A DNA stretch of 64,000 nucleotides from a virus: IMG/VR virus record IMGVR_UViG_3300018080_000128, positions 1 through 64,000 of that record; one strand, written 5' to 3'. This document shows, in pieces, positions 1 through 64,000 of the stretch. The notes under the pieces were generated by a model, which was not told the origin of the DNA, ran no database searches, and worked only from the letters and a program-made list of their open reading frames with translations. The position numbers and the translations under genes are program-made. Position 1 is the first letter of the stretch; each line of letters starts with the position of its first letter.

Positions 1-128
1 ATCTCCTTCTCGACAATCTTTCCGCTTACAACTTCCCTCTCAGGAAGATACGCGCCATCGCGAGCAATCTGAGGAAGAACGTCGTCAACGATAAGCCTCC
101 GCAACTTTCGACCTGTTGGCTTGATGAA
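1..128 (-). pseudogene. BRO-N/antirepressor-like fragment, cut by IS605 element
   Basis: An open frame runs off the left edge and encodes a segment with RLIVDDVLPQIARDGAY. This resembles the end of the BRO-N domain of phage antirepressors (typical form RRWVxxEVLPSIRKTGxY). An in-frame TAG at 129-131 lies just upstream, in the inverted-repeat end of the neighbouring IS605-type element, so the first 80 or so residues expected of a BRO-N domain are missing. They are not found on the far side of the element either, where a DUF3268 gene ends. I infer that the element's arrival came with loss of the gene's start. The family assignment rests on one motif. Confidence 0.5.
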
Positions 129-130
129 CT

Positions 131-162
131 ACCACGCACCATGCTAACGCATGGAGGTGGTT
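131..162. repeat. IS605 end hairpin at tnpB 3' side (probable RE / omega-RNA region)
   Basis: Imperfect inverted repeat: ACCAC and CCATG on the left pair with CATGG and GGTGGT on the right around CTAACG. It overlaps the tnpB stop codon at 144-146. In this family the right end doubles as the 3' part of the TnpB guide (omega) RNA, so the RNA read on the minus strand would end near 125 with the guide in the flanking sequence. Confidence 0.5.
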
Positions 163-1397
163 CCGTGCCTCAACGGACCAGTAATCTGGCACCTCCACAC
201 TTCGGACGGTTCCCGCCCGGATTGCTTGAAACCTCTCGATAGAATATTGATTGCGGCATTGTGATCGCGATTAGCCTCGAAACCACAAACAGGACAAGAA
301 TGCCACCTGTCCCCCAGCGACTTCTCGACATGCTCCCCACAACGGGCGCATTGCTGCGTCGTTCCACTCGGGTCTACTCGCTCAAACTGAGTGCCAGCTT
401 CCACCGCTTTGTACTCAAGCTTTTGATAGAACATTCCCAGGCTTGCATCCAACATCGACCGATTGAGGCCGGATTTCTGTCTGATTTTACGACCCGGTTT
501 CTCTAGCGTCCCCTTCGCCGACCGGATCATGTTTTTGATCTTGAGATCCTCCACAGCTATAAAGCAATATGCTCCGACTAGCATCGCAGAAATCTGATGA
601 AGAAAATTCTTCCGTTGATTGGCGACTCGCCTATGAAGACGAGAAACCCTATCCTGAGCCTTGCTCTTATTCTTCGAACCGCGCTTTTTACGAGACGAAT
701 CTCGCTGAGCCGACTTGATTAGCTTCGAGGATTGGGCAAGATACTTCGGATTCTTTATCTCTATCCCGTTAGACAAATACGCAAGAACTTTAACTCCGCC
801 ATCAATACCTACTGAAGTGCGTGGATTTATCTCAGGGCGAAATACTGTGGTAATCGCGTGTCGATAACCAAACGTCGCAAACCATCTACCTTGTCGCCTT
901 TGTACAGTGAGCGTTCTACGCTCTCCGTCCTCAAGAGGCACACGAGCCCTTCCTCGCATCGAGAAAAAACCGAGATTAGAAATCCGAAGTTTGCCACCTT
1001 TCTCCGTCCACTTCTCGACATTCCACCCTGCTGGATCAGGATAGCAAAACGAATCATAGCGCTTGCGGTTCCTGAAACGCGGGAAACCAGCCTTCCCAGC
1101 TTTCATTTTGACTCGACGGAAGAAAGCAGAAAATGCTCGGTCAACCCGCCGAACAGTCTCTTGGAGAGCATGACTCCCAAGCGGATTAAACTCTGGCCTG
1201 TCGAGCTTGATGGCGGGAAGCTGATTCTGCTGATCGTTGTACGTGACGCGAATACCATTCTTTCGCCACGCATCACGTCGCTCTTGAAGCGCAGCGTTGT
1301 ACATCTCACAGTGAAGACCGAGCCAACCAATTAAAACTGATTCCTGTTTACTGGTTGGATAAAGTCGAAATTCGTAATTTCTAGTTGTGGTTTCCAC
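144..1397 (-). CDS. tnpB: TnpB RNA-guided nuclease of IS605-type element (417 aa)
   Basis: TnpB, the ancestor of Cas12-type nucleases, cuts DNA next to a short motif under the direction of an omega RNA made from the element's end. The RuvC acidic residues are visible: D in VGIDGGVKVLAYLS, E in IAVEDLKIKNMI and D in NRDHNAAINIL. The zinc finger between the last two is CARCG followed by CPVCG. The length is normal for full-length TnpB (about 400 aa), with no frameshift, so it is probably active. It is divergent to tnpA. It is clearly different in sequence from the second TnpB at 3600-4781, so the two came from separate insertions. Confidence 0.9.
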   Translation of the reverse strand: METTTRNYEFRLYPTSKQESVLIGWLGLHCEMYNAALQERRDAWRKNGIRVTYNDQQNQLPAIKLDRPEFNPLGSHALQETVRRVDRAFSAFFRRVKMKAGKAGFPRFRNRKRYDSFCYPDPAGWNVEKWTEKGGKLRISNLGFFSMRGRARVPLEDGERRTLTVQRRQGRWFATFGYRHAITTVFRPEINPRTSVGIDGGVKVLAYLSNGIEIKNPKYLAQSSKLIKSAQRDSSRKKRGSKNKSKAQDRVSRLHRRVANQRKNFLHQISAMLVGAYCFIAVEDLKIKNMIRSAKGTLEKPGRKIRQKSGLNRSMLDASLGMFYQKLEYKAVEAGTQFERVDPSGTTQQCARCGEHVEKSLGDRWHSCPVCGFEANRDHNAAINILSRGFKQSGREPSEVWRCQITGPLRHGTTSMR

Positions 1398-1420
1398 TTT
1401 GCTTCCCTATCATAGTTTCA

Positions 1421-1831
1421 ATGCTGCAACAAGACCTAAGATGCCATGCACACTGCGTATTTCGCATATTCTACCACATAGTCTTTGTCACTAAGTACCG
1501 ACACAAAGCTCTTTCTGATCCAATCCTGGAACGTCTGGGCGACCACTTTCGAAGAGTTTGCGAAAATGCAGGCTGCAAACTCACCGAATACAATGGCGAA
1601 CGTGACCATGTACACTTGCTCATTGATGCTCATCCAAACATCCAGCCGAGCAAACTCGTAAACACACTCAAAACAATTAGCTCTCGCGAAATCCGACGTG
1701 AGTTCGAAGGTGAACTCAAAAAATACTACTGGAAACCCGTACTGTGGAATCGGGCATACTGCGTGCTCTCGGCTGGCGGAGCCCCTCTTGAAGTAATAAA
1801 ACGATATATCCAAAATCAAAATGGCGGCTAA
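1421..1831 (+). CDS. tnpA: TnpA, IS200/IS605-family Y1 transposase (136 aa)
   Basis: Single-strand 'peel and paste' transposase. The HUH metal-binding motif is seen as RDHVHLLI, and the catalytic tyrosine in EVIKRYIQNQ near the C-terminus. The N-terminal HCVFRIFYHIVFVTKYRH is typical of the family. I place the start at 1421 (MLQQDL), because the longer reading from 1385 adds a hydrophobic 12-residue tail not seen in the family. The length fits the family's usual 130-150 aa. It is divergent from tnpB and followed within a few bases by the end hairpin 1832-1862. Confidence 0.9.
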   Translation: MLQQDLRCHAHCVFRIFYHIVFVTKYRHKALSDPILERLGDHFRRVCENAGCKLTEYNGERDHVHLLIDAHPNIQPSKLVNTLKTISSREIRREFEGELKKYYWKPVLWNRAYCVLSAGGAPLEVIKRYIQNQNGG

Positions 1832-1862
1832 CTCCATCCTACGCTGCGCTTAGAGGATGGAG
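1832..1862. repeat. IS605 end hairpin at tnpA 3' side
   Basis: Perfect 9-bp stem CTCCATCCT / AGGATGGAG (1832-1840 with 1854-1862) around a 13-nt loop, directly after the tnpA stop. This is the subterminal hairpin expected at an end of an IS605-type element. It also supplies the last codons and stop of the neighbouring DUF3268 gene. Confidence 0.65.
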
Positions 1863-2284
1863 AATGCGCCGCCCGGATCCAGCTTCATCTCACCAATGTG
1901 GGCAATGCCAACACCGGAGGCATGCTCCATCCAATAATACGCCTCTTTTCGGGTTACCCCCCCCTCTTTCCACAATAGATCAAAAACCTCGTGTGCCTTC
2001 TTACGCCAGTCCTTGCCCTCCTGATTTGTCGGGATACCCAGCGGCCTCCCGTCCGGATGGCACCCAATAGACCCGTTGCACCCAGTTTCGAAGAAATTAA
2101 CGCAACCGTAAAAATGCCTTCGATACCTCTTAGAGAACCGACGCTTCAGCTTCCCGTCACACATGGGACAGTCGAAGTCCTGCTCTGGGGCCAAACCTGG
2201 CCTTTGAACAAACTCTCGTCTCGGTATACGCTCTCCTGCTGCTTTGGGATTCAAACCATTAGGAAGATGGTCAATACGTGACAT
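1850..2284 (-). CDS. DUF3268-like zinc-finger protein, C-terminus altered by IS605 insertion
   Basis: A 144-aa protein with CPMCDGKLKRRF, a later cysteine pair in FYGCVNFFETGC, then GCHPDGRPLGIPTN and EAYYWMEHASG ending with AHIGEM. This order (zinc finger, GCHP, planar KAH-F-LW and HIG motifs) matches phage DUF3268 proteins, whose function is unknown. In the family the chain continues about 10 residues past HIGE-D. Here the last residues (GGAFSIL) are read from the IS605 end hairpin, so the natural C-terminus is lost. The start ATG at 2282-2284 overlaps the upstream gene's end by 14 nt. Loss of the short tail may or may not abolish function. Confidence 0.65.
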   Translation of the reverse strand: MSRIDHLPNGLNPKAAGERIPRREFVQRPGLAPEQDFDCPMCDGKLKRRFSKRYRRHFYGCVNFFETGCNGSIGCHPDGRPLGIPTNQEGKDWRKKAHEVFDLLWKEGGVTRKEAYYWMEHASGVGIAHIGEMKLDPGGAFSIL

Positions 2285-2576
2285 CCAAGTTCTTACCCCT
2301 TTGTCTCATCGCTGCCTCCGAGTCGTCCAACTGGGCGGGTCTAGCCCATTGCCTCGGCTGATGTAGCCTGCCGCTCCCACCGTCAGGACCAGGGAGCAGC
2401 TCATTATGCCACTCTATTGCGCGTATCGATTGTCTCATGCTCATATTGCATTCTCGGCACAGCCTTACGCGAACAATATCTCGGCTTTCTGACTCTGTGA
2501 AAAAATGGACGTTCACGGACCGCATCTCATCTCTCGGAACCACCACCCCGCATCTCTTGCACGCTGCATAATTCAT
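2271..2576 (-). CDS. Small zinc-ribbon protein (101 aa)
   Basis: Two CxxC pairs, CKRCG near residue 6 and CRECN near residue 41, form a probable zinc ribbon. The rest is polar and not recognised. I chose the ATG at 2576 because AGAGGTG lies at the right distance; a GTG at 2585 is the alternative. It overlaps the end of the upstream membrane protein by about 50 nt and the start of the DUF3268 gene by 14 nt, so all three are probably translated from one message. Confidence 0.6.
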   Translation of the reverse strand: MNYAACKRCGVVVPRDEMRSVNVHFFTESESRDIVRVRLCRECNMSMRQSIRAIEWHNELLPGPDGGSGRLHQPRQWARPAQLDDSEAAMRQRGKNLDVTY

Positions 2577-2745
2577 ACTCTGCACCTCTATCGGTGTCCT
2601 CTTTGTGCCCTCCCTTGATCCCCTGGTAGAACAACTCGATACCCAGGATCACAACTAAAAACACAAAAAAAACAACCCACCGAGACCTCTCGCCTCGGAC
2701 ACGTTCATCCTCCTCCCACGGGAGGACCAATTCTGCTCTCTTCAT
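2527..2745 (-). CDS. Small single-pass membrane protein (72 aa)
   Basis: A charged N-terminus (about 24 residues) precedes one strong transmembrane segment, VVFFVFLVVILGIELFY, then a polar tail of about 30 residues. A GAAGGGG Shine-Dalgarno sits upstream of the ATG at 2745. No family is recognised. Small membrane proteins of this type are common in phage accessory regions, and a role in lysis or superinfection exclusion is possible but unsupported. Confidence 0.5.
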   Translation of the reverse strand: MKRAELVLPWEEDERVRGERSRWVVFFVFLVVILGIELFYQGIKGGHKEDTDRGAEYELCSVQEMRGGGSER

Positions 2746-2791
2746 CTGTTCGCCCCTTCAACTCATGCAACATTCAACTTATAGCAGATTT

Positions 2792-3103
2792 TTAAACTAT
2801 GGCGATAATGTCTCCCGCCACGACAGCACACAAATCCTTGTCGCCGACCTCGAAGTCAGTACCGACGAATCTGCCAATAACAACCTTGTCTCCAACGTTG
2901 ATACCATCAACGTCCGGCCCTACACCTACGACACACGCCGTTTGGGGAGGCTTCTCGGCACTAGCCGGGAGAACAATCCCGCCAGGGCTCATTTGCTCGC
3001 TGCCTTCGGCCTTGTCGCGCTCGACGACAACATACCCGCCTAACACTTTCATCTCTTCAGCAACCGCTTCTCCGCATTTTGAATCACAACTACAATCGCT
3101 CAT
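2792..3103 (-). CDS. groES-like: GroES-like co-chaperonin (103 aa)
   Basis: Cpn10-family protein. After a Cys-rich N-terminal extension (MSDCSCDSKCG), the fold is clear: GGYVVVERDKAE, then the mobile-loop region MSPGGIVLP, ACVVGVGPDV, then VGDKVVIGRF and the closing AVVAGDIIAIV. Co-chaperonins cap GroEL and set the cage for folding; T4 gp31 and other phage versions replace host GroES to fold the major capsid protein. The ATG at 3103 overlaps the TGA of the preceding gene (ATGA) and has GGAGGG upstream. The extra cysteines at the N-terminus are unusual and might bind metal. I see no chaperonin (GroEL) gene in the window. Confidence 0.85.
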   Translation of the reverse strand: MSDCSCDSKCGEAVAEEMKVLGGYVVVERDKAEGSEQMSPGGIVLPASAEKPPQTACVVGVGPDVDGINVGDKVVIGRFVGTDFEVGDKDLCAVVAGDIIAIV

Positions 3104-3309
3104 TGGTTCTCTGCCCTCCACTTTAGACATTTCTGACCTATTTCCATAATGCGCCGCCTGTCCTCGCGAGTGACACTCTGGGACGTGACGCAATTACAAC
3201 CTCGTCTTTTTTTCGCCGCCGCCATAAAGGCAATCTCCTCATCTGAGAGGACCATCTCACCCACGGCCTCTGCAAGGCCAAACGACTCCAAGATTCCTAC
3301 CACTCTCAC
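3100..3309 (-). CDS. Small protein of unknown function (69 aa)
   Basis: Not recognised. It contains a short basic stretch KKRRGCNC near the middle. It starts with GTG at 3309, overlapping the stop of the gene before it by 4 nt (GTGA), and ends overlapping the GroES-like start by 4 nt (ATGA). Both couplings support translation of this frame. Confidence 0.55.
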   Translation of the reverse strand: MRVVGILESFGLAEAVGEMVLSDEEIAFMAAAKKRRGCNCVTSQSVTREDRRRIMEIGQKCLKWRAENQ

Positions 3310-3599
3310 CGAGTGTTCTCCAGAATTAAATCTGTTTCTTCGATTCCCTCATCTGGCAACAGAACCGATATACGGCCTTGGCCATCCCATCGGCAAGCCA
3401 GTCGTCCGACCGGACCAAAGAGAGATTCGTATACAGGTCCCCAGATGCTAAAGCTCGTCTTAATCGGACCAGACGCCTCCGCCTGCTGGACTCCATGAAA
3501 TGGAGCCACCGCCCGTTCTGCCCATGCCCTAAGAGCCTCTGGGCCTGGTTCTGCTGTATTTTCACACCTCAATGATATACCCTGCTTTCTAAAGTGCAT
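3306..3599 (-). CDS. Unknown protein, N-terminus probably reset by TnpB insertion (up to 97 aa)
   Basis: Not recognised. The frame starts with ATG directly after the tnpB stop, but those first codons lie in the hairpin 3591-3610 that probably marks the transposon end, so the natural start may have been replaced. A TTG at 3572 with CAGGG seven bases upstream is an alternative start. The C-terminal stretch GRISVLLPDEGIEETDLI and the GTGA overlap with the next gene argue that this is the real frame. Confidence 0.5.
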   Translation of the reverse strand: MHFRKQGISLRCENTAEPGPEALRAWAERAVAPFHGVQQAEASGPIKTSFSIWGPVYESLFGPVGRLACRWDGQGRISVLLPDEGIEETDLILENTR

Positions 3600-3610
3600 T
3601 CAAACACTTT
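3591..3610. repeat. Hairpin at tnpB 3' end (probable transposon end)
   Basis: AAAGTG (3591-3596) pairs with CACTTT (3605-3610) around eight bases, spanning the stop codon of the TnpB gene at 3600. It is the expected place for the right end and for the 3' part of an omega RNA. Confidence 0.4.
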
Positions 3611-4781
3611 CGCGCCTGACACAGCTTAGTTCCCGATTCACCGAAGCTGGTTTCACGAACAGATCACTGCTCGCCAGGGCCTTCTTCTCCACGGGCGTCA
3701 CTTCGGGCAAAGCCTGCCCTAGTTTTTTCAAATTTACAGCGGCATTGATGTCTCGGTCGTGTGAAGATCCGCACTCCGGACAATCCCATTTTCGGGTGCC
3801 TAATGACAAAATATCCAGTTTGAACCCACAATCCGAACACGTCTTCGACGACGGATACCAGCGATCAGCCACTACTAAACGACCACCGTGATCCGCAACC
3901 TTGTACTCAATCTGCCGTCGAAACTCCCCAAACCCCACGTCGGAAATAGCCCGCGACAGATACCGGTTGCGGACCATGCCCTTCAAGTTCAGGTCTTCAA
4001 TGACCACTGTACCAAATCGCTGTACTAACCCCGTTGTCAGCTTGTGCAGCGCGTCGTTGCGGACACACGACACTCGATAATGAAACCGCGCCAACTTTTG
4101 CTTGGCCTTCCACCGACGATTCGACCCCTTCTGCTTGCGGGACAACTGCCGACTCAACCTCTGCAACTTCGCCAATGACTTCTTTAACGGCTTCGGTGCC
4201 TCGAACTTCTCCCCAGTGGATAATGTCGCCAGCGACTTGATTCCCAGGTCCACCCCAACCACGGCTTGGTTCTCGCTCGTTGTCAGAGTTTTAGGAATAT
4301 CCACCGCTATTGACACAAACCACTTGTGAGCTGTTCTTGACACCACCGCTGAAGTTATCTTTCCCGTGAAACGAAGCTCTTCCCTCATCCTTATCCACCC
4401 AATACGCGGAATCCGGATTCTCTGGCCATCTACTGCAAGTCTATCGCTCGACACATAGAAGCTATCACGGACACCTTTCTTCTTGAACCGAGGATACTTC
4501 CCTCTTTTTTTAAAAAAACTCTGATAGGCTTTTTCAACATTCATGAACGGCCGTGCCGTCGCATCACGTAACACTTCCCCAGTCCATGAAAAATCGACAT
4601 GGCGAATGGCATTAAACTGCTTCCTCAATGCAAACCCACTTGGATCCCCGCCCAGATCATACTGCCTCTTCCACTCAGCCAACGCCCAGTTGTATGTGAA
4701 CCGCGACACTCCGCACGCTCGCCGAAAATACCTCTCCTGACGAGGGGTCGAATCGAGTGCTATTTTATGGCTACGATTCAA
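3600..4781 (-). CDS. tnpB: Stand-alone TnpB RNA-guided nuclease (393 aa)
   Basis: Full-length TnpB. The RuvC catalytic residues are seen in VVGVDLGIKSLATLS (D), VVIEDLNLKGMV (E) and HDRDINAAVNLKK (D), with the zinc finger CSDCG then CPECG between the second and third. No tnpA is next to it, so it would depend on a transposase in trans or be domesticated. It starts with TTG at 4781, with AGAGGTAAGG upstream in the end of the preceding gene, and lies in the same direction as its neighbours. This would let it be read as part of the phage message. It is not a recent copy of the TnpB at 144-1397. Confidence 0.9.
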   Translation of the reverse strand: MNRSHKIALDSTPRQERYFRRACGVSRFTYNWALAEWKRQYDLGGDPSGFALRKQFNAIRHVDFSWTGEVLRDATARPFMNVEKAYQSFFKKRGKYPRFKKKGVRDSFYVSSDRLAVDGQRIRIPRIGWIRMREELRFTGKITSAVVSRTAHKWFVSIAVDIPKTLTTSENQAVVGVDLGIKSLATLSTGEKFEAPKPLKKSLAKLQRLSRQLSRKQKGSNRRWKAKQKLARFHYRVSCVRNDALHKLTTGLVQRFGTVVIEDLNLKGMVRNRYLSRAISDVGFGEFRRQIEYKVADHGGRLVVADRWYPSSKTCSDCGFKLDILSLGTRKWDCPECGSSHDRDINAAVNLKKLGQALPEVTPVEKKALASSDLFVKPASVNRELSCVRRESV

Positions 4782-4787
4782 CTGCCC

Positions 4788-5024
4788 TTACCTCTTCATA
4801 TCCTCTCTGAAGACTCCATCAGGAGCAATTATGTACCCCCCAGAGCGAAGATAATCCATCTCTTCTTCCGACGCTGACATAATACATGCTGGGAAAGACG
4901 TGAACATCATATACGCCAAAACTGGCCCAAACGCATCACCATCTCCAACCTGAAGCAGCAACTCTTTTCCGCACTTCACGGTGTCCACTTCAATAATAGA
5001 TCCGGTCATGTGTTGCAGCCTCAT
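4788..5024 (-). CDS. Unknown small protein (78 aa)
   Basis: Not recognised; mixed hydrophobic and acidic, with MSASEEEMDYLRSGGYI near the C-terminus. Its stop lies 7 nt before the TnpB start, and its terminal codons (EDMKR) provide the TnpB ribosome-binding site, so its natural end may have been changed by the insertion. An ATG at 5009 with GAGG nine bases upstream is a possible alternative start. Confidence 0.5.
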   Translation of the reverse strand: MRLQHMTGSIIEVDTVKCGKELLLQVGDGDAFGPVLAYMMFTSFPACIMSASEEEMDYLRSGGYIIAPDGVFREDMKR

Positions 5025-5055
5025 AAAGATCGATTACCACGTCAATTCTAAAACG

Positions 5056-5271
5056 TCAACTTGCTGCATATCCCGGATTTAGCCACTGATTAGCAACCGT
5101 TCGACCGCCCTGGTCTGCCACGTACTCAGAGACAGACGCGCCCCACCTTGTTGCGATAGTGCTCGCCCTCTCCTCGGTGGTGAACACCCCGTATACAACC
5201 ACGTCGACCCGCTGAATGGTTCCCGTGGAGCTTTTCTCTTCCGACGTCTTGGAAACAACATACAATGTCAT
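5056..5271 (-). CDS. Unknown small protein (71 aa)
   Basis: Not recognised. It begins MTLYVVSKTSEEK and has the phage-like pattern VYGVFTTEERASTIATRWG, which resembles small proteins that convert a measured 'gain' or display pattern, but no family can be named. GGGAGA lies just upstream of the ATG, and the palindrome 5284-5299 lies immediately before that. Confidence 0.5.
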   Translation of the reverse strand: MTLYVVSKTSEEKSSTGTIQRVDVVVYGVFTTEERASTIATRWGASVSEYVADQGGRTVANQWLNPGYAAS

Positions 5272-5283
5272 ACTGATCTCCCG

Positions 5284-5299
5284 GCGAACTTGAGTTCGC
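5284..5299. promoter_or_regulatory. Gene-junction palindrome copy 1
   Basis: GCGAACTTGAGTTCGC, perfect 7-bp arms around TG. It starts at the stop codon of the KTSC gene and ends 12 nt before the start of the next gene, directly against its Shine-Dalgarno. Confidence 0.8.
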
Positions 5300-5658
5300 T
5301 ACCGTTTCCTCTTTGCTGGCTTCTTTTTTGCCCTCTTAGGCTGCCTTTTTCGCCAACCAGTGCGACCGATCATTTTGTACCGATACTGATCGCGTATCTG
5401 AGCCCACATGAACTTACCCTTGCTTCTGGCGTTGATCATGTGGTGGTAGACCAAAAACGGGACATCGAAGTACTTGTAGATATTCCCCGAGACCTGAGAT
5501 CGGCGAGTTGTGGAATCCTTCCAATATCGGATGTACAGGATCCCTTTTAGATAGTCGTACCCCACCGAATGGACGTTGGAACTCTCAACTTCCTGCATTG
5601 CAGGTATTGATTCAGCTTCAATCATTTTTGCCTCTATCAGTGCCCTCATGAATCCCAT
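5299..5658 (-). CDS. KTSC-domain protein (119 aa)
   Basis: The middle carries SSNVHSVGYD, LYIRYW and a tail region YFDVPFLVYHHMINARSKG, the pattern of the KTSC domain (about 60 aa), found in phage and bacterial proteins and linked by context to nucleic-acid binding. The C-terminus is very basic (KRAKKKPAKRKR), which suits RNA or DNA binding. The start at 5658 has only a weak ribosome-binding site, and an ATG nine bases downstream is possible. Confidence 0.65.
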   Translation of the reverse strand: MGFMRALIEAKMIEAESIPAMQEVESSNVHSVGYDYLKGILYIRYWKDSTTRRSQVSGNIYKYFDVPFLVYHHMINARSKGKFMWAQIRDQYRYKMIGRTGWRKRQPKRAKKKPAKRKR

Positions 5659-5711
5659 ATTACATCACACGGGCTTGCAAGCAAAAATAAAAGGCGAGGC
5701 AGAAGGATGGA

Positions 5712-5906
5712 TTACCCGCAGATTACGCCCGGCGCAGCAGCCGCCTCAGCCGCCTCAGCGGACTCATTGGCAATGCGTTGTTTCCGACTTGGAACCGGCG
5801 TCACGCATCCGCACGCCTCGCACTCAATGAAAAGATCCCCTGGGGAATTGGGGCTGTGAACCCCCTTGGTCTTGCTGGATTTACACTTCGGACAACCTTG
5901 ACTCAT
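5712..5906 (-). CDS. Zinc-ribbon protein (64 aa)
   Basis: CPKCK and CEACG form one zinc ribbon in a 64-residue protein with an Ala/Glu-rich tail. I place the start at 5906 because GAGGAGGG lies 5-6 bases upstream; the longer reading from 5993 lacks this. The function is unknown; similar ribbons occur in small nucleic-acid-binding proteins. Confidence 0.6.
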   Translation of the reverse strand: MSQGCPKCKSSKTKGVHSPNSPGDLFIECEACGCVTPVPSRKQRIANESAEAAEAAAAPGVICG

Positions 5907-5996
5907 TGCACCCTCCTCTTTTTTGGGTCTCTCTACGACCAAAGGGGAGTCGACTAGATAGCCGCTCCCCTCGGTTAAGGCAGGATTTTTCAAAGG

Positions 5997-6494
5997 CTAG
6001 ACAGCCTCTTTCTTTGCCTCCTCTTTGATTTTGATAGTCGGAGCGCTAACCTGGGTGACCTCTCCCTCAAACTCAACCTTGCCCGAGCACGTTGTGCGCG
6101 GAACCTTGGCTTTCACACCCTCGAAAATCGCGGAGATTTTACCCTCCGGGTCCGCCTCTTTGACCGCTGCCTTGCGAGCAGCCTTGGCCTCTTTTTTCGC
6201 CGCAGCGCCCCCTGTCCATCCCTTGAGGTACTCGCTGGCCACTTCCTCGATAACCTTGGCCGCGCCGTCGCGAGTCACCCCGCAGCGCTGAAGAACGAGA
6301 ATCATGAACTCCTCACTAATAAGCGAGGAAGTGGAAGCGCGAGTGTAGTCCTCGCCAACCGAGACTTCACCCTGGACACGGACAACAACATCGACATCGT
6401 ATTTCTCGCCAGCGACGAGATCTTTGCGAGCTGCCTTGGCGACTTTGGTTTCGACGGCTTTTGCAACAGCAACGGTTTCAACAGATGTCAACAT
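5997..6494 (-). CDS. Unknown Ala/Lys/Glu-rich protein (165 aa)
   Basis: Not recognised. The N-terminal part (residues 1-50) has VKAARKDLVAGEKYDVDVV, the middle an IEEVASEYLKG helix and a charged Ala/Lys stretch, and the end a beta-rich segment with VEFEGEVTQV. The ATG at 6494 has GGAG six bases upstream and follows the promoter at 6546-6574, so it heads a transcription unit. The composition suggests an abundant, soluble protein, possibly DNA-binding, but this is inference. Confidence 0.55.
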   Translation of the reverse strand: MLTSVETVAVAKAVETKVAKAARKDLVAGEKYDVDVVVRVQGEVSVGEDYTRASTSSLISEEFMILVLQRCGVTRDGAAKVIEEVASEYLKGWTGGAAAKKEAKAARKAAVKEADPEGKISAIFEGVKAKVPRTTCSGKVEFEGEVTQVSAPTIKIKEEAKKEAV

Positions 6495-6545
6495 TTTCAA
6501 CTCCTCAGTTTCGGGCCGGGGGTTTTCCCCGTCCTCTCACTATAC

Positions 6546-6574
6546 AATTTACGTCCTGCAAAGGGGTTTGTCAA
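6546..6574 (-). promoter_or_regulatory. Sigma70-like promoter (minus)
   Basis: TTGACA (6574-6569), 17-nt spacer, TAAATT (6551-6546). It lies about 50 nt upstream of the 5997-6494 gene, in a gap after the 6601-7233 gene. The TTGACAAA form recurs at other promoters of this window. Confidence 0.65.
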
Positions 6575-6600
6575 CAAGCTGAGGAAAGAAAAAAGCATTT

Positions 6601-7233
6601 CTACAAAAAGAGTGTCTTATCGAAGAAAACGTGCATAGGGGGCAGCACCTCCACTCTCATGTCCGATCGCTCCATGAGCATTATCAAGTATTGAGATGTC
6701 TCTGTAACAACACCTCCCTTTTCTATTACCTTATACGCCGCCTCCAGGCTCTTCTGAGTCACGTCAATGTCTTTCTGCTTGCATCCATATGCCTTGAGCC
6801 GACTGGCCACAAGAGCCGGTTCTAGCATCTCTCCCGTGAGGTACTTGTACACCTCCATGCTGGCCCGCATCGATTCCATCTCATAGTGAGCCCGCGCCGA
6901 TGTGCTAGTGATGTACTTGAACGGGAACTTCACCGGATTCTTGCGAAACTGAACAACGTGATGAGCCTCATGAGCTAGATTCGTAACCTGGCTAACCAAG
7001 CCCCAGCGCCCCGCCGCCTTCCCTATCTCATAGGGTATGTAAATCTTATCCCAAAATGTCACGGCGTACTTGTTCATAAAATCTCCGCGATCCTGAACAC
7101 CGATCATTTGGAGAAAACTCCCAACCATGCGCATCGTGGATGACTTGTTCTTTCTCAGTACCTTGAAATTGAACTCCGACTGCATGTCGGCCCATAGCTT
7201 TACAACCAGATCGCCCGTTAATACCTTTGCCAT
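6601..7233 (-). CDS. Zincin-like protein with HEAHH motif (210 aa)
   Basis: The motif LAHEAHHVVQF at about residues 87-97 has the HExxH form of zinc metallopeptidases. A third ligand may lie downstream in the helix SARAHYEMESMRASMEVYKY. No signal peptide or membrane segment is seen, so it would act in the cytoplasm or the virion. It resembles phage proteins of the M48/DUF4157-like class only in the motif, so the peptidase role is tentative. Its ATG overlaps the stop of the lipoprotein gene by 1 nt (TGATG). Confidence 0.55.
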   Translation of the reverse strand: MAKVLTGDLVVKLWADMQSEFNFKVLRKNKSSTMRMVGSFLQMIGVQDRGDFMNKYAVTFWDKIYIPYEIGKAAGRWGLVSQVTNLAHEAHHVVQFRKNPVKFPFKYITSTSARAHYEMESMRASMEVYKYLTGEMLEPALVASRLKAYGCKQKDIDVTQKSLEAAYKVIEKGGVVTETSQYLIMLMERSDMRVEVLPPMHVFFDKTLFL

Positions 7234-7505
7234 CAGTCACACCCCCCTGGGAGACACGTAGACTCCCCGTCTGTATCCACACAGCATTTCCAGTCCGCCC
7301 CGTCGGCGCTCCAGACATCACTGCAATCCATGACCTCGTCCCAGTCGCCATCGGCGTTGCATATCTCCACCGAGTTCCCAGCGCACCTAGTCACTTCTGC
7401 CTCGCACCCCTCGCCGCAAGAGGTAAGGACAAGCACAAGGAACCCAAAGCACGTGGCGATGGCCATTAGCGCAAAAAAGGACAACACACCGTTATCAATT
7501 CTCAT
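7233..7505 (-). CDS. Cys-rich lipoprotein (90 aa)
   Basis: Starts with a hydrophobic signal (VLSFFALMAIATCFGFL) that ends in a lipobox-like LTSC, then a Cys-rich domain with the pattern C-x-GNSVEICNADGDWDEV-x-DC. Such 'C..G..V..C..DG.W....C' domains are common in outer-membrane lipoproteins of Myxococcota and other delta-type bacteria, a possible hint at the host. I chose the start at 7505 because GGGAGG lies six bases upstream. It may be a surface protein in the infected cell (superinfection exclusion) or a spanin-like lysis factor; neither is shown. Confidence 0.6.
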   Translation of the reverse strand: MRIDNGVLSFFALMAIATCFGFLVLVLTSCGEGCEAEVTRCAGNSVEICNADGDWDEVMDCSDVWSADGADWKCCVDTDGESTCLPGGCD

Positions 7506-7749
7506 CTTCATCCTCCCATACTCCAAGGTTCACATAGGCGCTTCTCCCGCCCAGCTTCCTGGCCACCTCTGTGCGCTCACATTCAGAGCAGCGAATATCA
7601 ACATGATAGACATCTCTCTCTGTCGAGAAAGCGCCCGACTCGGATCTCCTAGCTTGAATATCCTCGGATCCGCATGGACAGACGAGCTTAAACTGAGATG
7701 GGCGCGGGCCTCGACGAACGTTAACAATTCGTATCCTGTCTTCGGTCAC
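7495..7749 (-). CDS. Zinc-ribbon protein (84 aa)
   Basis: Contains VCPCGSEDI and, about 30 residues on, IRCSECERT, giving two cysteine pairs of a probable zinc ribbon. It starts with GTG at 7749, with GAGGAGGG upstream. The palindrome 7762-7777 lies directly before the ribosome-binding site. It overlaps the lipoprotein start by 11 nt. The function is unknown. Confidence 0.6.
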   Translation of the reverse strand: MTEDRIRIVNVRRGPRPSQFKLVCPCGSEDIQARRSESGAFSTERDVYHVDIRCSECERTEVARKLGGRSAYVNLGVWEDEDEN

Positions 7750-7761
7750 CTAGCCCTCCTC

Positions 7762-7777
7762 GCGAACTCAAGTTCGC
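7762..7777. promoter_or_regulatory. Gene-junction palindrome copy 2
   Basis: GCGAACTCAAGTTCGC. The stop codon of the methyltransferase gene is the central TGA of the palindrome on the minus strand. The next ribosome-binding site starts one base after it, and the next start codon is 12 nt away. Confidence 0.8.
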
Positions 7778-8373
7778 TGTGATAAAGCTCGCAAACCAGA
7801 CCGTATATCAAGCGGGGATTTCTCCTCGATGAAATCGAATACATCCTTGCCGTCGAGTTCCAAGCCTGTCTGATCCCATCCCTCGCATTTGCTGCGAGCG
7901 AAAAGCTCAAGCCTCGGAACATCACCATAGAGCTGGACAATCCGATCTCTGACGGACTCCGGCTTCTCAGAATGCTTGCCGACAGGATCCATGACAACTG
8001 AATGAACACCCGCCGAAACGCGAGGCACCTTGCCGCGCAGCCCAAGCAGCACAAACTCAGCGCAGGCTCTTGTTGTATTTCCCATCCCCCAAAAAAGCGT
8101 CTTGGCTTTCTTGTTGGTCTTCACCCACGTGAAGGCTATGTTCTTGTACTTGAAGCCATATGACCGCATCAAATCGATAGCTTCCGGCATCAGAGGACTC
8201 GTGGCCCATAAGAAGAGCGCACAATTCTCCGCAGCGAGATCCCTTATTCTCATCTGCGAAAGATCTCTCATGCTCATAGTGCTGTATTTATAATCAACGC
8301 CGCGCTTGCCTGCGCTCGCCTTGTCCGAATATGACCACGGGAAGTCCGCGAGAATAACATTATATTTAGACAC
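7768..8373 (-). CDS. MT-A70-family N6-adenine methyltransferase (201 aa)
   Basis: Transfers methyl from S-adenosylmethionine to adenine N6 in DNA. Motif IV is seen as ILADFPWSY at residues 7-15 (DFPW in place of the usual DPPW), followed by LFLWATSPLMPEA and a KHSEKPESV motif near residue 132, as in phage MT-A70 enzymes. Phages use such enzymes to hide their DNA from restriction. There is no restriction endonuclease nearby, so it is an orphan. It starts with GTG at 8373, after GCAGGGTTGA. Confidence 0.85.
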   Translation of the reverse strand: MSKYNVILADFPWSYSDKASAGKRGVDYKYSTMSMRDLSQMRIRDLAAENCALFLWATSPLMPEAIDLMRSYGFKYKNIAFTWVKTNKKAKTLFWGMGNTTRACAEFVLLGLRGKVPRVSAGVHSVVMDPVGKHSEKPESVRDRIVQLYGDVPRLELFARSKCEGWDQTGLELDGKDVFDFIEEKSPLDIRSGLRALSQRT

Positions 8374-8431
8374 TCAACCCTGCTTTCAATATTCAACTTG
8401 GAAACACTCTACCAGAGACACCTCTTGATTG

Positions 8432-8671
8432 CTAGCTTGAGCCCTTTGGCTGCTGCGGAGTCTCCGGAAGCTCCATCTTCGTGTAGCCGTACTCTTTAAT
8501 CAGCTCCGCCCCTTTTTTGGAATCATACTGAAACGCCCATTCTTTCCCGAATACCGCGAACATTCGATCCCTTGTCTCGTCCCCGGTCCCCTCTATCTCG
8601 ACGTACCTGCCACGATTCTCGGTGCCCATACCAAAAGTAAAAATGTATTTGTCTCTCTTCAGAAAATTCAT
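8432..8671 (-). CDS. Conserved small phage protein (79 aa)
   Basis: Begins MNFLKRDKYIFTFGMG and continues with a pattern R-YVEIEG-x-RDRMFAVFG-x-W-FQY. Small proteins with an N-terminal FTFG motif and such a 'RE..F..FG..W.F.Y' tail occur in many phages; the function is unknown. The start at 8671 is preceded by a GAAAGG site. Starting at 8695 would overlap the previous gene by 11 nt. Confidence 0.55.
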   Translation of the reverse strand: MNFLKRDKYIFTFGMGTENRGRYVEIEGTGDETRDRMFAVFGKEWAFQYDSKKGAELIKEYGYTKMELPETPQQPKGSS

Positions 8672-8684
8672 AACTTCAAACCTT

Positions 8685-9137
8685 TCAACCCTCATGCTTG
8701 TCCCAACACGCATTACACAACTGATTAATGGCTCCCCTTGCCCTGTCGCCGATCCATCTTGAAACCCCGCCTGGTCTGCCCAAGAGCCTCCTGAGCAGCC
8801 TCCCTCGTATATCCTCAGCAACCCTGTTGCCGCAACCAGGACAGCCCCAGGAAAGCTCGCCCCCTTCGCCAATCGGCACAAACTGATAATCGACACGAAC
8901 GCATGGGCCGTCCCAGCCGAAAGGCCACCGAACCTTGATTATCCCCGTTACCTTGGGAGAGCGACCTGCCAGAGATGCTATCCCCGGCTTCTTCTTGTTC
9001 TTGACCATGGCCTTAGAAAGACGAAGCTCTATCTCTCGAACCCTCTCAAGGGCATTTTCTTTCTCAGCAGCCGGGGTGTCTGGGTGATCTATCAAGCGCT
9101 CCAGGTCCGCGAGCAAAGCCTTTTTATCAAAACTCAT
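8685..9137 (-). CDS. Unknown protein with two zinc-knuckle-like cysteine pairs (150 aa)
   Basis: The first 40 residues (ALLADLERLIDHPDTPAAE...) look like a short helical DUF2786-type segment. The second half has CPGCG and LCNACW as a likely zinc site, with a basic stretch GRLLRRLLGRPGG between. No family name can be given with confidence. A promoter-like sequence lies at 9236-9264. Confidence 0.5.
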   Translation of the reverse strand: MSFDKKALLADLERLIDHPDTPAAEKENALERVREIELRLSKAMVKNKKKPGIASLAGRSPKVTGIIKVRWPFGWDGPCVRVDYQFVPIGEGGELSWGCPGCGNRVAEDIRGRLLRRLLGRPGGVSRWIGDRARGAINQLCNACWDKHEG

Positions 9138-9235
9138 TCAGAAACCTTCCATCAACTTGCCTCAGCTACCAACATGGCCCAATCTTTGAGCCCCTCTTAC
9201 ACGCTAGCTTTTGGGTTTTCAAATCAGCCAAGCGG

Positions 9236-9264
9236 ACGTTAGAGCCTGCTTACTGCTTTGTCAA
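9236..9264 (-). promoter_or_regulatory. Sigma70-like promoter (minus)
   Basis: TTGACA (9264-9259), 17-nt spacer, TAACGT (9241-9236). It would start a transcript about 90 nt before the 8685-9137 gene. The -10 match is weak. Confidence 0.45.
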
Positions 9265-9410
9265 CCCATATATTGTTACCCTGGGGTATTCGCTTCTTCT
9301 TGGCTTTGGAAAGGAAAGAATTTTTAGGTGGAGAACAATATGCGCGATCATTTTTTGCGTGTCAATACCCTAAATTCAAATTCGTATTTCACCCGTGATT
9401 CCACATACAT

Positions 9411-9483
9411 AGGTCACTTTTTGACCTGCGAACTTAAGTTCGTTTGCCCAAAAAGGGGCTAAAACCTGCGAACTTAAGTTCGC
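9411..9483. promoter_or_regulatory. Operator-like cluster: AGGTCA inverted repeat plus two junction palindromes
   Basis: AGGTCA (9411-9416) and TGACCT (9422-9427) flank CTTTT, and the first palindrome GCGAACTTAAGTTCGT starts at 9428. A second copy, GCGAACTTAAGTTCGC, starts at 9468. Both palindromes sit in the same 18-nt repeat CCTGCGAACTTAAGTTCG, 40 bp apart. The cluster lies 48 nt upstream of the plus promoter at 9531. Confidence 0.6.
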
Positions 9484-9530
9484 GGCTTACATTTTTTCAA
9501 AACAGGGCCGCGATCCTCCCTGTTGGACAG

Positions 9531-9558
9531 TTGACAAACCCATGCTATGCGTTATTTT
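9531..9558 (+). promoter_or_regulatory. Sigma70-like promoter (plus)
   Basis: TTGACA (9531-9536), 16-nt spacer, TATTTT (9553-9558). It is 35 nt upstream of the proposed CTG start of the plus-strand gene 9593-9901. Confidence 0.6.
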
Positions 9559-9592
9559 TTAATAGAAACCAAGCCACCCAGGGAGAGGCAAA

Positions 9593-9901
9593 CTGGAAGA
9601 AGCAAACAAGCAAGAAGTCGCTCAGGAAATCTTCCGACAGTTCGGCGGAAACCGATCAATGGCAATGATCGGTGGTACTCCCATTGCCGACGGCAACACG
9701 CTCCGCATTCGCTTCAAAATGAGAGCGGCCAACAAGGCTAACCTTTTCAAGATAACGCTCAACTCAATGGACACTTATGACCTGGAATTCGGTCGAGTAC
9801 ACGGGATGAAATACAGGATCATCAAGGAGTACAACGGCATCTACGCCGATCAACTCCAAGAGATCTTCCGGCAAGATACCTGTCTAGCTCTTAACCTCTA
9901 A
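9593..9901 (+). CDS. Conserved phage protein, probable CTG start (102 aa)
   Basis: The frame upstream of the first ATG (9659) is clearly protein-coding: EVAQEIFRQFGGNR, then MIGGTPIADGNTLRIRF, then the conserved tail ITLNSMDTYDLEFGRVHG and NGIYADQLQEIF. This fits a widespread small phage family of unknown role. The frame is closed by TAG just upstream of 9570 with no ATG, GTG or TTG in the region, so initiation is probably at CTG 9593, after GGGAGAGG. It has its own plus-strand promoter. It converges with the next gene with no gap between the two stop codons (9901/9902). Confidence 0.65.
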   Translation: MEEANKQEVAQEIFRQFGGNRSMAMIGGTPIADGNTLRIRFKMRAANKANLFKITLNSMDTYDLEFGRVHGMKYRIIKEYNGIYADQLQEIFRQDTCLALNL

Positions 9902-10264
9902 TTAAGAAGTAACAATCGCTACGACAACGGCGCTCGCTGGGCTCGTGGTCCCCATTGTCCCGCCAGCCGTGACCACAGCAAACGAAAGATTACTGAAGTC
10001 CATGCCGCCCGGACAAACGATCTGGCGAACTTGGTTAGCAGGCACACGGAAGACGTGATCGGGAACCGTGGTCCCTATTGTGGGCGCCGCGTCGTCGTAT
10101 ATCTTCATGAACGAAGAAGACGAGTTTGCAGCATTATCCACCTCGATCATGTAGATGGTCCCAGATGTCCCGGTGACATCATTGTTGGCCGTTGCGCCTG
10201 CGCTGGTCTCCTTGATTAGATTGGATCCAACTGGAGAAACTTGGGTGCTTACACTCAGTGTCAT
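9902..10264 (-). CDS. Conserved phage structural-type protein (120 aa)
   Basis: A beta-rich sequence: MTLSVSTQVSPVGSNL, then GTIYMIEVDNAANSSSSF, KIYDDAAPTIGTTVPD, a RVPANQVRQIVCPGGM segment and SFAVVTAGGTMGTTSP. This is the pattern of small virion proteins found in many marine and gut phages ('...YDNT.APTVGTT.PD...'). The exact role is unknown; tail or capsid decoration is plausible. A GGAGC ribosome-binding site precedes the ATG. Confidence 0.6.
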   Translation of the reverse strand: MTLSVSTQVSPVGSNLIKETSAGATANNDVTGTSGTIYMIEVDNAANSSSSFMKIYDDAAPTIGTTVPDHVFRVPANQVRQIVCPGGMDFSNLSFAVVTAGGTMGTTSPASAVVVAIVTS

Positions 10265-10282
10265 TTAATAGCTCCTTGCTTC

Positions 10283-10552
10283 TTACATTATCCCAGTTAC
10301 GTCATAGTCGAAGCGATAACCACTGGCATTGCAACGCGCCCGCGCATACTCAAGACCCGCCTCATCACCAGACACGATAAACTTCCCCCTTTTAGTAGGG
10401 TGGTCATAAATCCTGTCTCCTCCAACACTATCAGCAAACGCACGTTTCACCCTCCCGTAGTTGTCAATTTTCCTGACCTTCTTGGGTGTCACAGTCCAAG
10501 TCTGCGTGCCTTCTATAAGCATCTCGATTTTTTCGATCAGCTTCCTCATCGC
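10283..10552 (-). CDS. Leader-bearing small protein MRKLIEKIE... (89 aa)
   Basis: Starts MRKLIEKIEMLIEGT, one of the recurrent leaders in this window. LIE|G in the leader fits the L/I-x-E cleavage rule of T4-type prohead proteases. The body (residues 16-89) has WTVTPKKVRKIDNYGRVKRA, then GKFIVSGDEAGLEYARARC, a small compact domain of unknown family. I chose the ATG at 10552, with GGGTGG upstream; a longer reading from 10756 is in the wrong frame style and overlaps the previous gene. Inferred role: an internal head protein carried into the cell. Confidence 0.55.
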   Translation of the reverse strand, partial: AMRKLIEKIEMLIEGTQTWTVTPKKVRKIDNYGRVKRAFADSVGGDRIYDHPTKRGKFIVSGDEAGLEYARARCNASGYRFDYDVTGIM

Positions 10553-10568
10553 AGTCACCACCCGGCGT

Positions 10569-10874
10569 CTATGAGTAGTCGTTAAAGATGACAGCTGCTC
10601 GCTTGAGGCACTTTTGTGCGTCCGCGTAGCATTGCTCGATTTCCTTCTTGTGCTTGTCGGACATCTCGGATTTGCCAAAGCTACCCTTAATGCCTTTGTA
10701 GGTCGCCGCAAGCTGGCGTGCCAACTTGATGGACGCAGTCCAGTTGTTTGCAGCAAAACCAGCTGCCTTGTTAGAGGTTACCTCTTCGAGTTCCCCTTTG
10801 TCAGCCTCGGGTTTTTGCTCCTCGGCGGACTTTTCGATTTTCATTCGGTCGATCATTTCTTGAATTGTGGTCAT
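10569..10874 (-). CDS. Leader-bearing protein MTTIQEMIDRM... (101 aa)
   Basis: The leader MTTIQEMID matches that of the neighbour at 10935-11207 (23 of 24 bases identical), although the bodies differ. The body is helical and charged, with EKSAEEQKPEADKGELEE and ARQLAATYKGIKGSFGKS. T4 internal proteins have the comparable leader MKTYQEFIAE, which sends them into the prohead and is removed by gp21. No enzymatic motif is seen. Inferred role: internal head protein. Confidence 0.55.
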   Translation of the reverse strand: MTTIQEMIDRMKIEKSAEEQKPEADKGELEEVTSNKAAGFAANNWTASIKLARQLAATYKGIKGSFGKSEMSDKHKKEIEQCYADAQKCLKRAAVIFNDYS

Positions 10875-10934
10875 TTTTTTGTTCTCCGATTGATAGCAAC
10901 TATTACCCTGACAACAACCTGGGCCTGGCTACGA

Positions 10935-11207
10935 CTAAACATCCCCTATCAAAACACCCTCGATCTCATCGATAATATGCTCGAACTCATCCTCTATCCT
11001 AGAGAGCGCCATGATAATGCGCTTGTTCTCTTCGGAAGTTAGACCAAAACGTTCTTTTTTCTTGAAAATCCCTACCTGGGTCTCAACCCAGCCCGTCTGC
11101 TTCTCGATAGCCTTGAGAAATGCTTTAGCCTGCTTCTTGCCGACCTCTTCCGCCGAAGAGAACTCTTCGAGGTTTCGCTTCTCGATCATTTCTTGAATGG
11201 TGGTCAT
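10935..11207 (-). CDS. Leader-bearing helical protein MTTIQEMIEKR... (90 aa)
   Basis: Leader MTTIQEMIEKRNLEE, then an all-helical charged body with AKAFLKAIEKQTGW and SRIEDEFEHIIDEIEG. SAEE follows the leader here as in the neighbour at 10569-10874, which points to leader duplication or shuffling. The start has GGAG upstream, and the gene ends 60 nt before the next. No enzymatic motif. Inferred role: internal head protein. Confidence 0.55.
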   Translation of the reverse strand: MTTIQEMIEKRNLEEFSSAEEVGKKQAKAFLKAIEKQTGWVETQVGIFKKKERFGLTSEENKRIIMALSRIEDEFEHIIDEIEGVLIGDV

Positions 11208-12005
11208 TTACTTTTTCTCCATATCAGCAGTGACGGAAATCTCCACGGGTATCCAGATCTCTGTCCGTCCCGATGGCCATTTGCGCCGGGTTGGGTCTAC
11301 GATAGCATCCCCGAGCTTAATCCCGGAGATGTTGACATCCTTCACGGTCCAATCGTTTCTCTCATCCCAACCGACTACTCGCCACACCCAATTGTCTTTC
11401 TTGGATAGCCACTTGTCGGCCTGGGATCCAATGCTACGCATGGCCTTCTTCGCAGCCGAAGAGAAAGCCTTCCGCAGGCCGTCTATGGCGGGCTTGTCCG
11501 TACCTGCAAGGTTGAAGTAATGGTTGGATGCAGCAGCCTCTACAGTGGCCCCTCCGCCGCCTCCACGACCCGGACGAAGAGTAATCACGAAGGTCGCCTT
11601 GCCGCCCTTGAATCGCTTCTTGGTAACGAGGACTTCCCCCTCATAACCGAGACGAATCTTAGGTTTGCCACCGGCCCATTTGGAACCGTCGGGAAGGATG
11701 CCTTTGGCGAAAAACGAAACACCGTTATTGCCCTCTTTAGACTCGGACAACTCAGACGCCTCAATCCCAGAGACAATCCCTTCAATTTGCTCGATCAAGT
11801 TCTTCATATGAGTGCTCTCTGTCTTCCCTGCGATTCCGCATGTGTGCTTTTCGCTGCTACAGATTTTCTTATAAATTGACGTGACGACCGCGTAAAACTT
11901 GTCCGGGTCGGATTTCTCCAGAGAATCACCGTACTCGTCCTTAACGATCTTCTTGGCCTTCTCCCATGTGACTTCGCCATCTTTACCGGCTATCCATTTT
12001 GGCAT
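11208..12005 (-). CDS. Two-part protein: PKWI/KFYAVVTSIYKK domain plus leader-like inner start (265 aa)
   Basis: Residues 1-50 (MPKWIAGKDGEVTWEKAKKI ... KFYAVVTSIYKKIC) form a short domain known from the ends of phage proteins. Residue 67 is a second Met: MKNLIEQIEGIVSGIEA, a leader of the recurrent type, with AGAGAG upstream at 11807. So the frame may make a 265-aa and a 199-aa product. The rest has SFFAKGILPDGSKWAGG and a Gly-rich loop with GRGGGGG (residues about 150), then WRVVGWDERNDW and ISGIKLGDAIVDP. The start ATG at 12005 has GGTGGG upstream. The second half resembles no family I can name. Confidence 0.5.
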   Translation of the reverse strand: MPKWIAGKDGEVTWEKAKKIVKDEYGDSLEKSDPDKFYAVVTSIYKKICSSEKHTCGIAGKTESTHMKNLIEQIEGIVSGIEASELSESKEGNNGVSFFAKGILPDGSKWAGGKPKIRLGYEGEVLVTKKRFKGGKATFVITLRPGRGGGGGATVEAAASNHYFNLAGTDKPAIDGLRKAFSSAAKKAMRSIGSQADKWLSKKDNWVWRVVGWDERNDWTVKDVNISGIKLGDAIVDPTRRKWPSGRTEIWIPVEISVTADMEKK

Positions 12006-12006
12006 C

Positions 12007-12729
12007 TTATTGCCCACCATCAACAATGTCCTTGTCCAGGAAAGCCCTGATTTTGTTTGGGTTCTCCACCTTCCAACCTGGAGAAAAAGACAAAAAGCCA
12101 TCAACATCCAAAGTGTCTCCGCGCATTAGTAGCTTCTTTCTCTTGTTAAAAAGCCACACAACATTTCTGGATGAATCGTTCAGATCGCTCATCCAGCGAG
12201 GCTTGGGCCTGTTTGCATAGAAATCGTTAAACTTCATAATCGCATCACGTATAGCAGAGGCACCACCGTGAGCGCAGGATACACTAAGGGCTTTGACCCA
12301 AGCCTCATAGTTCGACTTCCTGTACTCATCATCTTCTTTTTTCTTCTTCAATGCCCGCTCGGTAGTAATCTTGGCCTTGATCTTGTCAAGCTGTGACTTC
12401 TTAAGCTCACGAGGATACCCAAGAATCATATGCAGGTGATCCCCGCCGTAAGGAAGAATATCTCCCTCTTTCGTCTCAACCCAATATACATGCACAATCC
12501 TGCGACGGCACGACGCACAATTCATCGCATTGTCCCAATCACTCACTTTCTTAGAAACAAGACCATCCTCTTTCTTGCTCCAAACCTCATCCCACATCCA
12601 CTTCCACTCGTACGCGATGGCTTTGTTGCCGTTCGGCCCCTCGACAACCTTGGACTTGGCAGCTTTTTTGACCCAAGAAGGAATGACAGATTCATGAAGC
12701 TGTATATATCTCTCGATCAACTCACGCAT
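12007..12729 (-). CDS. Leader-bearing protein with CxxC motif (240 aa)
   Basis: Leader MRELIERYIQLHESV with LHE|S as possible cleavage site. It continues with SWVKKAAKSKVVEGPNG, then NCASCRRRIVHVYWV (CxxC), then GDHLHMILGYPRE and a charged helix around residues 120-150, and ends WLFNKRKKLLMRGDTLD. A single CxxC pair plus the GDHLH motif might bind zinc. No family is recognised. Start at 12729, with GAGAGG six bases upstream. It is followed 2 nt later by the next gene. Confidence 0.55.
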   Translation of the reverse strand: MRELIERYIQLHESVIPSWVKKAAKSKVVEGPNGNKAIAYEWKWMWDEVWSKKEDGLVSKKVSDWDNAMNCASCRRRIVHVYWVETKEGDILPYGGDHLHMILGYPRELKKSQLDKIKAKITTERALKKKKEDDEYRKSNYEAWVKALSVSCAHGGASAIRDAIMKFNDFYANRPKPRWMSDLNDSSRNVVWLFNKRKKLLMRGDTLDVDGFLSFSPGWKVENPNKIRAFLDKDIVDGGQ

Positions 12730-12817
12730 GATAACCTCTCTCAAATGGCAAAAAAACAACGCCCTTAAATAAATACCACACGAACAATACCATTGTCATT
12801 AAACGCGGAACAGGCAG

Positions 12818-13189
12818 CTAGATGGAAGAAATAACAGCTTTCATAACTTTACCAACAACGTGGCCAACATCCGTGAAGAATTTGCTAATCCGATCCTTCC
12901 GATCAGCCTCAAGCATCTGACGGATACACAGAATGTCATTCATGGACCATGGGCTCAAAAACGAAAGATCGGGGTTGCCACCGTCGGCCACCTCCATGAA
13001 TGCTTCGCGAGCCAGCTCGACGCCGCTCCATCCATTCCTGGAGACAGAGTCCATGATGACGTTAATGATCGCCAATTGCCACGGGCTCTTGGCCACCTCC
13101 CGAAGGTAGGCAATCGCTCCGTTCGCTGCCTCCGTATCCTTCACCCCTAACTTCTGATGGGTCGCCAATAGAATGTCGTGCATCGTCAC
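12818..13189 (-). CDS. Unknown protein (123 aa)
   Basis: Not recognised. Mostly helical: DTEAANGAIAYLREVAKSPW, FMEVADGGNPDLSFLSP, then a basic C-terminus with KFFTDVGHVVGKVMKAVISSI. I start it at GTG 13189, six bases after GGAGG. A short basic frame at 13062-13298 overlaps it and shares its upstream site. Confidence 0.5.
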   Translation of the reverse strand: MTMHDILLATHQKLGVKDTEAANGAIAYLREVAKSPWQLAIINVIMDSVSRNGWSGVELAREAFMEVADGGNPDLSFLSPWSMNDILCIRQMLEADRKDRISKFFTDVGHVVGKVMKAVISSI

Positions 13190-13298
13190 TGGGTGCCTCC
13201 ATCCATGTTTCCTGTGCTTCTAGCGCCCCCATCATCCTCCGAGCAGAGCGTTGCCGAGTTCGGAATGACTGATGGATTCTCCGTCGGACGTTCTTCAT
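13062..13298 (-). CDS. Possible overlapping basic small protein (78 aa)
   Basis: An ATG at 13298 follows GGGAGG with a five-base gap, the best ribosome-binding site in this stretch. The encoded sequence (MKNVRRRIHQSFRTRQRS...) is very basic at the N-terminus, then low in structure. It overlaps the gene at 12818-13189 by 128 nt, which is unusual. It could be a real short gene, a fossil or a decoy start; I cannot tell which from sequence alone. Confidence 0.3.
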   Translation of the reverse strand: MKNVRRRIHQSFRTRQRSARRMMGALEAQETWMEAPSDDARHSIGDPSEVRGEGYGGSERSDCLPSGGGQEPVAIGDH

Positions 13299-13331
13299 TG
13301 ATACCTCCCAGGAATCGCATAAAAGCCGCCC

Positions 13332-13347
13332 GCGAACTTGAGTTCGT
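13332..13347. promoter_or_regulatory. Gene-junction palindrome copy 3 (imperfect flanks)
   Basis: GCGAACTTGAGTTCGT. It touches the stop of the 13347-13577 gene and lies 33 nt before the start of the possible small gene at 13298. Confidence 0.7.
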
Positions 13348-13577
13348 CACGTGATCACTCCTATTCCAGGCGGAACCAGAGCAGAACCACCCGGAGCTTC
13401 CGTCACGGATACCTCTGCGTTAGCCACTATGTAGTCTATGATCGCCGCCGCCTCTTTGTTCAGAGCCGGAGCATCCTTCTCCACCCTGTAACTCTTCCCC
13501 CACGCCTCTTTGCGAGCAGCAGCTATGGCGCCAGCAAGACCAGTCCCCAATAAAGCGTCCCCTGCCTCAAGCGCCAT
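13347..13577 (-). CDS. Unknown small protein (76 aa)
   Basis: Not recognised. An Ala-rich helical protein (LAGAIAAARKEAWGKSY, AAAIIDYIVANAEVS) ending PGGSALVPPGIGVIT, a C-terminal tail that looks flexible. It overlaps the end of the gene before it by 11 nt. Its stop lies in the junction palindrome. Confidence 0.5.
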   Translation of the reverse strand: MALEAGDALLGTGLAGAIAAARKEAWGKSYRVEKDAPALNKEAAAIIDYIVANAEVSVTEAPGGSALVPPGIGVIT

Positions 13578-13842
13578 TTTCTGCCTCCTCGGACTTCAAT
13601 TGCAACAATTTCAAAGCGACGCTCATGACTTGAGCAACGGACCCGCCATGCTTCTTTGCAAGATCTTCCATCGCATTGAACGTTACCCTCGGAACGAGCA
13701 TCATCACAAGCTCGTCCATGTTCTCTGCCTGGACACTGCCAGCGGTAGACGGCTCTCTGCTCGCCGGAGCAGGCTTCTGGACCGGTCGAGCAACGGGCTC
13801 TTCTCTGCTATCAGCAGTGCATTCTACAGCCTTCATCGCCAT
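13567..13842 (-). CDS. Small protein with ribbon-helix-helix-like C-terminus (91 aa)
   Basis: A proline/alanine-rich N-terminus (residues 1-40) precedes VPRVTFNAMEDLAKKHGGSV and AQVMSVALKLLQLKSEE, a short strand-helix-helix pattern that may be a CopG-like DNA-binding domain. Its start overlaps the stop of the gene before it by one base (TAATG). The regulatory role is an inference. Confidence 0.4.
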   Translation of the reverse strand: MAMKAVECTADSREEPVARPVQKPAPASREPSTAGSVQAENMDELVMMLVPRVTFNAMEDLAKKHGGSVAQVMSVALKLLQLKSEEAENGA

Positions 13843-14627
13843 TACAACGCCCCCCCGCCCTTGATCTTGTTAAGGGGGCGCTTGCCGCCCTTGTTCACAT
13901 TGTCGCTATTGGGGTTTTGAAATGCGTATCGAACCTTTGTGTTGTCGTCCAAGGCATGGCCAACAGCATACACAACCTTGTCAATTGGATCCTGATGAAT
14001 CTGCCTAAATGTCAGCGATACGGACGCCTTGCGGGGTGTTCCATCCGGAAAGCACAATTGATAATTGACGTCGCAACCTGTCATAATGCAGTAAATTGCG
14101 TTCCCGCCTGTGGCGTCCCCTAATCCCATTTTGGGCATAGACAAAATAGCGACAGGCGGAGGATATGCAGTCCTGTAAGAGTCGACGTCCGCATAACATG
14201 GATAGCAAAACGCACGGAGCCACTTGATCTCTTGAACCACATCCACATTGTGTGGACGGTTGGTCTTTATAATGTCGTTCTCAGGCCGGTTTAACTTGAA
14301 CGGATCGAGCACAGTCTCAAAGAAGTTACGAGTCTTAACGGGCTTCATTAGCCTGTGAAGATGAACCTCGAAAGCAATCGTTCGGCCCGAGTTCCCAGAC
14401 CACTGGGCCAGGGCCGAAGATGCACCTGGTATATCCTTCCAGTTCCAGCCCACATCAATCGTGTCCGTGACCGTCTCCGGCCAATACTGAAAGGTGTGCT
14501 CTCCGAGATCTCCAAGAGGCTTGCCTGTCTTAGGGTTGATCCCAAGCATAGACGCAGCCTTGTAATCGGATCCTTCCGGACCATACATGATCGACTCAAC
14601 TATTGATCCGATGACTCCAAGGGCCAT
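13842..14627 (-). CDS. CIS-tube/baseplate-like structural protein (261 aa)
   Basis: An N-terminal segment FQYWPETVTDTIDVGWNW, followed by SGNSGRTIAFEVHLHRLM, matches the style of the CIS-tube N-terminal domain (as in PVC7/Afp7 proteins and T4 gp48/54 tube-initiator relatives): 'FQFNP....W....G..RTL.FE...D'. The C-terminal half has YCIMTGCDVNYQLCFPDG and SVSLTFRQI, the second tube-like strand set. A role at the baseplate-tube junction is likely, placed away from the main baseplate cluster. Confidence 0.6.
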   Translation of the reverse strand: MALGVIGSIVESIMYGPEGSDYKAASMLGINPKTGKPLGDLGEHTFQYWPETVTDTIDVGWNWKDIPGASSALAQWSGNSGRTIAFEVHLHRLMKPVKTRNFFETVLDPFKLNRPENDIIKTNRPHNVDVVQEIKWLRAFCYPCYADVDSYRTAYPPPVAILSMPKMGLGDATGGNAIYCIMTGCDVNYQLCFPDGTPRKASVSLTFRQIHQDPIDKVVYAVGHALDDNTKVRYAFQNPNSDNVNKGGKRPLNKIKGGGAL

Positions 14628-14629
14628 GA

Positions 14630-15160
14630 CTACTCCTCTTCTGAGATGTACTTGCCTATGATCGCCCTAACCTTGGCACCAGCGCTCCGATGCTCATCCG
14701 TAACAACCCGAACATCATTGATGCCTAGATTGCGATTAGGCACCATCATGGTCGCACCCTCTGGTAACACAAAATCTGTATTGCCCAGACAGGTAGATCC
14801 ATCCGAGATAACCTCGTCAAAGGCTTCTCTCTTGTACGTGGGAGAAGCCGGAAAACTATCGATCTCTGCTGTCAGATCAGAATGCACACTGTCCAAGGCA
14901 GAGATAGCACCCTCTATCTCTGCAAAGAACTCAGGGCTCTCCGATTTCAGCGCAGGATCGTTATCCAGGACAGCCTGAAGAGCCTCTGATGTAGATCTCG
15001 CACGATTAGCCAGGCTGGACGCGACATTCCTGTCAGATTCATTATTCCGAGACACTGCTAACAACACCTTCCCCACTCTCTCCATCATTTTTTTAGCGTT
15101 ACCCCGATGATCAACAGGATTGATCGTTTTCTTTTTTCTTTTTTTCACAACAATGCCCAT
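14630..15160 (-). CDS. Unknown structural-region protein (176 aa)
   Basis: A very basic start (MGIVVKKRKKKTINP) leads to helical segments (KVLLAVSRNNESDRN, SEALQAVLDNDPALKSES) and a C-terminus with ATMMVPNRNLGINDVRVVTD. AGGAGG lies before the ATG and is formed in part by the stop codon of the upstream gene. Not recognised; its neighbours suggest a tail or baseplate role. Confidence 0.45.
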   Translation of the reverse strand: MGIVVKKRKKKTINPVDHRGNAKKMMERVGKVLLAVSRNNESDRNVASSLANRARSTSEALQAVLDNDPALKSESPEFFAEIEGAISALDSVHSDLTAEIDSFPASPTYKREAFDEVISDGSTCLGNTDFVLPEGATMMVPNRNLGINDVRVVTDEHRSAGAKVRAIIGKYISEEE

Positions 15161-15169
15161 GGAAGCCTC

Positions 15170-17827
15170 CTAAATGTTTTTCACATTTGGAATACGGAAT
15201 ATCCACCCAGCCATAGTGCCGGTTCCGGCTGCATATCCATCCAGCGTGTACCAGACATCCTCGCCGTCAAAAGCTATTGCCCCAACTGCGAGATCATCCG
15301 CTGCGACATTCGGCTCCTGCAAAGGATCGCATATCCCTATGGTCTCTTTCAGGAGGTCCGCATACGTAGAAGTAAAATTCGCTATATCCTGGACACCGCC
15401 CCGAACAGAAAGGCGATTACAGGCTACAGTGCCCTTTGCCGGATCGGTCGTGATATGCCAGATGTCCTTGCCATCAAAACAAGCCGGGCCAAACTGCTCA
15501 TCAAAGCCAGTCATATCGACCACGTCGACTTCACCATTAGTTGTAAACCCTGATTGAGTGACACCGCCATCAAGCGAGCCAGTGACAGTGCTACCGGCAA
15601 ACCCCCAAATATAATATCCGTCAAACACCAAATCTATTGCATTAACTGGAGGTTGACCATCTGCGTAATACCAGGAATACCACCCAGTAATGAGAGAGGG
15701 AGGAAGATGAGGATTGGCAATCTGACAGACACCAATGTTGATTCCAGCAATGCCACCGCCACCAGTCTCTTTTACGCAGCTAAAATATATATTGGAGCCA
15801 TCAGAGGCAATAGGCCCCGAACAGTAGGACGAGTTGAGTGCGGGAATCGGGCTTGTCCCAGAGGTCACAAGATCCCCTGTGCCGTTGCCTATTATCACTC
15901 CGTCCGACTTGCGGATCACATAAACACCGCCAACGTTTGAGGCCGCCCCGTTAACCTCTGTCGTTTGATCGTTGGCAGCCAAGTAATTAAGATTGGCGTT
16001 TATAACATTGGCACGCTTAGGAATTAACGAACCAAATCCCGCCACGGTCCCGGCGTCGAAAGCGCCCAGCAATACGCCATTCGTAGGCCAGGCAGAATCT
16101 ACTGTTAAACCGTACAGTAGCTTCAGAAGCCTGTTGTTGCCGGTCACTGAGTCGTCTGCGACTCTAATGTATATGGCATTGTCATCTACGCACAGATCCT
16201 GGAACACCCATTTTGTTCCGTCACTGGCCGGGAGAAATGACTCAAGCCTGGTCACAGTTGTTTCCCCAGTGGAAGGATCAACGAACCCTACAGCAGGCCC
16301 CCCTGTGGCCGGATAAGCATTATCTAGACCCACAACAATAACCTTCGCCCCTATGCCTCCAAGACGCCACGGTGCAATTTTGCGAACAGCATACTTATTG
16401 GCCCCAATATCGGCAAATGGAATCCCAAAATACGGAAACGTGTTCTCTATAGCAAACGGATGAGCATCAGCCGCACCCTGCTCATGAAATACAGTAGAGG
16501 AGATCTTATGCAGCGCCATGTTCAAATTGGTTGCAGACAAAGATCTGGCAACCGGGCCTCTTAGACGCCTGTGGAGATCATGCACTACATCCTGAAGACC
16601 ATTCCGCTCATCATCCAAAGCCGTTGAAGTCTCTCCCCAGAGAGGAGGAGAAGACAAGCGCTTAACACTGACATTCTGAGCATTAGCAGACGGGTACTCA
16701 GCAGGACTCACTGGTGCCTGTTCCATTGTCCCCTGCTGTTTTTTCTTGTACCCAGCAATCGTGAATTCCTGCGTGAGAACCTGCTCGGTATCCATATAGA
16801 GCTGGAGTTGAGGATCCGTATAAAAACCCTCCGTATCGCTAGCAGACGACGGAGTCAATGCCGTCGTGCCAGCGGTATCCCATACCCTGATCGGCCTAAC
16901 GCCGCCGTAGTCCAATGCAAACGAAGCATCGTATCCCATGACCGTTGAATCCTTGGAGTACACCTTAAAATACCGAGCTGCATCACTAGCTCGTGCGCCA
17001 TCTCCGATGTACCAGTCTCCAGACAGGGCAATCTTCTGTTTGCCGTCAACGCTGGCTGTCGGATCAATAGTCACGTCATAGGCTGTCCACTCCGCTGTGT
17101 ACATCCTGTTCGTGTCGTCCATTGTCGCAAACGGATTAGCAGCATCCGGAGAATTCGCATTCACCATGGCCTTCTTCTCGTCCACAGTAGGGGTCCGCCA
17201 TGCGCTCAGGGAGTCGTAGTAACCCCAGAGCTTGTCGCCTGCCCCGAGATCCGTCAATAATTCCGCCGCAGTTGGAGCGGGATAGGTCCGAGGAGTAAGG
17301 ACGTCCACCCAGGTTGAAGCATTAGAAATGTCAAAACTGATTGAAGTAGCCGCAGGAGTAACCGGTATCCGGCCAATCACAATAGTATCGACATCGTAAT
17401 TGGAACTGACTGCATTGTGAGGATCCTCGTCGGAGACCCTGTACTCAACATCGGTCGTCTGACCCACCGCGTAATCCGCATACATGTACACGTACAGATA
17501 GGTTACGCCCGCAGGAATCGGATCAAACGCCGTCCCGGACAGCTCAATATAAATGTCCGTGGACTCCCTGATGGAAAGGGACCAGCCCTCTCCGGACTCA
17601 TTATACCGGTTAAAGACAGCAAACGAATCCGTGTCATACTCGAAGCTCAAAGGGTCGATGTTTAGATGGATCTTCATATCCGGAACGGTTGAGTCCTCCG
17701 GAATGAACCCACGATAACACCCAGACGGATAAGCCAAGGATCGCTCGTTCTCACCCTCTGTCACATACCGCTCTCGATATTTAAGTTTTACTTTGTCGGG
17801 ACTGACAGTGGTTCCATATACAGTCAT
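15170..17827 (-). CDS. Large virion protein with repeated propeller-like motifs (885 aa)
   Basis: The N-terminal part (about 1-350) is beta-rich and Thr/Tyr-rich. The C-terminal half repeats a D/DG-x(2)-IW/IY motif: LCVDDNAIYIRV, ASDGSNIYFSC, VFDGYYIWGFAGS, CFDGKDIWHITT and AFDGEDVWYTLDG. These are spaced irregularly (about 50-80 aa) and look like blades of a beta-propeller. The role is probably receptor binding or tail decoration. The stop TAG forms part of the TAGGAGG ribosome-binding site of the next gene. Confidence 0.55.
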   Translation of the reverse strand: MTVYGTTVSPDKVKLKYRERYVTEGENERSLAYPSGCYRGFIPEDSTVPDMKIHLNIDPLSFEYDTDSFAVFNRYNESGEGWSLSIRESTDIYIELSGTAFDPIPAGVTYLYVYMYADYAVGQTTDVEYRVSDEDPHNAVSSNYDVDTIVIGRIPVTPAATSISFDISNASTWVDVLTPRTYPAPTAAELLTDLGAGDKLWGYYDSLSAWRTPTVDEKKAMVNANSPDAANPFATMDDTNRMYTAEWTAYDVTIDPTASVDGKQKIALSGDWYIGDGARASDAARYFKVYSKDSTVMGYDASFALDYGGVRPIRVWDTAGTTALTPSSASDTEGFYTDPQLQLYMDTEQVLTQEFTIAGYKKKQQGTMEQAPVSPAEYPSANAQNVSVKRLSSPPLWGETSTALDDERNGLQDVVHDLHRRLRGPVARSLSATNLNMALHKISSTVFHEQGAADAHPFAIENTFPYFGIPFADIGANKYAVRKIAPWRLGGIGAKVIVVGLDNAYPATGGPAVGFVDPSTGETTVTRLESFLPASDGTKWVFQDLCVDDNAIYIRVADDSVTGNNRLLKLLYGLTVDSAWPTNGVLLGAFDAGTVAGFGSLIPKRANVINANLNYLAANDQTTEVNGAASNVGGVYVIRKSDGVIIGNGTGDLVTSGTSPIPALNSSYCSGPIASDGSNIYFSCVKETGGGGIAGINIGVCQIANPHLPPSLITGWYSWYYADGQPPVNAIDLVFDGYYIWGFAGSTVTGSLDGGVTQSGFTTNGEVDVVDMTGFDEQFGPACFDGKDIWHITTDPAKGTVACNRLSVRGGVQDIANFTSTYADLLKETIGICDPLQEPNVAADDLAVGAIAFDGEDVWYTLDGYAAGTGTMAGWIFRIPNVKNI

Positions 17828-17829
17828 TT

Positions 17830-20640
17830 TTACCTCTGATAGCGGGATACAGTAAAAGTGAAACGGACATCACCGTAAGTGATGCCTGCTGCTGCAATTG
17901 CCTCTATTTTTACATTGGCATTGTTACCAATGTCCGAAGTTACATCTTCATTTTCAGTCACAGTGTACCAAGTGGTTGCATCGCTAACCCCTGTCGTGTC
18001 CGTAGAAGTCCAAACCACCGATGCTGATTCATCGTAAAGATTGAACGTCTGAGTCTGAGACAAACTCATGTCTCCGCGCTGCTCAACCTTCATCAGTATC
18101 TTGGTAGGCATGGGCCGCAAAGACCCGTCTCCAACGGCACTGGGAACAGCCGTCGTTACACCCACATCGGTGTCTTCCTCGTTGGCATTTAGGACCACGG
18201 TGTCTATCACGTAGTCACCGTCGTTGGCCGTCGAGTCAACGATGGTAATCGTCTCGCCAGCCGCCAGATCCTTCGTCCTGTCGCCAGTGATCGTAAACGT
18301 ATTCGTGACTGTGCTGGCAGCGGTAACCCCAGAAAGATCGTCCGAAAGGAATTCAGACGCCAGAGTCTCTTCTATCGTCGCTCCGGTATCCACGTTCTCA
18401 AGCGTCCATTCTTTCGAGACAGCCCAGTCCACTACACGAGTATGAATGGGAGCCAGGGTCGCTACAATCTTGCGCCGAAGGCGACCCACCGCCGCGTCCA
18501 TGCTGACCCCAGATCCGTAATGCTCGTAAGCCTCAGCAGTCGGGGTGATCTCCACGCGCCGCTTGTAAGACAAGCAGAAACAACAATTCTCAAGATCCAA
18601 TTCAGGCACATACCGGATAGCAATATCCGTCCAATGAACCTCTCCGTCGGCTCCAGAGTCAGCCGCAGGCCCAGGAGATACAACGAGGTCTGTGTTCACC
18701 CCGTTGAGAGTCGCAGAGATGACCGTGTAATCGGTGTCATTGGCCGTCGACCGAATGATACCAATGGAATCGCCAGCGGAGACAGTAGCCGTATGATCCC
18801 CCGAAATCTTAACCGTAGCCGATGCCGCAACAACAGACACGATGTCCGCGTGACCTACGACGGGACCATCGACGGCTACCCCAGAGGAATCCGTTCCAAC
18901 TCCAATGACAACAGTCATCGACCCAACGTCGTCGTCCGATGGCGTCGCAGGAGAAGTCGGGTCGGACCATGCACTCAGCACACTATCAATCCAGAATATA
19001 TCGTCCCCGTAAGCTGGTGGAACGCTGGCGGCCTTCTGGTATTCTGTGATACCAAACTTGCCCTTCACCCAACTCCAGTTCTCTGCCTGGCAACGCATCA
19101 TACGAATCTCTACGAAATACCCGGCCTGCAAACCGTAAGACAGGAGCTGTTCATTAGTGAGGGCGGTCACGGATACAGCACCTGCCGGATCTCTCGGAAT
19201 AGCAGACAGCGGATGAGGAGTATCGGCCACGTTGGCATAATACCCCTGCGCTACGTCGAGAGCGTACGCCAGCCCGACCGAATACCCGTCCGTGGAATCG
19301 TCCAAGTGCACAATCGCGTTGTCCACTAACGTGACCCATGACGACGTGTCCGGATCGTAAAGTTCTTCATCGGCGGCGATGTCGTCAAAACGCAGATACT
19401 TAGGCTCGATGTCCGTGTACATGGTCCCGTGATACATGAACGCATTCTGAACGGGTATAGACGCCCAAAAAGAAGAATCGCAAATCCTCCACAGCGACCG
19501 CACAAACACGTCGAACAGGCTTATCTCACCTCTGATCCTGTACGAATCCTGAGACGCTTTTAACCCAAAATACTTCGAAATATTGGCAATCGTAGATCTC
19601 TGAACATCCTCTGGGTCGTTCCGGTCGTTCTCGAACCCGAAGTCACGAGCAAGATGGTCAATTATCCGAGGGCGCTGCATGGATAGGTAATACCCGCGCA
19701 CCGTGAATTTACTCGTAATATCGACGTCCGCATCAGCGTTCGTCGGGAGAGCCATCACAATCTCTCCAGTCTCGTAGTTGACAGTTCCGTATGAGGTGGC
19801 CGTAACGATGTCCGTCCCGGAAGCCGGATACATGTTCCCGGAGCCGTCCCACGGAACATTCGGGACATCATAAAGAGGCACGATAGACGAGGAAATCGAC
19901 ACGTTTATGTTCACCTTCGCGTTGGCAACGAGCCAAGGAGTTGGAGAATCGGTGTCATTGTACGCAAGGCGCAGAGGCTTGAACGGCAAAACCACGCTAG
20001 GCTCTTGAGAGTTGTCACCCTCTCCGATCACCACGTCTTCCCATTCAAACGGAATATAGAGATCGTCGCTCTTTATCCAGACCTCATTCCCAAGGGAAGA
20101 ACCAGAGATGTACTGCCCCGGCCAATCGAAGTTCCTCGTCCTGACCTTGACTACTTCGTACCTTGCATCTTCCCCGGCTACCCCATCGTCGGTAACACCG
20201 TGCCATCGACACCACCACCACCGCGCAATCGAGGAAATAGGAGCATAAGGAAACCACGGATACCACTCATCAAGGACCGACTGGGTCGCCGACGGGGGAT
20301 CCTCTTCGTCTGTCTCTGGCATCTGGGTATAATCAGGCTCGCCAACCAGACGAACAACTTTACCCCAGTAGTCATCCTCATACGAAAGAGCGCTCGTGAA
20401 ATAGAACCATTCCTCCACGCCTTCTTCCGCTATCACCTGATAAGGATCTCTCTGAGACGGCAAGGCAGCGATTTGATTCAGGAAACTTTCCCCTTCGTCA
20501 CCGAGAACCTTGAGGAACCCTTCCATCCACCCATCTACATCCAGGGCTTTTTGCTGCGTAGGGACATTCCCCCAGAATATCCGTCGCCCCCAGTAGCCTT
20601 TCCCAAAGAAGCCGTAACCACCTGGATCGCTAGATGACAT
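17830..20640 (-). CDS. Large tail/baseplate-associated structural protein (936 aa)
   Basis: Starts with an aromatic, Gly-rich MSSSDPGGYGFFGKGYWGRR. Residues about 35-140 (GFLKVLGDEGESFLNQIAA, EEWFYFTSALS) and residues about 345-395 (DHLARDFGFENDRND, ISKYFGLKASQDSY) resemble large tail proteins near P2 gpI-like regions, though the relation is weak. Two later segments repeat a small Ig-like pattern (KISGDHTATVSAGDSIGI and FTITGDRTKDLAAGET, each followed by 'STANDxDY'). The segment GTVNYETGEIVMALP carries the 'INY-TG' module also found in the sheath. The palindrome 20653-20668 precedes it. Confidence 0.5.
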   Translation of the reverse strand: MSSSDPGGYGFFGKGYWGRRIFWGNVPTQQKALDVDGWMEGFLKVLGDEGESFLNQIAALPSQRDPYQVIAEEGVEEWFYFTSALSYEDDYWGKVVRLVGEPDYTQMPETDEEDPPSATQSVLDEWYPWFPYAPISSIARWWWCRWHGVTDDGVAGEDARYEVVKVRTRNFDWPGQYISGSSLGNEVWIKSDDLYIPFEWEDVVIGEGDNSQEPSVVLPFKPLRLAYNDTDSPTPWLVANAKVNINVSISSSIVPLYDVPNVPWDGSGNMYPASGTDIVTATSYGTVNYETGEIVMALPTNADADVDITSKFTVRGYYLSMQRPRIIDHLARDFGFENDRNDPEDVQRSTIANISKYFGLKASQDSYRIRGEISLFDVFVRSLWRICDSSFWASIPVQNAFMYHGTMYTDIEPKYLRFDDIAADEELYDPDTSSWVTLVDNAIVHLDDSTDGYSVGLAYALDVAQGYYANVADTPHPLSAIPRDPAGAVSVTALTNEQLLSYGLQAGYFVEIRMMRCQAENWSWVKGKFGITEYQKAASVPPAYGDDIFWIDSVLSAWSDPTSPATPSDDDVGSMTVVIGVGTDSSGVAVDGPVVGHADIVSVVAASATVKISGDHTATVSAGDSIGIIRSTANDTDYTVISATLNGVNTDLVVSPGPAADSGADGEVHWTDIAIRYVPELDLENCCFCLSYKRRVEITPTAEAYEHYGSGVSMDAAVGRLRRKIVATLAPIHTRVVDWAVSKEWTLENVDTGATIEETLASEFLSDDLSGVTAASTVTNTFTITGDRTKDLAAGETITIVDSTANDGDYVIDTVVLNANEEDTDVGVTTAVPSAVGDGSLRPMPTKILMKVEQRGDMSLSQTQTFNLYDESASVVWTSTDTTGVSDATTWYTVTENEDVTSDIGNNANVKIEAIAAAGITYGDVRFTFTVSRYQR

Positions 20641-20652
20641 TTTCGCTCCATT

Positions 20653-20668
20653 GCGAACTCAAGTTCGC
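20653..20668. promoter_or_regulatory. Gene-junction palindrome copy 4
   Basis: GCGAACTCAAGTTCGC. On the minus strand it is followed after four bases by GGAG and then the start of the 936-aa protein gene, 12 nt from the palindrome. Confidence 0.8.
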
Positions 20669-20699
20669 GAGATTTAATCTGCCTTGGCGCCGACACCAG

Positions 20700-20720
20700 A
20701 AAAACGACCTGGATCGTTTT
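20700..20720 (-). terminator. Possible intrinsic terminator after the 20844-21413 gene
   Basis: AAAACGA and TCGTTTT (20701-20707 with 20714-20720) pair across a six-base loop, and on the minus strand the stem is followed by TTTTTCTGG. It lies about 120 nt after the gene's stop and before the palindrome at 20653. The surrounding 20641-20843 gap holds no other gene I can support. Confidence 0.45.
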
Positions 20721-20843
20721 CTTTCCTCATATCCTACTCAACAAAAGCATGATTAACAAACAATATGAACTACTGCGCTGCAAGCCAGTATTTGATTCTA
20801 TCAGACTAAGACTCGATGCAAAGGCATTTGGCGCTCGCGAGGA

Positions 20844-21413
20844 CTAGGCTTGAGGGTGTTCTTCAGATGCGTCTGAGTCGGAACTCTCTGAACTCACAAC
20901 GTTGTCATCCATCTCCATTATACCCAGCCTGATAAGGAAAAGCATCTCATTCCCAGAGAGGAGCCCCTCACACATGGACGGCTTAAGCTTGACATTACAA
21001 GGAACGTCAACCTCCTCTGCCAGCAGCATAATGACCTCTTGCTGGCGCTTAGTCTCGTTTTCAAGAAGATCTGAATGATCCTTGTTCAGATCCAGCACCT
21101 CTTTGTCAAAAAGCTCCTGATCCTTAAGAGAATAATGATCAACCCAACCAGCATGAGCAGGAACCTCTACCCGCCTCTTGATGGGCATACCCTGCTCATC
21201 CTTCACCGCATGCCTCTCGCAAAGTGCCGTATATTTACGCGAATACTCTTGATAGTCCGGATCCGGGGTCCTCGCCGTGGTCAGAGCCTCCATAATGGGA
21301 TCGATCGCTTGTCCTAGCACAACAACTCTGTACGCCAGCAACGGAGACTTGTCGTTCCCTAGCGACCCAACAATCTTACTCAGCATCTCAACCTGCCCAT
21401 GTGTCATCTTCAT
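20844..21413 (-). CDS. Conserved phage protein, DUF1617-like style (189 aa)
   Basis: Helical, starting MKMTHGQVEMLSKIVGSLG then KSPLLAYRVVVLGQAIDPIM, with RRVEVPAHAGWVDHY and LKPSMCEGLLSGNEMLFLI near the end. The beginning fits the 'LKNGQL...L..L' pattern of phage DUF1617 proteins, often near tail genes. No enzymatic motif. GGAGGAAAAG precedes the ATG. Confidence 0.45.
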   Translation of the reverse strand: MKMTHGQVEMLSKIVGSLGNDKSPLLAYRVVVLGQAIDPIMEALTTARTPDPDYQEYSRKYTALCERHAVKDEQGMPIKRRVEVPAHAGWVDHYSLKDQELFDKEVLDLNKDHSDLLENETKRQQEVIMLLAEEVDVPCNVKLKPSMCEGLLSGNEMLFLIRLGIMEMDDNVVSSESSDSDASEEHPQA

Positions 21414-21516
21414 CTTTTCCTCCTGATTTGCTCAATTCTCAATAACCATGTCACAGCTATGACTCAAAATGAAATACTAATGTTTAATCTTCCAGGCAAG
21501 GCTGTCTTGACGGTCA

Positions 21517-22620
21517 CTAACAATTATTAACATACGGCGACAGCAAACCCTCAAGTGCCAGCGTATCAATCCCGCCTGGCACTAGCTCTGTCAAAAACAA
21601 CGAATAAGTAATGTCAAACGCGGGCGCGTAAATTTTACCGTTAGGTCCGAGGACTCGCCCATAAAACTTGTACTGAGACGCCTGATACCCAGTGTACGTG
21701 GTCGTGTCAGTCGAATCGTCGCCAGGGTCGATCACAAGGGCATTCGTAAACAGCATTGGAAGGCAATAAATCTTGCCGTTTGGAGCTAGGATTCCTTGGC
21801 AATATTTGTTGCTACCAGTAAGGCTAGCGATCGTCGATTCATCCTTGCTATCGTCACTCGGGTCAACTATCAAAACCGACGTTCCATTTCTTGGGGAAAA
21901 GTAAATCTTGCCATTTGGAGCCAGGCAGCCTTGTCGCCACGAAGACGCAGCATATGTAGACATCGAAGCGATCGTTGTGATGTCAGTACTAGGCGTATCC
22001 ACATCGATAATCAACACACTGTTGTGATTGTACGGAGCACAATAAATCTTTCCATTTTGCGCAAGGCAGCCGCCGTACCACTTCGCAGCCCCTGATGGTA
22101 GCCCAGTGAGTCCAGTTGTCGTACTGCTAAACGTATTAGTTGACGGCGTGTATACACCGACGTTCTGAGCGCCAGACGGAATCAAATAGATATTTCCATT
22201 TGGATGCAAGGTCGCGCCGAGGTAATCAGAACTTCCGCCAACTCCTGTTTTGTGACTCGTGTTAACTTCGTGCGTTTCAGGATTTATAGACATTATTGTT
22301 GACACTGAACCGTAAGGAAAACAATAGATAAACCCATCATGCGCAGCGACCGCCCCATAGCCAGACCACGAGCCACAATCGAGACGCTCCGTTGTTCCAG
22401 CAATCGGATCAATAACGAGCACCTTGGTACTCCCCGAATTACTTCCAGGTATAAAGTAAATCTTTCCGTTTGGTGCTAAACAACCTGCCGAAAGAGAAGC
22501 ATCTGATATACTTGAATTTGTATATTCCGCAACAGGCGACGCATAATCAAAAAAGTCACACACATTACCAGACGTGAGTCTGCCAAGCACGTCAAATTTA
22601 TTTCTTACCACTGTAGACAT
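21517..22620 (-). CDS. Seven-bladed beta-propeller protein, copy 1 (367 aa)
   Basis: Contains seven repeats of about 45 residues marked by (A/G/H)-P/Q-NGKIY-x-x-P: APNGKIYFIPG, HDGFIYCFPYG, HPNGNIYLIPSG, AQNGKIYCAPYN, APNGKIYFSPRN, APNGKIYCLPML and GPNGKIYAPAFD. Each is followed by a strand of the type VLVIDP and a DTT stretch. The N-terminus (MSTVVRNKFDVLGRLTSGN) looks like a virion attachment segment. Three such genes sit in tandem. They probably form surface-exposed tail or capsid adhesins. The stop TAA follows at 21517, and TGAGGAG from the upstream copy's stop serves as its ribosome-binding site. Confidence 0.75.
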   Translation of the reverse strand: MSTVVRNKFDVLGRLTSGNVCDFFDYASPVAEYTNSSISDASLSAGCLAPNGKIYFIPGSNSGSTKVLVIDPIAGTTERLDCGSWSGYGAVAAHDGFIYCFPYGSVSTIMSINPETHEVNTSHKTGVGGSSDYLGATLHPNGNIYLIPSGAQNVGVYTPSTNTFSSTTTGLTGLPSGAAKWYGGCLAQNGKIYCAPYNHNSVLIIDVDTPSTDITTIASMSTYAASSWRQGCLAPNGKIYFSPRNGTSVLIVDPSDDSKDESTIASLTGSNKYCQGILAPNGKIYCLPMLFTNALVIDPGDDSTDTTTYTGYQASQYKFYGRVLGPNGKIYAPAFDITYSLFLTELVPGGIDTLALEGLLSPYVNNC

Positions 22621-22629
22621 CTTGGCTCC

Positions 22630-23712
22630 TCAGCTATTTACGTACGATGTTAAAATTGGCTCAATCGGGTATTTTGAAAACCCAGGGGTGATAACAATGA
22701 CCTCTGAATACCCATAAAACGGCGCACAATAAATCTTCCCGTCCGGCCCGAGTATCAGAAAGTAATTTTTGTAATCGTAGGTAGAAACAGGAATGCTGGT
22801 TTGGTCAATAGTGTCGTTCTCCGGGTCAATTATCCCAACATGGTTCGTCGACAGGGAGCTGCAATAGATCTTGCCGTCTGGTGCTAGGCAACTGTCCCCA
22901 TATTTGTCGTTACCTGTCAGGCCAGTAATAGAGGTTTCTTCTGCTGTGTCCGCACTAGGGTCAATTATCAACACCGTCGTTGCATTCCTTGGGGCACAGT
23001 AAATCTTCCCATTATGCGCCAGTGTTCCTCCGTAGTATTTTGCTGAACCCGAATTGACACTGATCGTTGTCGTGTCCATAGTCTCAGCCACAACATCTAT
23101 GATCCCTACGTAATTAACGCTGTACGGTGTGCAATAGATTTTCCCATTAGATGCCAGCGCCGCACCTGAGAACTTACTCCCAGCAGGAGCCGTTATCGAT
23201 GTCGTGTCCAATGTCTCATTCGATGGGTCGAAAATACCAACATGAGTTGCTGCGTAAGGAATCAAATATATCTTGCCATTCGGGTGCAGAACCGCTGCCG
23301 TATATTTTAGGGACCCTGTTATCCCAGTAACAACATCTAACCGTACCTCATGCGTATATGGATTTAGAGATGTTATGTTTTCGTAACTGAACGGGAAAGA
23401 ATAGATCAAACCATTCGGCGCTGAAATGCTCGACTGACCATCGTACGCAGCGCCAAAAGGAATCTCAACCATCGTTGGACCATTTACACCCGGAGTTAAC
23501 TCTAAGATTCTATAATCCGCAGCACTGACCGGCATGAAATAAATCTTTCCATTTTGGCCCAATGCGCCCTGCTGTGACTGTCTCGTGTATACTGATGGCG
23601 TAGTGAACGTTTCAGACCCTATAACATGCGATGCTTGTCGCATATACCCAGGCATGTTACCAGCGCTCAGACTCCCCCTGATTGCCGCATCATTTCGAAT
23701 CTTGGTAGACAT
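22630..23712 (-). CDS. Seven-bladed beta-propeller protein, copy 2 (360 aa)
   Basis: Paralogue of the genes at 21517 and 23722. The seven markers are GQNGKIYFMPVS, APNGLIYSFPFS, HPNGKIYLIPYA, ASNGKIYCTPYS, AHNGKIYCAPRN, APDGKIYCSSLS and GPDGKIYCAPFY. The N-terminal MSTKIRNDAAIRGSLSAGN resembles the attachment segment of copy 1. Its own stop, TGA, is followed by GGAGCCAAG and the next start (TGAGGAG forms the ribosome-binding site). The blades of the three proteins have diverged, so ligand binding may differ. Confidence 0.75.
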   Translation of the reverse strand: MSTKIRNDAAIRGSLSAGNMPGYMRQASHVIGSETFTTPSVYTRQSQQGALGQNGKIYFMPVSAADYRILELTPGVNGPTMVEIPFGAAYDGQSSISAPNGLIYSFPFSYENITSLNPYTHEVRLDVVTGITGSLKYTAAVLHPNGKIYLIPYAATHVGIFDPSNETLDTTSITAPAGSKFSGAALASNGKIYCTPYSVNYVGIIDVVAETMDTTTISVNSGSAKYYGGTLAHNGKIYCAPRNATTVLIIDPSADTAEETSITGLTGNDKYGDSCLAPDGKIYCSSLSTNHVGIIDPENDTIDQTSIPVSTYDYKNYFLILGPDGKIYCAPFYGYSEVIVITPGFSKYPIEPILTSYVNS

Positions 23713-23721
23713 GCTGACTCC

Positions 23722-24825
23722 TTAACTGTTTTGGTACGGGCTTAACAGCGGTGCAATTGGGTACTTGGCAATCCCTGGATTGATGACTGTAAACTTGTCA
23801 AACGTCCCCTCTGGAGGGCAATATATTTTCCCGTTTGGCGCTAGAACCATGCAATGATGCTTAAAGCTAGTCGATGACAATCCTGATATTGTTGTTGTAT
23901 CTGCCGTGTCTGTTTCTGGGTCAATTATCAAGATATTCGTTGCATCACTTGGGCAACAATAAATCTTTCCGTCTTGGGCCAGAACACTATTGCCGTACTT
24001 GTCCGTTCCTGTCAGCCCAGTGATAGAAGTTTCCTCGGCTGTATCGTCAGAGGTGTCAACTATCAAGACTTTCGTCGAACTTGTCGGTGGGAAATAGATT
24101 TTCCCATTATGCGCAAGCGTTCCAGGTGCATACCCTGAAGATACTCCTGTGATTGTAGTCCAGTCTGCTGTTCCTGCCTCTGGGTCAATTATCAAGACAT
24201 TAGTTGCGCCACTTGGCGCACAATATATCTTACCATTCGGAGCTAAGACGCCGCCATGATACATGTAAGAACCAGTTGGCCCAGTGATAGATGTGTCAAT
24301 GGTGTTGTTGCTTGTATCAATCACTCCTATGTGACCACTAGACGTTTGAACCCATGGCGCACAATATATCTTGCCATTCGGATGCAACGCCCCGCCTTTG
24401 TATAGCTCCGATGTAAGTCCAGTAATAGGGGCTAACACCTCATGAGTGTCAGGGTTTATTGTCATCACCCTTGTGTCCTGCAATGGGACGCAATAAATCA
24501 AACCATTCGGCGCAAGCGCACAATAGACACCCTGCCATGTATACGGGGCTCCTATTGAGTCTAGTGAAAGCTGTTCATATTCAAGCCCATTATCAGTAAT
24601 GGTCACCGCGAACGGTTTTTTGTCGGTCGACACTGAATATTGAACGCAATACAATTTTCCGTTTTGTGCCAAAACTATTCCACTGTTTGCGTTATAGCTC
24701 GTTGGCGGAACGGTGATTGTTGTCGCGCTAACAACACACGATGCCAACCTGTTATAAGTTGATAGATTTCTGCCTTCAGCGTTTTCAGTTACCTCAACAG
24801 CGTTTCTGTAAACCGTCCCTGGCAT
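23722..24825 (-). CDS. Seven-bladed beta-propeller protein, copy 3 (367 aa)
   Basis: First of the three in transcription order. Markers: AQNGKLYCVQYS, APNGLIYCVPLQ, HPNGKIYCAPWV, APNGKIYCAPSG, AHNGKIYFPPTS, AQDGKIYCCPSD and APNGKIYCPPEG. The TAAGGAG at its stop serves the next gene. Each protein ends in a short I-x-P-x-L/LTSY tail (PIAPLLSPYQNS here). It directly follows the fibre gene at 24834-27716, in line with a shared role in host recognition. Confidence 0.75.
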   Translation of the reverse strand: MPGTVYRNAVEVTENAEGRNLSTYNRLASCVVSATTITVPPTSYNANSGIVLAQNGKLYCVQYSVSTDKKPFAVTITDNGLEYEQLSLDSIGAPYTWQGVYCALAPNGLIYCVPLQDTRVMTINPDTHEVLAPITGLTSELYKGGALHPNGKIYCAPWVQTSSGHIGVIDTSNNTIDTSITGPTGSYMYHGGVLAPNGKIYCAPSGATNVLIIDPEAGTADWTTITGVSSGYAPGTLAHNGKIYFPPTSSTKVLIVDTSDDTAEETSITGLTGTDKYGNSVLAQDGKIYCCPSDATNILIIDPETDTADTTTISGLSSTSFKHHCMVLAPNGKIYCPPEGTFDKFTVINPGIAKYPIAPLLSPYQNS

Positions 24826-24833
24826 GGCGACTC

Positions 24834-27716
24834 CTAAATGATCGTTTTGACCAGCCGTATTACATTGTAATTCTTAGTTGCAGTCGCTCTTAAGCGTACA
24901 AGACCTGAATCAATATCAACCGTGAACGTAAAATCGTCTGTATCCCCAATAGAGGTTACAGCAGAATCGTCTGATTCGTAAGTATTACCAACGCCATCCC
25001 AGTGTGCCCTTACAGTCCCAGAGCGTATGTTCGTTCCTGCATTCGAAATGAAATACTGGTATTGGACTGCTCCATTGACTGAATCAGAAAACGCATCAAG
25101 GGTTGCTGTGGTCGCATTCAGCGAAGTGTGTATCTTGCCTCCGGCAGTCGAAACACGAACCCAACCCTCCGTCGCCTCGGCATAGACAAAAGTAGCTGCG
25201 TCTCCTTTAGTAAGATACGGATCGTAAGCCGAACCCTCAACGTTGTTTGTGTTTCTGTTTACAGCGACATTATATGTCGAGTCGTAAACCTGAACACCTA
25301 CAATGTCCCCTTCACTCGGGGATGCTGGCAACGACAATGTAACAGTGTTGCTCGCCGCATCGATTAGATAACCGTTACCTGAAGTTGCTGTAGTATTCGA
25401 GGTTATCCTCGACCAGGACATCCCACCACCGCCGCCGCCAGCAAAAGCGAGATTGATCGCGCCAATCAGAGATACTTCCCCGCTGCAATTCGATTCCAAG
25501 GACGACCATTCGGCACTCGAATCGGACAAGGTAATATAGGATTGACCCGTCCAAGTGGACCCCGATCGATACTGGTCGTCCAGGCGGATTTTGCACGTAG
25601 AGGAGCCCGCTAGGATATAGGCAGATCCGCCGCTTGCGTCCAATGATAGAACGCCCGGCCCCGTGCTACCGGCAGACGCTTTGATCTCGACTTCTGTCAG
25701 ACCACCCGTTCCGGACCCGCTAGCCTGGACCAGTAATTCAGCCGTTCCATTGTTTGCGCCGGAAGACGTCAACCATAGCTGGCCTGATCCTGACGTGCCA
25801 GCGGCCTCGCTCTGAACTCTAAGAATGCTGCTCGTATCGGCGACATTCTTCAGATACACACCCAAAGCATTAACCGTAGATCCGATATACAACTCTTTAT
25901 CCGACCAAACAGACTGCTTCCCCGAGCCCGTGCTGGTCAAGAATATCGAAGATCCCGACTCGGTCTGGAACGTGTCCAGATCGTTGATTATCCTAAGAGG
26001 GCTCCCCGTCGCAGAAACACCTCCGTCAGAGCGAGTCAGCTCAAGTGTATCCGTGGAATCATTTGCTGCGTTCGTGATCGCTACAGCCCCAGAATCAGCC
26101 GTAATCGTCCGACCAACGCCGGACCCACCCTGATCATATGCTCCATCCAGCGTGTTCCCACTACCACCAGCAAAAGCGAGATTGATCGCGTTAATCAGGG
26201 ATACTTCACCACTACAGTTGGACTCTAGCAAATCCCATTCTGCGCTAGAAGCGGACAACTGGATGAATTCTTGACCTGTCCATGTTGATCCAGCACGGTT
26301 GTCGTCATTGAGACGAACGTCACAATCATCACCACCGATATTGACAGAAGCCGCCCCGCCACTTGCATAAATATCTACAACACCGGGCCCGGTGCTGCCA
26401 GCTGTGGCTCGCATCTCTATCTTGGATTGCCCACCAGTTCCAGCTCCAGCGGCCTGAAGAAGGAGATAGCCTGTGCTGTTATCCGCTGTTGCACCATTGG
26501 CCGTGACCCACATCACAGAATCACCGGTAGTGACTGCCTCAGCCTGCACCCTTAGCAGAGCACCGCCTGTGGCCTTGTTCTGCACATACATCCCGAGTAC
26601 CGGCTCGCTAGTACCGATGTAAAGTTCCTGATCAGACCATATCGTTTGCGCTGCCGGTGAAGCAGCCGTCAAGAAGATGGACTTCCGGTTCGTAGAATCC
26701 GGGTATCCGCCGTAATCATTCTGTAGCTTCAGAACGTTGCCTGTCCCGACACTCCTTGACAACTCCAACACGCCTGTTGTGTCAGCAACAGCATTCGTGA
26801 CCGTTACAGCCCCTGAGTCAGCCGTAATAGCTCGACCCGCTCCAGAGCCACCGTAGTCATACGCATCGTCGAGAGTGCCGCCGCCCGACGCCGCAGCCCA
26901 AGTATTGTCACCCCTTAGATACGTGGAAGCAGAGGGCGTCCCTGTGGCGCTCAAATGAGCAACCCCTACAACCCCGCTAGCAATGGACAAGGCTCCGCTT
27001 CCCGTAACATCACCCGTGTGCGTAGCGTTCGTAACTTTCGCCGTGTTGGCGGCCACGTCAGCTCCAACATTGATCCCGTCAACCGTGCCACCTACTATGA
27101 TATTTCCGCCTACGGAAAGGTTGCTGCCGTCAAATGTTAGGTTCGAGTCGCCCTCGACTGTCCCGTTCCCCGTCCACACCGCAACCTGATCGTTCACAGG
27201 AGTCCCTACCTTGGTTACGTCTCCGCCCCCGCCACCAGACGCAGATCCAAACAACGGGAGAGCACTCCCGCCAGCCGTCAACTGAGCACCGTTCCACCAT
27301 ATGATGTTGTAGCTGTCATCCACGTAACCAAACGGGATAATATCTGGAGAAGTATCGATCCCGCTCATGAACGTCTGCCACTCTATGGATTGAGCACCCA
27401 CCGCCCCTGGGGTCACAGTGAGAGCAAGGACGGAGTTTGCCGTTAAAGCAGTCGTGCCCACCGGGACCGTGATCGAGACACTATGCGTCCTCGAACGAAT
27501 GACCAATGGACCGCTCATGCTCAGATTATAACCTGGGCCACTGGACACAATCGAAGCATTCGGAAGCGACTCAAACATGAGCCTGTTACCGTCAACAGAT
27601 GAGAAAACAGTGGAATCCACATTGGTTACAAGGTCTCTGAACACGCCCTGCCATTGCTGCCAATCAGCGTTCCACGCAGGCACAGGCCATCTATATCTGG
27701 ATGTTTCGTTGGTCAT
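24834..27716 (-). CDS. Tail fibre protein (960 aa)
   Basis: N-terminus MTNETSRYRWPVPAWNADWQ is a paralogue of the 36675-39326 gene's (PFPAWNADWQKWQ, then 'VTNVD..FSSVDG.RL'), probably the tail-attachment domain. Residues about 200-270 carry KVTNATHTGDVTGSGALS, also in the 2497-aa fibre. Two long near-repeats (residues about 310-510 and 520-720) share QGGSGVGRTITADSGAVAI and 'EWDLLESNCSGEVSLI'. The C-terminus is beta-rich. No intramolecular chaperone domain was recognised. The gene ends with TAGGAG, the next gene's ribosome-binding site. Confidence 0.7.
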   Translation of the reverse strand: MTNETSRYRWPVPAWNADWQQWQGVFRDLVTNVDSTVFSSVDGNRLMFESLPNASIVSSGPGYNLSMSGPLVIRSRTHSVSITVPVGTTALTANSVLALTVTPGAVGAQSIEWQTFMSGIDTSPDIIPFGYVDDSYNIIWWNGAQLTAGGSALPLFGSASGGGGGDVTKVGTPVNDQVAVWTGNGTVEGDSNLTFDGSNLSVGGNIIVGGTVDGINVGADVAANTAKVTNATHTGDVTGSGALSIASGVVGVAHLSATGTPSASTYLRGDNTWAAASGGGTLDDAYDYGGSGAGRAITADSGAVTVTNAVADTTGVLELSRSVGTGNVLKLQNDYGGYPDSTNRKSIFLTAASPAAQTIWSDQELYIGTSEPVLGMYVQNKATGGALLRVQAEAVTTGDSVMWVTANGATADNSTGYLLLQAAGAGTGGQSKIEMRATAGSTGPGVVDIYASGGAASVNIGGDDCDVRLNDDNRAGSTWTGQEFIQLSASSAEWDLLESNCSGEVSLINAINLAFAGGSGNTLDGAYDQGGSGVGRTITADSGAVAITNAANDSTDTLELTRSDGGVSATGSPLRIINDLDTFQTESGSSIFLTSTGSGKQSVWSDKELYIGSTVNALGVYLKNVADTSSILRVQSEAAGTSGSGQLWLTSSGANNGTAELLVQASGSGTGGLTEVEIKASAGSTGPGVLSLDASGGSAYILAGSSTCKIRLDDQYRSGSTWTGQSYITLSDSSAEWSSLESNCSGEVSLIGAINLAFAGGGGGGMSWSRITSNTTATSGNGYLIDAASNTVTLSLPASPSEGDIVGVQVYDSTYNVAVNRNTNNVEGSAYDPYLTKGDAATFVYAEATEGWVRVSTAGGKIHTSLNATTATLDAFSDSVNGAVQYQYFISNAGTNIRSGTVRAHWDGVGNTYESDDSAVTSIGDTDDFTFTVDIDSGLVRLRATATKNYNVIRLVKTII

Positions 27717-27820
27717 CTTGAACTCCTACGCTCAGAGCTTGAATCAGCCTTTTTAATTCTATCCGCCTTTGCCGACTCTAGATAGTTTTGTTCGTGACAT
27801 CTGGGATCTAGCGAAATCAT

Positions 27821-29146
27821 TTAGTTATTCATCAGCAACAACGATCCGAAAAATGCTGGGGGGTCTACTTGAAGCTCGTAGGCCCCCATGTCACTGTACG
27901 CAGGGGTCCCCGTTCCGGTCGTTGTAGTATCAGGATCGTCACACCGGGCACGCCCAAGTATGTCCGTAGTAGGATAATCTGTTGCCCCAGCATTACCTGA
28001 GTCAACCGCTTCACTAGAGCCCGACAGATCGTAAGGATCATCTCCGGTGCCCACGAAAAGCGGGTCATCGTTAACATTGCCGGTGCCTGTATAGGTGCCA
28101 GTGCCATCTACGTCAGAATACGTTACGGTTATGGTCCCGGTTCCATCAATCTGGTTAGCCACTGAATTAGCAGTATTGTCCCAGAAGATGCAGTTGGTTG
28201 CGACCAGGGTCTCAGTTGAGCCCTCTAGAAACACAGCGCCCCCGCCGCTTGCATCAGAACAGTCATTATCAGCAAGCGTACAGTTTGTAATGGTAACAGT
28301 GGAGTTCCAGCCCAAATATATGGCCCCGCCCTTGGCGTCCGATGAGCCCCCTGAGAACACAGAATTGATAATATCAGTGTCAGTACCGTAGTAAGTAAAG
28401 ATGTGCCCCGCACTACTAATAGTCGCAGTATTGTTGATGAATTTACAATTTTCTATAGTGGTAGTAGTGGCCGTAAGGAGCATTGCGCCCCCCGTGCCAT
28501 CGGTGGTCGTATTGCCTGTGAATGTGCAGTTGGAGATCGTAGCACTTGCCAAGGCATCGTCCGTGAGAGAGGTCGCAAGCGCCCCGCCGTGATTGTAAGA
28601 AGTGCATCCCGTGAAAAGACAAGAATCCACGACAACATCACACGAAGAGTTGCTGGAGAAAAACAAGCCCGCACCGCCGTCAGGAAACGAAAATTGCCTT
28701 GGGGTATCGCAGCCATTGAATTCACAATTGGAAATTGTTATCGCGCTTGTCCCTGTCGTCGTGACATATATCCCAGCACCCTCTGTGTCTTGAGTATAAC
28801 CGTCCAGGAGCTTGAATCCATCAAACGTCCCTTCCCACCCAGAAGTCAGAACACACCTGTAGGTATCACCACCATCTAAAGTAGTTATATCGTTCGCAAG
28901 ATCCCGACCCGCAACACTGCCATTCGTTCCTGTCAAATCAGTAGCAAATCCGCCGTAGAAATCCGGATCATTGGCGTTGTCAACGTCAAGCGGGGCAGTC
29001 AGAACTATGACCCTTGCCTTTACCCATACCTGATTCCCTGTAGACGCAGAAGCGTCCCCGGCAACCTGTAAGGACTCATACGCATCCTCCCAGGATGTTC
29101 CATCATTGTCTCCCGATGCCGATGGATCACAAAAGATAATAGCCAT
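27821..29146 (-). CDS. Parallel beta-helix tailspike-like protein (441 aa)
   Basis: After the start AIIFCDPSASGDNDGTSWED, a typical opening of bacterial and phage beta-helix proteins, come repeated turns of 20-25 residues of the ISNCTFTGNTT / GGAML type (ISNCEFNGCDT, ISNCTFTGN, IENCKFINNTAT, ITNCTLADNDC). This is the right-handed parallel beta-helix of pectate-lyase/tailspike proteins and of polymorphic outer-membrane proteins. Phage tailspikes with this fold cut or bind surface polysaccharide. No catalytic residue can be assigned. Confidence 0.65.
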   Translation of the reverse strand: MAIIFCDPSASGDNDGTSWEDAYESLQVAGDASASTGNQVWVKARVIVLTAPLDVDNANDPDFYGGFATDLTGTNGSVAGRDLANDITTLDGGDTYRCVLTSGWEGTFDGFKLLDGYTQDTEGAGIYVTTTGTSAITISNCEFNGCDTPRQFSFPDGGAGLFFSSNSSCDVVVDSCLFTGCTSYNHGGALATSLTDDALASATISNCTFTGNTTTDGTGGAMLLTATTTTIENCKFINNTATISSAGHIFTYYGTDTDIINSVFSGGSSDAKGGAIYLGWNSTVTITNCTLADNDCSDASGGGAVFLEGSTETLVATNCIFWDNTANSVANQIDGTGTITVTYSDVDGTGTYTGTGNVNDDPLFVGTGDDPYDLSGSSEAVDSGNAGATDYPTTDILGRARCDDPDTTTTGTGTPAYSDMGAYELQVDPPAFFGSLLLMNN

Positions 29147-29156
29147 CGATTAACTC

Positions 29157-32100
29157 CTACGTCCATTCGCTCAGGTTTTTTGCTCCAAATGCCAGTGTGT
29201 ATTCCGTTCCCTCTTTGACGATCATCAGGATGTCTTTAGCTCCCGCTGTCGTAGAGAAAGTCAACGAAGACCCGTCAGGGGTTAGAATCGTTCCACCAGA
29301 AACAGAAGCGCTCGTTATCCCGAAGGATCCCCCTGTGTTTTGCTCACAGATGAGCCTCCACGTTCCGTCGCCAATGTTCCCCGTGTCCACAATCGTCAAT
29401 GCGATTGCCGCATTGCCCAACTTGACCTTTTGAAGCTGCCCGTTGCTCAGCGTGACCGAGAGGGCTGTTCCTGTGACTGTCCCATTGTCGTAGGCTGAGG
29501 TGTACCCAAGGGTTTTAACATTCTCTACGCGGTCGCTGTCGTCAACAGTGATGCCTGTGTCCTGCACACCCTTGGATCCGCCGTCGCCCTTGATCAGCGT
29601 GTTGTCTGTCATCGCAGCAGCCGCTGTGACGTCTCCATCGCTATCGAAATTCACCCAAGCTGAGCCCGTGTATCCCCGGAAATTACTACCATCCCACTCA
29701 GTGGCGCCAGCCACATCGGTATTCACCCAGCTAGACAGTTTGTGTCCTCCAGCCGTTTGATAAATATCGCCGGAGCCCTGGATGATTAGTGTAGTTGAAC
29801 CGGCTGCCGTACCCTTTGCAACGGAGAATACGTTATCCGTGTTTGCCATCGTAGCTGAGCCAGTGCCGCCATCCGACTTACGGGCCATAAGATGAACACC
29901 ACCGCGAGAGGAAGTGGTTGTAGTCGTCGAAGGAGTTTGAACTCTAGCATTGAGATTAACAGCAACCTCGTTGCCCGTTGAAGAGCAACCGGTGAGCTGA
30001 ACACCACCAAGTGTCCCGCTCCACTTATTGAATGTACCGTACGTGTCAGCCTCTTCAGACCCGGTAAACGGATGCGATACATCCGAACTCTTCATGGTCA
30101 GGATCTTCAGGTCATTGGTCCCTTGTTGCAAGCAAAGCCCACCCGGATCACAGTCCGGAGAAGTCTCTCCGCCTGTGGAAATCTGGCCTGTGTCTGTGAT
30201 GAGAACAGTGCTGCCCTGGACATCCCTTGAACCCCCGTTGCCTCTAACAATGGAATGATCTGCCACCACCGAGGCCGCAGTTACCGCTGTTCCGCTCACG
30301 CCGTCCAGATTGACCCAGCCAGATCCAGTGTAGCCACGGAAGTTGCTACCGTTCCACTCCATCACGCCCGCAGCTGCCGTCCCGCCAAATGCTCCGACCT
30401 TCACACCGGCAACGGTAATGATGTCGCCAGAGCCGCGAACAGTAACCTTAACGGTGCTGTTGTTCGCGTAAGTAAGTCCAACATCGGTATCAGCCAGGGC
30501 CGCGAGACCAGTGCCTCCGTCAGACTCCCTGACATTCAGAGCAATCACGCCTGGATTAGTATCCACTGCGTGTGGCGCCTGAGTAAACGCATCTAGCACT
30601 AGACCAGAAGAGTCATTCTCGGCAAACCCGCGAATATGCGCACCGCCCTCAGCGCCAGTGAACTTCCTGATATGGAAATAAGTGTCTGAATTAGCAATAG
30701 TGGTAAACGGGTGACTGATGTCAGAGCTTTTCAGCGTGAAGATATTCCCGTCGCCAGCGCCCTGATCCAGGATGATTCCACCAGGATTCACATCGATTGC
30801 GGTGTTGCCGCCAGTAGTAAGAATCGTATTCGCACCGAGAGTTAGACGATGGTTCACATCGTCCCAGGTCATATCGGTGTCGCCGCCGAACGATCCACCA
30901 TTATTGTACTGAATTTGGCCGTCGGATCCACCGGGAGATGTGGCCGAAGTCTGGGCATCAAGGTTCACCCAAGCAGACCCGGTGTATCCCCTGAAATTCG
31001 ACCCATCCCACTCTACCGCGCCAGCAGCCGCCATGGCTTGGTATTCGCCAACCAGAAGACCTCCAGCAAGGAGCTTGAAGTCTCCGTCGCCACTCATTGT
31101 GAATTTGTGCGAATATGCCGTTGCTCCAAGAGCGGTCGTCCAGAAATTAAATCCTGTCCCACTTTGCGTTAGAGACCACGCCTCTTCAGCTCTAGCCGTT
31201 ACTAAAGCCGCAGTCCTTGCTGTGCTCGCGTCAGCTTGGCCTACGAAATAGATGTTACCCAGTGCTCCAAGATCAGCCGTAGCAATCGGAGTTCCTACCG
31301 TGCCCCTAGAGGAGTGCAATCCAAAAGCAGCCGAGTAACCAGAGTTACTATAGGCCCTGCAACCCATAAGAGCGTGCGCACCATCCACTGTATTGTGAAC
31401 TTCGAGATCCCAAGCCGGGTCTGTGACGCCTAGCCCTACATGATCAGTCGAGTCATTGTAGTAAAGCCTTGAAGCGCCACCGAAAGCACCACCGTTGTTG
31501 TATTGAATTTGAGCATCTGAACCACCCGGAGATGTCGCCGCACCCTGAGTGTCTAGGTTCACCCAGGCCGAGCCTGTGTAGCCCCGGAAATTACTGCCAT
31601 CCCATTCAATCGCACCAGCTACATCTGCGTTGACCCAACTAGAGAGCTTGTAACCACCGGCTATCTGATAGATGTCACCAGAGCCCTGCATGATCCATCT
31701 CGTGGCGCTGCCACCGGAGGACAAAGCAAACATGTTATCCGTGTTGCCTAGGTTCGCTGTGCCTGTGCCGCCGTCACTTTTCCGAGAATATATATGGACG
31801 TTTCCCCACGAGCTGGCCGTGGTAGTGGTTTGAGGAGCAGCCCCTTGAGCGCTAAGACCGATTGCAGGGTTTCCACCTGTCTCGGTTAACCCGACTATAG
31901 CCAGCCCGCCCACTGTTGGATTCCAACATGAAAGTGCACCAAAGGTATCCGCATCATCGGCGCTTGTGAATGGGTGTGAGACCCCTGAATTCTTCAGGGT
32001 CACTGTCCTACCAGTCTCTGCGCCCTGATTCAGCGTTATCCCGCCAGGGGAACAATCCGGAGCAGCCTCAGCCCCAGTAGACAACCTACCGTCTCCAGTG

Positions 32101-35100
32101 ATCAGGAATCTCTCAACTGTGTAATCCCCAACCGTAGAAGACGACGTTCGAAAGGACATGTTGCAGGGTCTTACGTTGGTAGCCCAATCACCCTCTGCGT
32201 CACAGTAAATGTAAGCCGCACCCTTTAGGATCCCAGCAGTCTCGTACCCCGCAAAGTTCAGTGCCCCTAAAGTGTCTCCGCTTTTGATAGCCGTGGGAGA
32301 TGCAGCCGTTCCTCTACCCCTGCACATCGTAAAGATGGGGAACACGTTAGTATCGTTCGTGTTGATCATCTTGAGGAATGTGTAGTTCGTGTCCTCCCTG
32401 GCCATATGGAGAGATGAATCTGGGGTATTAGTGCCAATTCCGAGATATTCGTTGGTCCCATCCCAATACAGATTAGCGTCGCCTTCGATAGTTCCGTCAC
32501 CGGTCCAGACGCCCACCTGGTTATTTACGGGTGTTCCAACCTTGGTGACGTCTCCGCTCCCTGTCCCTGTATTGTCCAGGTTGACCCAGCTTGCGCCGTC
32601 GTACCCACGGAAATTACTACCGTCCCATTCGATAGCTCCTGCAACATTGGTATTTACCCAACTAGAGAGTTTGTGTCCTCCCGCTGTCTGATAAATGTCT
32701 CCAGAGCCTTGGATGATCAGCGTAGTCGAGCCAGCTGCTGTTCCCTTGGCAACAGAGAACACGTTATCCGTATTCCCCATGGTCGCCGAACCAGTACCGC
32801 CGTCGGACTTGCGAGACATTAGATGAACGCCACCGCGAGAGGAGGTAGTTGTAGTTGTCGAAGGGGTCTGAACTCGCGAACTTAAGTTCACCCCTACTTC
32901 GTTTCCTGTAGAGGCACAACCTGTAAGCTGGACGCCACCCAGCGTCCCGTTCCACTTATTGAACGATCCATACGTATCGGCCTCTTCGGATCCCGTGAAC
33001 GGATGCGAAACGTCCGAGCTTTTAAGGGTCAGAATCTTCAGATCCCCTGTCCCTTGCTGCAATGTCAGTCCGCCAGGATCAACATCAGGAGATGCCGTGT
33101 TCCCAGTCGATACTCGTCCGTTTCCCGTGATCCTGAGTCTCTCAACCCCGAGATCGCTAACGGTCGAAGAGGACGTGCGGAACGACAGGTATGTTGGGCG
33201 GATATTTGTGCTCCAGTCACCCTCTGCAACACCGTAGATGTAAGCGGACCCTTTCCGGTTCCCCGTGCCATCTGCTTCGACGCCTGCCCAACTTATAACG
33301 CCAAGGTTGTCCCCGGTTTCCACTGCCAGGGGAGACGCCTCTGTGCCCCTTCCACGAGAGAAGGAAAGGCTGCCGTGTTCTCCAGTGTTGTTTGTGTTCT
33401 GGAGGATAATATCAGACGCATTCGCGTCCTCTCTCGAAATGAAAAGAGATGCTGCTGGATTAGAGGTCCCGATCCCCAAGGCTTCATTTGTCCCATCCCA
33501 GACAAAGTCAGCGTCGCCTTCGATAGTCCCGTCACCGGTCCAAACACCAATCTGATTATTTGCTGGCGTTCCGACCTTGGTTACATCCCCACTGCCCCCA
33601 AGGTCACTCACGAGCGCTTTCTTTAGGTTTCCACTGTCACTTGTGTCGCTCAATAACACGTAATCAGCACCGTCCGCTGTGACGGTGCCCTTGCCAGTAA
33701 TGGCAGCGTTAGCCAGCGTTAGAGCCCCAGAACCAGTCGCGTCTCCCGTGTGAGTCGCGTTGGTAGTTTTAGCGGTATTGAGCCCGATGGCCGTATCCAT
33801 TATCTCGATCTTGTCCCGGATCGCATTCTTGGACGCAGCATCGGTATTGGCATTCCAGCTCGTAGCGTTGTAAGCAATGTCGCTGACCGTTACCGCTGTG
33901 GCACCATCCGCCACATTGATCATAGCCCTGACCTGGGTCGCTGTTAATTCAACAACCGGCTCACCTGCCCCTGCGACGTTACCCAGGATTCTCTCATCCG
34001 CTACAACGTTCTGCATCTTCGCGTAAGTAACAGCGTCGGCAGCTATAGTGAGCGCACCGTCCCCGGTCACATCACCTGTATGCGTAGCGTTTGTGACTTT
34101 CAACGTATTGGCAGCCACATCGGTTCCAATATCGATCCCGTCTACCGTACCGCCAACAACAATATTTCCACCGACACTTAGGTTACTACCATCGAACGTG
34201 AGATCAGTGTCCCCTTCAATGGTTCCGTCCCCGGTCCATACGCCAACTTGATTATCTACAGGAGTCCCGACCTTGGAAACATCACCGGCCCCGGCTGGAA
34301 CGGACCACGTGTTGTCACCACGCAGGAATGTGGTTGCGCCTGGAGTTCCGGATGCGCTCAGCATCGCAATGTCGACTGCGCCCGCAGCAATGGTCAGCGC
34401 TCCATCACCGGTTACGTCCCCCGTATGGGTCGCATTCGTGACTTTAGCCGTGTTGAGACCGACCGCTGTTTCGATAGCGTCGAGGTCAACAGCCTGGGTT
34501 ACCGAAATGTGGCCGACCTTGGTTTTCTCGGCGTCCGTGTATGCGTTCGTGTCAGAGTTGGACTCGTACTGCGTCTTGATACTCGCAGCAGACAAATTAG
34601 CCTGCGTGATCACCCAGTGCGCTGCCGTGGTCGGAGCATCCTGCTTTGCGGTAAGCATGTCGCCAATCTCGACATCAATCGTAAAGAAGGTTCCGGCAAC
34701 AGTTACGTCGTACACATCTCCGATTTCAATCGATGAACTAGGGGAGACATCCAGGTCAGGAGTATTCGTATCCGCGTTATACCCGCCCTTGTATGCCTTG
34801 GCACTAGCAACCACAGAGCCAACATACGCTACGATGGACTGCTGCGATGCGACTTTCGTGGCATCGTCAGAGGCCATATTGTCCTCATCCAGGAAGTACC
34901 CATTACCGGCCAAGGAAGTGTCCGCATTTAACGTCGCCCCAGTTACCGTGGTGTCTATCTCGTCAATAGCGTCCTGGTAGTTCGTAGCAGTCAGGCCAGA
35001 GGATGTGTTGTCGTACTCAGATTTACCCTTTGGTACATAATCTGAACTGTCTACGTAGATTACAGCCGATCCACTCGCAGCGTTCGAGATCCTCTGTTCT

Positions 35101-36650
35101 GCAACAACATCGGCGAAATCAGCAGTGATCACAGACGGATCATTCGCCAACACGATCTCGTTGGTCACCGTGTCAGTTATCGCCCCGAAATCTCCATCGG
35201 ACGTCACCAGAAGCGTATTGCCAACGAGGTTCACTGCATTAGTAACATTTTTGAACCGGACCCCTGAGCCGACATCTTGCAACGCCGACATATCGATCAG
35301 GGACCCCATGGGAGCTATTGCGTTCGTAACGTTCTCGAAATAAGTGGCGTAAAAGACTCGAACAGAACATCGACCCGCCGAGATGATCCCATGGGTCTGA
35401 TCCTTGAACCTCGTAGCACTGACAACAAGGGATACATCGTCGTAGACGTAAATACCCCAGCCATCCGCCAAGTCCCCGTCAAAGATGCAGCCTAAAACAT
35501 TGATGTCGGAACAACCCGCACGAACATTGATCGAGTTCCAATTGTCGATATTGAAATTGCACCGAATGAACTGCCAGTTATCCGTATTGGTGAACCCAGG
35601 AGGCATATTACATTCAATGCAATACCCTGGAGTTTGGTTTACTTCTCTGACCTCGTTCTGGACTGTTGAATATCCCGCAATTGGATTCAGTTTGTCAGAG
35701 GCAAAATACGCCCTTGAACCCATGATGAAACCATAGGCGTCATCGACTTCCCACATGTCCAAATGCTTGAACACGATCGGCGCCGTGCAATTCTCGGTCA
35801 CGAACGCAGCGCCAAAATGGGGAGCAGTATACTCAAGCAACGTCCCCGGAGTAGACACTTGAGCTGCCCTGAGCTTAGGCATCGAAACAATCCTAAACCT
35901 GTCCGTCCCTGAAAGAACCGGAAGATTCACACACTCAAGTCGAGTCGCTGTGTTTCGTGTAATTGGGTAGTAAACACCAGACGTGTGACCAGTGGTAAAT
36001 TCAAGAAAATGCCCTCGGTGCTCATCTGTTGTCCATGACTCAGCCGACGCATCTACGTAGGTCGCAAAGGTCGCCGAAGATGTCGTATTATCCCAGCCCG
36101 TCGGGATAAGATCAGCCTCCACCTCGGTAAGCTCCCCAACAATAGTAAGAGAACCGCCAGCGCCCACAAACGAGTCCGCGAGAAGATGATACTCGGTTCC
36201 AATCGAGTACGTGGTGTTCTTGACGTTGACCACTACATCCGCAGCCAGAATGCGTGGGATATGATTTGCATCCCTCGTGCATAATCTAGAAAGAGTCTTC
36301 CAGGCGTTGCCCCATGAAAGCCCGTCGTCAGCGTCGTCTCCATCAGTCCCGTCTACATAGTAGGTGACATCGGAGGATATAATCTCATCCCCTGTGACAT
36401 CCCCAACCCCAACCTGCTGCCACGTATTCGGCGATCCAGTCTTCCACCACAGCGTCGCGTCAGACTGCTTATAGAGATGCCCTATAGGGAGGCCGTACAA
36501 CCAATCCTCACCATCGCTGTTGCCGGGAACCACCGTATTCGGATCTGCGTCCCACGTTAGCGCGGTAATCCCATCATTCAATGTTGTTAATGGGCTCCAG
36601 GTTATTTGTCTTCTTTCGATCTCAAACTGGTTCGAACTGGCATCGGCCAT
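29157..36650 (-). CDS. Giant modular tail fibre (2497 aa)
   Basis: The largest gene in the window. N-terminus (1-100) MADASSNQFEIERRQITWSP precedes a beta-helix region (about 100-530) opening with YYVDGTDGDDADDGLSWGNA. The rest consists of repeated modules: five copies of a block with EWDGSNFRGYTGSAWVNLD, several of GDVTKVGTPVNNQVGVWTGD, and KVTNATHTGDVTGDGALT. Some blocks (two long copies with VQTPSTTTTTSSRGGVHLM) are nearly identical, so internal recombination is likely. It probably forms a long trimeric fibre. Confidence 0.75.
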   Translation of the reverse strand: MADASSNQFEIERRQITWSPLTTLNDGITALTWDADPNTVVPGNSDGEDWLYGLPIGHLYKQSDATLWWKTGSPNTWQQVGVGDVTGDEIISSDVTYYVDGTDGDDADDGLSWGNAWKTLSRLCTRDANHIPRILAADVVVNVKNTTYSIGTEYHLLADSFVGAGGSLTIVGELTEVEADLIPTGWDNTTSSATFATYVDASAESWTTDEHRGHFLEFTTGHTSGVYYPITRNTATRLECVNLPVLSGTDRFRIVSMPKLRAAQVSTPGTLLEYTAPHFGAAFVTENCTAPIVFKHLDMWEVDDAYGFIMGSRAYFASDKLNPIAGYSTVQNEVREVNQTPGYCIECNMPPGFTNTDNWQFIRCNFNIDNWNSINVRAGCSDINVLGCIFDGDLADGWGIYVYDDVSLVVSATRFKDQTHGIISAGRCSVRVFYATYFENVTNAIAPMGSLIDMSALQDVGSGVRFKNVTNAVNLVGNTLLVTSDGDFGAITDTVTNEIVLANDPSVITADFADVVAEQRISNAASGSAVIYVDSSDYVPKGKSEYDNTSSGLTATNYQDAIDEIDTTVTGATLNADTSLAGNGYFLDEDNMASDDATKVASQQSIVAYVGSVVASAKAYKGGYNADTNTPDLDVSPSSSIEIGDVYDVTVAGTFFTIDVEIGDMLTAKQDAPTTAAHWVITQANLSAASIKTQYESNSDTNAYTDAEKTKVGHISVTQAVDLDAIETAVGLNTAKVTNATHTGDVTGDGALTIAAGAVDIAMLSASGTPGATTFLRGDNTWSVPAGAGDVSKVGTPVDNQVGVWTGDGTIEGDTDLTFDGSNLSVGGNIVVGGTVDGIDIGTDVAANTLKVTNATHTGDVTGDGALTIAADAVTYAKMQNVVADERILGNVAGAGEPVVELTATQVRAMINVADGATAVTVSDIAYNATSWNANTDAASKNAIRDKIEIMDTAIGLNTAKTTNATHTGDATGSGALTLANAAITGKGTVTADGADYVLLSDTSDSGNLKKALVSDLGGSGDVTKVGTPANNQIGVWTGDGTIEGDADFVWDGTNEALGIGTSNPAASLFISREDANASDIILQNTNNTGEHGSLSFSRGRGTEASPLAVETGDNLGVISWAGVEADGTGNRKGSAYIYGVAEGDWSTNIRPTYLSFRTSSSTVSDLGVERLRITGNGRVSTGNTASPDVDPGGLTLQQGTGDLKILTLKSSDVSHPFTGSEEADTYGSFNKWNGTLGGVQLTGCASTGNEVGVNLSSRVQTPSTTTTTSSRGGVHLMSRKSDGGTGSATMGNTDNVFSVAKGTAAGSTTLIIQGSGDIYQTAGGHKLSSWVNTNVAGAIEWDGSNFRGYDGASWVNLDNTGTGSGDVTKVGTPVNNQVGVWTGDGTIEGDANLYWDGTNEYLGIGTNTPDSSLHMAREDTNYTFLKMINTNDTNVFPIFTMCRGRGTAASPTAIKSGDTLGALNFAGYETAGILKGAAYIYCDAEGDWATNVRPCNMSFRTSSSTVGDYTVERFLITGDGRLSTGAEAAPDCSPGGITLNQGAETGRTVTLKNSGVSHPFTSADDADTFGALSCWNPTVGGLAIVGLTETGGNPAIGLSAQGAAPQTTTTASSWGNVHIYSRKSDGGTGTANLGNTDNMFALSSGGSATRWIMQGSGDIYQIAGGYKLSSWVNADVAGAIEWDGSNFRGYTGSAWVNLDTQGAATSPGGSDAQIQYNNGGAFGGASRLYYNDSTDHVGLGVTDPAWDLEVHNTVDGAHALMGCRAYSNSGYSAAFGLHSSRGTVGTPIATADLGALGNIYFVGQADASTARTAALVTARAEEAWSLTQSGTGFNFWTTALGATAYSHKFTMSGDGDFKLLAGGLLVGEYQAMAAAGAVEWDGSNFRGYTGSAWVNLDAQTSATSPGGSDGQIQYNNGGSFGGDTDMTWDDVNHRLTLGANTILTTGGNTAIDVNPGGIILDQGAGDGNIFTLKSSDISHPFTTIANSDTYFHIRKFTGAEGGAHIRGFAENDSSGLVLDAFTQAPHAVDTNPGVIALNVRESDGGTGLAALADTDVGLTYANNSTVKVTVRGSGDIITVAGVKVGAFGGTAAAGVMEWNGSNFRGYTGSGWVNLDGVSGTAVTAASVVADHSIVRGNGGSRDVQGSTVLITDTGQISTGGETSPDCDPGGLCLQQGTNDLKILTMKSSDVSHPFTGSEEADTYGTFNKWSGTLGGVQLTGCSSTGNEVAVNLNARVQTPSTTTTTSSRGGVHLMARKSDGGTGSATMANTDNVFSVAKGTAAGSTTLIIQGSGDIYQTAGGHKLSSWVNTDVAGATEWDGSNFRGYTGSAWVNFDSDGDVTAAAAMTDNTLIKGDGGSKGVQDTGITVDDSDRVENVKTLGYTSAYDNGTVTGTALSVTLSNGQLQKVKLGNAAIALTIVDTGNIGDGTWRLICEQNTGGSFGITSASVSGGTILTPDGSSLTFSTTAGAKDILMIVKEGTEYTLAFGAKNLSEWT
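32876..32890. promoter_or_regulatory. Partial junction palindrome inside a fibre gene
   Basis: GCGAACTTAAGTTCA: the 12-bp core GAACTTAAGTTC (32878-32889) is intact but the outer pairs are imperfect. It is inside the 2497-aa fibre gene and absent from the corresponding place in the sister repeat near 29940. It may be chance. Confidence 0.4.
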
Positions 36651-36674
36651 GAGATTTCCTCCGCGTTAATCTAC

Positions 36675-39326
36675 CTAGATGGTCTCTTCAATTGTTAGGG
36701 ATGTCTCATCGGATGAAGAACTGGCCGCTGCCGTGTCCAAGATCCTGGCCGTAGTCGGCGATACCCCAAGTGTCCCAGCTAGACACCAACTGTTAGCATC
36801 CGGCGTCGTAGTCGTATTGAACGCCCGCTTGTTGGGCAACGACTTAACAGTCCACGTCAACGTGCATTTTGCATAATCAGCAACCTTGGCCGTAAACGTG
36901 GCCTCGTTCGCAAACGCCGCCAGCGCGATCACTCTACTCACGAATCCACCGATCACGTAGTTCGAGTCCCCCGTGTAAGAAGTCGTCTCGATGTTCGCCA
37001 AATTGTATGCGCTCAAAGCCTGGTATGTGTAAGTTCCAGGAGTGTCGTCCGTATCGTGACACTGCAATGTCCTCGTCCAAACGAGAGGACCCCCGGTGAA
37101 CAATCCATCCCACGTTCCACCATTAGCACTTGGAGCGGCAATCGTAGGTGCTATCCGAAGCTCCTGATTGGCTGTCAAGGTTATGGTATGGCCCTGAGTT
37201 GTGGTTCCATTTGTACCACCTGTACGCAGCCTTGACGCCTCACTCATGGTTACAGTAGCCGCAACGTGAGCAACATAGACAACCAAGTCTTCCACTGTAT
37301 CAGCGTCGTTGGCTGCTCGATTACAGGACACCCTGTAGTTCGTAGTGGTCAGATTGTAACTTCCGGCGATCCTGGAGATCCCTGTCTTGTCCTCCACGTA
37401 AGTGGTTGAACTAGGAATGCTCAAATCGCTGTTCGGTGAAGAGTAAGCAATCGTGTCGTAGTCACTACAGGTACAATGAACAGACACCGTCTCCGAATCC
37501 TTGATCGCTTCTTGCGTAGCGGGATACGTGATCGACACCTGCGTCATGGCCTCCACGGAAGGATACAAGTTGTTGCAGTTGACCAGATTTATTCCGTCAA
37601 CAGACCCACCTGCATTCGTGTAGACCCAGTCGCTCCAAGTCCCCGTGGACTTCTTAACCCTCACGCGTGCGGGCCTGGCTACGTTCGTCGTCCCTCGATC
37701 AGCTATAACCGAAGTGATCGTCGTATTCGTGGTTGAAGCAACCACCTCACTCTGCGAATCGCACGCTCCGGAGTCCTCTACTTCGACCTCCACAAACGCC
37801 AGATCAGCTGTGACGCTTATGTCGAATTCATCACCGGCTTTAAGCTCGGTTTGAGATCCAGGGTAGCCATTCGCAAACACTAATGTGCTGATAACAGGCT
37901 TAACGTCCTCGGCCACCGTGCACGAAGCAGTTGATCCATCCTCATGAGTAGCAGTCACGGTTGTCCCCACTAAGGTGATGTCCGCGTACCCACGGAACAG
38001 AACCCGGTTGTCGTCTTGATACGCAGTGTAGTCCCAGTTGCCCACAGCCGTGCCATTAACGGTAACAGACGGCCTGAGATTGCTCGGCCCTATCAGGGCG
38101 ATAACGTACACCCTCAAACTGGAATCGTCCGACACACAAGACTCAAGAATTTTATCGTCGGAACCGGTCGTATAAACCTTCGTTCCCACGTTCCCGCCTC
38201 CGTTCGGAACGATGTCGTTTATGTAGACTTCTCCGTCTCCGCCGCCTCCAGCACTGTCTAAATTCACCCAACTTGCACCGTCGTACCCTCGGAAGTTGCT
38301 CCCGTCCCATTCGATCGCACCGGCAATAGCTGTCCCATTGTAAGACTGAACGCTGATAGCGCCTGAATACATGTCCAGGTCGCCTTCGGCTGTGACAGTG
38401 ACCCTCCTTGTAGCTATCGTTCCTCCAACAGGACACGTGAACAGAGCGAGGTCTGTACCCCCAGCTCCTGCGGTAAAGTTCTCGACCGCCTCGGCCATGA
38501 TAGCCACAGGATTGTGGACGCTGAAATCAGACGAGCCATGAAACCCCATGAAGTTGAGAGAGCCTAGTATATCCCCACTCTGAACAGCCGTTCGCGCCGC
38601 CGCAGTTCCGCGAGATCTTACGCACAGCAAACCAGGACTTGCAGAGTCGTGATATGTCCGGACCCCAACCGATGCACCCGCGCTCGCAGGATTAACCACA
38701 TCAATGTCAAAAAATGGAGCCGTATTACGAAGCCCAACCTTGTCCGTGGAATCGTTGTATGTGAACTCCGACGCGCCGCCGAACACCCCGCCGTTGTTGT
38801 ATTGTATCTGGCCGTCTGATCCGCCAGGAGTCCCGCCGCTTCCAGCCGCCGATCCGAACAAGGGCAGATTACCCGCTCCTGCAACTAGTCGGGCGCCATT
38901 CCACCAGGTTATGTTGTAGCTATCGTCCACATAGCCCAAAGGAAGTATGTCCGGAGATGAACTGATCCCCCCCTCCAACATCTCCCACTCTATAGACTGG
39001 GCACCCACCGCCCCCGGAGTAGACGTGAGAGCCGCAACGGCCAACGTCTCCAGAGAGTATGTGCCCGCAGGTACCGTGACCTCAACACCGTGAGCCCTCG
39101 ACTGCATCACCAGAGGGCCATCCATTACCATGTCGTAACCGGGGCCGTTCGCGACGATCTCAGCGTTCGGAATGGATTTAAAAATCAGACGAGTTCCGTC
39201 CACCGCAGAGAACATTGCTGCATCGACATTGGTAATCAGGTCTTCAAATACATCCTGCCACTTCTGCCAGTCAGCGTTCCACGCAGGAAAGGGCCATCGG
39301 AATCTAGGAGTCTCTTCATTCGACAT
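36675..39326 (-). CDS. Tail fibre protein with shared EWDGSNFRGY module (883 aa)
   Basis: The N-terminal domain (RFRWPFPAWNADWQKWQ, then FSAVDGTRLIFKSIP) is a paralogue of that of the 960-aa fibre, probably the attachment domain. At about 150-350 it carries GGSDGQIQYNNGGVFGG and EWDGSNFRGYDGASWVNLD, modules also found in the 2497-aa fibre. The C-terminal 500 residues are beta-rich Ig-like repeats (SVTVNGTAVGNWDYTAY, TSVTADLAFVEVEVEDSG). It directly follows the gp6-like wedge gene, the usual place for a fibre or its connector. Confidence 0.7.
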   Translation of the reverse strand: MSNEETPRFRWPFPAWNADWQKWQDVFEDLITNVDAAMFSAVDGTRLIFKSIPNAEIVANGPGYDMVMDGPLVMQSRAHGVEVTVPAGTYSLETLAVAALTSTPGAVGAQSIEWEMLEGGISSSPDILPLGYVDDSYNITWWNGARLVAGAGNLPLFGSAAGSGGTPGGSDGQIQYNNGGVFGGASEFTYNDSTDKVGLRNTAPFFDIDVVNPASAGASVGVRTYHDSASPGLLCVRSRGTAAARTAVQSGDILGSLNFMGFHGSSDFSVHNPVAIMAEAVENFTAGAGGTDLALFTCPVGGTIATRRVTVTAEGDLDMYSGAISVQSYNGTAIAGAIEWDGSNFRGYDGASWVNLDSAGGGGDGEVYINDIVPNGGGNVGTKVYTTGSDDKILESCVSDDSSLRVYVIALIGPSNLRPSVTVNGTAVGNWDYTAYQDDNRVLFRGYADITLVGTTVTATHEDGSTASCTVAEDVKPVISTLVFANGYPGSQTELKAGDEFDISVTADLAFVEVEVEDSGACDSQSEVVASTTNTTITSVIADRGTTNVARPARVRVKKSTGTWSDWVYTNAGGSVDGINLVNCNNLYPSVEAMTQVSITYPATQEAIKDSETVSVHCTCSDYDTIAYSSPNSDLSIPSSTTYVEDKTGISRIAGSYNLTTTNYRVSCNRAANDADTVEDLVVYVAHVAATVTMSEASRLRTGGTNGTTTQGHTITLTANQELRIAPTIAAPSANGGTWDGLFTGGPLVWTRTLQCHDTDDTPGTYTYQALSAYNLANIETTSYTGDSNYVIGGFVSRVIALAAFANEATFTAKVADYAKCTLTWTVKSLPNKRAFNTTTTPDANSWCLAGTLGVSPTTARILDTAAASSSSDETSLTIEETI

Positions 39327-39340
39327 GTGGAACTCTCCTA

Positions 39341-41605
39341 TTAAGCAGGTGAAGCGGGATACAGAACGATACCATCTTCATCTCTGATTATTAGCGATCC
39401 GTAGTTGATGATTTTGTTCTCTCCAGGCACGACGTTGCCCTCTGTGTCAAACACGGAAGGAGAGACAATCGGACCTGTTATTTCAATGTTTACCCTCGTT
39501 ATTCCGTCAGATGTGATCCTGACGTTTTTGTACAGATCAGACAGGTACAAGGGGGAATTGAAATCCCGGCCCTTGAGCATCCCCAGGATCGTCGCCACGA
39601 CATCGGATACAACCTCCGCCTCTTTGTAGGCGTCCTTATTGACGACAAGAGTCATCTCAATGTCGACAGGAACCAGCGATGCGCTTCCGTCTATCACCTC
39701 AACATTCTGAGTAACTTCCTTGATGCTGTTCAAATGGGACTGGAGCCCGACCATCAAACCGACCGAAGGAGCAGAGTAGTTGCCGTCCACATCCAATCCA
39801 AGGATAGGAACTTGGACGTAGTTGCTCTGGCAGTCGTCCGAGAACAGCCTCCCGATCCTGTCGTGCATATCCGTAAGGACCAAATTCACAGATGTGTCGA
39901 GCGCGGACGCCTCCCCCTCCATGGTCGAAAGCTGATCCTGGAGCCCGCCCGTTCCCTCGACAGAAGTCTCTATGGACGCAGTATTCGAGGTCATGGACGC
40001 AATGATCGTCGGCAGGGTGAACGCAGGAGACACAGGAGCCGCGTTCTCCACGCTGTCCAGCGCAGGAGCTAGGTAATCATTGATCGCAGTACCAAGTGCC
40101 GAAGCCGCCGCTCCAGACGCCGTCCTGGCGTTCGTAGAGTTGCTACTGGCCGAAGCAATAGAACTAAGAGCGGAATTCAGATTGTCCGTTATCTCCGTAA
40201 CATGAGATGAGGTCCACGTTGGAGCAGCTGCCCCTACCGCCTCCACGTATGCAATTACACTGTTTATCAGCGTCGTGGCATCGTCACAGTTAGTTCCGGC
40301 CAACGCAGAGCTGGACTCTGAACTGGTTGAACTCGACGATGCGGTAGTGCACTGAGTCTTCGCTGTGCCTATCTGGGAAACCAAGTCTGCGCGTATCGAC
40401 TCAGCATTGGTCGCATCGGTTTCTAACCCGGCTATCGGGGTCGAAATCTCCGCCGCTGTGGTTGCCGCCGCTGTCTCCTTGGCCGTCATGCTAACGGTGT
40501 TGTCAGTCAGATCCTCTTTTACGTCCTCGATAAGACCGTTGAACTCCGCATCCTCATGTGGACCGCGAGGGTTGTACGCATAAGACTTAGCAACTGAACC
40601 GTAGGTTGAATCGGTGTAACTGTTCGCAAGAGCCTCATAGTCAGTCTCTGTAATCGCCGCACCACGAGCAGCGAACGAGAACGGAGCAATTTTGCGGGCA
40701 CTGTCCGCAGTTTCTGGCTCAGTTCCACCTGTAGATCCGACTTCGTTATTCACCGTGAACGTGACAGCCGAACCACCGACAATGAGCGTATCAATAGAGG
40801 AGGCTATGGTCCCCGACTTTACGTTCCCCTTCTCTCCATCGATGATAATAAACCGTATTTTGACGTCCGAAGTATCTGGAGGGACATTCCCAGCAATCCC
40901 GTCGCCAAATTGGACGATAGGCGGGTCGTAGTTATAGGCAACCTCGTACTGATTGGTCTTCTCGTACTCTAGGAATTCGTTCTCTGTCCAAAGAGCCCCG
41001 TCAACCCATACATCCACAGCACCGTTAGCCACGTACTTTTCAGTATCGGCATTAGTCATGCGGTAGCTTTGGTTCTTCGTTCCGTCCCCAGTGTACGACA
41101 GAAGCCTCGTTTGACCCTGGCGCACCGGGATCTCGATCTCTGCACCGGCACCGAGCGCCGTAGGCTGAGAGAACTCCGCATAACTCTCAAACACGAGACC
41201 GTCTGGCCCTTGAAACCTCCACCTCGCAGGCATCGTAAATGGGCCAGTCGTCCCATCCGGGAATGTGAGCGTCAACGTCGTGCTAGACGCCGCTGCCGGT
41301 CGCATCTTGTACCCAATCTGGCTAACCAGCCGAGCAACAGCGGAACGAGTCCTAGCCGTCCCCAGGAAGCAATCACTCGCAGTTCTGTCGAGATACCACT
41401 GGATCTCCTGCGCGGCGAACGCCATCAGCTCCAGGAACATAATCCCTTGAGTGGTGGTCGCGTAATCATTGTACACGTCTCCGTATTCAATCTTGATACG
41501 CCGCAGCAACGAGTCGAAAATACTAGGGTAATCACGAGCCGCATACTTCACCTTGTTCAGCGGAACAAGATCTTGAACAAGTGGATTATATGGATCAGTC
41601 GTCAT
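39341..41605 (-). CDS. Baseplate wedge protein, gp6/J-like, with large inserted region (754 aa)
   Basis: Baseplate wedge of the gp6/P2 J type. The N-terminus has DYPSIFDSLLRRIKIEYGDV and LMAFAAQEIQWYLDRTASDC, and the middle IVQFGDGIAGNVPP, a signature of J-like wedge proteins. It ends in GITRVNIEITGP. Between residues about 350 and 585 sits a Ser/Ala/Thr-rich, mainly helical insertion (AAATTAAEIS, SIASASSNSTNA, SALGTAINDYLAP) not part of the core fold. Its neighbours gp25-like, gp5-like and gp27-like agree. TAATAGGAG precedes the next start. Confidence 0.75.
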   Translation of the reverse strand: MTTDPYNPLVQDLVPLNKVKYAARDYPSIFDSLLRRIKIEYGDVYNDYATTTQGIMFLELMAFAAQEIQWYLDRTASDCFLGTARTRSAVARLVSQIGYKMRPAAASSTTLTLTFPDGTTGPFTMPARWRFQGPDGLVFESYAEFSQPTALGAGAEIEIPVRQGQTRLLSYTGDGTKNQSYRMTNADTEKYVANGAVDVWVDGALWTENEFLEYEKTNQYEVAYNYDPPIVQFGDGIAGNVPPDTSDVKIRFIIIDGEKGNVKSGTIASSIDTLIVGGSAVTFTVNNEVGSTGGTEPETADSARKIAPFSFAARGAAITETDYEALANSYTDSTYGSVAKSYAYNPRGPHEDAEFNGLIEDVKEDLTDNTVSMTAKETAAATTAAEISTPIAGLETDATNAESIRADLVSQIGTAKTQCTTASSSSTSSESSSALAGTNCDDATTLINSVIAYVEAVGAAAPTWTSSHVTEITDNLNSALSSIASASSNSTNARTASGAAASALGTAINDYLAPALDSVENAAPVSPAFTLPTIIASMTSNTASIETSVEGTGGLQDQLSTMEGEASALDTSVNLVLTDMHDRIGRLFSDDCQSNYVQVPILGLDVDGNYSAPSVGLMVGLQSHLNSIKEVTQNVEVIDGSASLVPVDIEMTLVVNKDAYKEAEVVSDVVATILGMLKGRDFNSPLYLSDLYKNVRITSDGITRVNIEITGPIVSPSVFDTEGNVVPGENKIINYGSLIIRDEDGIVLYPASPA

Positions 41606-41614
41606 AACTAACTC

Positions 41615-42043
41615 CTACGGGGTAGTGATACCAACGGTTAACGGAACCTGGACTGATACAGACTGGTTCGCCTCTACGTAGTCTATGCCTATGAGGATCG
41701 TAGACTGCGTCTTGTCATTCGTGTCCTTGATCTCGGCAGTGACATTCTCCACCTTCGCCTCTGGAATCCAGATGCCTATCGCCCTGGAGACCGATGAAGC
41801 TATCCTGGCTGCAACGATTGGCGTCAAATTCTCAAACATGAATTCCTGAAGATCCACAAAAAGATCAGGCTGCATTACCCTCTCCCCTGGCCCCGTCATT
41901 ATCAATGAAACAATCCTGTGGAATGTCGTCATGTTTGGATCTGACATAGCAGGAAAAGATGTAGGCCCGGCCTGGAATGGAAACGCGAGCGACATCCTCG
42001 TGGATGAGCTTGAAACAGGGGGTGGTTGGTTAGCTATCGGCAT
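41615..42043 (-). CDS. gp25-like baseplate wedge/sheath initiator (142 aa)
   Basis: Short GPW/gp25-family protein. RMSLAFPFQAGPTSF leads to the helix LQEFMFENLTPIVAARI, and EAKVENVTAEIKD forms the sheet. gp25 starts sheath assembly on the baseplate. The length (142 aa) is usual. Its stop TAG is part of TAGGAG, and the palindrome 42060-42075 lies 16 nt before the start. Confidence 0.75.
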   Translation of the reverse strand: MPIANQPPPVSSSSTRMSLAFPFQAGPTSFPAMSDPNMTTFHRIVSLIMTGPGERVMQPDLFVDLQEFMFENLTPIVAARIASSVSRAIGIWIPEAKVENVTAEIKDTNDKTQSTILIGIDYVEANQSVSVQVPLTVGITTP

Positions 42044-42059
42044 CGTCTTACCTTACCCG

Positions 42060-42075
42060 ACGAACTCAAGTTCGT
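42060..42075. promoter_or_regulatory. Gene-junction palindrome copy 5
   Basis: ACGAACTCAAGTTCGT, extended to 18 bp by an outer G/C pair (42059, 42076). It lies 16 nt before the gp25-like start and 11 nt after the stop of the Pro-rich gene. Confidence 0.8.
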
Positions 42076-42086
42076 CACTGTTTGTG

Positions 42087-42464
42087 TTAGTCCAGCGGAC
42101 ACGACGGCAAGTCCGGAATGTCCGGGATTTTTGGAACCGGAGGGAGCCCAAATGGGATCGATGGAACCGGGATCGCCAAAGATAACGAAGGAAGGCTCAG
42201 AGACGGCAACCCAGGGATCGGAACCGACGGTAAACTCGGCATGGAGGGAAGGCTTGGAATCGGTGGTAAGCCGAACGGGATCGAAGGGATCGGGATCGCC
42301 AGCGAAAGAGAAGGAAGACTCAGAGACGGTAGCCCAGGGATCGGGACCGACGGAAGATCAGGCATCGAAGGGAGACTCGGAATCGGAGGGAGCCCGAACG
42401 GAACCGATGGAATCGGAATCGCCGGAATAATCGAGGGCAGAGATGGTATTTTGCACAGTGTCAT
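42087..42464 (-). CDS. Proline-rich repeat protein next to the spike (125 aa)
   Basis: A 125-residue protein built of a repeat IPSIPFGLPPIPSLPSMP...LSLPSLSLA, present in two long copies and a third partial copy. Proline about every third residue suggests an extended rod. It sits directly after the gp5-like spike gene, the place where a PAAR-type spike tip usually lies; no PAAR motif is seen, and a long proline-rich tip has been described in other contractile systems. The last cysteine-bearing LPSCPLD could anchor it. I prefer this strand to the opposite one because all neighbours run this way and it has a suitable start. Confidence 0.55.
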   Translation of the reverse strand: MTLCKIPSLPSIIPAIPIPSVPFGLPPIPSLPSMPDLPSVPIPGLPSLSLPSLSLAIPIPSIPFGLPPIPSLPSMPSLPSVPIPGLPSLSLPSLSLAIPVPSIPFGLPPVPKIPDIPDLPSCPLD

Positions 42465-42468
42465 CCAT

Positions 42469-43455
42469 CTACCCTATGAAAACGTTAGGACTCAGCTCGT
42501 TGTACATCATGGGAGGAGGGGTCGCACCTGTAGCCGTGGGAGATCCAGGCGTAGGAGTCGTTATAGTGTGCTGATGAATCAGACTCCACTGCATGAACTT
42601 CATGCCTCGAACCGCTGGCTCAGTTGCATTTTTACCCAGCTTCACCGCCCCTGCATTTGCAACAAACTCCTTGGACATATCAGCCACCATGTTGTCGCCG
42701 GTAATCGTCGTGTCCTTGCCGTCAATTCCTATCGCGCCTCCGGACTTAGTAGCCAGGGTAATCTTGTCGTCCCCTAGCATGAGCATCGCCGTGACCTCTC
42801 CGCTCTCATTGGCCGTCATTATCGATGTCTCTGGCTTCTCCCCATTCATGAATAACGTCGAGCCGTTTTCATTGGTCAGAGTACACCCGCCCGTTGCATC
42901 CATACTCAGATACATGGCAGTAGGTGTCCCATCCCCGTCGCCCTTCGAGATTAAGATCCCCAAGTTCTCGGGGTCGTCATCCATGCGAAGGAAGTGCCCA
43001 GCTCGTGTTCTAAACCCGCGCTTGTAGGTATTCTCGCTATCGAATGTATCCGACGCCTTGTTGGCCGTCATCCACCCGCCCATGTAAACAGGGTACTCCG
43101 GGTTCCCATGCCGGAACATTATCCAAACATTCATCCCCACATCGGGTGGGTTAAAGAGCCCGGACATCTGCTTGGAGTCGGGATCTACCCCTAACCCTGG
43201 CATCGTGGGAAGCGCCCAAAAGTCACCGCTGACATCCTCTTTCTTGTTGAGCTTAATAACAGGACACAACGCTCGCACACGCCCGCGATCTTCGGGGTCC
43301 TGGTTATCTATTACCTGTCCCTCGTAAACCCCGTAATAACGCCCAGCAAACCACTCTAGACCACGGGTAGCATCAGACAAAACACCCCTGAGCCACCCAA
43401 TCGGATTCGTTACCATCTCCTTGGAGCCGAAGCCCTTATTGCCTAAAAATGGCAT
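42469..43455 (-). CDS. gp5-like baseplate spike protein (328 aa)
   Basis: The OB-fold region YYGVYEGQVIDNQDPEDRGR with WIMFRHGNPEYPVYMGGW is typical of gp5/VgrG spike proteins. The later repeats (GDDKITLATKSGGAIGIDG, TTITGDNM) look like a beta-prism spike. No lysozyme domain is present, unlike T4 gp5. I start it at ATG 43455, which overlaps the stop of the gp27-like gene by one base (TAATG) and has GGAGG upstream. The adjoining Pro-rich protein may cap it. Confidence 0.75.
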   Translation of the reverse strand: MPFLGNKGFGSKEMVTNPIGWLRGVLSDATRGLEWFAGRYYGVYEGQVIDNQDPEDRGRVRALCPVIKLNKKEDVSGDFWALPTMPGLGVDPDSKQMSGLFNPPDVGMNVWIMFRHGNPEYPVYMGGWMTANKASDTFDSENTYKRGFRTRAGHFLRMDDDPENLGILISKGDGDGTPTAMYLSMDATGGCTLTNENGSTLFMNGEKPETSIMTANESGEVTAMLMLGDDKITLATKSGGAIGIDGKDTTITGDNMVADMSKEFVANAGAVKLGKNATEPAVRGMKFMQWSLIHQHTITTPTPGSPTATGATPPPMMYNELSPNVFIG

Positions 43456-44795
43456 TACTTGTCCTCCATCTGTCCGCCAATCGACTCTTCTTGATCCCCG
43501 CTCTTCGCAACAACACCGTCCCTGCGCACAGTAAGAGACATGTCCCATGAGCCAGGAGCATACGTGTGAGTCATTGCGTCGATCATATAAGGACCGTCGT
43601 AGATATGGCCAGCTCCACGAAGGGAGCAGAGATGCCCCGGCCTCTCGTGAGGAATCCCAATACTGGTAATCACTCCGTTTTGCGTTGGGTTGCCCTGCTT
43701 CTGTCTCCTCTTTAGCTCTCTGCTAGCGCGAGCCTCCCCTCCCTTGTCGACCGGGACACTTGTTTGAGTGACCGCCGATCCATCAGGGCGAGATTCGTCA
43801 TTCTTGATACCCTCTGCAACATCGTCCTTGGGATCTCCGCCTGGGGTGACACCGAAGATAGGGGTCTCCAGATCCTTGGGCTTGACCAGCTCCACAGAAA
43901 CCTGTCCTGTCTCCGTGTTGAGGGTACCCATCTGGGCTCCGCGAGCCACAGGGTCTGGAGCCGAAGCCAACCACAGACCCATGTTCCCGCCTTCCGGCGC
44001 CCAAGTGAGACACGGGTACACAGACTTCGTCTCATCGATACCCTCACGAATAGCGTATGTCCTCTTGTCGCTGGTTGCCCCGTCTCCACTGACCAGCTCT
44101 CCACGAATGAAGTCAGCCTCCGAACCAACATGCAGCGTTCTTCCCAGTTCATCATTCTCAGAGGGAGCTATCAGGAACGTTAAGTCCTGCTCAGTGCACA
44201 TTTTCTTGACGATCTCAACGTATGAAAGCCTAAGAAATCGCGAAGGAAACGCCTTCTCAGAAGCAGCCTTGGTCAACCCCTTTACTACCGTCTCCTGCTC
44301 TGTGAGAGCTATGACCGTGTCCAAGCTGGCGTTCAAAGTCATCCCCATGCCTTCAGCGCATAGCTCTAGTATTTTGAGATAACTCTGGCCCGCCGCCTTC
44401 AGCTTCTCCTCGTCAACGTCATACCCGTAGCTCTCAGCAACCCCCTGGACAGACACAGTCCCTGCGATTCCGTTGGCGTCAGCGGTAAGGTTAACTCCAT
44501 CGCTCTTGATGAATCCGCCCGCCCAAGGTGTCCACCCGCTCGCTCCCTGGGTAGGATACCCAAAGCGCATTTTGACAATATTGTTATGCTGGAATGGGCT
44601 TGGAGGACTAAGCAGCTCAAGCCCCTTCTCGTATGGCATGTCAACGCTGAACGTGAACCCTGACATCTTGGCCTTGTCGTAATTTATAGTCCCGGCTGTC
44701 AAGTACGGCAATTCAGGGTAGGTCAGCTTCCACTCCTGCCCGGTATGATGATCGGTAATGATCACCTGCGCAACTGGATCCGTGTACAAGCTCAT
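43455..44795 (-). CDS. gp27/late control D-like hub protein (446 aa)
   Basis: Baseplate hub of the GPD/gp27 type: IINYDKAKMSGFTFSVDMPY, FGYPTQGASGWTPWAGGFI, GTVSVQGVAESYGYDVDE, then LTFLIAPSENDELGRTLHV and the hub-like end IDAMTHTYAPGSWDMSLTV. The hub joins tail tube and spike; this gene is followed by the gp5-like spike gene, as in other myoviruses. No lipidation or peptidase motif is seen. Confidence 0.7.
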   Translation of the reverse strand: MSLYTDPVAQVIITDHHTGQEWKLTYPELPYLTAGTINYDKAKMSGFTFSVDMPYEKGLELLSPPSPFQHNNIVKMRFGYPTQGASGWTPWAGGFIKSDGVNLTADANGIAGTVSVQGVAESYGYDVDEEKLKAAGQSYLKILELCAEGMGMTLNASLDTVIALTEQETVVKGLTKAASEKAFPSRFLRLSYVEIVKKMCTEQDLTFLIAPSENDELGRTLHVGSEADFIRGELVSGDGATSDKRTYAIREGIDETKSVYPCLTWAPEGGNMGLWLASAPDPVARGAQMGTLNTETGQVSVELVKPKDLETPIFGVTPGGDPKDDVAEGIKNDESRPDGSAVTQTSVPVDKGGEARASRELKRRQKQGNPTQNGVITSIGIPHERPGHLCSLRGAGHIYDGPYMIDAMTHTYAPGSWDMSLTVRRDGVVAKSGDQEESIGGQMEDK

Positions 44796-45179
44796 TTAGT
44801 TGCTCCTGAGAGTTCGACCCTGTGGCAGCAGCTTACTCTCGACCCACGCCCGGTTAGGCAGCTTCAACTTCTGTCCCTTGTAGACCTGGGCGCTCGGAAG
44901 ATCCATGTGGTTCCGAGCCGCGATAACCCACATCATGTGAACATCCCCGTAGACCTCATGGGCGATGGAATCGAGCCGCTTCCAGCTCTCCTGGACTACG
45001 TACTCGAACTCGTTCTCTTCCACGTCCTGCCAATCAGGCATAATAAAAGGACCACGAAACCTAACAAGAGCCGAAGTCTCCTCATCGGGTATCAACTCCT
45101 CTTTCATGAACTGCATCGGAGATCCGTAGCTCGACCTCAGTATCTTCTCTCTAGGACTAGGATCACTTTTCATTGCCAT
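44796..45179 (-). CDS. LysM-domain tail protein (127 aa)
   Basis: A C-terminal LysM-like domain (VVQESWKRLDSIAHEVYGDV and VIAARNHMDLPSAQVYKGQK) follows a basic N-terminus. In contractile phages such short LysM proteins (gpX or gp53-like) sit between tape measure and hub and connect tube to baseplate. Start at 45179 and end at 44796, next to the hub gene with no gap, in the expected order. Confidence 0.75.
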   Translation of the reverse strand: MAMKSDPSPREKILRSSYGSPMQFMKEELIPDEETSALVRFRGPFIMPDWQDVEENEFEYVVQESWKRLDSIAHEVYGDVHMMWVIAARNHMDLPSAQVYKGQKLKLPNRAWVESKLLPQGRTLRSN

Positions 45180-45193
45180 TTTTTACCCGCCTG

Positions 45194-48100
45194 TTATTCC
45201 AAAGTCGGCTGCCCTGCCGATGACCCTGCACCAGGAGAGGCATTGCCCATCGCCAATATGCCGCTTGTGTCCTCTTGTATTTTCTTCAAAACAACTCGCG
45301 TCTTGTGACCGTCCGACGCAATGGCCGCAACCACACTCGCGAGCCCAGGAAGACTCATCGCCGCTTCAAACGTTTGCTCTGCGTCCAGATTCACACCGTC
45401 GATTTCTACCGAGCCCATTTTGACGTCTCCGCCCATGTCCTGGACCATTTTCCTGGCGACGCCCTTGAGAAGCGACTTGCCAGCAGCAAGCTCTTCCATC
45501 TTCGTTGCGTATGTATCGAGCGTCCCTATAACAGCATCATCAAGGACCATCGCAACCGTGTCGGCAACAAAGTCCTTGGCCTCATACATGCCGTTGGCAA
45601 ATGATTCCATGACAGAACGACCACCGTTAAATGACCGCTCGCCGTCCTTGAGCGGGCCATCCTCTGGCAAGGACCCACCAAATGGCTTGGCGAGTATCCC
45701 CATTGCCCCATATATTTCCGTGAGAGCATCAGGCGTTCCCTCTTTTACACCTGCACCCCACGAGCCTAGAACAGCCGTCCCGCCAACCTTAGCTTTCTCT
45801 TGTAACGCCTCAGTGTCCACCGAGTCCGCCAGCTCGTCCGCAATACCCGGAACCGCCTCAGCAGGATCTTTTTTTCTTCTAAAGTGAGCCCGCCTTGCCT
45901 CCCCTTCGCTGGCAAGGCGCTTCTCCGTCTCCTTCTGCGTACTTCTTGACAGATCCCCCATGCCGCCGATGTTCTCAGCCTGGGTAACTGCCCGACCCGC
46001 CCTGAACTCCCTTACCCAGGGAATTATATTCATACCGCTCGTATCCTTGAGGATAGACTGAGCTTCTTCAAGCAGCATCATCCTGTCAACTTCCAGCTGC
46101 CCCTGCGCTCTCTGTTCGTCTGCGCTGGCACCCTTGGCCTTGGCCGCAGCTTCAGCCGCACTCCTTGCGAAATCACGAGACGACGTCCTCGCACTGTATT
46201 TCTTGACATCCTCCCTCATCTCCCCGATACGAATCGTCTTCTCAGCTTCTTTGCCTATCTCAAAATCAGACTTCCTCTCCCAGTCTGCCAACGGAACCGA
46301 CTGACCACCAAACACAGTACCCCTGGCAGCCTTAGCCGCGTCTTCCTTCCTAATGCGATCCGCCTGGGTTTTAACCGCCTGCTCCCTCTCCATCGCTTTT
46401 ATGGACTTCGTCAAACCAAATTTCTCAGCAAAATCCTTGCCCATTATGCGCTCGAATAGCCTCGCAAAATAGAGAGAGATCTTGTCCATCACCGCTTCAA
46501 AGCCAATCTTTATCTTGTCCCATGGAATCTTGTTCCACAGATCCTTTATGGCATTGCCGATTTTATCAATAACCGGATAGAACGATCCGAATATCTCCTT
46601 GCGATCAGACTCACTAAGCACGAAATAAGAGGCGATACCGCCAGCTATGGCAAGGCCGCCCGCAGGCCCGAGCATGCCCATTATCTCCATAACAGGAGCA
46701 AACTCAGACGACAGCTGTTTGGCCGTGTTCATCGCAAGCTCGAAACCGACACTTAGCTCTCTTGCTCTCTGAGAGGACACATCAAGATCATCAGCAAAAC
46801 TCTCGAACACGCCCTTGGCGCCCATCTGATGCATGATGGACATCTTCTTGATAAACCCACCCCAGACAGGATCCCCGCCCAGCTGTTTAAGTTCCTTGCC
46901 CATGCTCTTGTACGCTTTCATCTGCTTCTTGGCGAAGCCGCGCACATCCGCTCTTCCTATCGCACGGAACTGTGTCTCGAACCCTTCTCGCGCAAGGTCC
47001 ATGCTCTCCTGCAATGTCCTACCTGAACTATGAGCAGACTTGCCGTATCTCCTAAGAGCACCTTCTCCCCTGACCGTCATTTCGGCCATCTCCTTCAGTC
47101 TGTCTCTGCCCACCGTTGTGCTCGAAGCCAAAAATCCTAGACCGCTAGCGCTTGCCCCCATGGCTTTGGATAGCTCACCAAGGGCAGCCCCAACCTGTGG
47201 AGAAGAGTCCCCTCCCATTTTGGCGAAGACGTCATTGATCCTCGACACTCCACCTACAACATCTTTGGACCCGTCAATGATGATACTTTTCGCCTCCTCC
47301 GTCCCTATCCCTAGCTGGGTAAGGAATCTAAAAAGAGGAGACTCATCCAGGTTTTGATCCCCGCCAACTGCATAGAGAGTTTCAATCAGCGTCGCCTGCT
47401 CTGCGAACATCTTGGCTGTGTCTTGCCCCCGCGCAGTCGCATCTTCCTGCGTGTCACCCATTGTCCTGAAGACACCAGATAATTTATAGGTCGACTCCAT
47501 GAGACTCTGGACCTCATCCGCTGTCCGAGCAATGCCAGGAGGCATCCCCTCGAAGATGTCGTCCAACGCATCAAGCTGACCCTTCATGCCCTTAATACCG
47601 TGTTCCCCGATTCCAGCTTGCTTCCCAATGGCCATTATATTGTCGATCATGGCAGCCGCTTGCTTCGGAGACGCGCCCCAACTGGCAGTCATATCGCCAA
47701 GCACAGCAGAGAAGTCCTGCATGGTCACGCCCGTAGTGGTAGTGACCTTGACCCAATCCCGCTCAGACATGGCCATCGCATCAATCGCTGCCTTCGCAGG
47801 CCCACCGGCACTGTGGATCGCCCTCAGCGTCTCGGCCACTTGTTCGGCTCCGACGTTGAGACCTATCGCCATGCCCGTGACCCGGCCAGTCATCTTGCGA
47901 GCCTCTTTGGACGTCAAATCCATACCGGCGATGATCGGCTTCGCAGCCTGGGCCATCGACACTCCCATCGATTCAAGACTATTCGACAGGTTGCCTGTGT
48001 TCCCGTTTAGCTCGTTCATGTTCGAGGCAATAGAGGCGATATTGAATGAATCAACGCTCGACTTGACGCCCTGCCACATCCTGCTGAGCTTCTTGCCGTC

Positions 48101-48223
48101 TTTCAGCTGGCCATTTATGCCCTTGCTAATCTCGCCCACGGACTTGATAGCCGAGGACATGGCGGCCTTAAACCCGACGTCCATTGCGCCAAAACCAAAT
48201 GATGCTCCGAGGAAATCAGCCAT
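45194..48223 (-). CDS. Tape measure protein (1009 aa)
   Basis: N-terminal helical segment with MADFLGASFGFGAMDVGFK and ISKGINGQLKDGKKLSRMW, then a TP901-type core (IAGMDLTSKEARKMTGRV, AETLRAIHSAGGPAKAA, MQDFSAVLGDMTASWG). Two hydrophobic stretches near 510-545 (MGMLGPAGGLAIAGGI) may be membrane segments used on injection. About 1000 residues correspond to roughly 150 nm of tail by the usual 1.5 A-per-residue rule. It lies after the chaperone gene, as is usual. AGGGGG and the palindrome 48235-48250 precede the ATG. Confidence 0.8.
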   Translation of the reverse strand: MADFLGASFGFGAMDVGFKAAMSSAIKSVGEISKGINGQLKDGKKLSRMWQGVKSSVDSFNIASIASNMNELNGNTGNLSNSLESMGVSMAQAAKPIIAGMDLTSKEARKMTGRVTGMAIGLNVGAEQVAETLRAIHSAGGPAKAAIDAMAMSERDWVKVTTTTGVTMQDFSAVLGDMTASWGASPKQAAAMIDNIMAIGKQAGIGEHGIKGMKGQLDALDDIFEGMPPGIARTADEVQSLMESTYKLSGVFRTMGDTQEDATARGQDTAKMFAEQATLIETLYAVGGDQNLDESPLFRFLTQLGIGTEEAKSIIIDGSKDVVGGVSRINDVFAKMGGDSSPQVGAALGELSKAMGASASGLGFLASSTTVGRDRLKEMAEMTVRGEGALRRYGKSAHSSGRTLQESMDLAREGFETQFRAIGRADVRGFAKKQMKAYKSMGKELKQLGGDPVWGGFIKKMSIMHQMGAKGVFESFADDLDVSSQRARELSVGFELAMNTAKQLSSEFAPVMEIMGMLGPAGGLAIAGGIASYFVLSESDRKEIFGSFYPVIDKIGNAIKDLWNKIPWDKIKIGFEAVMDKISLYFARLFERIMGKDFAEKFGLTKSIKAMEREQAVKTQADRIRKEDAAKAARGTVFGGQSVPLADWERKSDFEIGKEAEKTIRIGEMREDVKKYSARTSSRDFARSAAEAAAKAKGASADEQRAQGQLEVDRMMLLEEAQSILKDTSGMNIIPWVREFRAGRAVTQAENIGGMGDLSRSTQKETEKRLASEGEARRAHFRRKKDPAEAVPGIADELADSVDTEALQEKAKVGGTAVLGSWGAGVKEGTPDALTEIYGAMGILAKPFGGSLPEDGPLKDGERSFNGGRSVMESFANGMYEAKDFVADTVAMVLDDAVIGTLDTYATKMEELAAGKSLLKGVARKMVQDMGGDVKMGSVEIDGVNLDAEQTFEAAMSLPGLASVVAAIASDGHKTRVVLKKIQEDTSGILAMGNASPGAGSSAGQPTLE

Positions 48224-48234
48224 TCAGTCCCCCT

Positions 48235-48250
48235 GCGAACTTGAGTTCGT
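48235..48250. promoter_or_regulatory. Gene-junction palindrome copy 6 (before the tape measure gene)
   Basis: GCGAACTTGAGTTCGT. The stop codon (TAA) of the frameshift extension ends at 48250, and the tape measure's AGGGGG ribosome-binding site starts right after the palindrome. The start codon is 11 nt away. Confidence 0.8.
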
Positions 48251-49295
48251 TATCGCCTGCGTCTCGGTCTTCCGCCCGCCGATCCAGTCGAGGCTTGCTG
48301 TCTGCGAATGTTCTCTTGCATTTTTTCAACGAATCTCTTCCTTCTGCTCCAGGGTATCGACATTGCGTCAGAGTACCCATAACCTTGAATCTCGATCAGG
48401 AAGAAGATCTCGCTTTCGAGAACGTCTACTTGACCGACGGGAAGAAAAAAGACGGATTGCCAACGTTTAACTCAGATTCCCACTGAGCCTGGCAAGCCGG
48501 GCACGTGAATTCTACATCTGTATCGACACTCCCCTCCATCTGGGGATACACCTCACGGAACTGATTCCGCTCACGAGACGGACGATCCTGTAAAAACTCA
48601 ATAGCCTGCTTGGTCCCGCGAGGAGTGTTTCTGTCGATAACGACGTCATCAACCTTGTCGATACGGGACAACATAGCCATTGTGAACGGGCTCTCGTTTC
48701 GGAGAGAACGCTTCATTCCCTGTAACCAGGACTCGTCCTTCGCAACCATAACATGCCACGTGTACACAGCACCTGTACACATCTCCTGGCTCATCGTCCG
48801 AACCATTGGATTAGGCATAGGAGAAATCTCTAGCCCTGAAATATCCAGAGTGAATCGACTCTTGGTTCCGCATGACTCCTTCGGGCAAGTGATCGAAACG
48901 TCGTAGTGATCACCTAGAGAAAGCCTGCGGATCGCGATAAGCGAGATCAGGCGATCCGAGGAAGACATCTGAGCCACCATGTTGGAGATGACTTTACGGT
49001 CATCAATGGAGCCCACCCGAAGCGTACAGTTGATAATGACCTGACTCAATCGCTCGACCAGATCCCCTGTCCCACCGAGAAGATCCTCCTCTTTGCCGGT
49101 CATCTCTTTGAACGTGATCGTCCTGTGCAGGTCTTCTCCGTGGATACACCCGCACGGAAGATCTACAGTGATCGTTCCTGGGCCAGCATCCAGAGCGTGT
49201 CCCTTGGTCTTTCCAACATCAACGACGGTGTTTTCAGCGTCAACTGGCGCCTCGTCAACCTTGCTACCAACAACCTCAATCTTGGAATCTGTCAT
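48250..49295 (-). CDS. Probable -1 frameshift product of the chaperone gene (348 aa)
   Basis: Reading continues from codon 284 into the -1 frame at T TTT TTC (48450-48444). This adds 64 codons: LPVGQVDVLESEIFFLIEIQ, then YGYSDAMSIPWSRRKRFVEK and MQENIRRQ, then a basic tail to TAA at 48252-48250. That frame has no start of its own that could produce it alone (its first ATG is in the middle of the extension). The segment 'EIFFLIEIQGYGYSDAMSIPW' shape fits the second part of tail assembly chaperones (aromatic helix plus basic tail). Programmed -1 shifting to fuse the two is well known in phage tail-chaperone genes (lambda G/GT and others). Confidence 0.7.
48426..49295 (-). CDS. gp26-like tail assembly chaperone, unshifted form (289 aa)
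   Basis: A gp26-type protein: TVDLPCGCIHGEDLHRTITF (N-terminal), then DRLISLIAIRRLSLGDHYD, a cysteine region TCPKESCGTKS, and CPACQAQWESELN at the end. The cysteines probably hold zinc. In myoviruses this gene lies before the tape measure gene and makes a chaperone for it. The ATG overlaps the end of the ribbon-helix-helix gene. A slippery T TTT TTC sits near the 3' end, so a second, longer product is likely (see 48250-49295). Confidence 0.65.
   Translation of the reverse strand: MTDSKIEVVGSKVDEAPVDAENTVVDVGKTKGHALDAGPGTITVDLPCGCIHGEDLHRTITFKEMTGKEEDLLGGTGDLVERLSQVIINCTLRVGSIDDRKVISNMVAQMSSSDRLISLIAIRRLSLGDHYDVSITCPKESCGTKSRFTLDISGLEISPMPNPMVRTMSQEMCTGAVYTWHVMVAKDESWLQGMKRSLRNESPFTMAMLSRIDKVDDVVIDRNTPRGTKQAIEFLQDRPSRERNQFREVYPQMEGSVDTDVEFTCPACQAQWESELNVGNPSFFFPSVK
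48444..48450 (-). other. Slippery heptamer T TTT TTC (-1 frameshift site)
   Basis: On the minus strand the bases read TTTTTTC with codons TCT TTT TTC in the chaperone frame, an exact X XXY YYZ heptamer. It is near the end of the reading frame, a usual place for a -1 shift in tail-chaperone genes. Confidence 0.65.
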
Positions 49296-49489
49296 CTCGA
49301 TCTTTCCTCCGAATTTTTCAACTCAGCCATTTGTAACGACTGCATTTTTAGCATTTCCTCTGACCGCTTGTCTGCATTCCAACCGATAACCAGCGATCTA
49401 ACTACGTCGCTAAGGGATCTTCCCTCCGAGGCACAGTACCGAGTAAACTCCTCGTATACGACGCCCTTGATTTCAACATTCAACCTCAT
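49292..49489 (-). CDS. Ribbon-helix-helix-like protein (65 aa)
   Basis: MRLNVEIKGVVYEEFTRYCA and SEGRSLSDVVRSLVIGWNAD give the strand-helix-helix pattern of CopG/Arc-type DNA-binding proteins. It is the first gene of the transcription unit with the chaperone and tape measure and overlaps the chaperone start by four bases (ATGA). It might regulate the tail operon, perhaps via the palindromes, but there is no direct evidence for this. Confidence 0.55.
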   Translation of the reverse strand: MRLNVEIKGVVYEEFTRYCASEGRSLSDVVRSLVIGWNADKRSEEMLKMQSLQMAELKNSEERSR

Positions 49490-49561
49490 TCAGCCTCATT
49501 GGGCGTTATGCCTCTTTAGAGAACCCCTGACCCAAGGGAAAGGGAGGATGCCAATGAGTAG

Positions 49562-49590
49562 ATTCTACTTAGTGACGCGCTGGCACACAA
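49562..49590 (-). promoter_or_regulatory. Promoter candidate for the tail operon (minus)
   Basis: TTGTGT (49590-49585), 17-nt spacer, TAGAAT (49567-49562). It lies 70 nt upstream of the ribbon-helix-helix gene and downstream of the terminator at 49592-49635. The -35 match is poor. Confidence 0.4.
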
Positions 49591-49591
49591 T

Positions 49592-49635
49592 AAAAAAAAC
49601 AGGCGACGGAACCAACAGGAATGTTGGCCGCCGCC
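49592..49635 (-). terminator. Strong intrinsic terminator (minus strand)
   Basis: GGCGACGG (49602-49609) and CCGCCGCC (49628-49635) pair with one mismatch, enclosing CCAACA-GGAA-TGTTGG. On the minus strand the stem is followed by TGTTTTTTTT, eight Ts (49599-49592). It would end transcription from the amidase/protease operon running leftwards across the plus-strand island. Confidence 0.75.
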
Positions 49636-49724
49636 CTTGAGGGGGGTTTACAGACTCCTCCGCACAGATGAACCGTATCACCTATACAAACGGAACACAA
49701 TTTAGTCCCCCCCTTGCAGGTTTG

Positions 49725-49753
49725 TTGACAAAACGTCTTTAACAGGTTATTTT
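49725..49753 (+). promoter_or_regulatory. Sigma70-like promoter (plus) for the two-gene island
   Basis: TTGACA (49725-49730), 17-nt spacer, TATTTT (49748-49753). It lies 23 nt upstream of the 49776 gene. The 49641-49724 gap contains no other recognised element. Confidence 0.75.
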
Positions 49754-49775
49754 CTGTCCTCAAGAAAGGCTGAGC

Positions 49776-50018
49776 ATGATTTCCGTAGAATTCAAAATCC
49801 CACACGACAAGGCTCATATGGCTAGCGATGTCCTCAACGCCATAGAAGCCGAGCTGGCAACCTCATCCTCATGTGAATTCTTCACTGTATCCATAACATT
49901 TGGAGACAGCATCTACCCCGTGTACATTAGTGGAGGCGACATTGATCAACTATGGATAATGGACGAAATCAAAAAAGCCGTGCATCGAGTTGGGTGCGCA
50001 GCTATGGAGGACGAATGA
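49776..50018 (+). CDS. Unknown plus-strand protein A (80 aa)
   Basis: Not recognised. Begins MISVEFKIPHDKAHMASDVL and contains SCEFFTVSITFGDSIYPVYI. One of the few plus-strand genes, in a pair that overlaps by four bases (ATGA) with 50015-50350. An AAAGG ribosome-binding site and its own promoter precede it. Base and codon use do not look obviously foreign. Confidence 0.65.
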   Translation: MISVEFKIPHDKAHMASDVLNAIEAELATSSSCEFFTVSITFGDSIYPVYISGGDIDQLWIMDEIKKAVHRVGCAAMEDE

Positions 50019-50350
50019 AACGCTGGAGCATTTCATGGACCACCAAGGATTTAGAAACCCACGCTGATACATTTGAGTTCGAAAGACTATCCGACGCCCT
50101 GCGAGCTATAGGAGAGAACGTTATCGCCGTCACAGCTTTTGAGTCGATAGGCAAGAACATGATCGTAGAGATAGGAGACACCGTCTCTGTTAATCGAAAG
50201 AACAAAACCATAAAAGGCGAGGTCCTGGAAATCACAAGCGTCGAAAAAACACCCAGAGACACATTCATAGAACTGACCATCAAACAAAATAATGACGACG
50301 AAGACGTTGTCCTTGTCCGTACCCATATGTCCAAAGTCTCCCCCGTATAG
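50015..50350 (+). CDS. Unknown plus-strand protein B (111 aa)
   Basis: Starts at ATG 50015, inside the stop codon of the 49776 gene. Sequence: MKRWSISWTTKDLETHADTF, then EIGDTVSVNRKNKTIKGEVLEI, and the end DDEDVVLVRTHMSKVSP. The middle looks like an SH3/KOW-like beta-barrel (VNRKNKTIKGEV). No family can be named. A longer frame from 49952 is ruled out by the four-base overlap start. Confidence 0.6.
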   Translation: MKRWSISWTTKDLETHADTFEFERLSDALRAIGENVIAVTAFESIGKNMIVEIGDTVSVNRKNKTIKGEVLEITSVEKTPRDTFIELTIKQNNDDEDVVLVRTHMSKVSPV

Positions 50351-50383
50351 CTCCCCTCCTTGAACCCATCTCCCCTTTCCGGC

Positions 50384-50411
50384 TTGACAACAACTAGCCC
50401 CTAGATAATAT
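50384..50411 (+). promoter_or_regulatory. Strong sigma70-like promoter for a small RNA
   Basis: TTGACA (50384-50389), 16-nt spacer, TAATAT (50406-50411), one of the best promoters in the window. No gene starts within reach on this strand, only the hairpin at 50437-50477. Confidence 0.65.
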
Positions 50412-50417
50412 CAAGTG

Positions 50418-50485
50418 TGTCCCCCCTTTTCTTCTCGTCGGCATAGAATGGCCCCTGAACCTCCGTTCTATGCCGACATCTTTTC
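50418..50485 (+). ncRNA. Probable small RNA of about 65 nt with C-rich hairpin loop
   Basis: The predicted transcript starts near 50418 and runs through a pyrimidine-rich 5' part (ccccccttttcttc) into a 12-bp perfect stem GTCGGCATAGAA / TTCTATGCCGAC (50437-50448 with 50466-50477), ending in TCTTTTCTC. The 17-nt loop contains ACCTCC, which pairs with Shine-Dalgarno sequences (GGAGGT). The stem-plus-U-run may serve both as the RNA's own terminator and as the terminator for the 49776-50350 genes. An RNA role is inferred from promoter-hairpin spacing. Confidence 0.5.
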
Positions 50486-50487
50486 TC

Positions 50488-50503
50488 GCGAACTCAAGTT
50501 CGC
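50488..50503. promoter_or_regulatory. Gene-junction palindrome copy 7
   Basis: GCGAACTCAAGTTCGC, two bases after the stop of the Cys-rich lipoprotein gene. On the minus strand it is followed by GAGAAAAG and then ATG TCG GCA TAG, so a vestige of a start may remain where the plus-strand island was inserted. Confidence 0.75.
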
Positions 50504-50505
50504 AA

Positions 50506-50838
50506 CTAATAACACCCGCCAACATCACGACAAGATTTAGCAGCAGCGACACATTTTGTATTCAAGTCAGACTCAGGGTTAATGTCTATGCTCCCACATA
50601 CCTCTACGCACGCCACGTCGTCCCCTGTGCCGTACTCTCCATCATACCCAGGGGAACCTTGCCACCCCTCGCACTTAAGCTCTGCCATGCGCTTGCACGC
50701 CGCCTCGCACTGCCCCACGACGACCACAGGATCCCTTGGAACATTAGGTCCAGGGGGATTGCGAGTCTCTTGAACCACGTTGCACTTCGGAAACAAGACG
50801 GCTATGGCCGCTAGCACAGAAACGATAAATACATTCAT
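50506..50838 (-). CDS. Cys-rich lipoprotein-like protein (110 aa)
   Basis: Starts MNVFIVSVLAAIAVLFPKC, a short hydrophobic signal ending in a possible lipobox-like FPKC. The body has paired cysteines: CEAACKRMAELKCEGW, VACVEVCG and CVAAAKSCRDVGGC. Such Cys-rich domains are found in lipoproteins of delta-type bacteria and their phages. Start at 50838, overlapping the protease stop by four bases (ATGA), with GAGG upstream. It may be exported and act at the envelope, for example in lysis. Confidence 0.55.
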   Translation of the reverse strand: MNVFIVSVLAAIAVLFPKCNVVQETRNPPGPNVPRDPVVVVGQCEAACKRMAELKCEGWQGSPGYDGEYGTGDDVACVEVCGSIDINPESDLNTKCVAAAKSCRDVGGCY

Positions 50839-51611
50839 CTTCTCAACCTCGACCAACCTCTTATGGAAACAAAATCGCTCGTCTCCTCCCAGGTCATGTA
50901 ATCCTCGGACATCCTGCAAAACCCCTCGTCCCCAAACTCTCTCCCCCAGCTGTTCAGCACATCAAATTCTACTCCCCCGTCGGACGCAGTCTTGTATCCC
51001 ACTATCAGCATCGCATGGCCGCCACCCGTCACCGTCTTTGGCCTGCGGATAAGCCCCCCGTCTGCGCGATCCGTGAAGTTATCATGCAGCATTGTGCCAA
51101 ACGCGACGGGATAGCCCGCGCAAATCGATGACATTATCTCCCGCACGAGGCGATCGTCCTTGGATTTAATGAACGCATACTCACCGTGCATACGCGAGTG
51201 TGCACGCATATGCGAAATCCATGGCGGTATCTCATTCATTCGCCCATCATCCCATTTAAACGACCTCTCAGGAGGAGCCCCGAACCTAAACAAAGCAGAG
51301 GCTGCCGACCTCATATAAGCGCCAGAGTCAGAGATCACATTGCTGTTCACCCGCCTAGCATAATAATACAAAAAACGCCTGGATATAGGATCGTCCCTAA
51401 GCCCGGCCTTGCTCTCAATGATGCCTACTGCACTGGCCAGCGCATGAGCAACACAGGAATTCGTTCGCCCCTGGTCGTGGACATGCTTGACGAATCCCTT
51501 CAGAGACCATGCCACAGCTGTCGTTTCCGAGATCCCAAAACTCGCTAGAAGAAGATGATCACGCCTATCCTCTTTCTGCCTATTCCACCCCGTCCACTGG
51601 AACTCGCTCAT
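50835..51611 (-). CDS. Papain-like (C1A) cysteine peptidase (258 aa)
   Basis: The catalytic cysteine is in GRTNSCVAHALASA (residues 49-62), the histidine in VTGGGHAMLIVGY, and the asparagine in VLNSWGREFGDEGF. These are the C, H and N of papain-type enzymes in the correct order. It lacks a signal peptide or long propeptide, so it acts in the cytosol or virion. It lies among genes of putative internal and lysis proteins, with lipoprotein and ADP-ribosyltransferase-like genes next to it, so it might process virion proteins or attack host proteins. Confidence 0.75.
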   Translation of the reverse strand: MSEFQWTGWNRQKEDRRDHLLLASFGISETTAVAWSLKGFVKHVHDQGRTNSCVAHALASAVGIIESKAGLRDDPISRRFLYYYARRVNSNVISDSGAYMRSAASALFRFGAPPERSFKWDDGRMNEIPPWISHMRAHSRMHGEYAFIKSKDDRLVREIMSSICAGYPVAFGTMLHDNFTDRADGGLIRRPKTVTGGGHAMLIVGYKTASDGGVEFDVLNSWGREFGDEGFCRMSEDYMTWEETSDFVSIRGWSRLRR

Positions 51612-51613
51612 TG

Positions 51614-52573
51614 CTAAAGCCTCTCTATGTCCAAAACTGGAACTTTGCCTTTGCCCACCACCTGATAATCAGAAACACGACCAGTCTTGAGCGTTCGAAC
51701 TAGATTCTTGTCGCTGATCTTGATCTTCCAAAGATCCCGGCCCTCGGTCCCTCCAAGCTCCCTGCCAAATCCCTCGGCGCGGTCAGCACTTGTGGTGACA
51801 AAGATGCCAGTAGGAACCCCCTTGGCGTTGTCGTATATCCTGCGATCTTTAACAGGACGCGCCGTGTAAACTGTCACCGCCTTGCCAGATTTCTTAACAC
51901 TAGAAGGATCTCTGATCGCCTGCACCAGCTTAAAGTAGTCAGCCGCATCCTCATCGTTTTTAAAGAAATCCCTGTCTCCGAAGTCCAACACATCATCGAC
52001 TTCACGAGGACCGAAATAAGTAAAAGAAGGGGTGCTGTGACTAGGTTTTGCACCGCCATGAACCACCACCTCAACGGCATAAACATCAAGAAATGAGCTA
52101 TTCCCGTCTTTCAGTATCATTGGATAAAACGTGACGCTACTCTCAACACCGGCCTTGGCCGCCATTCTGGACACAGAGCTGGCCATCTTCCATGCCTTCT
52201 TAATCGCTGTCCTCTTATAACTATCGATTTCCTTATCAACATCCCAGTCTAGCTCCCGGCCACGACTAAGTGTGTACTCGGCAAGATCTCGAATCTTATC
52301 TTCGATCACTCGATCAGCCTTTGACATGTCAATGTTGAGCTTGCCGATTCCTTCGAGAATGACAGACCCATAACCAGTGCTCTCAAGCACAAACGTAGAA
52401 CTTGAAATCGTCCCGCCGTCCACCGAGATCATCCCGATCTCAACAGGTGTCTTCTTCTTTTTCTTGGACTTGCTTGTGATCTTTTCTACGTCGAAGATCG
52501 TCCCTCCCATCGAACGGCTAACAGTAAGAAAAGGTCCGGGGACAGAGGCTATATTCGCGGTGGTGGTAACCAT
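51614..52573 (-). CDS. Possible ADP-ribosyltransferase-like protein (319 aa)
   Basis: N-terminal region (1-150) has EIGMISVDGGTISSSTFVLE and a long helix; the C-terminal third carries VTVYTARPVKD, then GVPTGIFVTTSADRAEGFGR and LWKIKISDKNLVRTLKTGR, which looks like an ADP-ribosyltransferase fold (R, then S-T-S-type strand, then the closing strand). The final ExE glutamate cannot be assigned. T4 Alt, an internal head protein, is an example of a phage ADP-ribosyltransferase. Read this as a hint, not a proven function. Confidence 0.4.
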   Translation of the reverse strand: MVTTTANIASVPGPFLTVSRSMGGTIFDVEKITSKSKKKKKTPVEIGMISVDGGTISSSTFVLESTGYGSVILEGIGKLNIDMSKADRVIEDKIRDLAEYTLSRGRELDWDVDKEIDSYKRTAIKKAWKMASSVSRMAAKAGVESSVTFYPMILKDGNSSFLDVYAVEVVVHGGAKPSHSTPSFTYFGPREVDDVLDFGDRDFFKNDEDAADYFKLVQAIRDPSSVKKSGKAVTVYTARPVKDRRIYDNAKGVPTGIFVTTSADRAEGFGRELGGTEGRDLWKIKISDKNLVRTLKTGRVSDYQVVGKGKVPVLDIERL

Positions 52574-52615
52574 GCAATCGTCCTTTCGTCGTCGAAGACA
52601 ACGCGCTAGATCTTG

Positions 52616-52644
52616 ATAATACGTGGAACACTCAAAAGCCGCAA
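52616..52644 (-). promoter_or_regulatory. Promoter candidate (minus)
   Basis: TTGCGG (52644-52639), 17-nt spacer, TATTAT (52621-52616), 43 nt upstream of the 51614-52573 gene. The 52574-52680 gap holds no other gene. Confidence 0.45.
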
Positions 52645-52680
52645 ACTGCTATACATCGCGCATAGCCAAAAGATCTCTAA

Positions 52681-53004
52681 CTAGCCGACAAGCCTCAAAA
52701 CAACCTTGGCTCCGGCATCCGTTCGCTTGACAATCACCGAGCCCACTTCTGGCATCCCAGCGAATCTCCGGACTATCTGGTTACCCACGGATACCGAGTA
52801 CCTGCCCTCCATGATCATAACCAGTCGGGCACCCTCCTCTCCAGGGTGCGACTCGAACACGCACCTGGAGATAGAGCGACCCTTTGTGGCCCTCTCTCCC
52901 TGTGTCCTTAGCGAGCGATAAAGACGCTCTTCCAGCTTGGTAAGGCGAGCTTGCCCCTCTGGAACCTCTATGAATTCGTTGAGCTTCGACGCTAAATCTT
53001 TCAT
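52681..53004 (-). CDS. Leader-bearing protein MKDLASKLNEFIE... (107 aa)
   Basis: Begins MKDLASKLNEFIEVPEG, a weaker form of the recurrent leader (LNE|F). The body contains TKGRSISRCVFESHPGEEGA and RLVMIMEGRYSVSVGNQIV, a short beta-rich domain of unknown family. Start at 53004, overlapping the amidase stop by one base (TGATG), with AAAGGA upstream. Confidence 0.5.
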   Translation of the reverse strand: MKDLASKLNEFIEVPEGQARLTKLEERLYRSLRTQGERATKGRSISRCVFESHPGEEGARLVMIMEGRYSVSVGNQIVRRFAGMPEVGSVIVKRTDAGAKVVLRLVG

Positions 53005-53948
53005 CACAGTCCTTTTCCCGCTCTATCGATCAAGTCCTCTAGCATGTATCGGCCATCGGCGTGGCTTGAATAATCCCTGTGGCAAACCACCCCAGAGGCA
53101 GGAACAGCACGAGGCTTGACGTTCCAGCCCTTGATCTTTCTCTTGCCAGGCCCCAGATCAGCAGTCGGGAATACGTATGGAATGGATAGCACATTGCACA
53201 ACCAGGGCACAAGAATTCGAATGACTACCAGCTGTTCCTCTGTCGGCTTCACATATCGCTTAGGTGCGCCTTTTGGACACCATGTCCACCACTGAGCCGG
53301 GATCTCATCATCCGGCCCCCACGGTGGCTTAGAATACTTAGGGCTATACGGATTCACTACCTCAATACCAATCGATGTCTTGTTCAGCTGGTTACCATGA
53401 GTCATTACATCTCTCACGAGATCTCCGTGACAGCTCAAGTCCCCGCTTGGCGCGAGAATCAACTGAACTCCGTACTTCTTTGCCAGCAACGTTCTCTTGC
53501 ACCCCTCAGCCGTTGTCCCCGCCGTCTCATGCAACACAAAATGCCGAAGCGGAGACCTTCTGTTTCGACGGTTGAAACGAGGCTCTCCGTCGTCCAGATA
53601 ATTCGCCGCAGAAAACCCCGCGTCGATAAGCACATCCGGGATCTGGATCCTCGCGCCGTCCACAACAACACAGTTGGACTTCCATGGCTGCATAATCGTC
53701 GGCTTCTCAAGAGGAGTGTTGTCTCTCTCTTTTCGAACCTCTTTGATCTTGGCCAGCGTGCCCTTGCCCAGCTTGCCATCGATAGTCAACTTGTTCTCAC
53801 TCTGAAATAGCGCAACAGCCCACGCAAAACCCGAAGCAGAGCCCTCCCATGACCATGGCCAAGGAAGAGCAGCTACGTCGTACAGATCACCAGCCTTTCG
53901 AGCGTTGTATCTTATAGCCTCGTTTAGCTCGTCACGCTTTATCATCAC
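53004..53948 (-). CDS. N-acetylmuramoyl-L-alanine amidase endolysin (314 aa)
   Basis: Amidase_2-type: zinc ligands H in RHFVLHETAG, then a later pair in VCHRDYSSHADG. Residues 1-70 hold a peptidoglycan-binding-like segment (FQSENKLTIDGKLGKGTLA). It cuts the bond between muramic acid and the stem peptide of peptidoglycan. No signal peptide is seen, so it needs a holin; the holin-like gene at 55313-55600 lies three genes upstream. Start at 53948, overlapping the next gene upstream (stop at 53945). Confidence 0.85.
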   Translation of the reverse strand: MMIKRDELNEAIRYNARKAGDLYDVAALPWPWSWEGSASGFAWAVALFQSENKLTIDGKLGKGTLAKIKEVRKERDNTPLEKPTIMQPWKSNCVVVDGARIQIPDVLIDAGFSAANYLDDGEPRFNRRNRRSPLRHFVLHETAGTTAEGCKRTLLAKKYGVQLILAPSGDLSCHGDLVRDVMTHGNQLNKTSIGIEVVNPYSPKYSKPPWGPDDEIPAQWWTWCPKGAPKRYVKPTEEQLVVIRILVPWLCNVLSIPYVFPTADLGPGKRKIKGWNVKPRAVPASGVVCHRDYSSHADGRYMLEDLIDRAGKGL

Positions 53949-54427
53949 ATCAGCCTCATTCCTTGGAGCATGGCCTTGTCACGGGATTTGTTCTTCTTCA
54001 CCTTACGCATCGTTCGATTCAGAGACCCTATGCTGACATTGCGATTCACGAGCCATCGCATATGCGCCAACACAGGAGCAAACCCCTCCAACGCAGCGAT
54101 ATAGTCCCCAAACGGGACGTAGATAATCGTGCGGTACCAGAAGCCGAGCATCTTTTTCGTCCACTCGATGACTATCCGAACTTCCCCCATGTCAGGATAA
54201 GACTTGAACGTTAACCTCACCTCTCCAACTTCTTTGTGTCGGTTGTTGACTATCTTCGAATGTAAAATGAGCTTGTTATTAGGACCTTGTACAGCTGTCC
54301 ACTTTGCAAAGGATCTAAGGATCAGCCGCTTTTCCAGCAAAAGGTCACGGGACAAGATCGCCATGGACCGAACTTGATCAGGAACATTGACTCGATCTTG
54401 AACTTCAATCTCCGGTGTCTGTTCCAC
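53945..54427 (-). CDS. Unknown protein (160 aa)
   Basis: Not recognised. Starts with GTG after GGGAG. Sequence: MEQTPEIEVQDRVNVPDQVR, then KIVNNRHKEVGEVRLTFKS and a C-terminal basic part (NRTMRKVKKNKSRDKAML). No membrane segment. It is coupled to the amidase gene by a four-base overlap. Confidence 0.5.
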   Translation of the reverse strand: MEQTPEIEVQDRVNVPDQVRSMAILSRDLLLEKRLILRSFAKWTAVQGPNNKLILHSKIVNNRHKEVGEVRLTFKSYPDMGEVRIVIEWTKKMLGFWYRTIIYVPFGDYIAALEGFAPVLAHMRWLVNRNVSIGSLNRTMRKVKKNKSRDKAMLQGMRLM

Positions 54428-54469
54428 TTTGCGCTCCCGTCAAAAAATGCCTTCGTAATCAGGCGAGCT

Positions 54470-54793
54470 TTACTTCGCCGCCTTTTCCAGCTCCTTAACG
54501 ACACCGTTCACGAAGTCTTGCAGCTTCTTAGCATCTGGAAGAAGGTACTTTTTCACATACTCTGAAGCCGTCTGATAATGTGCCCCAGACTTCTTGAGTT
54601 GAGCGGTTCCCTTCTTGGCATCCTCAAATCTATTCATCAACAAAGAGACCTTCTTGCCGAGCGTCTTCTCAACCATGCCATACGACTGAATCATCTCGTA
54701 TGCCTTGTCCTGCGGATCGCCACTGTCGTCCTTCTCCATGAGATCCGAATCCTGCGCTCGAAGCTCGTTTATCCTCTCGACTATATCTCTCAT
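54470..54793 (-). CDS. Leader-bearing helical protein MRDIVERINEL... (107 aa)
   Basis: Leader MRDIVERINELRAQD with INE|L and later DLMEKDD. The body is helical: AYEMIQSYGMVEKTLGKKV, TASEYVKKYLLPDAKKLQD and FVNGVVKELEKAAK. Similar to other leader-bearing proteins in length and composition. Inferred role: internal head protein. Confidence 0.55.
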   Translation of the reverse strand: MRDIVERINELRAQDSDLMEKDDSGDPQDKAYEMIQSYGMVEKTLGKKVSLLMNRFEDAKKGTAQLKKSGAHYQTASEYVKKYLLPDAKKLQDFVNGVVKELEKAAK

Positions 54794-54834
54794 TGGTTTT
54801 CTCCGTGATTAGATTTGCGACCCTTGAATCTTAC

Positions 54835-55311
54835 TTATACAACAAATCTGTTTGAAATCGAAGTTTGGAAAACTGGCCACTTAGTGGAGTAACCTCTGGA
54901 CTTGACGAACTTAGCGATGCCTTCGCTGACCTCGTCGTAGGAATCCATCGCAGAAAGCTCAAAGGATTTAGGCTTCTCACCTTCAAGAGTGAACGTGAAC
55001 CTGGTCCCTGCTACGCCCCCAGGCTTTACAAGCGGCTCTGCTTCCACAGTAGCGTCAAGAACCATCTCCTTACCATCTTTGTATAGCTTGACCTCAGACG
55101 TAGAGGATAGATCCCCAGACGCCTTTCTAACCATGGACATACCAGGCAGAGCAGCTGCTACCATCCTAACAGCATGAGCAAACCACTCCTCGGCTGAATC
55201 CTGAATCGCCCCGATCATTGTATCGTGATCTTTCTTGCGTGCGCCTCCACGAGAACGCTCTGTAATCTGGTCTCCCGCGAAACCTTCGAGTTTTTCGATT
55301 ATCTCGTGCAT
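54835..55311 (-). CDS. Leader-bearing protein MHEIIEKLEGF... (158 aa)
   Basis: Leader MHEIIEKLEGFAGDQ, then a body with EEWFAHAVRMVAAALPGMSM and a beta-rich half (SSTSEVKLYKDGKEMVLDAT, TRFTFTLEGEKPKSFELS). No enzyme motif. Inferred role: internal head protein. Confidence 0.55.
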   Translation of the reverse strand: MHEIIEKLEGFAGDQITERSRGGARKKDHDTMIGAIQDSAEEWFAHAVRMVAAALPGMSMVRKASGDLSSTSEVKLYKDGKEMVLDATVEAEPLVKPGGVAGTRFTFTLEGEKPKSFELSAMDSYDEVSEGIAKFVKSRGYSTKWPVFQTSISNRFVV

Positions 55312-55312
55312 A

Positions 55313-55600
55313 CTACTCCTCCAGCCTCATAAGGCCCTCGTCTCTGTCAATATCTGGCCCATCGTCGTCTTCGACTAGCATTTCAGGTTCAACTGAGTGG
55401 GCCACAGGCGGCGGAACAGCCCCCCTGGCGACGCCATGGTCCGCAACTCCCTGCGCAAGGATATAGGCCGACAGAACGCCCAGAGCGGCGTACACAGCAT
55501 CGTCACTCACAGGCTTTCCAACCGCATCGTTAACAACAATGCAGATCGCCGCGAATATACCGATGATCAACTTCCTTGATTTGAGTTTCGATGAAACCAT
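55313..55600 (-). CDS. Holin-like small membrane protein (95 aa)
   Basis: Two hydrophobic segments, KLIIGIFAAICIVVND and YAALGVLSAYILAQGVAD, separated by a short polar stretch (VGKPVSDDAV), then an acidic, proline-bearing tail. The size and layout fit a class II holin. It lies three genes upstream of the amidase, the usual partner. Start at 55600, with GGGAGG before the ATG. The call is topological only. Confidence 0.55.
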   Translation of the reverse strand: MVSSKLKSRKLIIGIFAAICIVVNDAVGKPVSDDAVYAALGVLSAYILAQGVADHGVARGAVPPPVAHSVEPEMLVEDDDGPDIDRDEGLMRLEE

Positions 55601-55662
55601 TGACGCCTCCCTGGGGATTTCAACTTGCAAGAGATGCTTACAAGCTCACCGGTAACACTCCG

Positions 55663-57477
55663 CTAATTACTGTTCCAGATTGCAACCACATCCATAATCG
55701 ATCCACGAGGGTTACCTACGATCTCATCGACTCTCCAGCCCGCCGCTTTCGCGGTGTCCCATATATCGGATATGAGTTCCTTGTCGGACATCGAGTAGTA
55801 CCCGTTGTTATGGTCTTTCACCTTCTGCTTCACACGGCTAAGATGAGGCTTCCACGCCTTCGCCACTTCAGGCGGGACCGATCCCTTGCCTTCTTTTAGC
55901 CATGATCTTTCAACAGGCGGCATCTCATCAGGGTAGACGGGTGGAACTGTTCCGTTCTCCTTGTGCCACCCACTCTGCCATTCCTTCACGACATCCACTT
56001 CGCAGTCAGCCTCTTGGATCCTCAGCATCCCCATCAACCTTGCGTCATGAAGCGGCGTGTTTTTCATCCCGCCGAACCGAGCCTCCCTGCCTAGCCTGAA
56101 AGCCTTCGATGCCTCCTCTGGTCTAGACACAGCCTCAGAAAGATCACCAGAGTAATCCTTCTTTATTCTATTAATGACGGATCCCAGGCCAGACCCCTTC
56201 GCAATGGACGCATCTCCCTCTGGAAATAAATGCTTGTTCAGCGCAAGGCCCAACTTCCGGTCGGCGTAATTCTTAACAGCGCCCACCTCGTAGTCCCCGT
56301 CGCCCAGGTTCGTTTGATAGACATTGACGAACCCGTTCAACGTCAACCACGCTTTGAGACCGCGTGGATCCTTATCCTTTTCGTTAGCATGAAAGAGGAT
56401 CCGGAAAACAAAGGGACCGTCGCCGGACGACTTGCTGAAATGCCAGAGACTTGGAAAGCCAGCTTTTGCGATGTCCTTGTTTAGCGCTTTCTTAATGGCG
56501 GCAACTGTCTTCTTGACAGCATCCCTGGACATCTTGCCCTCTTTGCTCTTCTCAGCCGCAACATACGCCTTGGCATACGCTGCGACAGCTTTCTTCTCAT
56601 TCGGTAATAGCGCGGCCTCTTCGAGGTTTTCCTCATCAACTGATTCATGCTGCACTTGGTTGGTCGCCTTGGCTAAAGCGCTAACCAACCGGTGGATTCC
56701 GTCAAAGTCTTTGAGGCCCTTATAGAGATCGTCCAAAGCCTTGACCACCTTGTCCAAAGCTGAGCGAGCATTCGAAGGGAACATCTTCTTATAGTCGCCT
56801 GACTTCATTAGCTCCTCAGCCGCAGAATACGCCTTGTAGGTCGATGCGAGCGCTTCGTGTATAAGCTCCTCGTTGTCGTCGTCGGCTTGAAAAACATTCT
56901 CGTAGTCATCGCCCGCTTTGGCATCGAGAGGCTTAAGAGTAACCTTTGGCTTCTTGGCAGCTTTCGCCTCGGAAATACACAATCCTCCCTCGACCGACTC
57001 CGTCTTAAGGCCATCGACCGCCTTGGCAAAAACCTTAACCGCTTTGTCTATATTACGCATTGACCCTACCGCGTCATTAACGTCGTTACCTATCTTGTAT
57101 ATTTGCTCTATTATCTTCCGGGCCTTTGGGGGGAACATTTCTTTGTAGTCGCTTCGCTTCAACAAATTACGAGCCGAGAGAGTAGCCTTCGTGAGCCTTA
57201 TCGTAGCGTCAGCTACCTCACTCTCACTGTATTCGTCAGCCCCTAAGATGTCCTCAACTTTCTCCATCGATTCTTCGTCGATAGGGATCTCTTGGCCCTG
57301 GGCCTCTTCGATGCGGTCCACAAATCCAGGACGATCAAGGAAGGCCAGTCCTTCTTCAAGCGTCCTGGTTATAATCTCAGCCCTGCGTGCGCCCGTGCTG
57401 ACCATGCTTGCGGCCTCTTCCACCCCACAAGGCCCAGCGTCTTCGTTTGCCATTATTGATTTTTTTGTATCTTTCAT
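55663..57477 (-). CDS. Repeat-domain protein with many (I/L)xE|A sites, putative internal head protein (604 aa)
   Basis: Contains repeated helical domains: SDYKEMFPPKARKIIEQIYK and SGDYKKMFPSNARSALDKVV are clear copies about 125 residues apart. Six stretches fit the T4 prohead-protease rule (I/L-x-E followed by A): RIEEA, ISEAK, IHEAL, NLEEA, LSEAV and IQEAD. They space the protein into segments of about 50-150 residues, as if it were cut into several products. It lies among the leader-bearing genes. No catalytic motif is visible. Inferred role: an internal head polyprotein. Confidence 0.5.
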   Translation of the reverse strand: MKDTKKSIMANEDAGPCGVEEAASMVSTGARRAEIITRTLEEGLAFLDRPGFVDRIEEAQGQEIPIDEESMEKVEDILGADEYSESEVADATIRLTKATLSARNLLKRSDYKEMFPPKARKIIEQIYKIGNDVNDAVGSMRNIDKAVKVFAKAVDGLKTESVEGGLCISEAKAAKKPKVTLKPLDAKAGDDYENVFQADDDNEELIHEALASTYKAYSAAEELMKSGDYKKMFPSNARSALDKVVKALDDLYKGLKDFDGIHRLVSALAKATNQVQHESVDEENLEEAALLPNEKKAVAAYAKAYVAAEKSKEGKMSRDAVKKTVAAIKKALNKDIAKAGFPSLWHFSKSSGDGPFVFRILFHANEKDKDPRGLKAWLTLNGFVNVYQTNLGDGDYEVGAVKNYADRKLGLALNKHLFPEGDASIAKGSGLGSVINRIKKDYSGDLSEAVSRPEEASKAFRLGREARFGGMKNTPLHDARLMGMLRIQEADCEVDVVKEWQSGWHKENGTVPPVYPDEMPPVERSWLKEGKGSVPPEVAKAWKPHLSRVKQKVKDHNNGYYSMSDKELISDIWDTAKAAGWRVDEIVGNPRGSIMDVVAIWNSN

Positions 57478-57541
57478 AACTCACATCCATTTCATCCGGT
57501 AAAGACGCCAGCCCTGAACATCGCCAGGCCGCGCTTGCAAA

Positions 57542-57853
57542 TCAGGGCAGTGTAGTGATTTCCGTAAACCCAAGACTTGCGGCTAGTTTCTTAGCCATGG
57601 TCTTGGCTTTCCCATAACTCGCGAAAGGCGATCTAAACCAAGTTTTGTCTCTCTTGGAAGAATCCAGGTAGTCCTTGCTGCTCCCTGCGCCTGGGCCGAA
57701 CCCAAACATCCACTGACCTTCACCCTTTGGCTTACCATGCGAACGAATGTACATGTCTTCCCTTACACGCACATCTTTGGCCCGTACCTTCTCTTCCGAT
57801 ATGTCATCGGACTGAGCGTGCTTGTTCGTTATCTTCTCTATCAGATCTCTCAT
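57542..57853 (-). CDS. Leader-bearing protein MRDLIEKITN... (103 aa)
   Basis: Leader MRDLIEKITNKHAQSDDISE, with ISE|E. The body has DMYIRSHGKPKGEGQWMFGF and KRDKTWFRSPFASYGKAKT, and is basic and aromatic. No known domain. Inferred role: internal head protein. Confidence 0.55.
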   Translation of the reverse strand: MRDLIEKITNKHAQSDDISEEKVRAKDVRVREDMYIRSHGKPKGEGQWMFGFGPGAGSSKDYLDSSKRDKTWFRSPFASYGKAKTMAKKLAASLGFTEITTLP

Positions 57854-57871
57854 GGATGACCCCTTTGTGCC

Positions 57872-58480
57872 TCAGTGGGCTTTTTTCATTTTGTCTACAA
57901 GCGCCTTGCCCTTAGCTTTGTTGGCAGCGAATGGATCCAGCGGAGGATTTTTTGCTTCCTTCTCGTACCCAGCTACCATGGCCTTCATCCCGACCTCTCC
58001 ACCATCAGTAGAGTAAACATCGCGAAGCTGACCCCAGACATGAGCAAGATCGCCATAGAAATCCAAGCGAGGGATACTCCCAAGATCATTCATCGCAGCT
58101 TCGACGTGCTTGGTCGCGCTCTTGAACAGCTTGGCTCTTTTCTTGAAATTGGCAGGAGTCTTTTCGTCTAGGTCCTTCCTGGTCCTCGGATAGACGTACT
58201 CCTTAACCTCCAAAATCTCGCCCGACCCATCTTCTGCTGACTCTTCGGCCTTGCCTTGAACCTTCTTGGCAACATCCGTCAGCGCATCACTGAGCTTGCG
58301 CAAAAATGCAGCAGCCTTCTCATCCTCGGCGCTTGCTACAGCGAGCCCCTTGAGAAGCTGGACCATCTTGAAATACGCGTCCGAGTCTTTGTAGTCCGTG
58401 TCCCTGAGTGCCTTGATGACACCCTCCGATTCCGAACCTTCTACTATGTACTGTTCGACCATCTCTTGAAGTTTCATCTC
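57872..58480 (-). CDS. Leader-bearing helical protein MKLQEMVEQYIVEG... (202 aa)
   Basis: Leader MKLQEMVEQYIVEGSESEG, with IVE|G at the position expected of a protease site. Body: LLKGLAVASAEDEKAAAFLR, then ATKHVEAAMNDLGSIPRLDF and a Lys-rich tail (NKAKGKALVDKMKKAH). Helical, charged. Start at 58480 with AAGGAG upstream; the palindrome 58492-58507 and the promoter 58516-58544 lie directly upstream, so it heads its own unit. Confidence 0.6.
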   Translation of the reverse strand, partial: EMKLQEMVEQYIVEGSESEGVIKALRDTDYKDSDAYFKMVQLLKGLAVASAEDEKAAAFLRKLSDALTDVAKKVQGKAEESAEDGSGEILEVKEYVYPRTRKDLDEKTPANFKKRAKLFKSATKHVEAAMNDLGSIPRLDFYGDLAHVWGQLRDVYSTDGGEVGMKAMVAGYEKEAKNPPLDPFAANKAKGKALVDKMKKAH

Positions 58481-58491
58481 AACACTCCTTA

Positions 58492-58507
58492 ACGAACTCA
58501 AGTTCGT
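58492..58507. promoter_or_regulatory. Gene-junction palindrome copy 8, in a promoter region
   Basis: ACGAACTCAAGTTCGT. It lies nine bases downstream of the -10 element TAAAGA (58521-58516), at about +2 to +17 of the predicted transcript, and directly upstream of the AAGGAG of the next gene (start 58480). Confidence 0.8.
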
Positions 58508-58515
58508 GTACTAGT

Positions 58516-58544
58516 TCTTTAACCCCTTTAGGGTTGTTTGTCAA
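58516..58544 (-). promoter_or_regulatory. Sigma70-like promoter (minus)
   Basis: TTGACA (58544-58539), 17-nt spacer, TAAAGA (58521-58516). It overlaps AACCC/GGGTT, a small inverted repeat (58521-58535) after the tube gene. It would drive the internal-protein and lysis genes. Confidence 0.6.
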
Positions 58545-58549
58545 CACTT

Positions 58550-60127
58550 CTACGTCGGATCCAGCAGGGTCATTTCTGTGACCGCTTGGGGTTGTATCTC
58601 TAGCTCCGAGATACTGACGCTCGAACTGGTTGCGTCGAAGTCTGACGCCGCCTTGTACCGAGTCGGGAGGCAATTACCCATGATAGCGACCTTTCCGCCT
58701 CTTCTTGTTACGATACTGCGATTCCTATTCGATACGCACCATACGAATTCATCTACAAAAACCCTCTCTTTGATAAGGGGCTTTTCTCTTTCCGCCATGC
58801 GTCCAGGGCGAACAATTATCCACTCTTTGTCCCGTGCCGTAAGGCAATACATAGCATGCCCATTTTCTGTCTCCCGCTCATAGCAGCTAAGCGCTACTCC
58901 GCGCACCGTCGCCATCCACACAAGGGCGTCAGCCTGCTCCTTGGAGGGACACCACAACTGAGAATTGTTTATCCAATCGTCATCTTCTTCATTCAGGAAG
59001 AAGCCATTTCCTTTTACAAGCTCTTTCCAGAAAACCATAAACTGATCACGGGTCATGTCGTGAAGCAATTCAGAAATATCCTTGTCAAGATACTCGCTGT
59101 ACCTACTCCACCCGGACAGGCCCTTGCCCCCCGTTCCCTTGGGGACGCCAAACTCGTGAAGAGGCTTGCCATTCGCATACGAACCATCATCCACGGATCG
59201 CTCAATAACCCGCTCCGTGAAGTGCAAGCCTATCCTACTCAGAAGATCCCTAATGTCGTTACGGTATTCTTTGGCTTGGGATATGATCAGCCTCTGGCCT
59301 TCCTTGAGGTGACCATCCGTTACAAACCACGCGACAAAACGAAGCTCATCGTCGGTCAAATCGACACCCTTGTGTTCGCTAGACATGCGAGAAGCAACGG
59401 GCATCAAGTGCTCTCCTTTTAACGACAAAAGATCCGCAGCCTGATGCCGAACCATGGCGCCACCATTGGAAGGCTTGAGGTAGAACCCGTGTTTACCCGT
59501 AACCCTGAAGTTAAAACGTCGTCCTGCTACAGAAACCATGTCATCATCAGGCGCCCTTCTACGCTTCACATACCCATCAACTGGGACTGTTTCCAGCTTC
59601 TCCGTCTCGACATTCATCGAGTAAACAAGATCGCCCTCCTTAACACCATCGCTTCCCCTCCATCCTTTGCTTGTCAGGATCTCAGTGTCCTCATCTAAGC
59701 AATCCCACAGAAGCCATGCCTTGCCCGGCAAAAACGGCCTGGTCTCCCAAGCGTCAAACGGGAGATCGCTATCTCCACCTACCGGCATGGCCATGTTTGT
59801 GAAATGGAGAAGGACGAGATGGCGATTCGTCATATCATTTCCACGAATAGCCGTCTGCATCCAGTTCCACATTGTTTCGTCGTATCCGCGCACGCCACGA
59901 GTAAGAGTAATAGGGGAGACCGAGCCTCCCCCGTACCCGTACTTCTTGTACATCGAGTTCAACTCTTTGATCTCGACCATTTCTGCCGTGTACTCAGGAG
60001 AGGTGATCGACTGGAAACCCATGAAGGGCGTACCTAAAACAAGGAAGGGAAACGTAGCGCTAGGGACGACGTCCATTAGCCAGAAACGATGCGTTAACAT
60101 CAGATCTTCTGTGCGACTCCTGGCCAT
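58550..60127 (-). CDS. gp19-like tail tube protein interrupted by an intein (525 aa; host part 182 aa)
   Basis: Residues 1-142 and 486-525 join to a 182-aa gp19-like tube protein: MARSRTEDLMLTHRFWLMDV, TLTRGVRGYDETMWNWMQ and the tail YKAASDFDATSSSVSISELE. That tail matches the paralogue next door (GKAAGDFDSTSSEVSVSEVD). Between lies an intein (see 58673-59701) that must splice for tube assembly. The intein lies within frame, so no frameshift is needed. The upstream gene is also tube-like, so this phage has two tube paralogues. Confidence 0.8.
   Translation of the reverse strand: MARSRTEDLMLTHRFWLMDVVPSATFPFLVLGTPFMGFQSITSPEYTAEMVEIKELNSMYKKYGYGGGSVSPITLTRGVRGYDETMWNWMQTAIRGNDMTNRHLVLLHFTNMAMPVGGDSDLPFDAWETRPFLPGKAWLLWDCLDEDTEILTSKGWRGSDGVKEGDLVYSMNVETEKLETVPVDGYVKRRRAPDDDMVSVAGRRFNFRVTGKHGFYLKPSNGGAMVRHQAADLLSLKGEHLMPVASRMSSEHKGVDLTDDELRFVAWFVTDGHLKEGQRLIISQAKEYRNDIRDLLSRIGLHFTERVIERSVDDGSYANGKPLHEFGVPKGTGGKGLSGWSRYSEYLDKDISELLHDMTRDQFMVFWKELVKGNGFFLNEEDDDWINNSQLWCPSKEQADALVWMATVRGVALSCYERETENGHAMYCLTARDKEWIIVRPGRMAEREKPLIKERVFVDEFVWCVSNRNRSIVTRRGGKVAIMGNCLPTRYKAASDFDATSSSVSISELEIQPQAVTEMTLLDPT
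58673..59701 (-). other. Intein with LAGLIDADG-type endonuclease domain (343 aa)
   Basis: Begins with CLDEDTEILT (Cys1), has the block-B motif VTGKHGFYL (T-x-x-H), and ends with SIVTRRGGKVAIMGN followed by Cys (N-terminal +1 residue of the C-extein). The penultimate residue is Gly rather than His, a known variant. A central endonuclease domain has two LAGLIDADG-like helices: LRFVAWFVTDGHL and FMVFWKELVKGNGFF. In the second the expected acidic residue appears to be Asn, so the nuclease may be weakened. The insertion is just before a Cys that is conserved in the tube paralogue (NCVPIRGK). Confidence 0.85.
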
Positions 60128-60144
60128 TGAGCGTCACCACCTCT

Positions 60145-60669
60145 CTACGAAGTTTTGATCTCGAAAGATTCCAACGCGAAGTCAACTTCAGAAACAGAGA
60201 CTTCGGAAGATGTTGAATCGAAATCGCCAGCCGCTTTACCACGAATAGGAACACAGTTTTTGCATTCCACGCGACGGATGTCGTCTCCAACCTCAGACTG
60301 GCTTGCTTGACCCATCTCTGTGCGTTGGTAGTGGTAAATGGTTACGTCGCAACGATACTCTTCTCCATCAACTGAGGCTCTTACCCAGTCCAAGAATGCA
60401 GTATCCTGCTTCGCAACACCACGCATCAAGGAGACGTCGGAGACAGTAGGAACGCCAGCGTACTTCTGAGTCCACTGGAATGTGCCTTCTCTGTACTCAG
60501 CGACCTCTACCGATAGCTCAGGAAGAGTTGCCGACGTGAAACCGGCTTGCCCACCGCCCTGGTATTCACCCTGGCGAGCATACTCAAGGGGATTCTCTCC
60601 GCCTGCCGTTTGAGCGACAACGTGGAACCGGAATCCTTGCATAAGATCATCGACTGCTGCTCGTGACAT
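60145..60669 (-). CDS. gp19-like tail tube protein, intein-free paralogue (174 aa)
   Basis: Starts MSRAAVDDLMQGFRFHVVAQ, has ATLPELSVEVAEYREGTFQW and KYAGVPTVSDVSLMRGVAK, and ends GKAAGDFDSTSSEVSVSEVD. These fit phage tail tube proteins (gp19 family). The C-terminal region matches the interrupted paralogue, including the cysteine at NCVPIRGK (NC versus DC at the intein site). It may be the main tube subunit, with the other a minor or terminal subunit; this is inference. Confidence 0.75.
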   Translation of the reverse strand: MSRAAVDDLMQGFRFHVVAQTAGGENPLEYARQGEYQGGGQAGFTSATLPELSVEVAEYREGTFQWTQKYAGVPTVSDVSLMRGVAKQDTAFLDWVRASVDGEEYRCDVTIYHYQRTEMGQASQSEVGDDIRRVECKNCVPIRGKAAGDFDSTSSEVSVSEVDFALESFEIKTS

Positions 60670-60687
60670 AACTCTCTCCTTCCAGCC

Positions 60688-61449
60688 TTACGATCTTTGC
60701 ATGGCCGGTGGTAATACTTGTGTTCCTATTTGGCCGAACAAGGAAGTTGTCAACGTTCCCCATTCCTGCGCCGTGTAAACCATCACACGACCCACGCTGT
60801 CATAATCATACGTGGCAATCACATTCGTTCCATTGAAATCACTAGGTGTAGTCACCGTGATCTCAACAGCCCCTGTCACATAGTTGATAGTCCCTGTTCC
60901 GCCGCCGCCGCCTGCACCCGTTAGAACGCCTGCGCCGTTATCGGTGAAAGTGACAGAACCAGCGACCAGTGAAACAGACGACGTGGTAACAGGACGATTA
61001 GCAAGCTGAACGCTGTAATCTGATGTCGTTCCATCCCCTGTAACCCCTGTATCTTCAGAGGCTACCGATGTGGCTGAATCAATCGCCACATTCGCCTTAA
61101 CCCGGAGCTTGAACGAAGGAGGAACGAGTATCCCGCCGTTTGTCTGGATGTAGCTCCCCGAAAGAGCACTCTCCGTACTAACGAGATATTCGATTCCACC
61201 GTCGTCTACCAAGTAAATGGAGACATCCGGGTCAGTGGCACAATCCAAGTTCCAGAAGACCTGAGAGACTCGCATCCCTATGCCATCCGGAGCCGAGAAT
61301 TCTCCGCCCTGCGAAGCGCCTAGCCATTCCTGGATGCGCCCTCTGTAGAGCGTCTCGTCCGTGCCGTCTACATCTGGAGGATCTCCCCCTAATGTCACGC
61401 CGGTTATGACCTCGTGCACCTGCACAGCTGGGATAACTTCAGTACTCAT
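60688..61449 (-). CDS. Structural protein with INY-TG beta module (253 aa)
   Basis: Begins MSTEVIPAVQVHEVITGVTL, then WLGASQGGEFSAPDGIGMR, and ends in the module GTINYVTGAVEITVTTP, related to IDYTTG modules in the sheath. Position between sheath and tube genes points to a tail-neck or tail-terminator-like part. Start at 61449, overlapping the homing endonuclease stop by four bases (ATGA), with GAAGGAGGAG before the ATG. Confidence 0.55.
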   Translation of the reverse strand: MSTEVIPAVQVHEVITGVTLGGDPPDVDGTDETLYRGRIQEWLGASQGGEFSAPDGIGMRVSQVFWNLDCATDPDVSIYLVDDGGIEYLVSTESALSGSYIQTNGGILVPPSFKLRVKANVAIDSATSVASEDTGVTGDGTTSDYSVQLANRPVTTSSVSLVAGSVTFTDNGAGVLTGAGGGGGTGTINYVTGAVEITVTTPSDFNGTNVIATYDYDSVGRVMVYTAQEWGTLTTSLFGQIGTQVLPPAMQRS

Positions 61450-62303
61450 CTCTCCTCCTTCGCTACCAGGGACGCCTTAAAAGCATCGACGACATCCGCC
61501 ATCGAATGCCGCTGATACCATTCTTCTACCAATCCTAGTCTCGCCATGTCAGAAGGCCCAACGAGAACAAGCGTCTCGCTCGGATACATGGACACAAACT
61601 CACGCATGCGATCCTCTGCCTTTTCATTAAGCCAACCCTTTACCTCGTGGTATTCAACAGACCCATCGACAACCACAGAGAAATCTGGTGTGTAGCACCG
61701 TCGCTCGCTCAGATCGAAACTGCGCGGCTCATACGACCACCTGAAGCCCCCTTTGTCCAGCCACTGCGCGTAAAGATGCTCCCAGGTCGATTTGAACATC
61801 CACGTTTGACCAAGGGTGTCCATGTACTCAATCGACCCGGCCCTGCCACTGGTTCGGTGCTCAACATTGAATTCATCCAAGCAACTCTTGACCACCGAGC
61901 AAGACACCTTGTACTCACTCTCTAAGTCGCTAAATGTAGATCCGTCCGCGTATTTACGAGCAAGCTCCAAACGTTGCTCATCGGAAAGAACCTTGCGCTT
62001 AACATTCGCTCGACGCTCGATCCCTCTGCGACGCAGAACCTTCAGAACCGTGGACGGAACAACACCGCACCCCTTGGCGACATCATGGACATTGAGGCCA
62101 GATTCATACAGAGAAATCATACGATCCTCTGCCTCTGGCAAAATCGCCTTACTCCCCCTGTGAGGAGTGATCCCATGACTACGGAGAACATTGCGGACAG
62201 TGGTATCAGAGACACCAAATCTGCTCGCAATGCCCTTCGTCGTCATATCGTCACCCTCGTACAGCCTAACAACTTCCAACTGCTCCTCGCTTGACAACAC
62301 CAT
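61446..62303 (-). CDS. Free-standing homing endonuclease, HTH repeats plus PD-(D/E)xK-like nuclease (285 aa)
   Basis: Three helix-turn-helix units at the N-terminus (TTKGIASRFGVSDTTVRNVL, NVHDVAKGCGVVPSTVLKVL and a third around FSDLESEYKVSCSVVK), then a nuclease domain with WEHLYAQWLDKGGF and RCYTPDFSVVVDGSVEYHEV-KG. The TPDF and EVKG pair matches phage homing endonucleases with a PD-(D/E)xK/VSR-like fold. It sits alone between sheath and structural genes, not inside an intron or intein. Start at 62303, with GGAG six bases upstream; a longer reading from 62384 is possible. It would spread itself to related phages lacking it. Confidence 0.7.
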   Translation of the reverse strand: MVLSSEEQLEVVRLYEGDDMTTKGIASRFGVSDTTVRNVLRSHGITPHRGSKAILPEAEDRMISLYESGLNVHDVAKGCGVVPSTVLKVLRRRGIERRANVKRKVLSDEQRLELARKYADGSTFSDLESEYKVSCSVVKSCLDEFNVEHRTSGRAGSIEYMDTLGQTWMFKSTWEHLYAQWLDKGGFRWSYEPRSFDLSERRCYTPDFSVVVDGSVEYHEVKGWLNEKAEDRMREFVSMYPSETLVLVGPSDMARLGLVEEWYQRHSMADVVDAFKASLVAKEER

Positions 62304-62393
62304 ATTAGTCTCCATTTCTTTCACAGCAACATGTGCTGCGCTTCTATTGGAAACAGAATGCTGTGTCAAACAATTCACAGTCAAAATCCTCGG

Positions 62394-64000
62394 TTATGCT
62401 AGGCTTCTTTGGGAAAATCTAAATACCAAATATTCTGCTGGTTTGTTGGTAGCTGCACCAACGTCACAGAATACAATGCCCTGATCCACGGTGTTCTGAG
62501 GATTGTTCGTTCGGTCGCATACTACGAAGAACGACTCGTCCGGAGTGGTTCCCGCGAAATAACCGGCCTGGAACAAACCTGTCATGAAGCTGGAAACCTG
62601 AGTTCTGATGGCAGACCACAGCTGAGGTCCGTTGTTTTTGAACACATGACCATGAGTCGCGTTGAACACGGACTTCTTCAGGAACATGAACAAACGACGA
62701 CCCTGGATGTACGGCCATTCTCCGCCTGCGATGTCTAGAGTGCGAGCACCCCATACGCATCGACCAGTGTGCGGCCATTGAACCAAGCAGTTGATTCGGT
62801 TCGGATATACCGTTCCGACTTGCTCAGGAGTTAGATCCTGCTCTAGGCCGATTGCCCAGTTAAGACGACCGTCGTCGGTGCCCGCAGGAGCCTTGCCTAC
62901 GTTGCGGACTGTATCAGTACGCGCATAGACGCCTGCTACGTGACCACCACAAGGAACGTCTGTCGCTACATCCGTCACAGGATCGATGATCTTGATGTGC
63001 GGGTAGTATAAAGCAGCGTAGGAGGTGTACTTGTTCAACTGGAATTTCTTCCAAGTGAGAGCTTCTTGCGGAGTCAGTCCAGCAGGAACTGTCAGGATAA
63101 CGAACTTGTCCTGTGTCAATTCTGCATAGGTGATTAGCGCGTCGGCAACAGTGACATCGGTCTGGAAGTCGGATGCAACTAACTGCATCAACTCATCAAC
63201 CTTGCCAAACGCCCAGAGGCCCTTCTGGTCAGAAGCCAAGGACGCTCCAACGATGTCCGAAGACGTCATCGCAGATCCGTTGCTTCCCAGCGCCATCTCC
63301 CCTTCAATGCTTGTGCTTGGGTATGTATAGTACGTGGCTACCTGAGTGACCGCCGAGGAAATGCTGAGAGCAGGATTCCCACTCACCGACCAGGTCAACG
63401 TAAAGTTGCCAGTCGTGTAATCGATCTCGTTGGTCCCGTTGGAATCAAGAACGAACTTCTGAGGATAACCAGTCGCCTGCGTGGTAGCCAGCGAGAGGTA
63501 TCCGTCTCCATCATCAGAAACGTCGACCACGGCTGCGTACTGGCATTCCAAGTAAATCGCAGAACCCGCTACGAACGTGTCAGCAAGACCAACACCGCCT
63601 ACGTCCAGCTGATTCGCTGTAGCGCCAGTGTCGGAGATGATTCCGGTTGTGTAGTCGATTGATCCAACCACAGTGCTCGTCAGCGACTCAGAGAGACTTC
63701 CCGCTCCGTCATCAACGATGGATACCGTTCCGTCGCCAGTCAGAGTAGCAGAGATGCGAACGCTGCCAGGTGTGATTGCCGCAGGAGCAGAAGCCGTCCC
63801 AGGAGATACGATAGCCGCCGCAGCCGCAGGACCAGCTGCTCCGGTTCCGATCTGAGTCCCACTGCACCAGCGGATGTCAGAGCCAACTGCGAATGTGTCA
63901 GCAAGACCAACACCGCCAACGTTGAGTTGGTTAGCTACAGCACCCGTATCAGCAATGGCACCGGTTGTGTAATCGATTGTACCCACGGCTGTGGATGTCT
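62394..64000 (-). CDS. Tail sheath protein, 5' end beyond the window
   Basis: C-terminal sheath core is clear: YYPHIKIIDPVTDVATDV, PCGGHVAGVYARTDTVRNVG, RINCLVQWPHTGRCVWGART and GRRLFMFLKKSVFNATHGHV. The reading frame is open to the right edge. The N-terminal part visible here holds at least two near-identical copies of a beta module (GSIDYTTGIISDTGATANQL and GTIDYTTGAIADTGAVANQL), so the sheath has a decorated outer domain. The gene continues rightwards, and the start is outside. Confidence 0.9.
   Translation of the reverse strand, partial: TSTAVGTIDYTTGAIADTGAVANQLNVGGVGLADTFAVGSDIRWCSGTQIGTGAAGPAAAAAIVSPGTASAPAAITPGSVRISATLTGDGTVSIVDDGAGSLSESLTSTVVGSIDYTTGIISDTGATANQLDVGGVGLADTFVAGSAIYLECQYAAVVDVSDDGDGYLSLATTQATGYPQKFVLDSNGTNEIDYTTGNFTLTWSVSGNPALSISSAVTQVATYYTYPSTSIEGEMALGSNGSAMTSSDIVGASLASDQKGLWAFGKVDELMQLVASDFQTDVTVADALITYAELTQDKFVILTVPAGLTPQEALTWKKFQLNKYTSYAALYYPHIKIIDPVTDVATDVPCGGHVAGVYARTDTVRNVGKAPAGTDDGRLNWAIGLEQDLTPEQVGTVYPNRINCLVQWPHTGRCVWGARTLDIAGGEWPYIQGRRLFMFLKKSVFNATHGHVFKNNGPQLWSAIRTQVSSFMTGLFQAGYFAGTTPDESFFVVCDRTNNPQNTVDQGIVFCDVGAATNKPAEYLVFRFSQRSLA

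What the first reader, a model, noticed from the sequence alone, without database searches (positions are those of the whole stretch)
10283..58480. Recurrent N-terminal leader in at least ten unrelated proteins: a putative capsid-targeting system for internal head proteins
Proteins at 10283, 10569, 10935, 11208 (inner start), 12007, 52681, 54470, 54835, 57542 and 57872 begin with similar 8-15-residue leaders: MRKLIEKIE, MTTIQEMID, MTTIQEMIE, MKNLIEQIE, MRELIERYI, MKDLASKLN, MRDIVERIN, MHEIIEKLE, MRDLIEKIT and MKLQEMVEQ. Bodies differ. T4 internal proteins start with MKTYQEFIAE (capsid-targeting sequence), removed by gp21 after I/L-x-E. Several leaders here end in such a site (LIE|G, IVE|G, LHE|S). 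The 10569 and 10935 leaders are 23/24 identical in DNA while the bodies are not, as if leaders were shuffled. The two loci (10.3-12.7 and 52.7-58.5 kb) are far apart. Seen: the shared leaders; known: T4 targeting; inferred: cargo role.
Basis: partly seen in the sequence, partly recalled or inferred. Interest (0 to 1): 0.85.

Follow-up and report, generated by a model that had tools for sequence, protein, structure and literature searches.

The report
Phage protein tags for head loading
Many otherwise unrelated proteins of this bacterial virus, and of its relatives, start with the same short tag, which most likely directs them into the virus head so that they can be injected into the next host cell, as in phage T4.

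Summary
The ten leaders are far more alike than chance, even against the best ten N-termini found in shuffled gene sets. The record is a 104-kb piece of a large myovirus with a gp23-type capsid protein and, outside the window, a gp21-family (S77) prohead protease. The leader, consensus MRxLIE[RKQ][LI]E, recurs in relatives; 72 leader-bearing N-termini fall into 56 body clusters. It is kept as protein: all six Arg and all six Leu codons occur. A gp21-type site ([LI]xE) is enriched just behind it. A blind search for shared N-termini recovers T4's IPI, IPII and IPIII (not Alt), and finds different leaders in two uncultured huge phages with S77 proteases. One leader-bearing family has an ADP-ribosyltransferase-like predicted fold; T4's injected Alt is such an enzyme. 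Best reading: a capsid-targeting leader that works like T4's, with its own consensus and a larger cargo set (roughly 10-20 in the longer contigs). Not shown: virion location, cleavage, injection, cargo functions. Except for one pair, the leaders do not look like copied cassettes.

The parts
10283..10549 (-). leader protein, MRKLIEKIEMLIE|G (leader about 10511-10549)
   Evidence: start uncertain (weak RBS)
10569..10874 (-). leader protein, MTTIQEMIDRMKIE
   Evidence: leader 23/24 nt identical to 10935
10935..11207 (-). leader protein, MTTIQEMIEKRNLEE
11208..11807 (-). leader protein (inner start), MKNLIEQIEGIVSGIEASE; residues 1-27 of the model have pLDDT below 50, body folded
12007..12729 (-). 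leader protein, MRELIERYIQLHE|S
52681..53004 (-). weak leader protein, MKDLASKLNEFIE; conserved body, variable N-terminus in relatives
54470..54793 (-). leader protein, MRDIVERINELRA
54835..55311 (-). leader protein, MHEIIEKLEGFAG
57542..57853 (-). leader protein, MRDLIEKITNKHA
57872..58477 (-). leader protein, MKLQEMVEQYIVE|G; different parts of the body match different proteins in relatives
5299..5649 (-). further leader protein, MRALIEAKMIE + KTSC domain (PF13619); related proteins in G003, G009, G011 carry MR(E/L)LIEQ
51614..52573 (-). cargo candidate with an ADP-ribosyltransferase-like predicted domain (residues about 196-319); no MR-leader in this copy, but orthologues in G002 and G015 have one; residues 1-78 low confidence and hold VLE|S and ILE|G

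Best explanation
The shared N-terminus is a capsid-targeting leader. A short, probably helical peptide (M-R-x-L-I-E-[RKQ]-[LI]-E, roughly 10-20 residues with its cleavage site) on otherwise unrelated proteins is recognised by the core/scaffold of the prohead, so the proteins are enclosed when the shell forms. The phage's S77 prohead protease then cuts after an [LI]-x-E site at or just behind the leader, and the freed bodies stay with the DNA and are injected at the next infection, where they probably act on host defence or host metabolism. Shown by computation: the shared leader, its conservation at protein level, the protease gene, the enriched [LI]xE, recurrence in relatives, and a carrier family with an ART-like predicted fold. 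Inferred: scaffold recognition, cleavage, packaging, injection and cargo functions.
For: Leader similarity beyond chance. 72 N-termini (70 scoring 11 bits or more, two window proteins added by hand) in 56 body clusters, in the own genome and relatives. Residue use R2 40/52, L4 43/52, I5 43/52, E6 46/52, with all six Arg and all six Leu codons (these rows were chosen with the matrix). S77 protease in the own record and in 14 of 23 relative records, several of the rest being short fragments. [LI]xE ending at residue 13, a column not used for selection, in 10 of 57 against 0.7 expected; ending within residues 11-22 in 27 of 57, against 15.7% of control genes and 4 of 54 own bodies at residues 41-52. 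Conserved [LI]xE in the propeptide region of 15 of 15 capsid proteins aligned. The blind N-terminus search has T4 61.1, ipII, ipIII and ipI as its first four, and distinct leaders in LR756508 and LR756511, all three with S77 proteases. ART-like family with the leader in G002 and G015, paralleling T4 Alt. AlphaFold puts the leader of 11208 in a low-confidence tail before a well-folded body. Literature: in T4 IPIII the first 10 residues suffice, residues 4 and 7 matter for targeting and 8 and 10 for processing (passages of PMC9026906).
Against: No virion proteomics. 30 of 57 leaders have no [LI]xE ending within residues 11-22. The clade's matrix does not pick out T4 internal proteins (ipII/ipIII rank 51-52 of 264, ipI 112, alt 34); the ten-leader matrix ranks ipII/ipIII 5-6 but ipI 105 and alt 45, with other genes above them. 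The blind search in T4 misses Alt and the core proteins. XG4 has an S77 protease but no detectable shared leader, and lambda, without S77, shows a weak motif-less excess. The window's own ART-like protein lacks the MR-leader. The 11208 body gives weak matches that include several tail-terminator and neck proteins (Z below 5), which would fit a neck protein. Helix periodicity alone could place E at residue 13.
Confidence: 0.8

Rival explanations
1. The leader directs cargo into the tail tube or baseplate rather than the head, as N-terminal signals do for contractile injection systems (that comparison is recalled).
For: One cluster lies next to the tail tube and sheath genes; the 11208 body has weak matches that include tail-terminator and neck proteins.
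Against: [LI]xE enrichment and an S77 head protease; in G002 the orthologue of the capsid-adjacent 83813 gene carries the leader; the window's other cluster (10.3-12.7 kb) lies far from tube and sheath; T4's recovered ipI, ipII and ipIII are internal virion (head) proteins.
Confidence: 0.07
2. An amphipathic N-terminal helix used for another shared purpose (membrane association, oligomerisation, binding a phage chaperone, stability) with no packaging.
For: The consensus is helix-like and charged (the helix of 11208 residues 2-14 in the model has low confidence).
Against: Specific residues (R2, L4, I5, E6) rather than mere amphipathicity; protease site behind it; the same search in T4 returns its internal proteins.
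Confidence: 0.09
3. A DNA- or RNA-level element (translation enhancer, recombination patch, regulatory motif) that happens to be coding.
For: 10569/10935 share 23/24 nt; AGA is over-used at residue 2 (11 of 40 Arg codons, against 9% in the bodies).
Against: All six Arg and all six Leu codons at conserved positions; no Rfam match in the window at gathering scores.
Confidence: 0.02
4. Chance or reader selection of similar short N-termini.
For: lambda gives z 4.6-5.6 in the blind search without any clear motif, so z alone overstates.
Against: Selection-corrected search and recurrence in relatives.
Confidence: 0.02

Closest known systems
Capsid targeting sequence (CTS) of T4 internal proteins IPI, IPII, IPIII and Alt
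   Same: Short N-terminal leader on proteins with unrelated bodies; [LI]xE-type site; S77/gp21 protease; gp23-type capsid; an ADP-ribosyltransferase(-like) protein among the carriers.
   Different: Different consensus (MRxLIExxE against MKT[YF]xEF); more carriers per genome (roughly 10-20 in the longer contigs); site often three residues further on (residue 13).
N-terminal capsid signal of phage P1 DarB (PMC9024508, passages)
   Same: N-terminal residues sufficient to send a reporter into the head.
   Different: The authors report no consensus among Dar N-termini; signal of more than 9 and fewer than 30 residues.
Propeptides of SPN3US/phiKZ ejection proteins (PMC7411985, PMC5694885, passages)
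   Same: Head proteins trimmed by a protease related to gp21; proposed targeting role of a propeptide.
   Different: Propeptides can be long (111 residues in gp47); A-x-E (SPN3US) or S-x-E (phiKZ) motif.

Membership tests
T4-type capsid targeting sequence | one short N-terminal leader shared by proteins with unrelated bodies | tested here: met
T4-type capsid targeting sequence | genome encodes a gp21-family (S77) prohead protease and gp23-type capsid protein | tested here: met
T4-type capsid targeting sequence | [LI]xE cleavage site at the end of the leader | tested here: met
   met as a population (10 of 57 at residue 13; 27 of 57 within 11-22), not for every protein; that cutting happens is not shown
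T4-type capsid targeting sequence | leader sequence recognisably like T4's MKTYQEFIAE | tested here: inconclusive
   ten-leader matrix ranks ipII/ipIII 5-6 of 264, clade matrix 51-52; LR756511 leaders MKTFxxW look closer to T4's
T4-type capsid targeting sequence | leader cut off in vivo | not testable with these tools
   needs mass spectrometry
T4-type capsid targeting sequence | leader sufficient to package a foreign protein through the core | not testable with these tools
   needs a phage-host system; no host known (no capsid relative found in genome contigs)
ADP-ribosyltransferase (Alt-like) cargo: 51614 family | ART fold | tested here: inconclusive
   points to ART: most of the 50 listed VIA rows are tRNA 2'-phosphotransferases, PARPs or ADP-ribosylating toxins (family labels partly recalled; best Z 8.3, rmsd 2.1, 80 aligned), and Foldseek's first three are 1wfx (APE0204, a KptA by recall) and two KptA entries (E 3.4e-3 to 4.8e-2, prob 0.95-1.00). 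But no Foldseek match reaches E 0.001, Z near 8 is borderline by the tool's own note, and the model's mean pLDDT is 58.5
ADP-ribosyltransferase (Alt-like) cargo: 51614 family | sequence relationship to T4 Alt or catalytic activity | not tested
   no comparison with Alt was made

The most novel reading that the evidence does not exclude
Each lineage of gp23/S77 phages, including uncultured huge phages, has its own short head-entry tag that has diverged with its scaffold, and carries an arsenal of ten to twenty tagged, injected proteins; the tag makes these arsenals readable from sequence alone.
Probability: 0.5. Interest if true: 0.78.

Novelty: new variant of a known kind. Interest (0 to 1): 0.66.

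Why it matters
Proteins injected with the genome are a phage's first move against host defences, but in large uncultured phages they are hard to list. If a lineage-specific N-terminal tag marks them, the list can be read from the genome, the unknown small proteins get a testable role (anti-defence or host takeover), and new tags become available for loading chosen proteins into phage heads. It also shows a targeting signal that is kept on unrelated bodies while drifting between phage lineages.

Tried and rejected
Rejected: leaders as DNA cassettes in general. Among 19 related pairs mean leader identity is 0.47 against 0.60 for bodies, and unrelated bodies share 0.40, so leaders look kept as a degenerate signal rather than copied; only 10569/10935 look recently copied.

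Rejected: the KTSC gene at 5299 as a leader-less orthologue (my first reading, from the start that my gene caller chose). The in-frame upstream ATG gives a leader. The G015 KTSC relative shows none.

Weak: a second start inside the leader (8 of 72 against 65 of 1,597 control genes). Led nowhere: Pfam, PHROG and PADLOC for function of 56 leader proteins: one KTSC, nine PHROG families matched by one protein each, no PADLOC; one protein (G001, L044) matches phosphoheptose isomerase and polynucleotide kinase families. Rfam and tRNA in the window: none. PDB sequence search for the two modelled families: best E 0.33 and 0.53. Capsid protein in genome contigs: no relative. Structure of 11208: no clear fold; the weak rows include tail-terminator and neck proteins. 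Method limits: own gene caller, not Prodigal; it chose other starts for 10283, 11208 and 5299. The G002 ART-like protein was found by homology, not by the matrix scan. In the blind search lambda gives z 4.6-5.6 with no motif, G001's top cluster is Cys-rich N-termini, and XG4, SPO1, G009 and G006 give z between -1.0 and 2.2. Only parts of LR756508 (51-297 kb), LR756511 (451-595 kb) and G014 (49-106 kb) were read, all under the standard bacterial code. Rows before the 57-row count: 85 rows, 72 of them kept (11 bits or more, or added by hand), 56 body clusters, 52 representatives (12 bits or more, or added by hand), plus 5 window proteins added, of which two share a body cluster with a representative. 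Literature: searches; I saw no listed title on such leaders in this clade or in huge phages ('capsid targeting sequence' with 'huge phages': 0 papers); only CC-licensed papers are held, and Repoila 1994 on T-even polymorphism was not held.

Full report
What the record is. The window is the first 64 kb of a 103,827-base virus record. The record encodes a gp23-type major capsid protein (85132-86730, phrog_138), a head maturation protease (86760-88520, phrog_207; PF03420 at 87942-88382), a portal (90518-93364, phrog_213), a sheath protein (62394), two tube proteins (60145, 58550) and a T4-type baseplate protein (48426). In the phage collection all 2,495 records matched by the capsid protein are below 60% identity; the top-ranked is an uncultured 595-kb phage (31.9% over 90%). 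G001, a 157-kb contig, is 99.8-100% identical over the window and is the same phage.

Check of the observation. The ten N-termini are as described. Their mean pairwise score is 18.2, against 10.3 +/- 0.57 for shuffled leaders, at most 11.4 in 5,000 random sets of ten genes, and at most 14.4 for the best set of ten searched for in 30 shuffled gene sets. The observed best set (18.2) holds eight of the ten plus the capsid protein and the 80975 protein. The ten bodies have no families (best E 0.012).

Relatives. Relatives were found with sheath and capsid proteins. A matrix built from the ten leaders and run over called genes gave, at the 0.5% shuffle level and with the caller's own starts: G011 17 of 260 genes (1.30 expected), G003 13 of 307, G015 7 of 267, G002 4 of 107, G007 3 of 64, G014 3 of 71, G009 1 of 214 (1.07 expected) and G006 1 of 56. 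G000 (9 of 111) and G001 (10 of 225) are the same phage and supplied the matrix, so they are no independent test. After iteration, at the 0.3% level and with alternative starts that have a ribosome site: 21 in G011, 19 in G003, 13 in G015, 12 in G001, 9 in G000, 7 in G007, 6 in G002, 4 in G014, 3 in G009, 0 in G006; some low scorers are probably chance. In G000, G011 and G015 the hits lie mostly in two clusters, as in the window; in G003 in three, two of them at the two ends of the contig.

Nature of the signal. 72 leaders fall into 56 body clusters by blastp. In 52 representatives, R2 occurs in 40, L4 in 43, I5 in 43 and E6 in 46, and conservation fades after residue 9-13. The 40 Arg2 use all six codons and the 43 Leu4 all six, so the conservation is of protein. 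(The representatives were chosen with this matrix, so these frequencies illustrate rather than test.) Related proteins do not share leaders much more than unrelated ones do (0.47 against 0.40), which fits a degenerate targeting signal.

Cleavage site. Columns after residue 10 were not used for selection. [LI]xE ending at residue 13 occurs in 10 of 57 (0.7 expected); ending anywhere in 11-22 it occurs in 27 of 57, against 15.7% of control genes and 4 of 54 of their own bodies at 41-52. In G015 five leaders read MR[SHQ]L[IL][RE][QR]LEE|A, with the site at residue 10, the length of T4's leader (passages); residue 10 was a matrix column. All 15 capsid proteins aligned keep [LI]-[LM]-E in the propeptide region.

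Test of method and of generality. A blind search for the densest group of similar N-termini, paralogues masked, returned in T4 61.1, ipII, ipIII and ipI as its first four (k=5: 28.5 against a shuffle maximum of 22.5); Alt and the core proteins are not in the group. In LR756508 it returned eight proteins with M[KR][LIV]x[EQ]xxLxx[ILV][IV], no body pair at E below 1e-3 (k=8: 36.0 against 21.0). In LR756511 it returned MKTFxxW-type leaders (k=8: 29.5 against 18.5). These two and T4 have S77 proteases; lambda and SPO1 have no match. XG4 has S77 but shows no leader, and SPO1, G009 and G006 show none. lambda shows a weak, motif-less excess. The clade's matrix does not score T4's internal proteins highly, so the leaders are analogous or very diverged, not the same sequence.

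Cargo. Two cases speak for real cargo. The KTSC-domain protein carries the leader in the window (ATG at 5649), G003, G009 and G011, though not in G015. The 51614 family has MRTLLERMDELDVLILE|S in G002, MRSLIRQLEE|A in G015, M(I)LRRLTDELGFVLLE|S in G003 and G011, and no leader but VLE|S and ILE|G in the window. Its model has a low-confidence N-terminus (residues 1-78) and a better C-terminal domain whose structural neighbours are mostly ADP-ribosyltransferase-superfamily proteins; the overall model is of modest quality, so this is suggestive. T4's Alt is a CTS-bearing, injected ADP-ribosyltransferase (PMC7411985 passages; T4 annotation). In T4 the internal proteins are described as a diverse set of counter-defence proteins sharing only the CTS (PMC3012670 passages; see also PMC9391042 passages).

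Verdict. The leader most likely works like T4's capsid targeting sequence (0.8). As a kind this is known; the new parts are the lineage-specific consensus, the number of carriers, its conservation in a clade with no near relative in the phage collection, and the sign that huge phages have their own versions. Packaging, cleavage and injection are inferred.

Noticed in passing
58550-60127: Tail tube gene appears interrupted by an intein-like insert (CLDEDTEIL...GNC, by eye) between two tube halves; a second, uninterrupted tube paralogue lies at 60145-60669 (both phrog_4542).
   Followed up: no
L003:7518-10364 (record 90518-93364): Portal protein of 948 aa carries an intein-like insert with HNH endonuclease matches.
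   Followed up: no
55663-57477: 604-aa protein among the leader genes with internal repeats (by eye) and a sub-threshold match to phiKZ internal head proteins (PF12699, E 0.0093); possibly another internal head protein.
   Followed up: partly
11808-12020: About 71 extra residues stand in frame before the 11208 leader, as if a small protein had fused to it or the leader gene starts inside the ORF.
   Followed up: partly
50835-51611: Papain-family cysteine peptidase (PF00112, E 2.8e-10).
   Followed up: no
144-1397 and 3600-4709: N-termini look like TnpB/OrfB-type transposon proteins (recalled motif; not searched).
   Followed up: no
L103:18966-19130 (T4 gene 61.1): T4 gp61.1 begins MKTFKEFIKE, like the T4 internal-protein leader; whether this is in print was not searched.
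   Followed up: no
L044:4793-5173: Polynucleotide-kinase-like protein with an optional leader: the leader codons also hold a strong ribosome site (AGGAGG) for an inner start, so two forms are possible.
   Followed up: partly
L003:3760-5520 (record 86760-88520): Prohead protease is 586 aa, far longer than T4 gp21, with a long C-terminal part, perhaps a fused scaffold.
   Followed up: no
G001 (L043-L051): Several small proteins share a Cys-rich N-terminus, the top blind cluster in G001.
   Followed up: no
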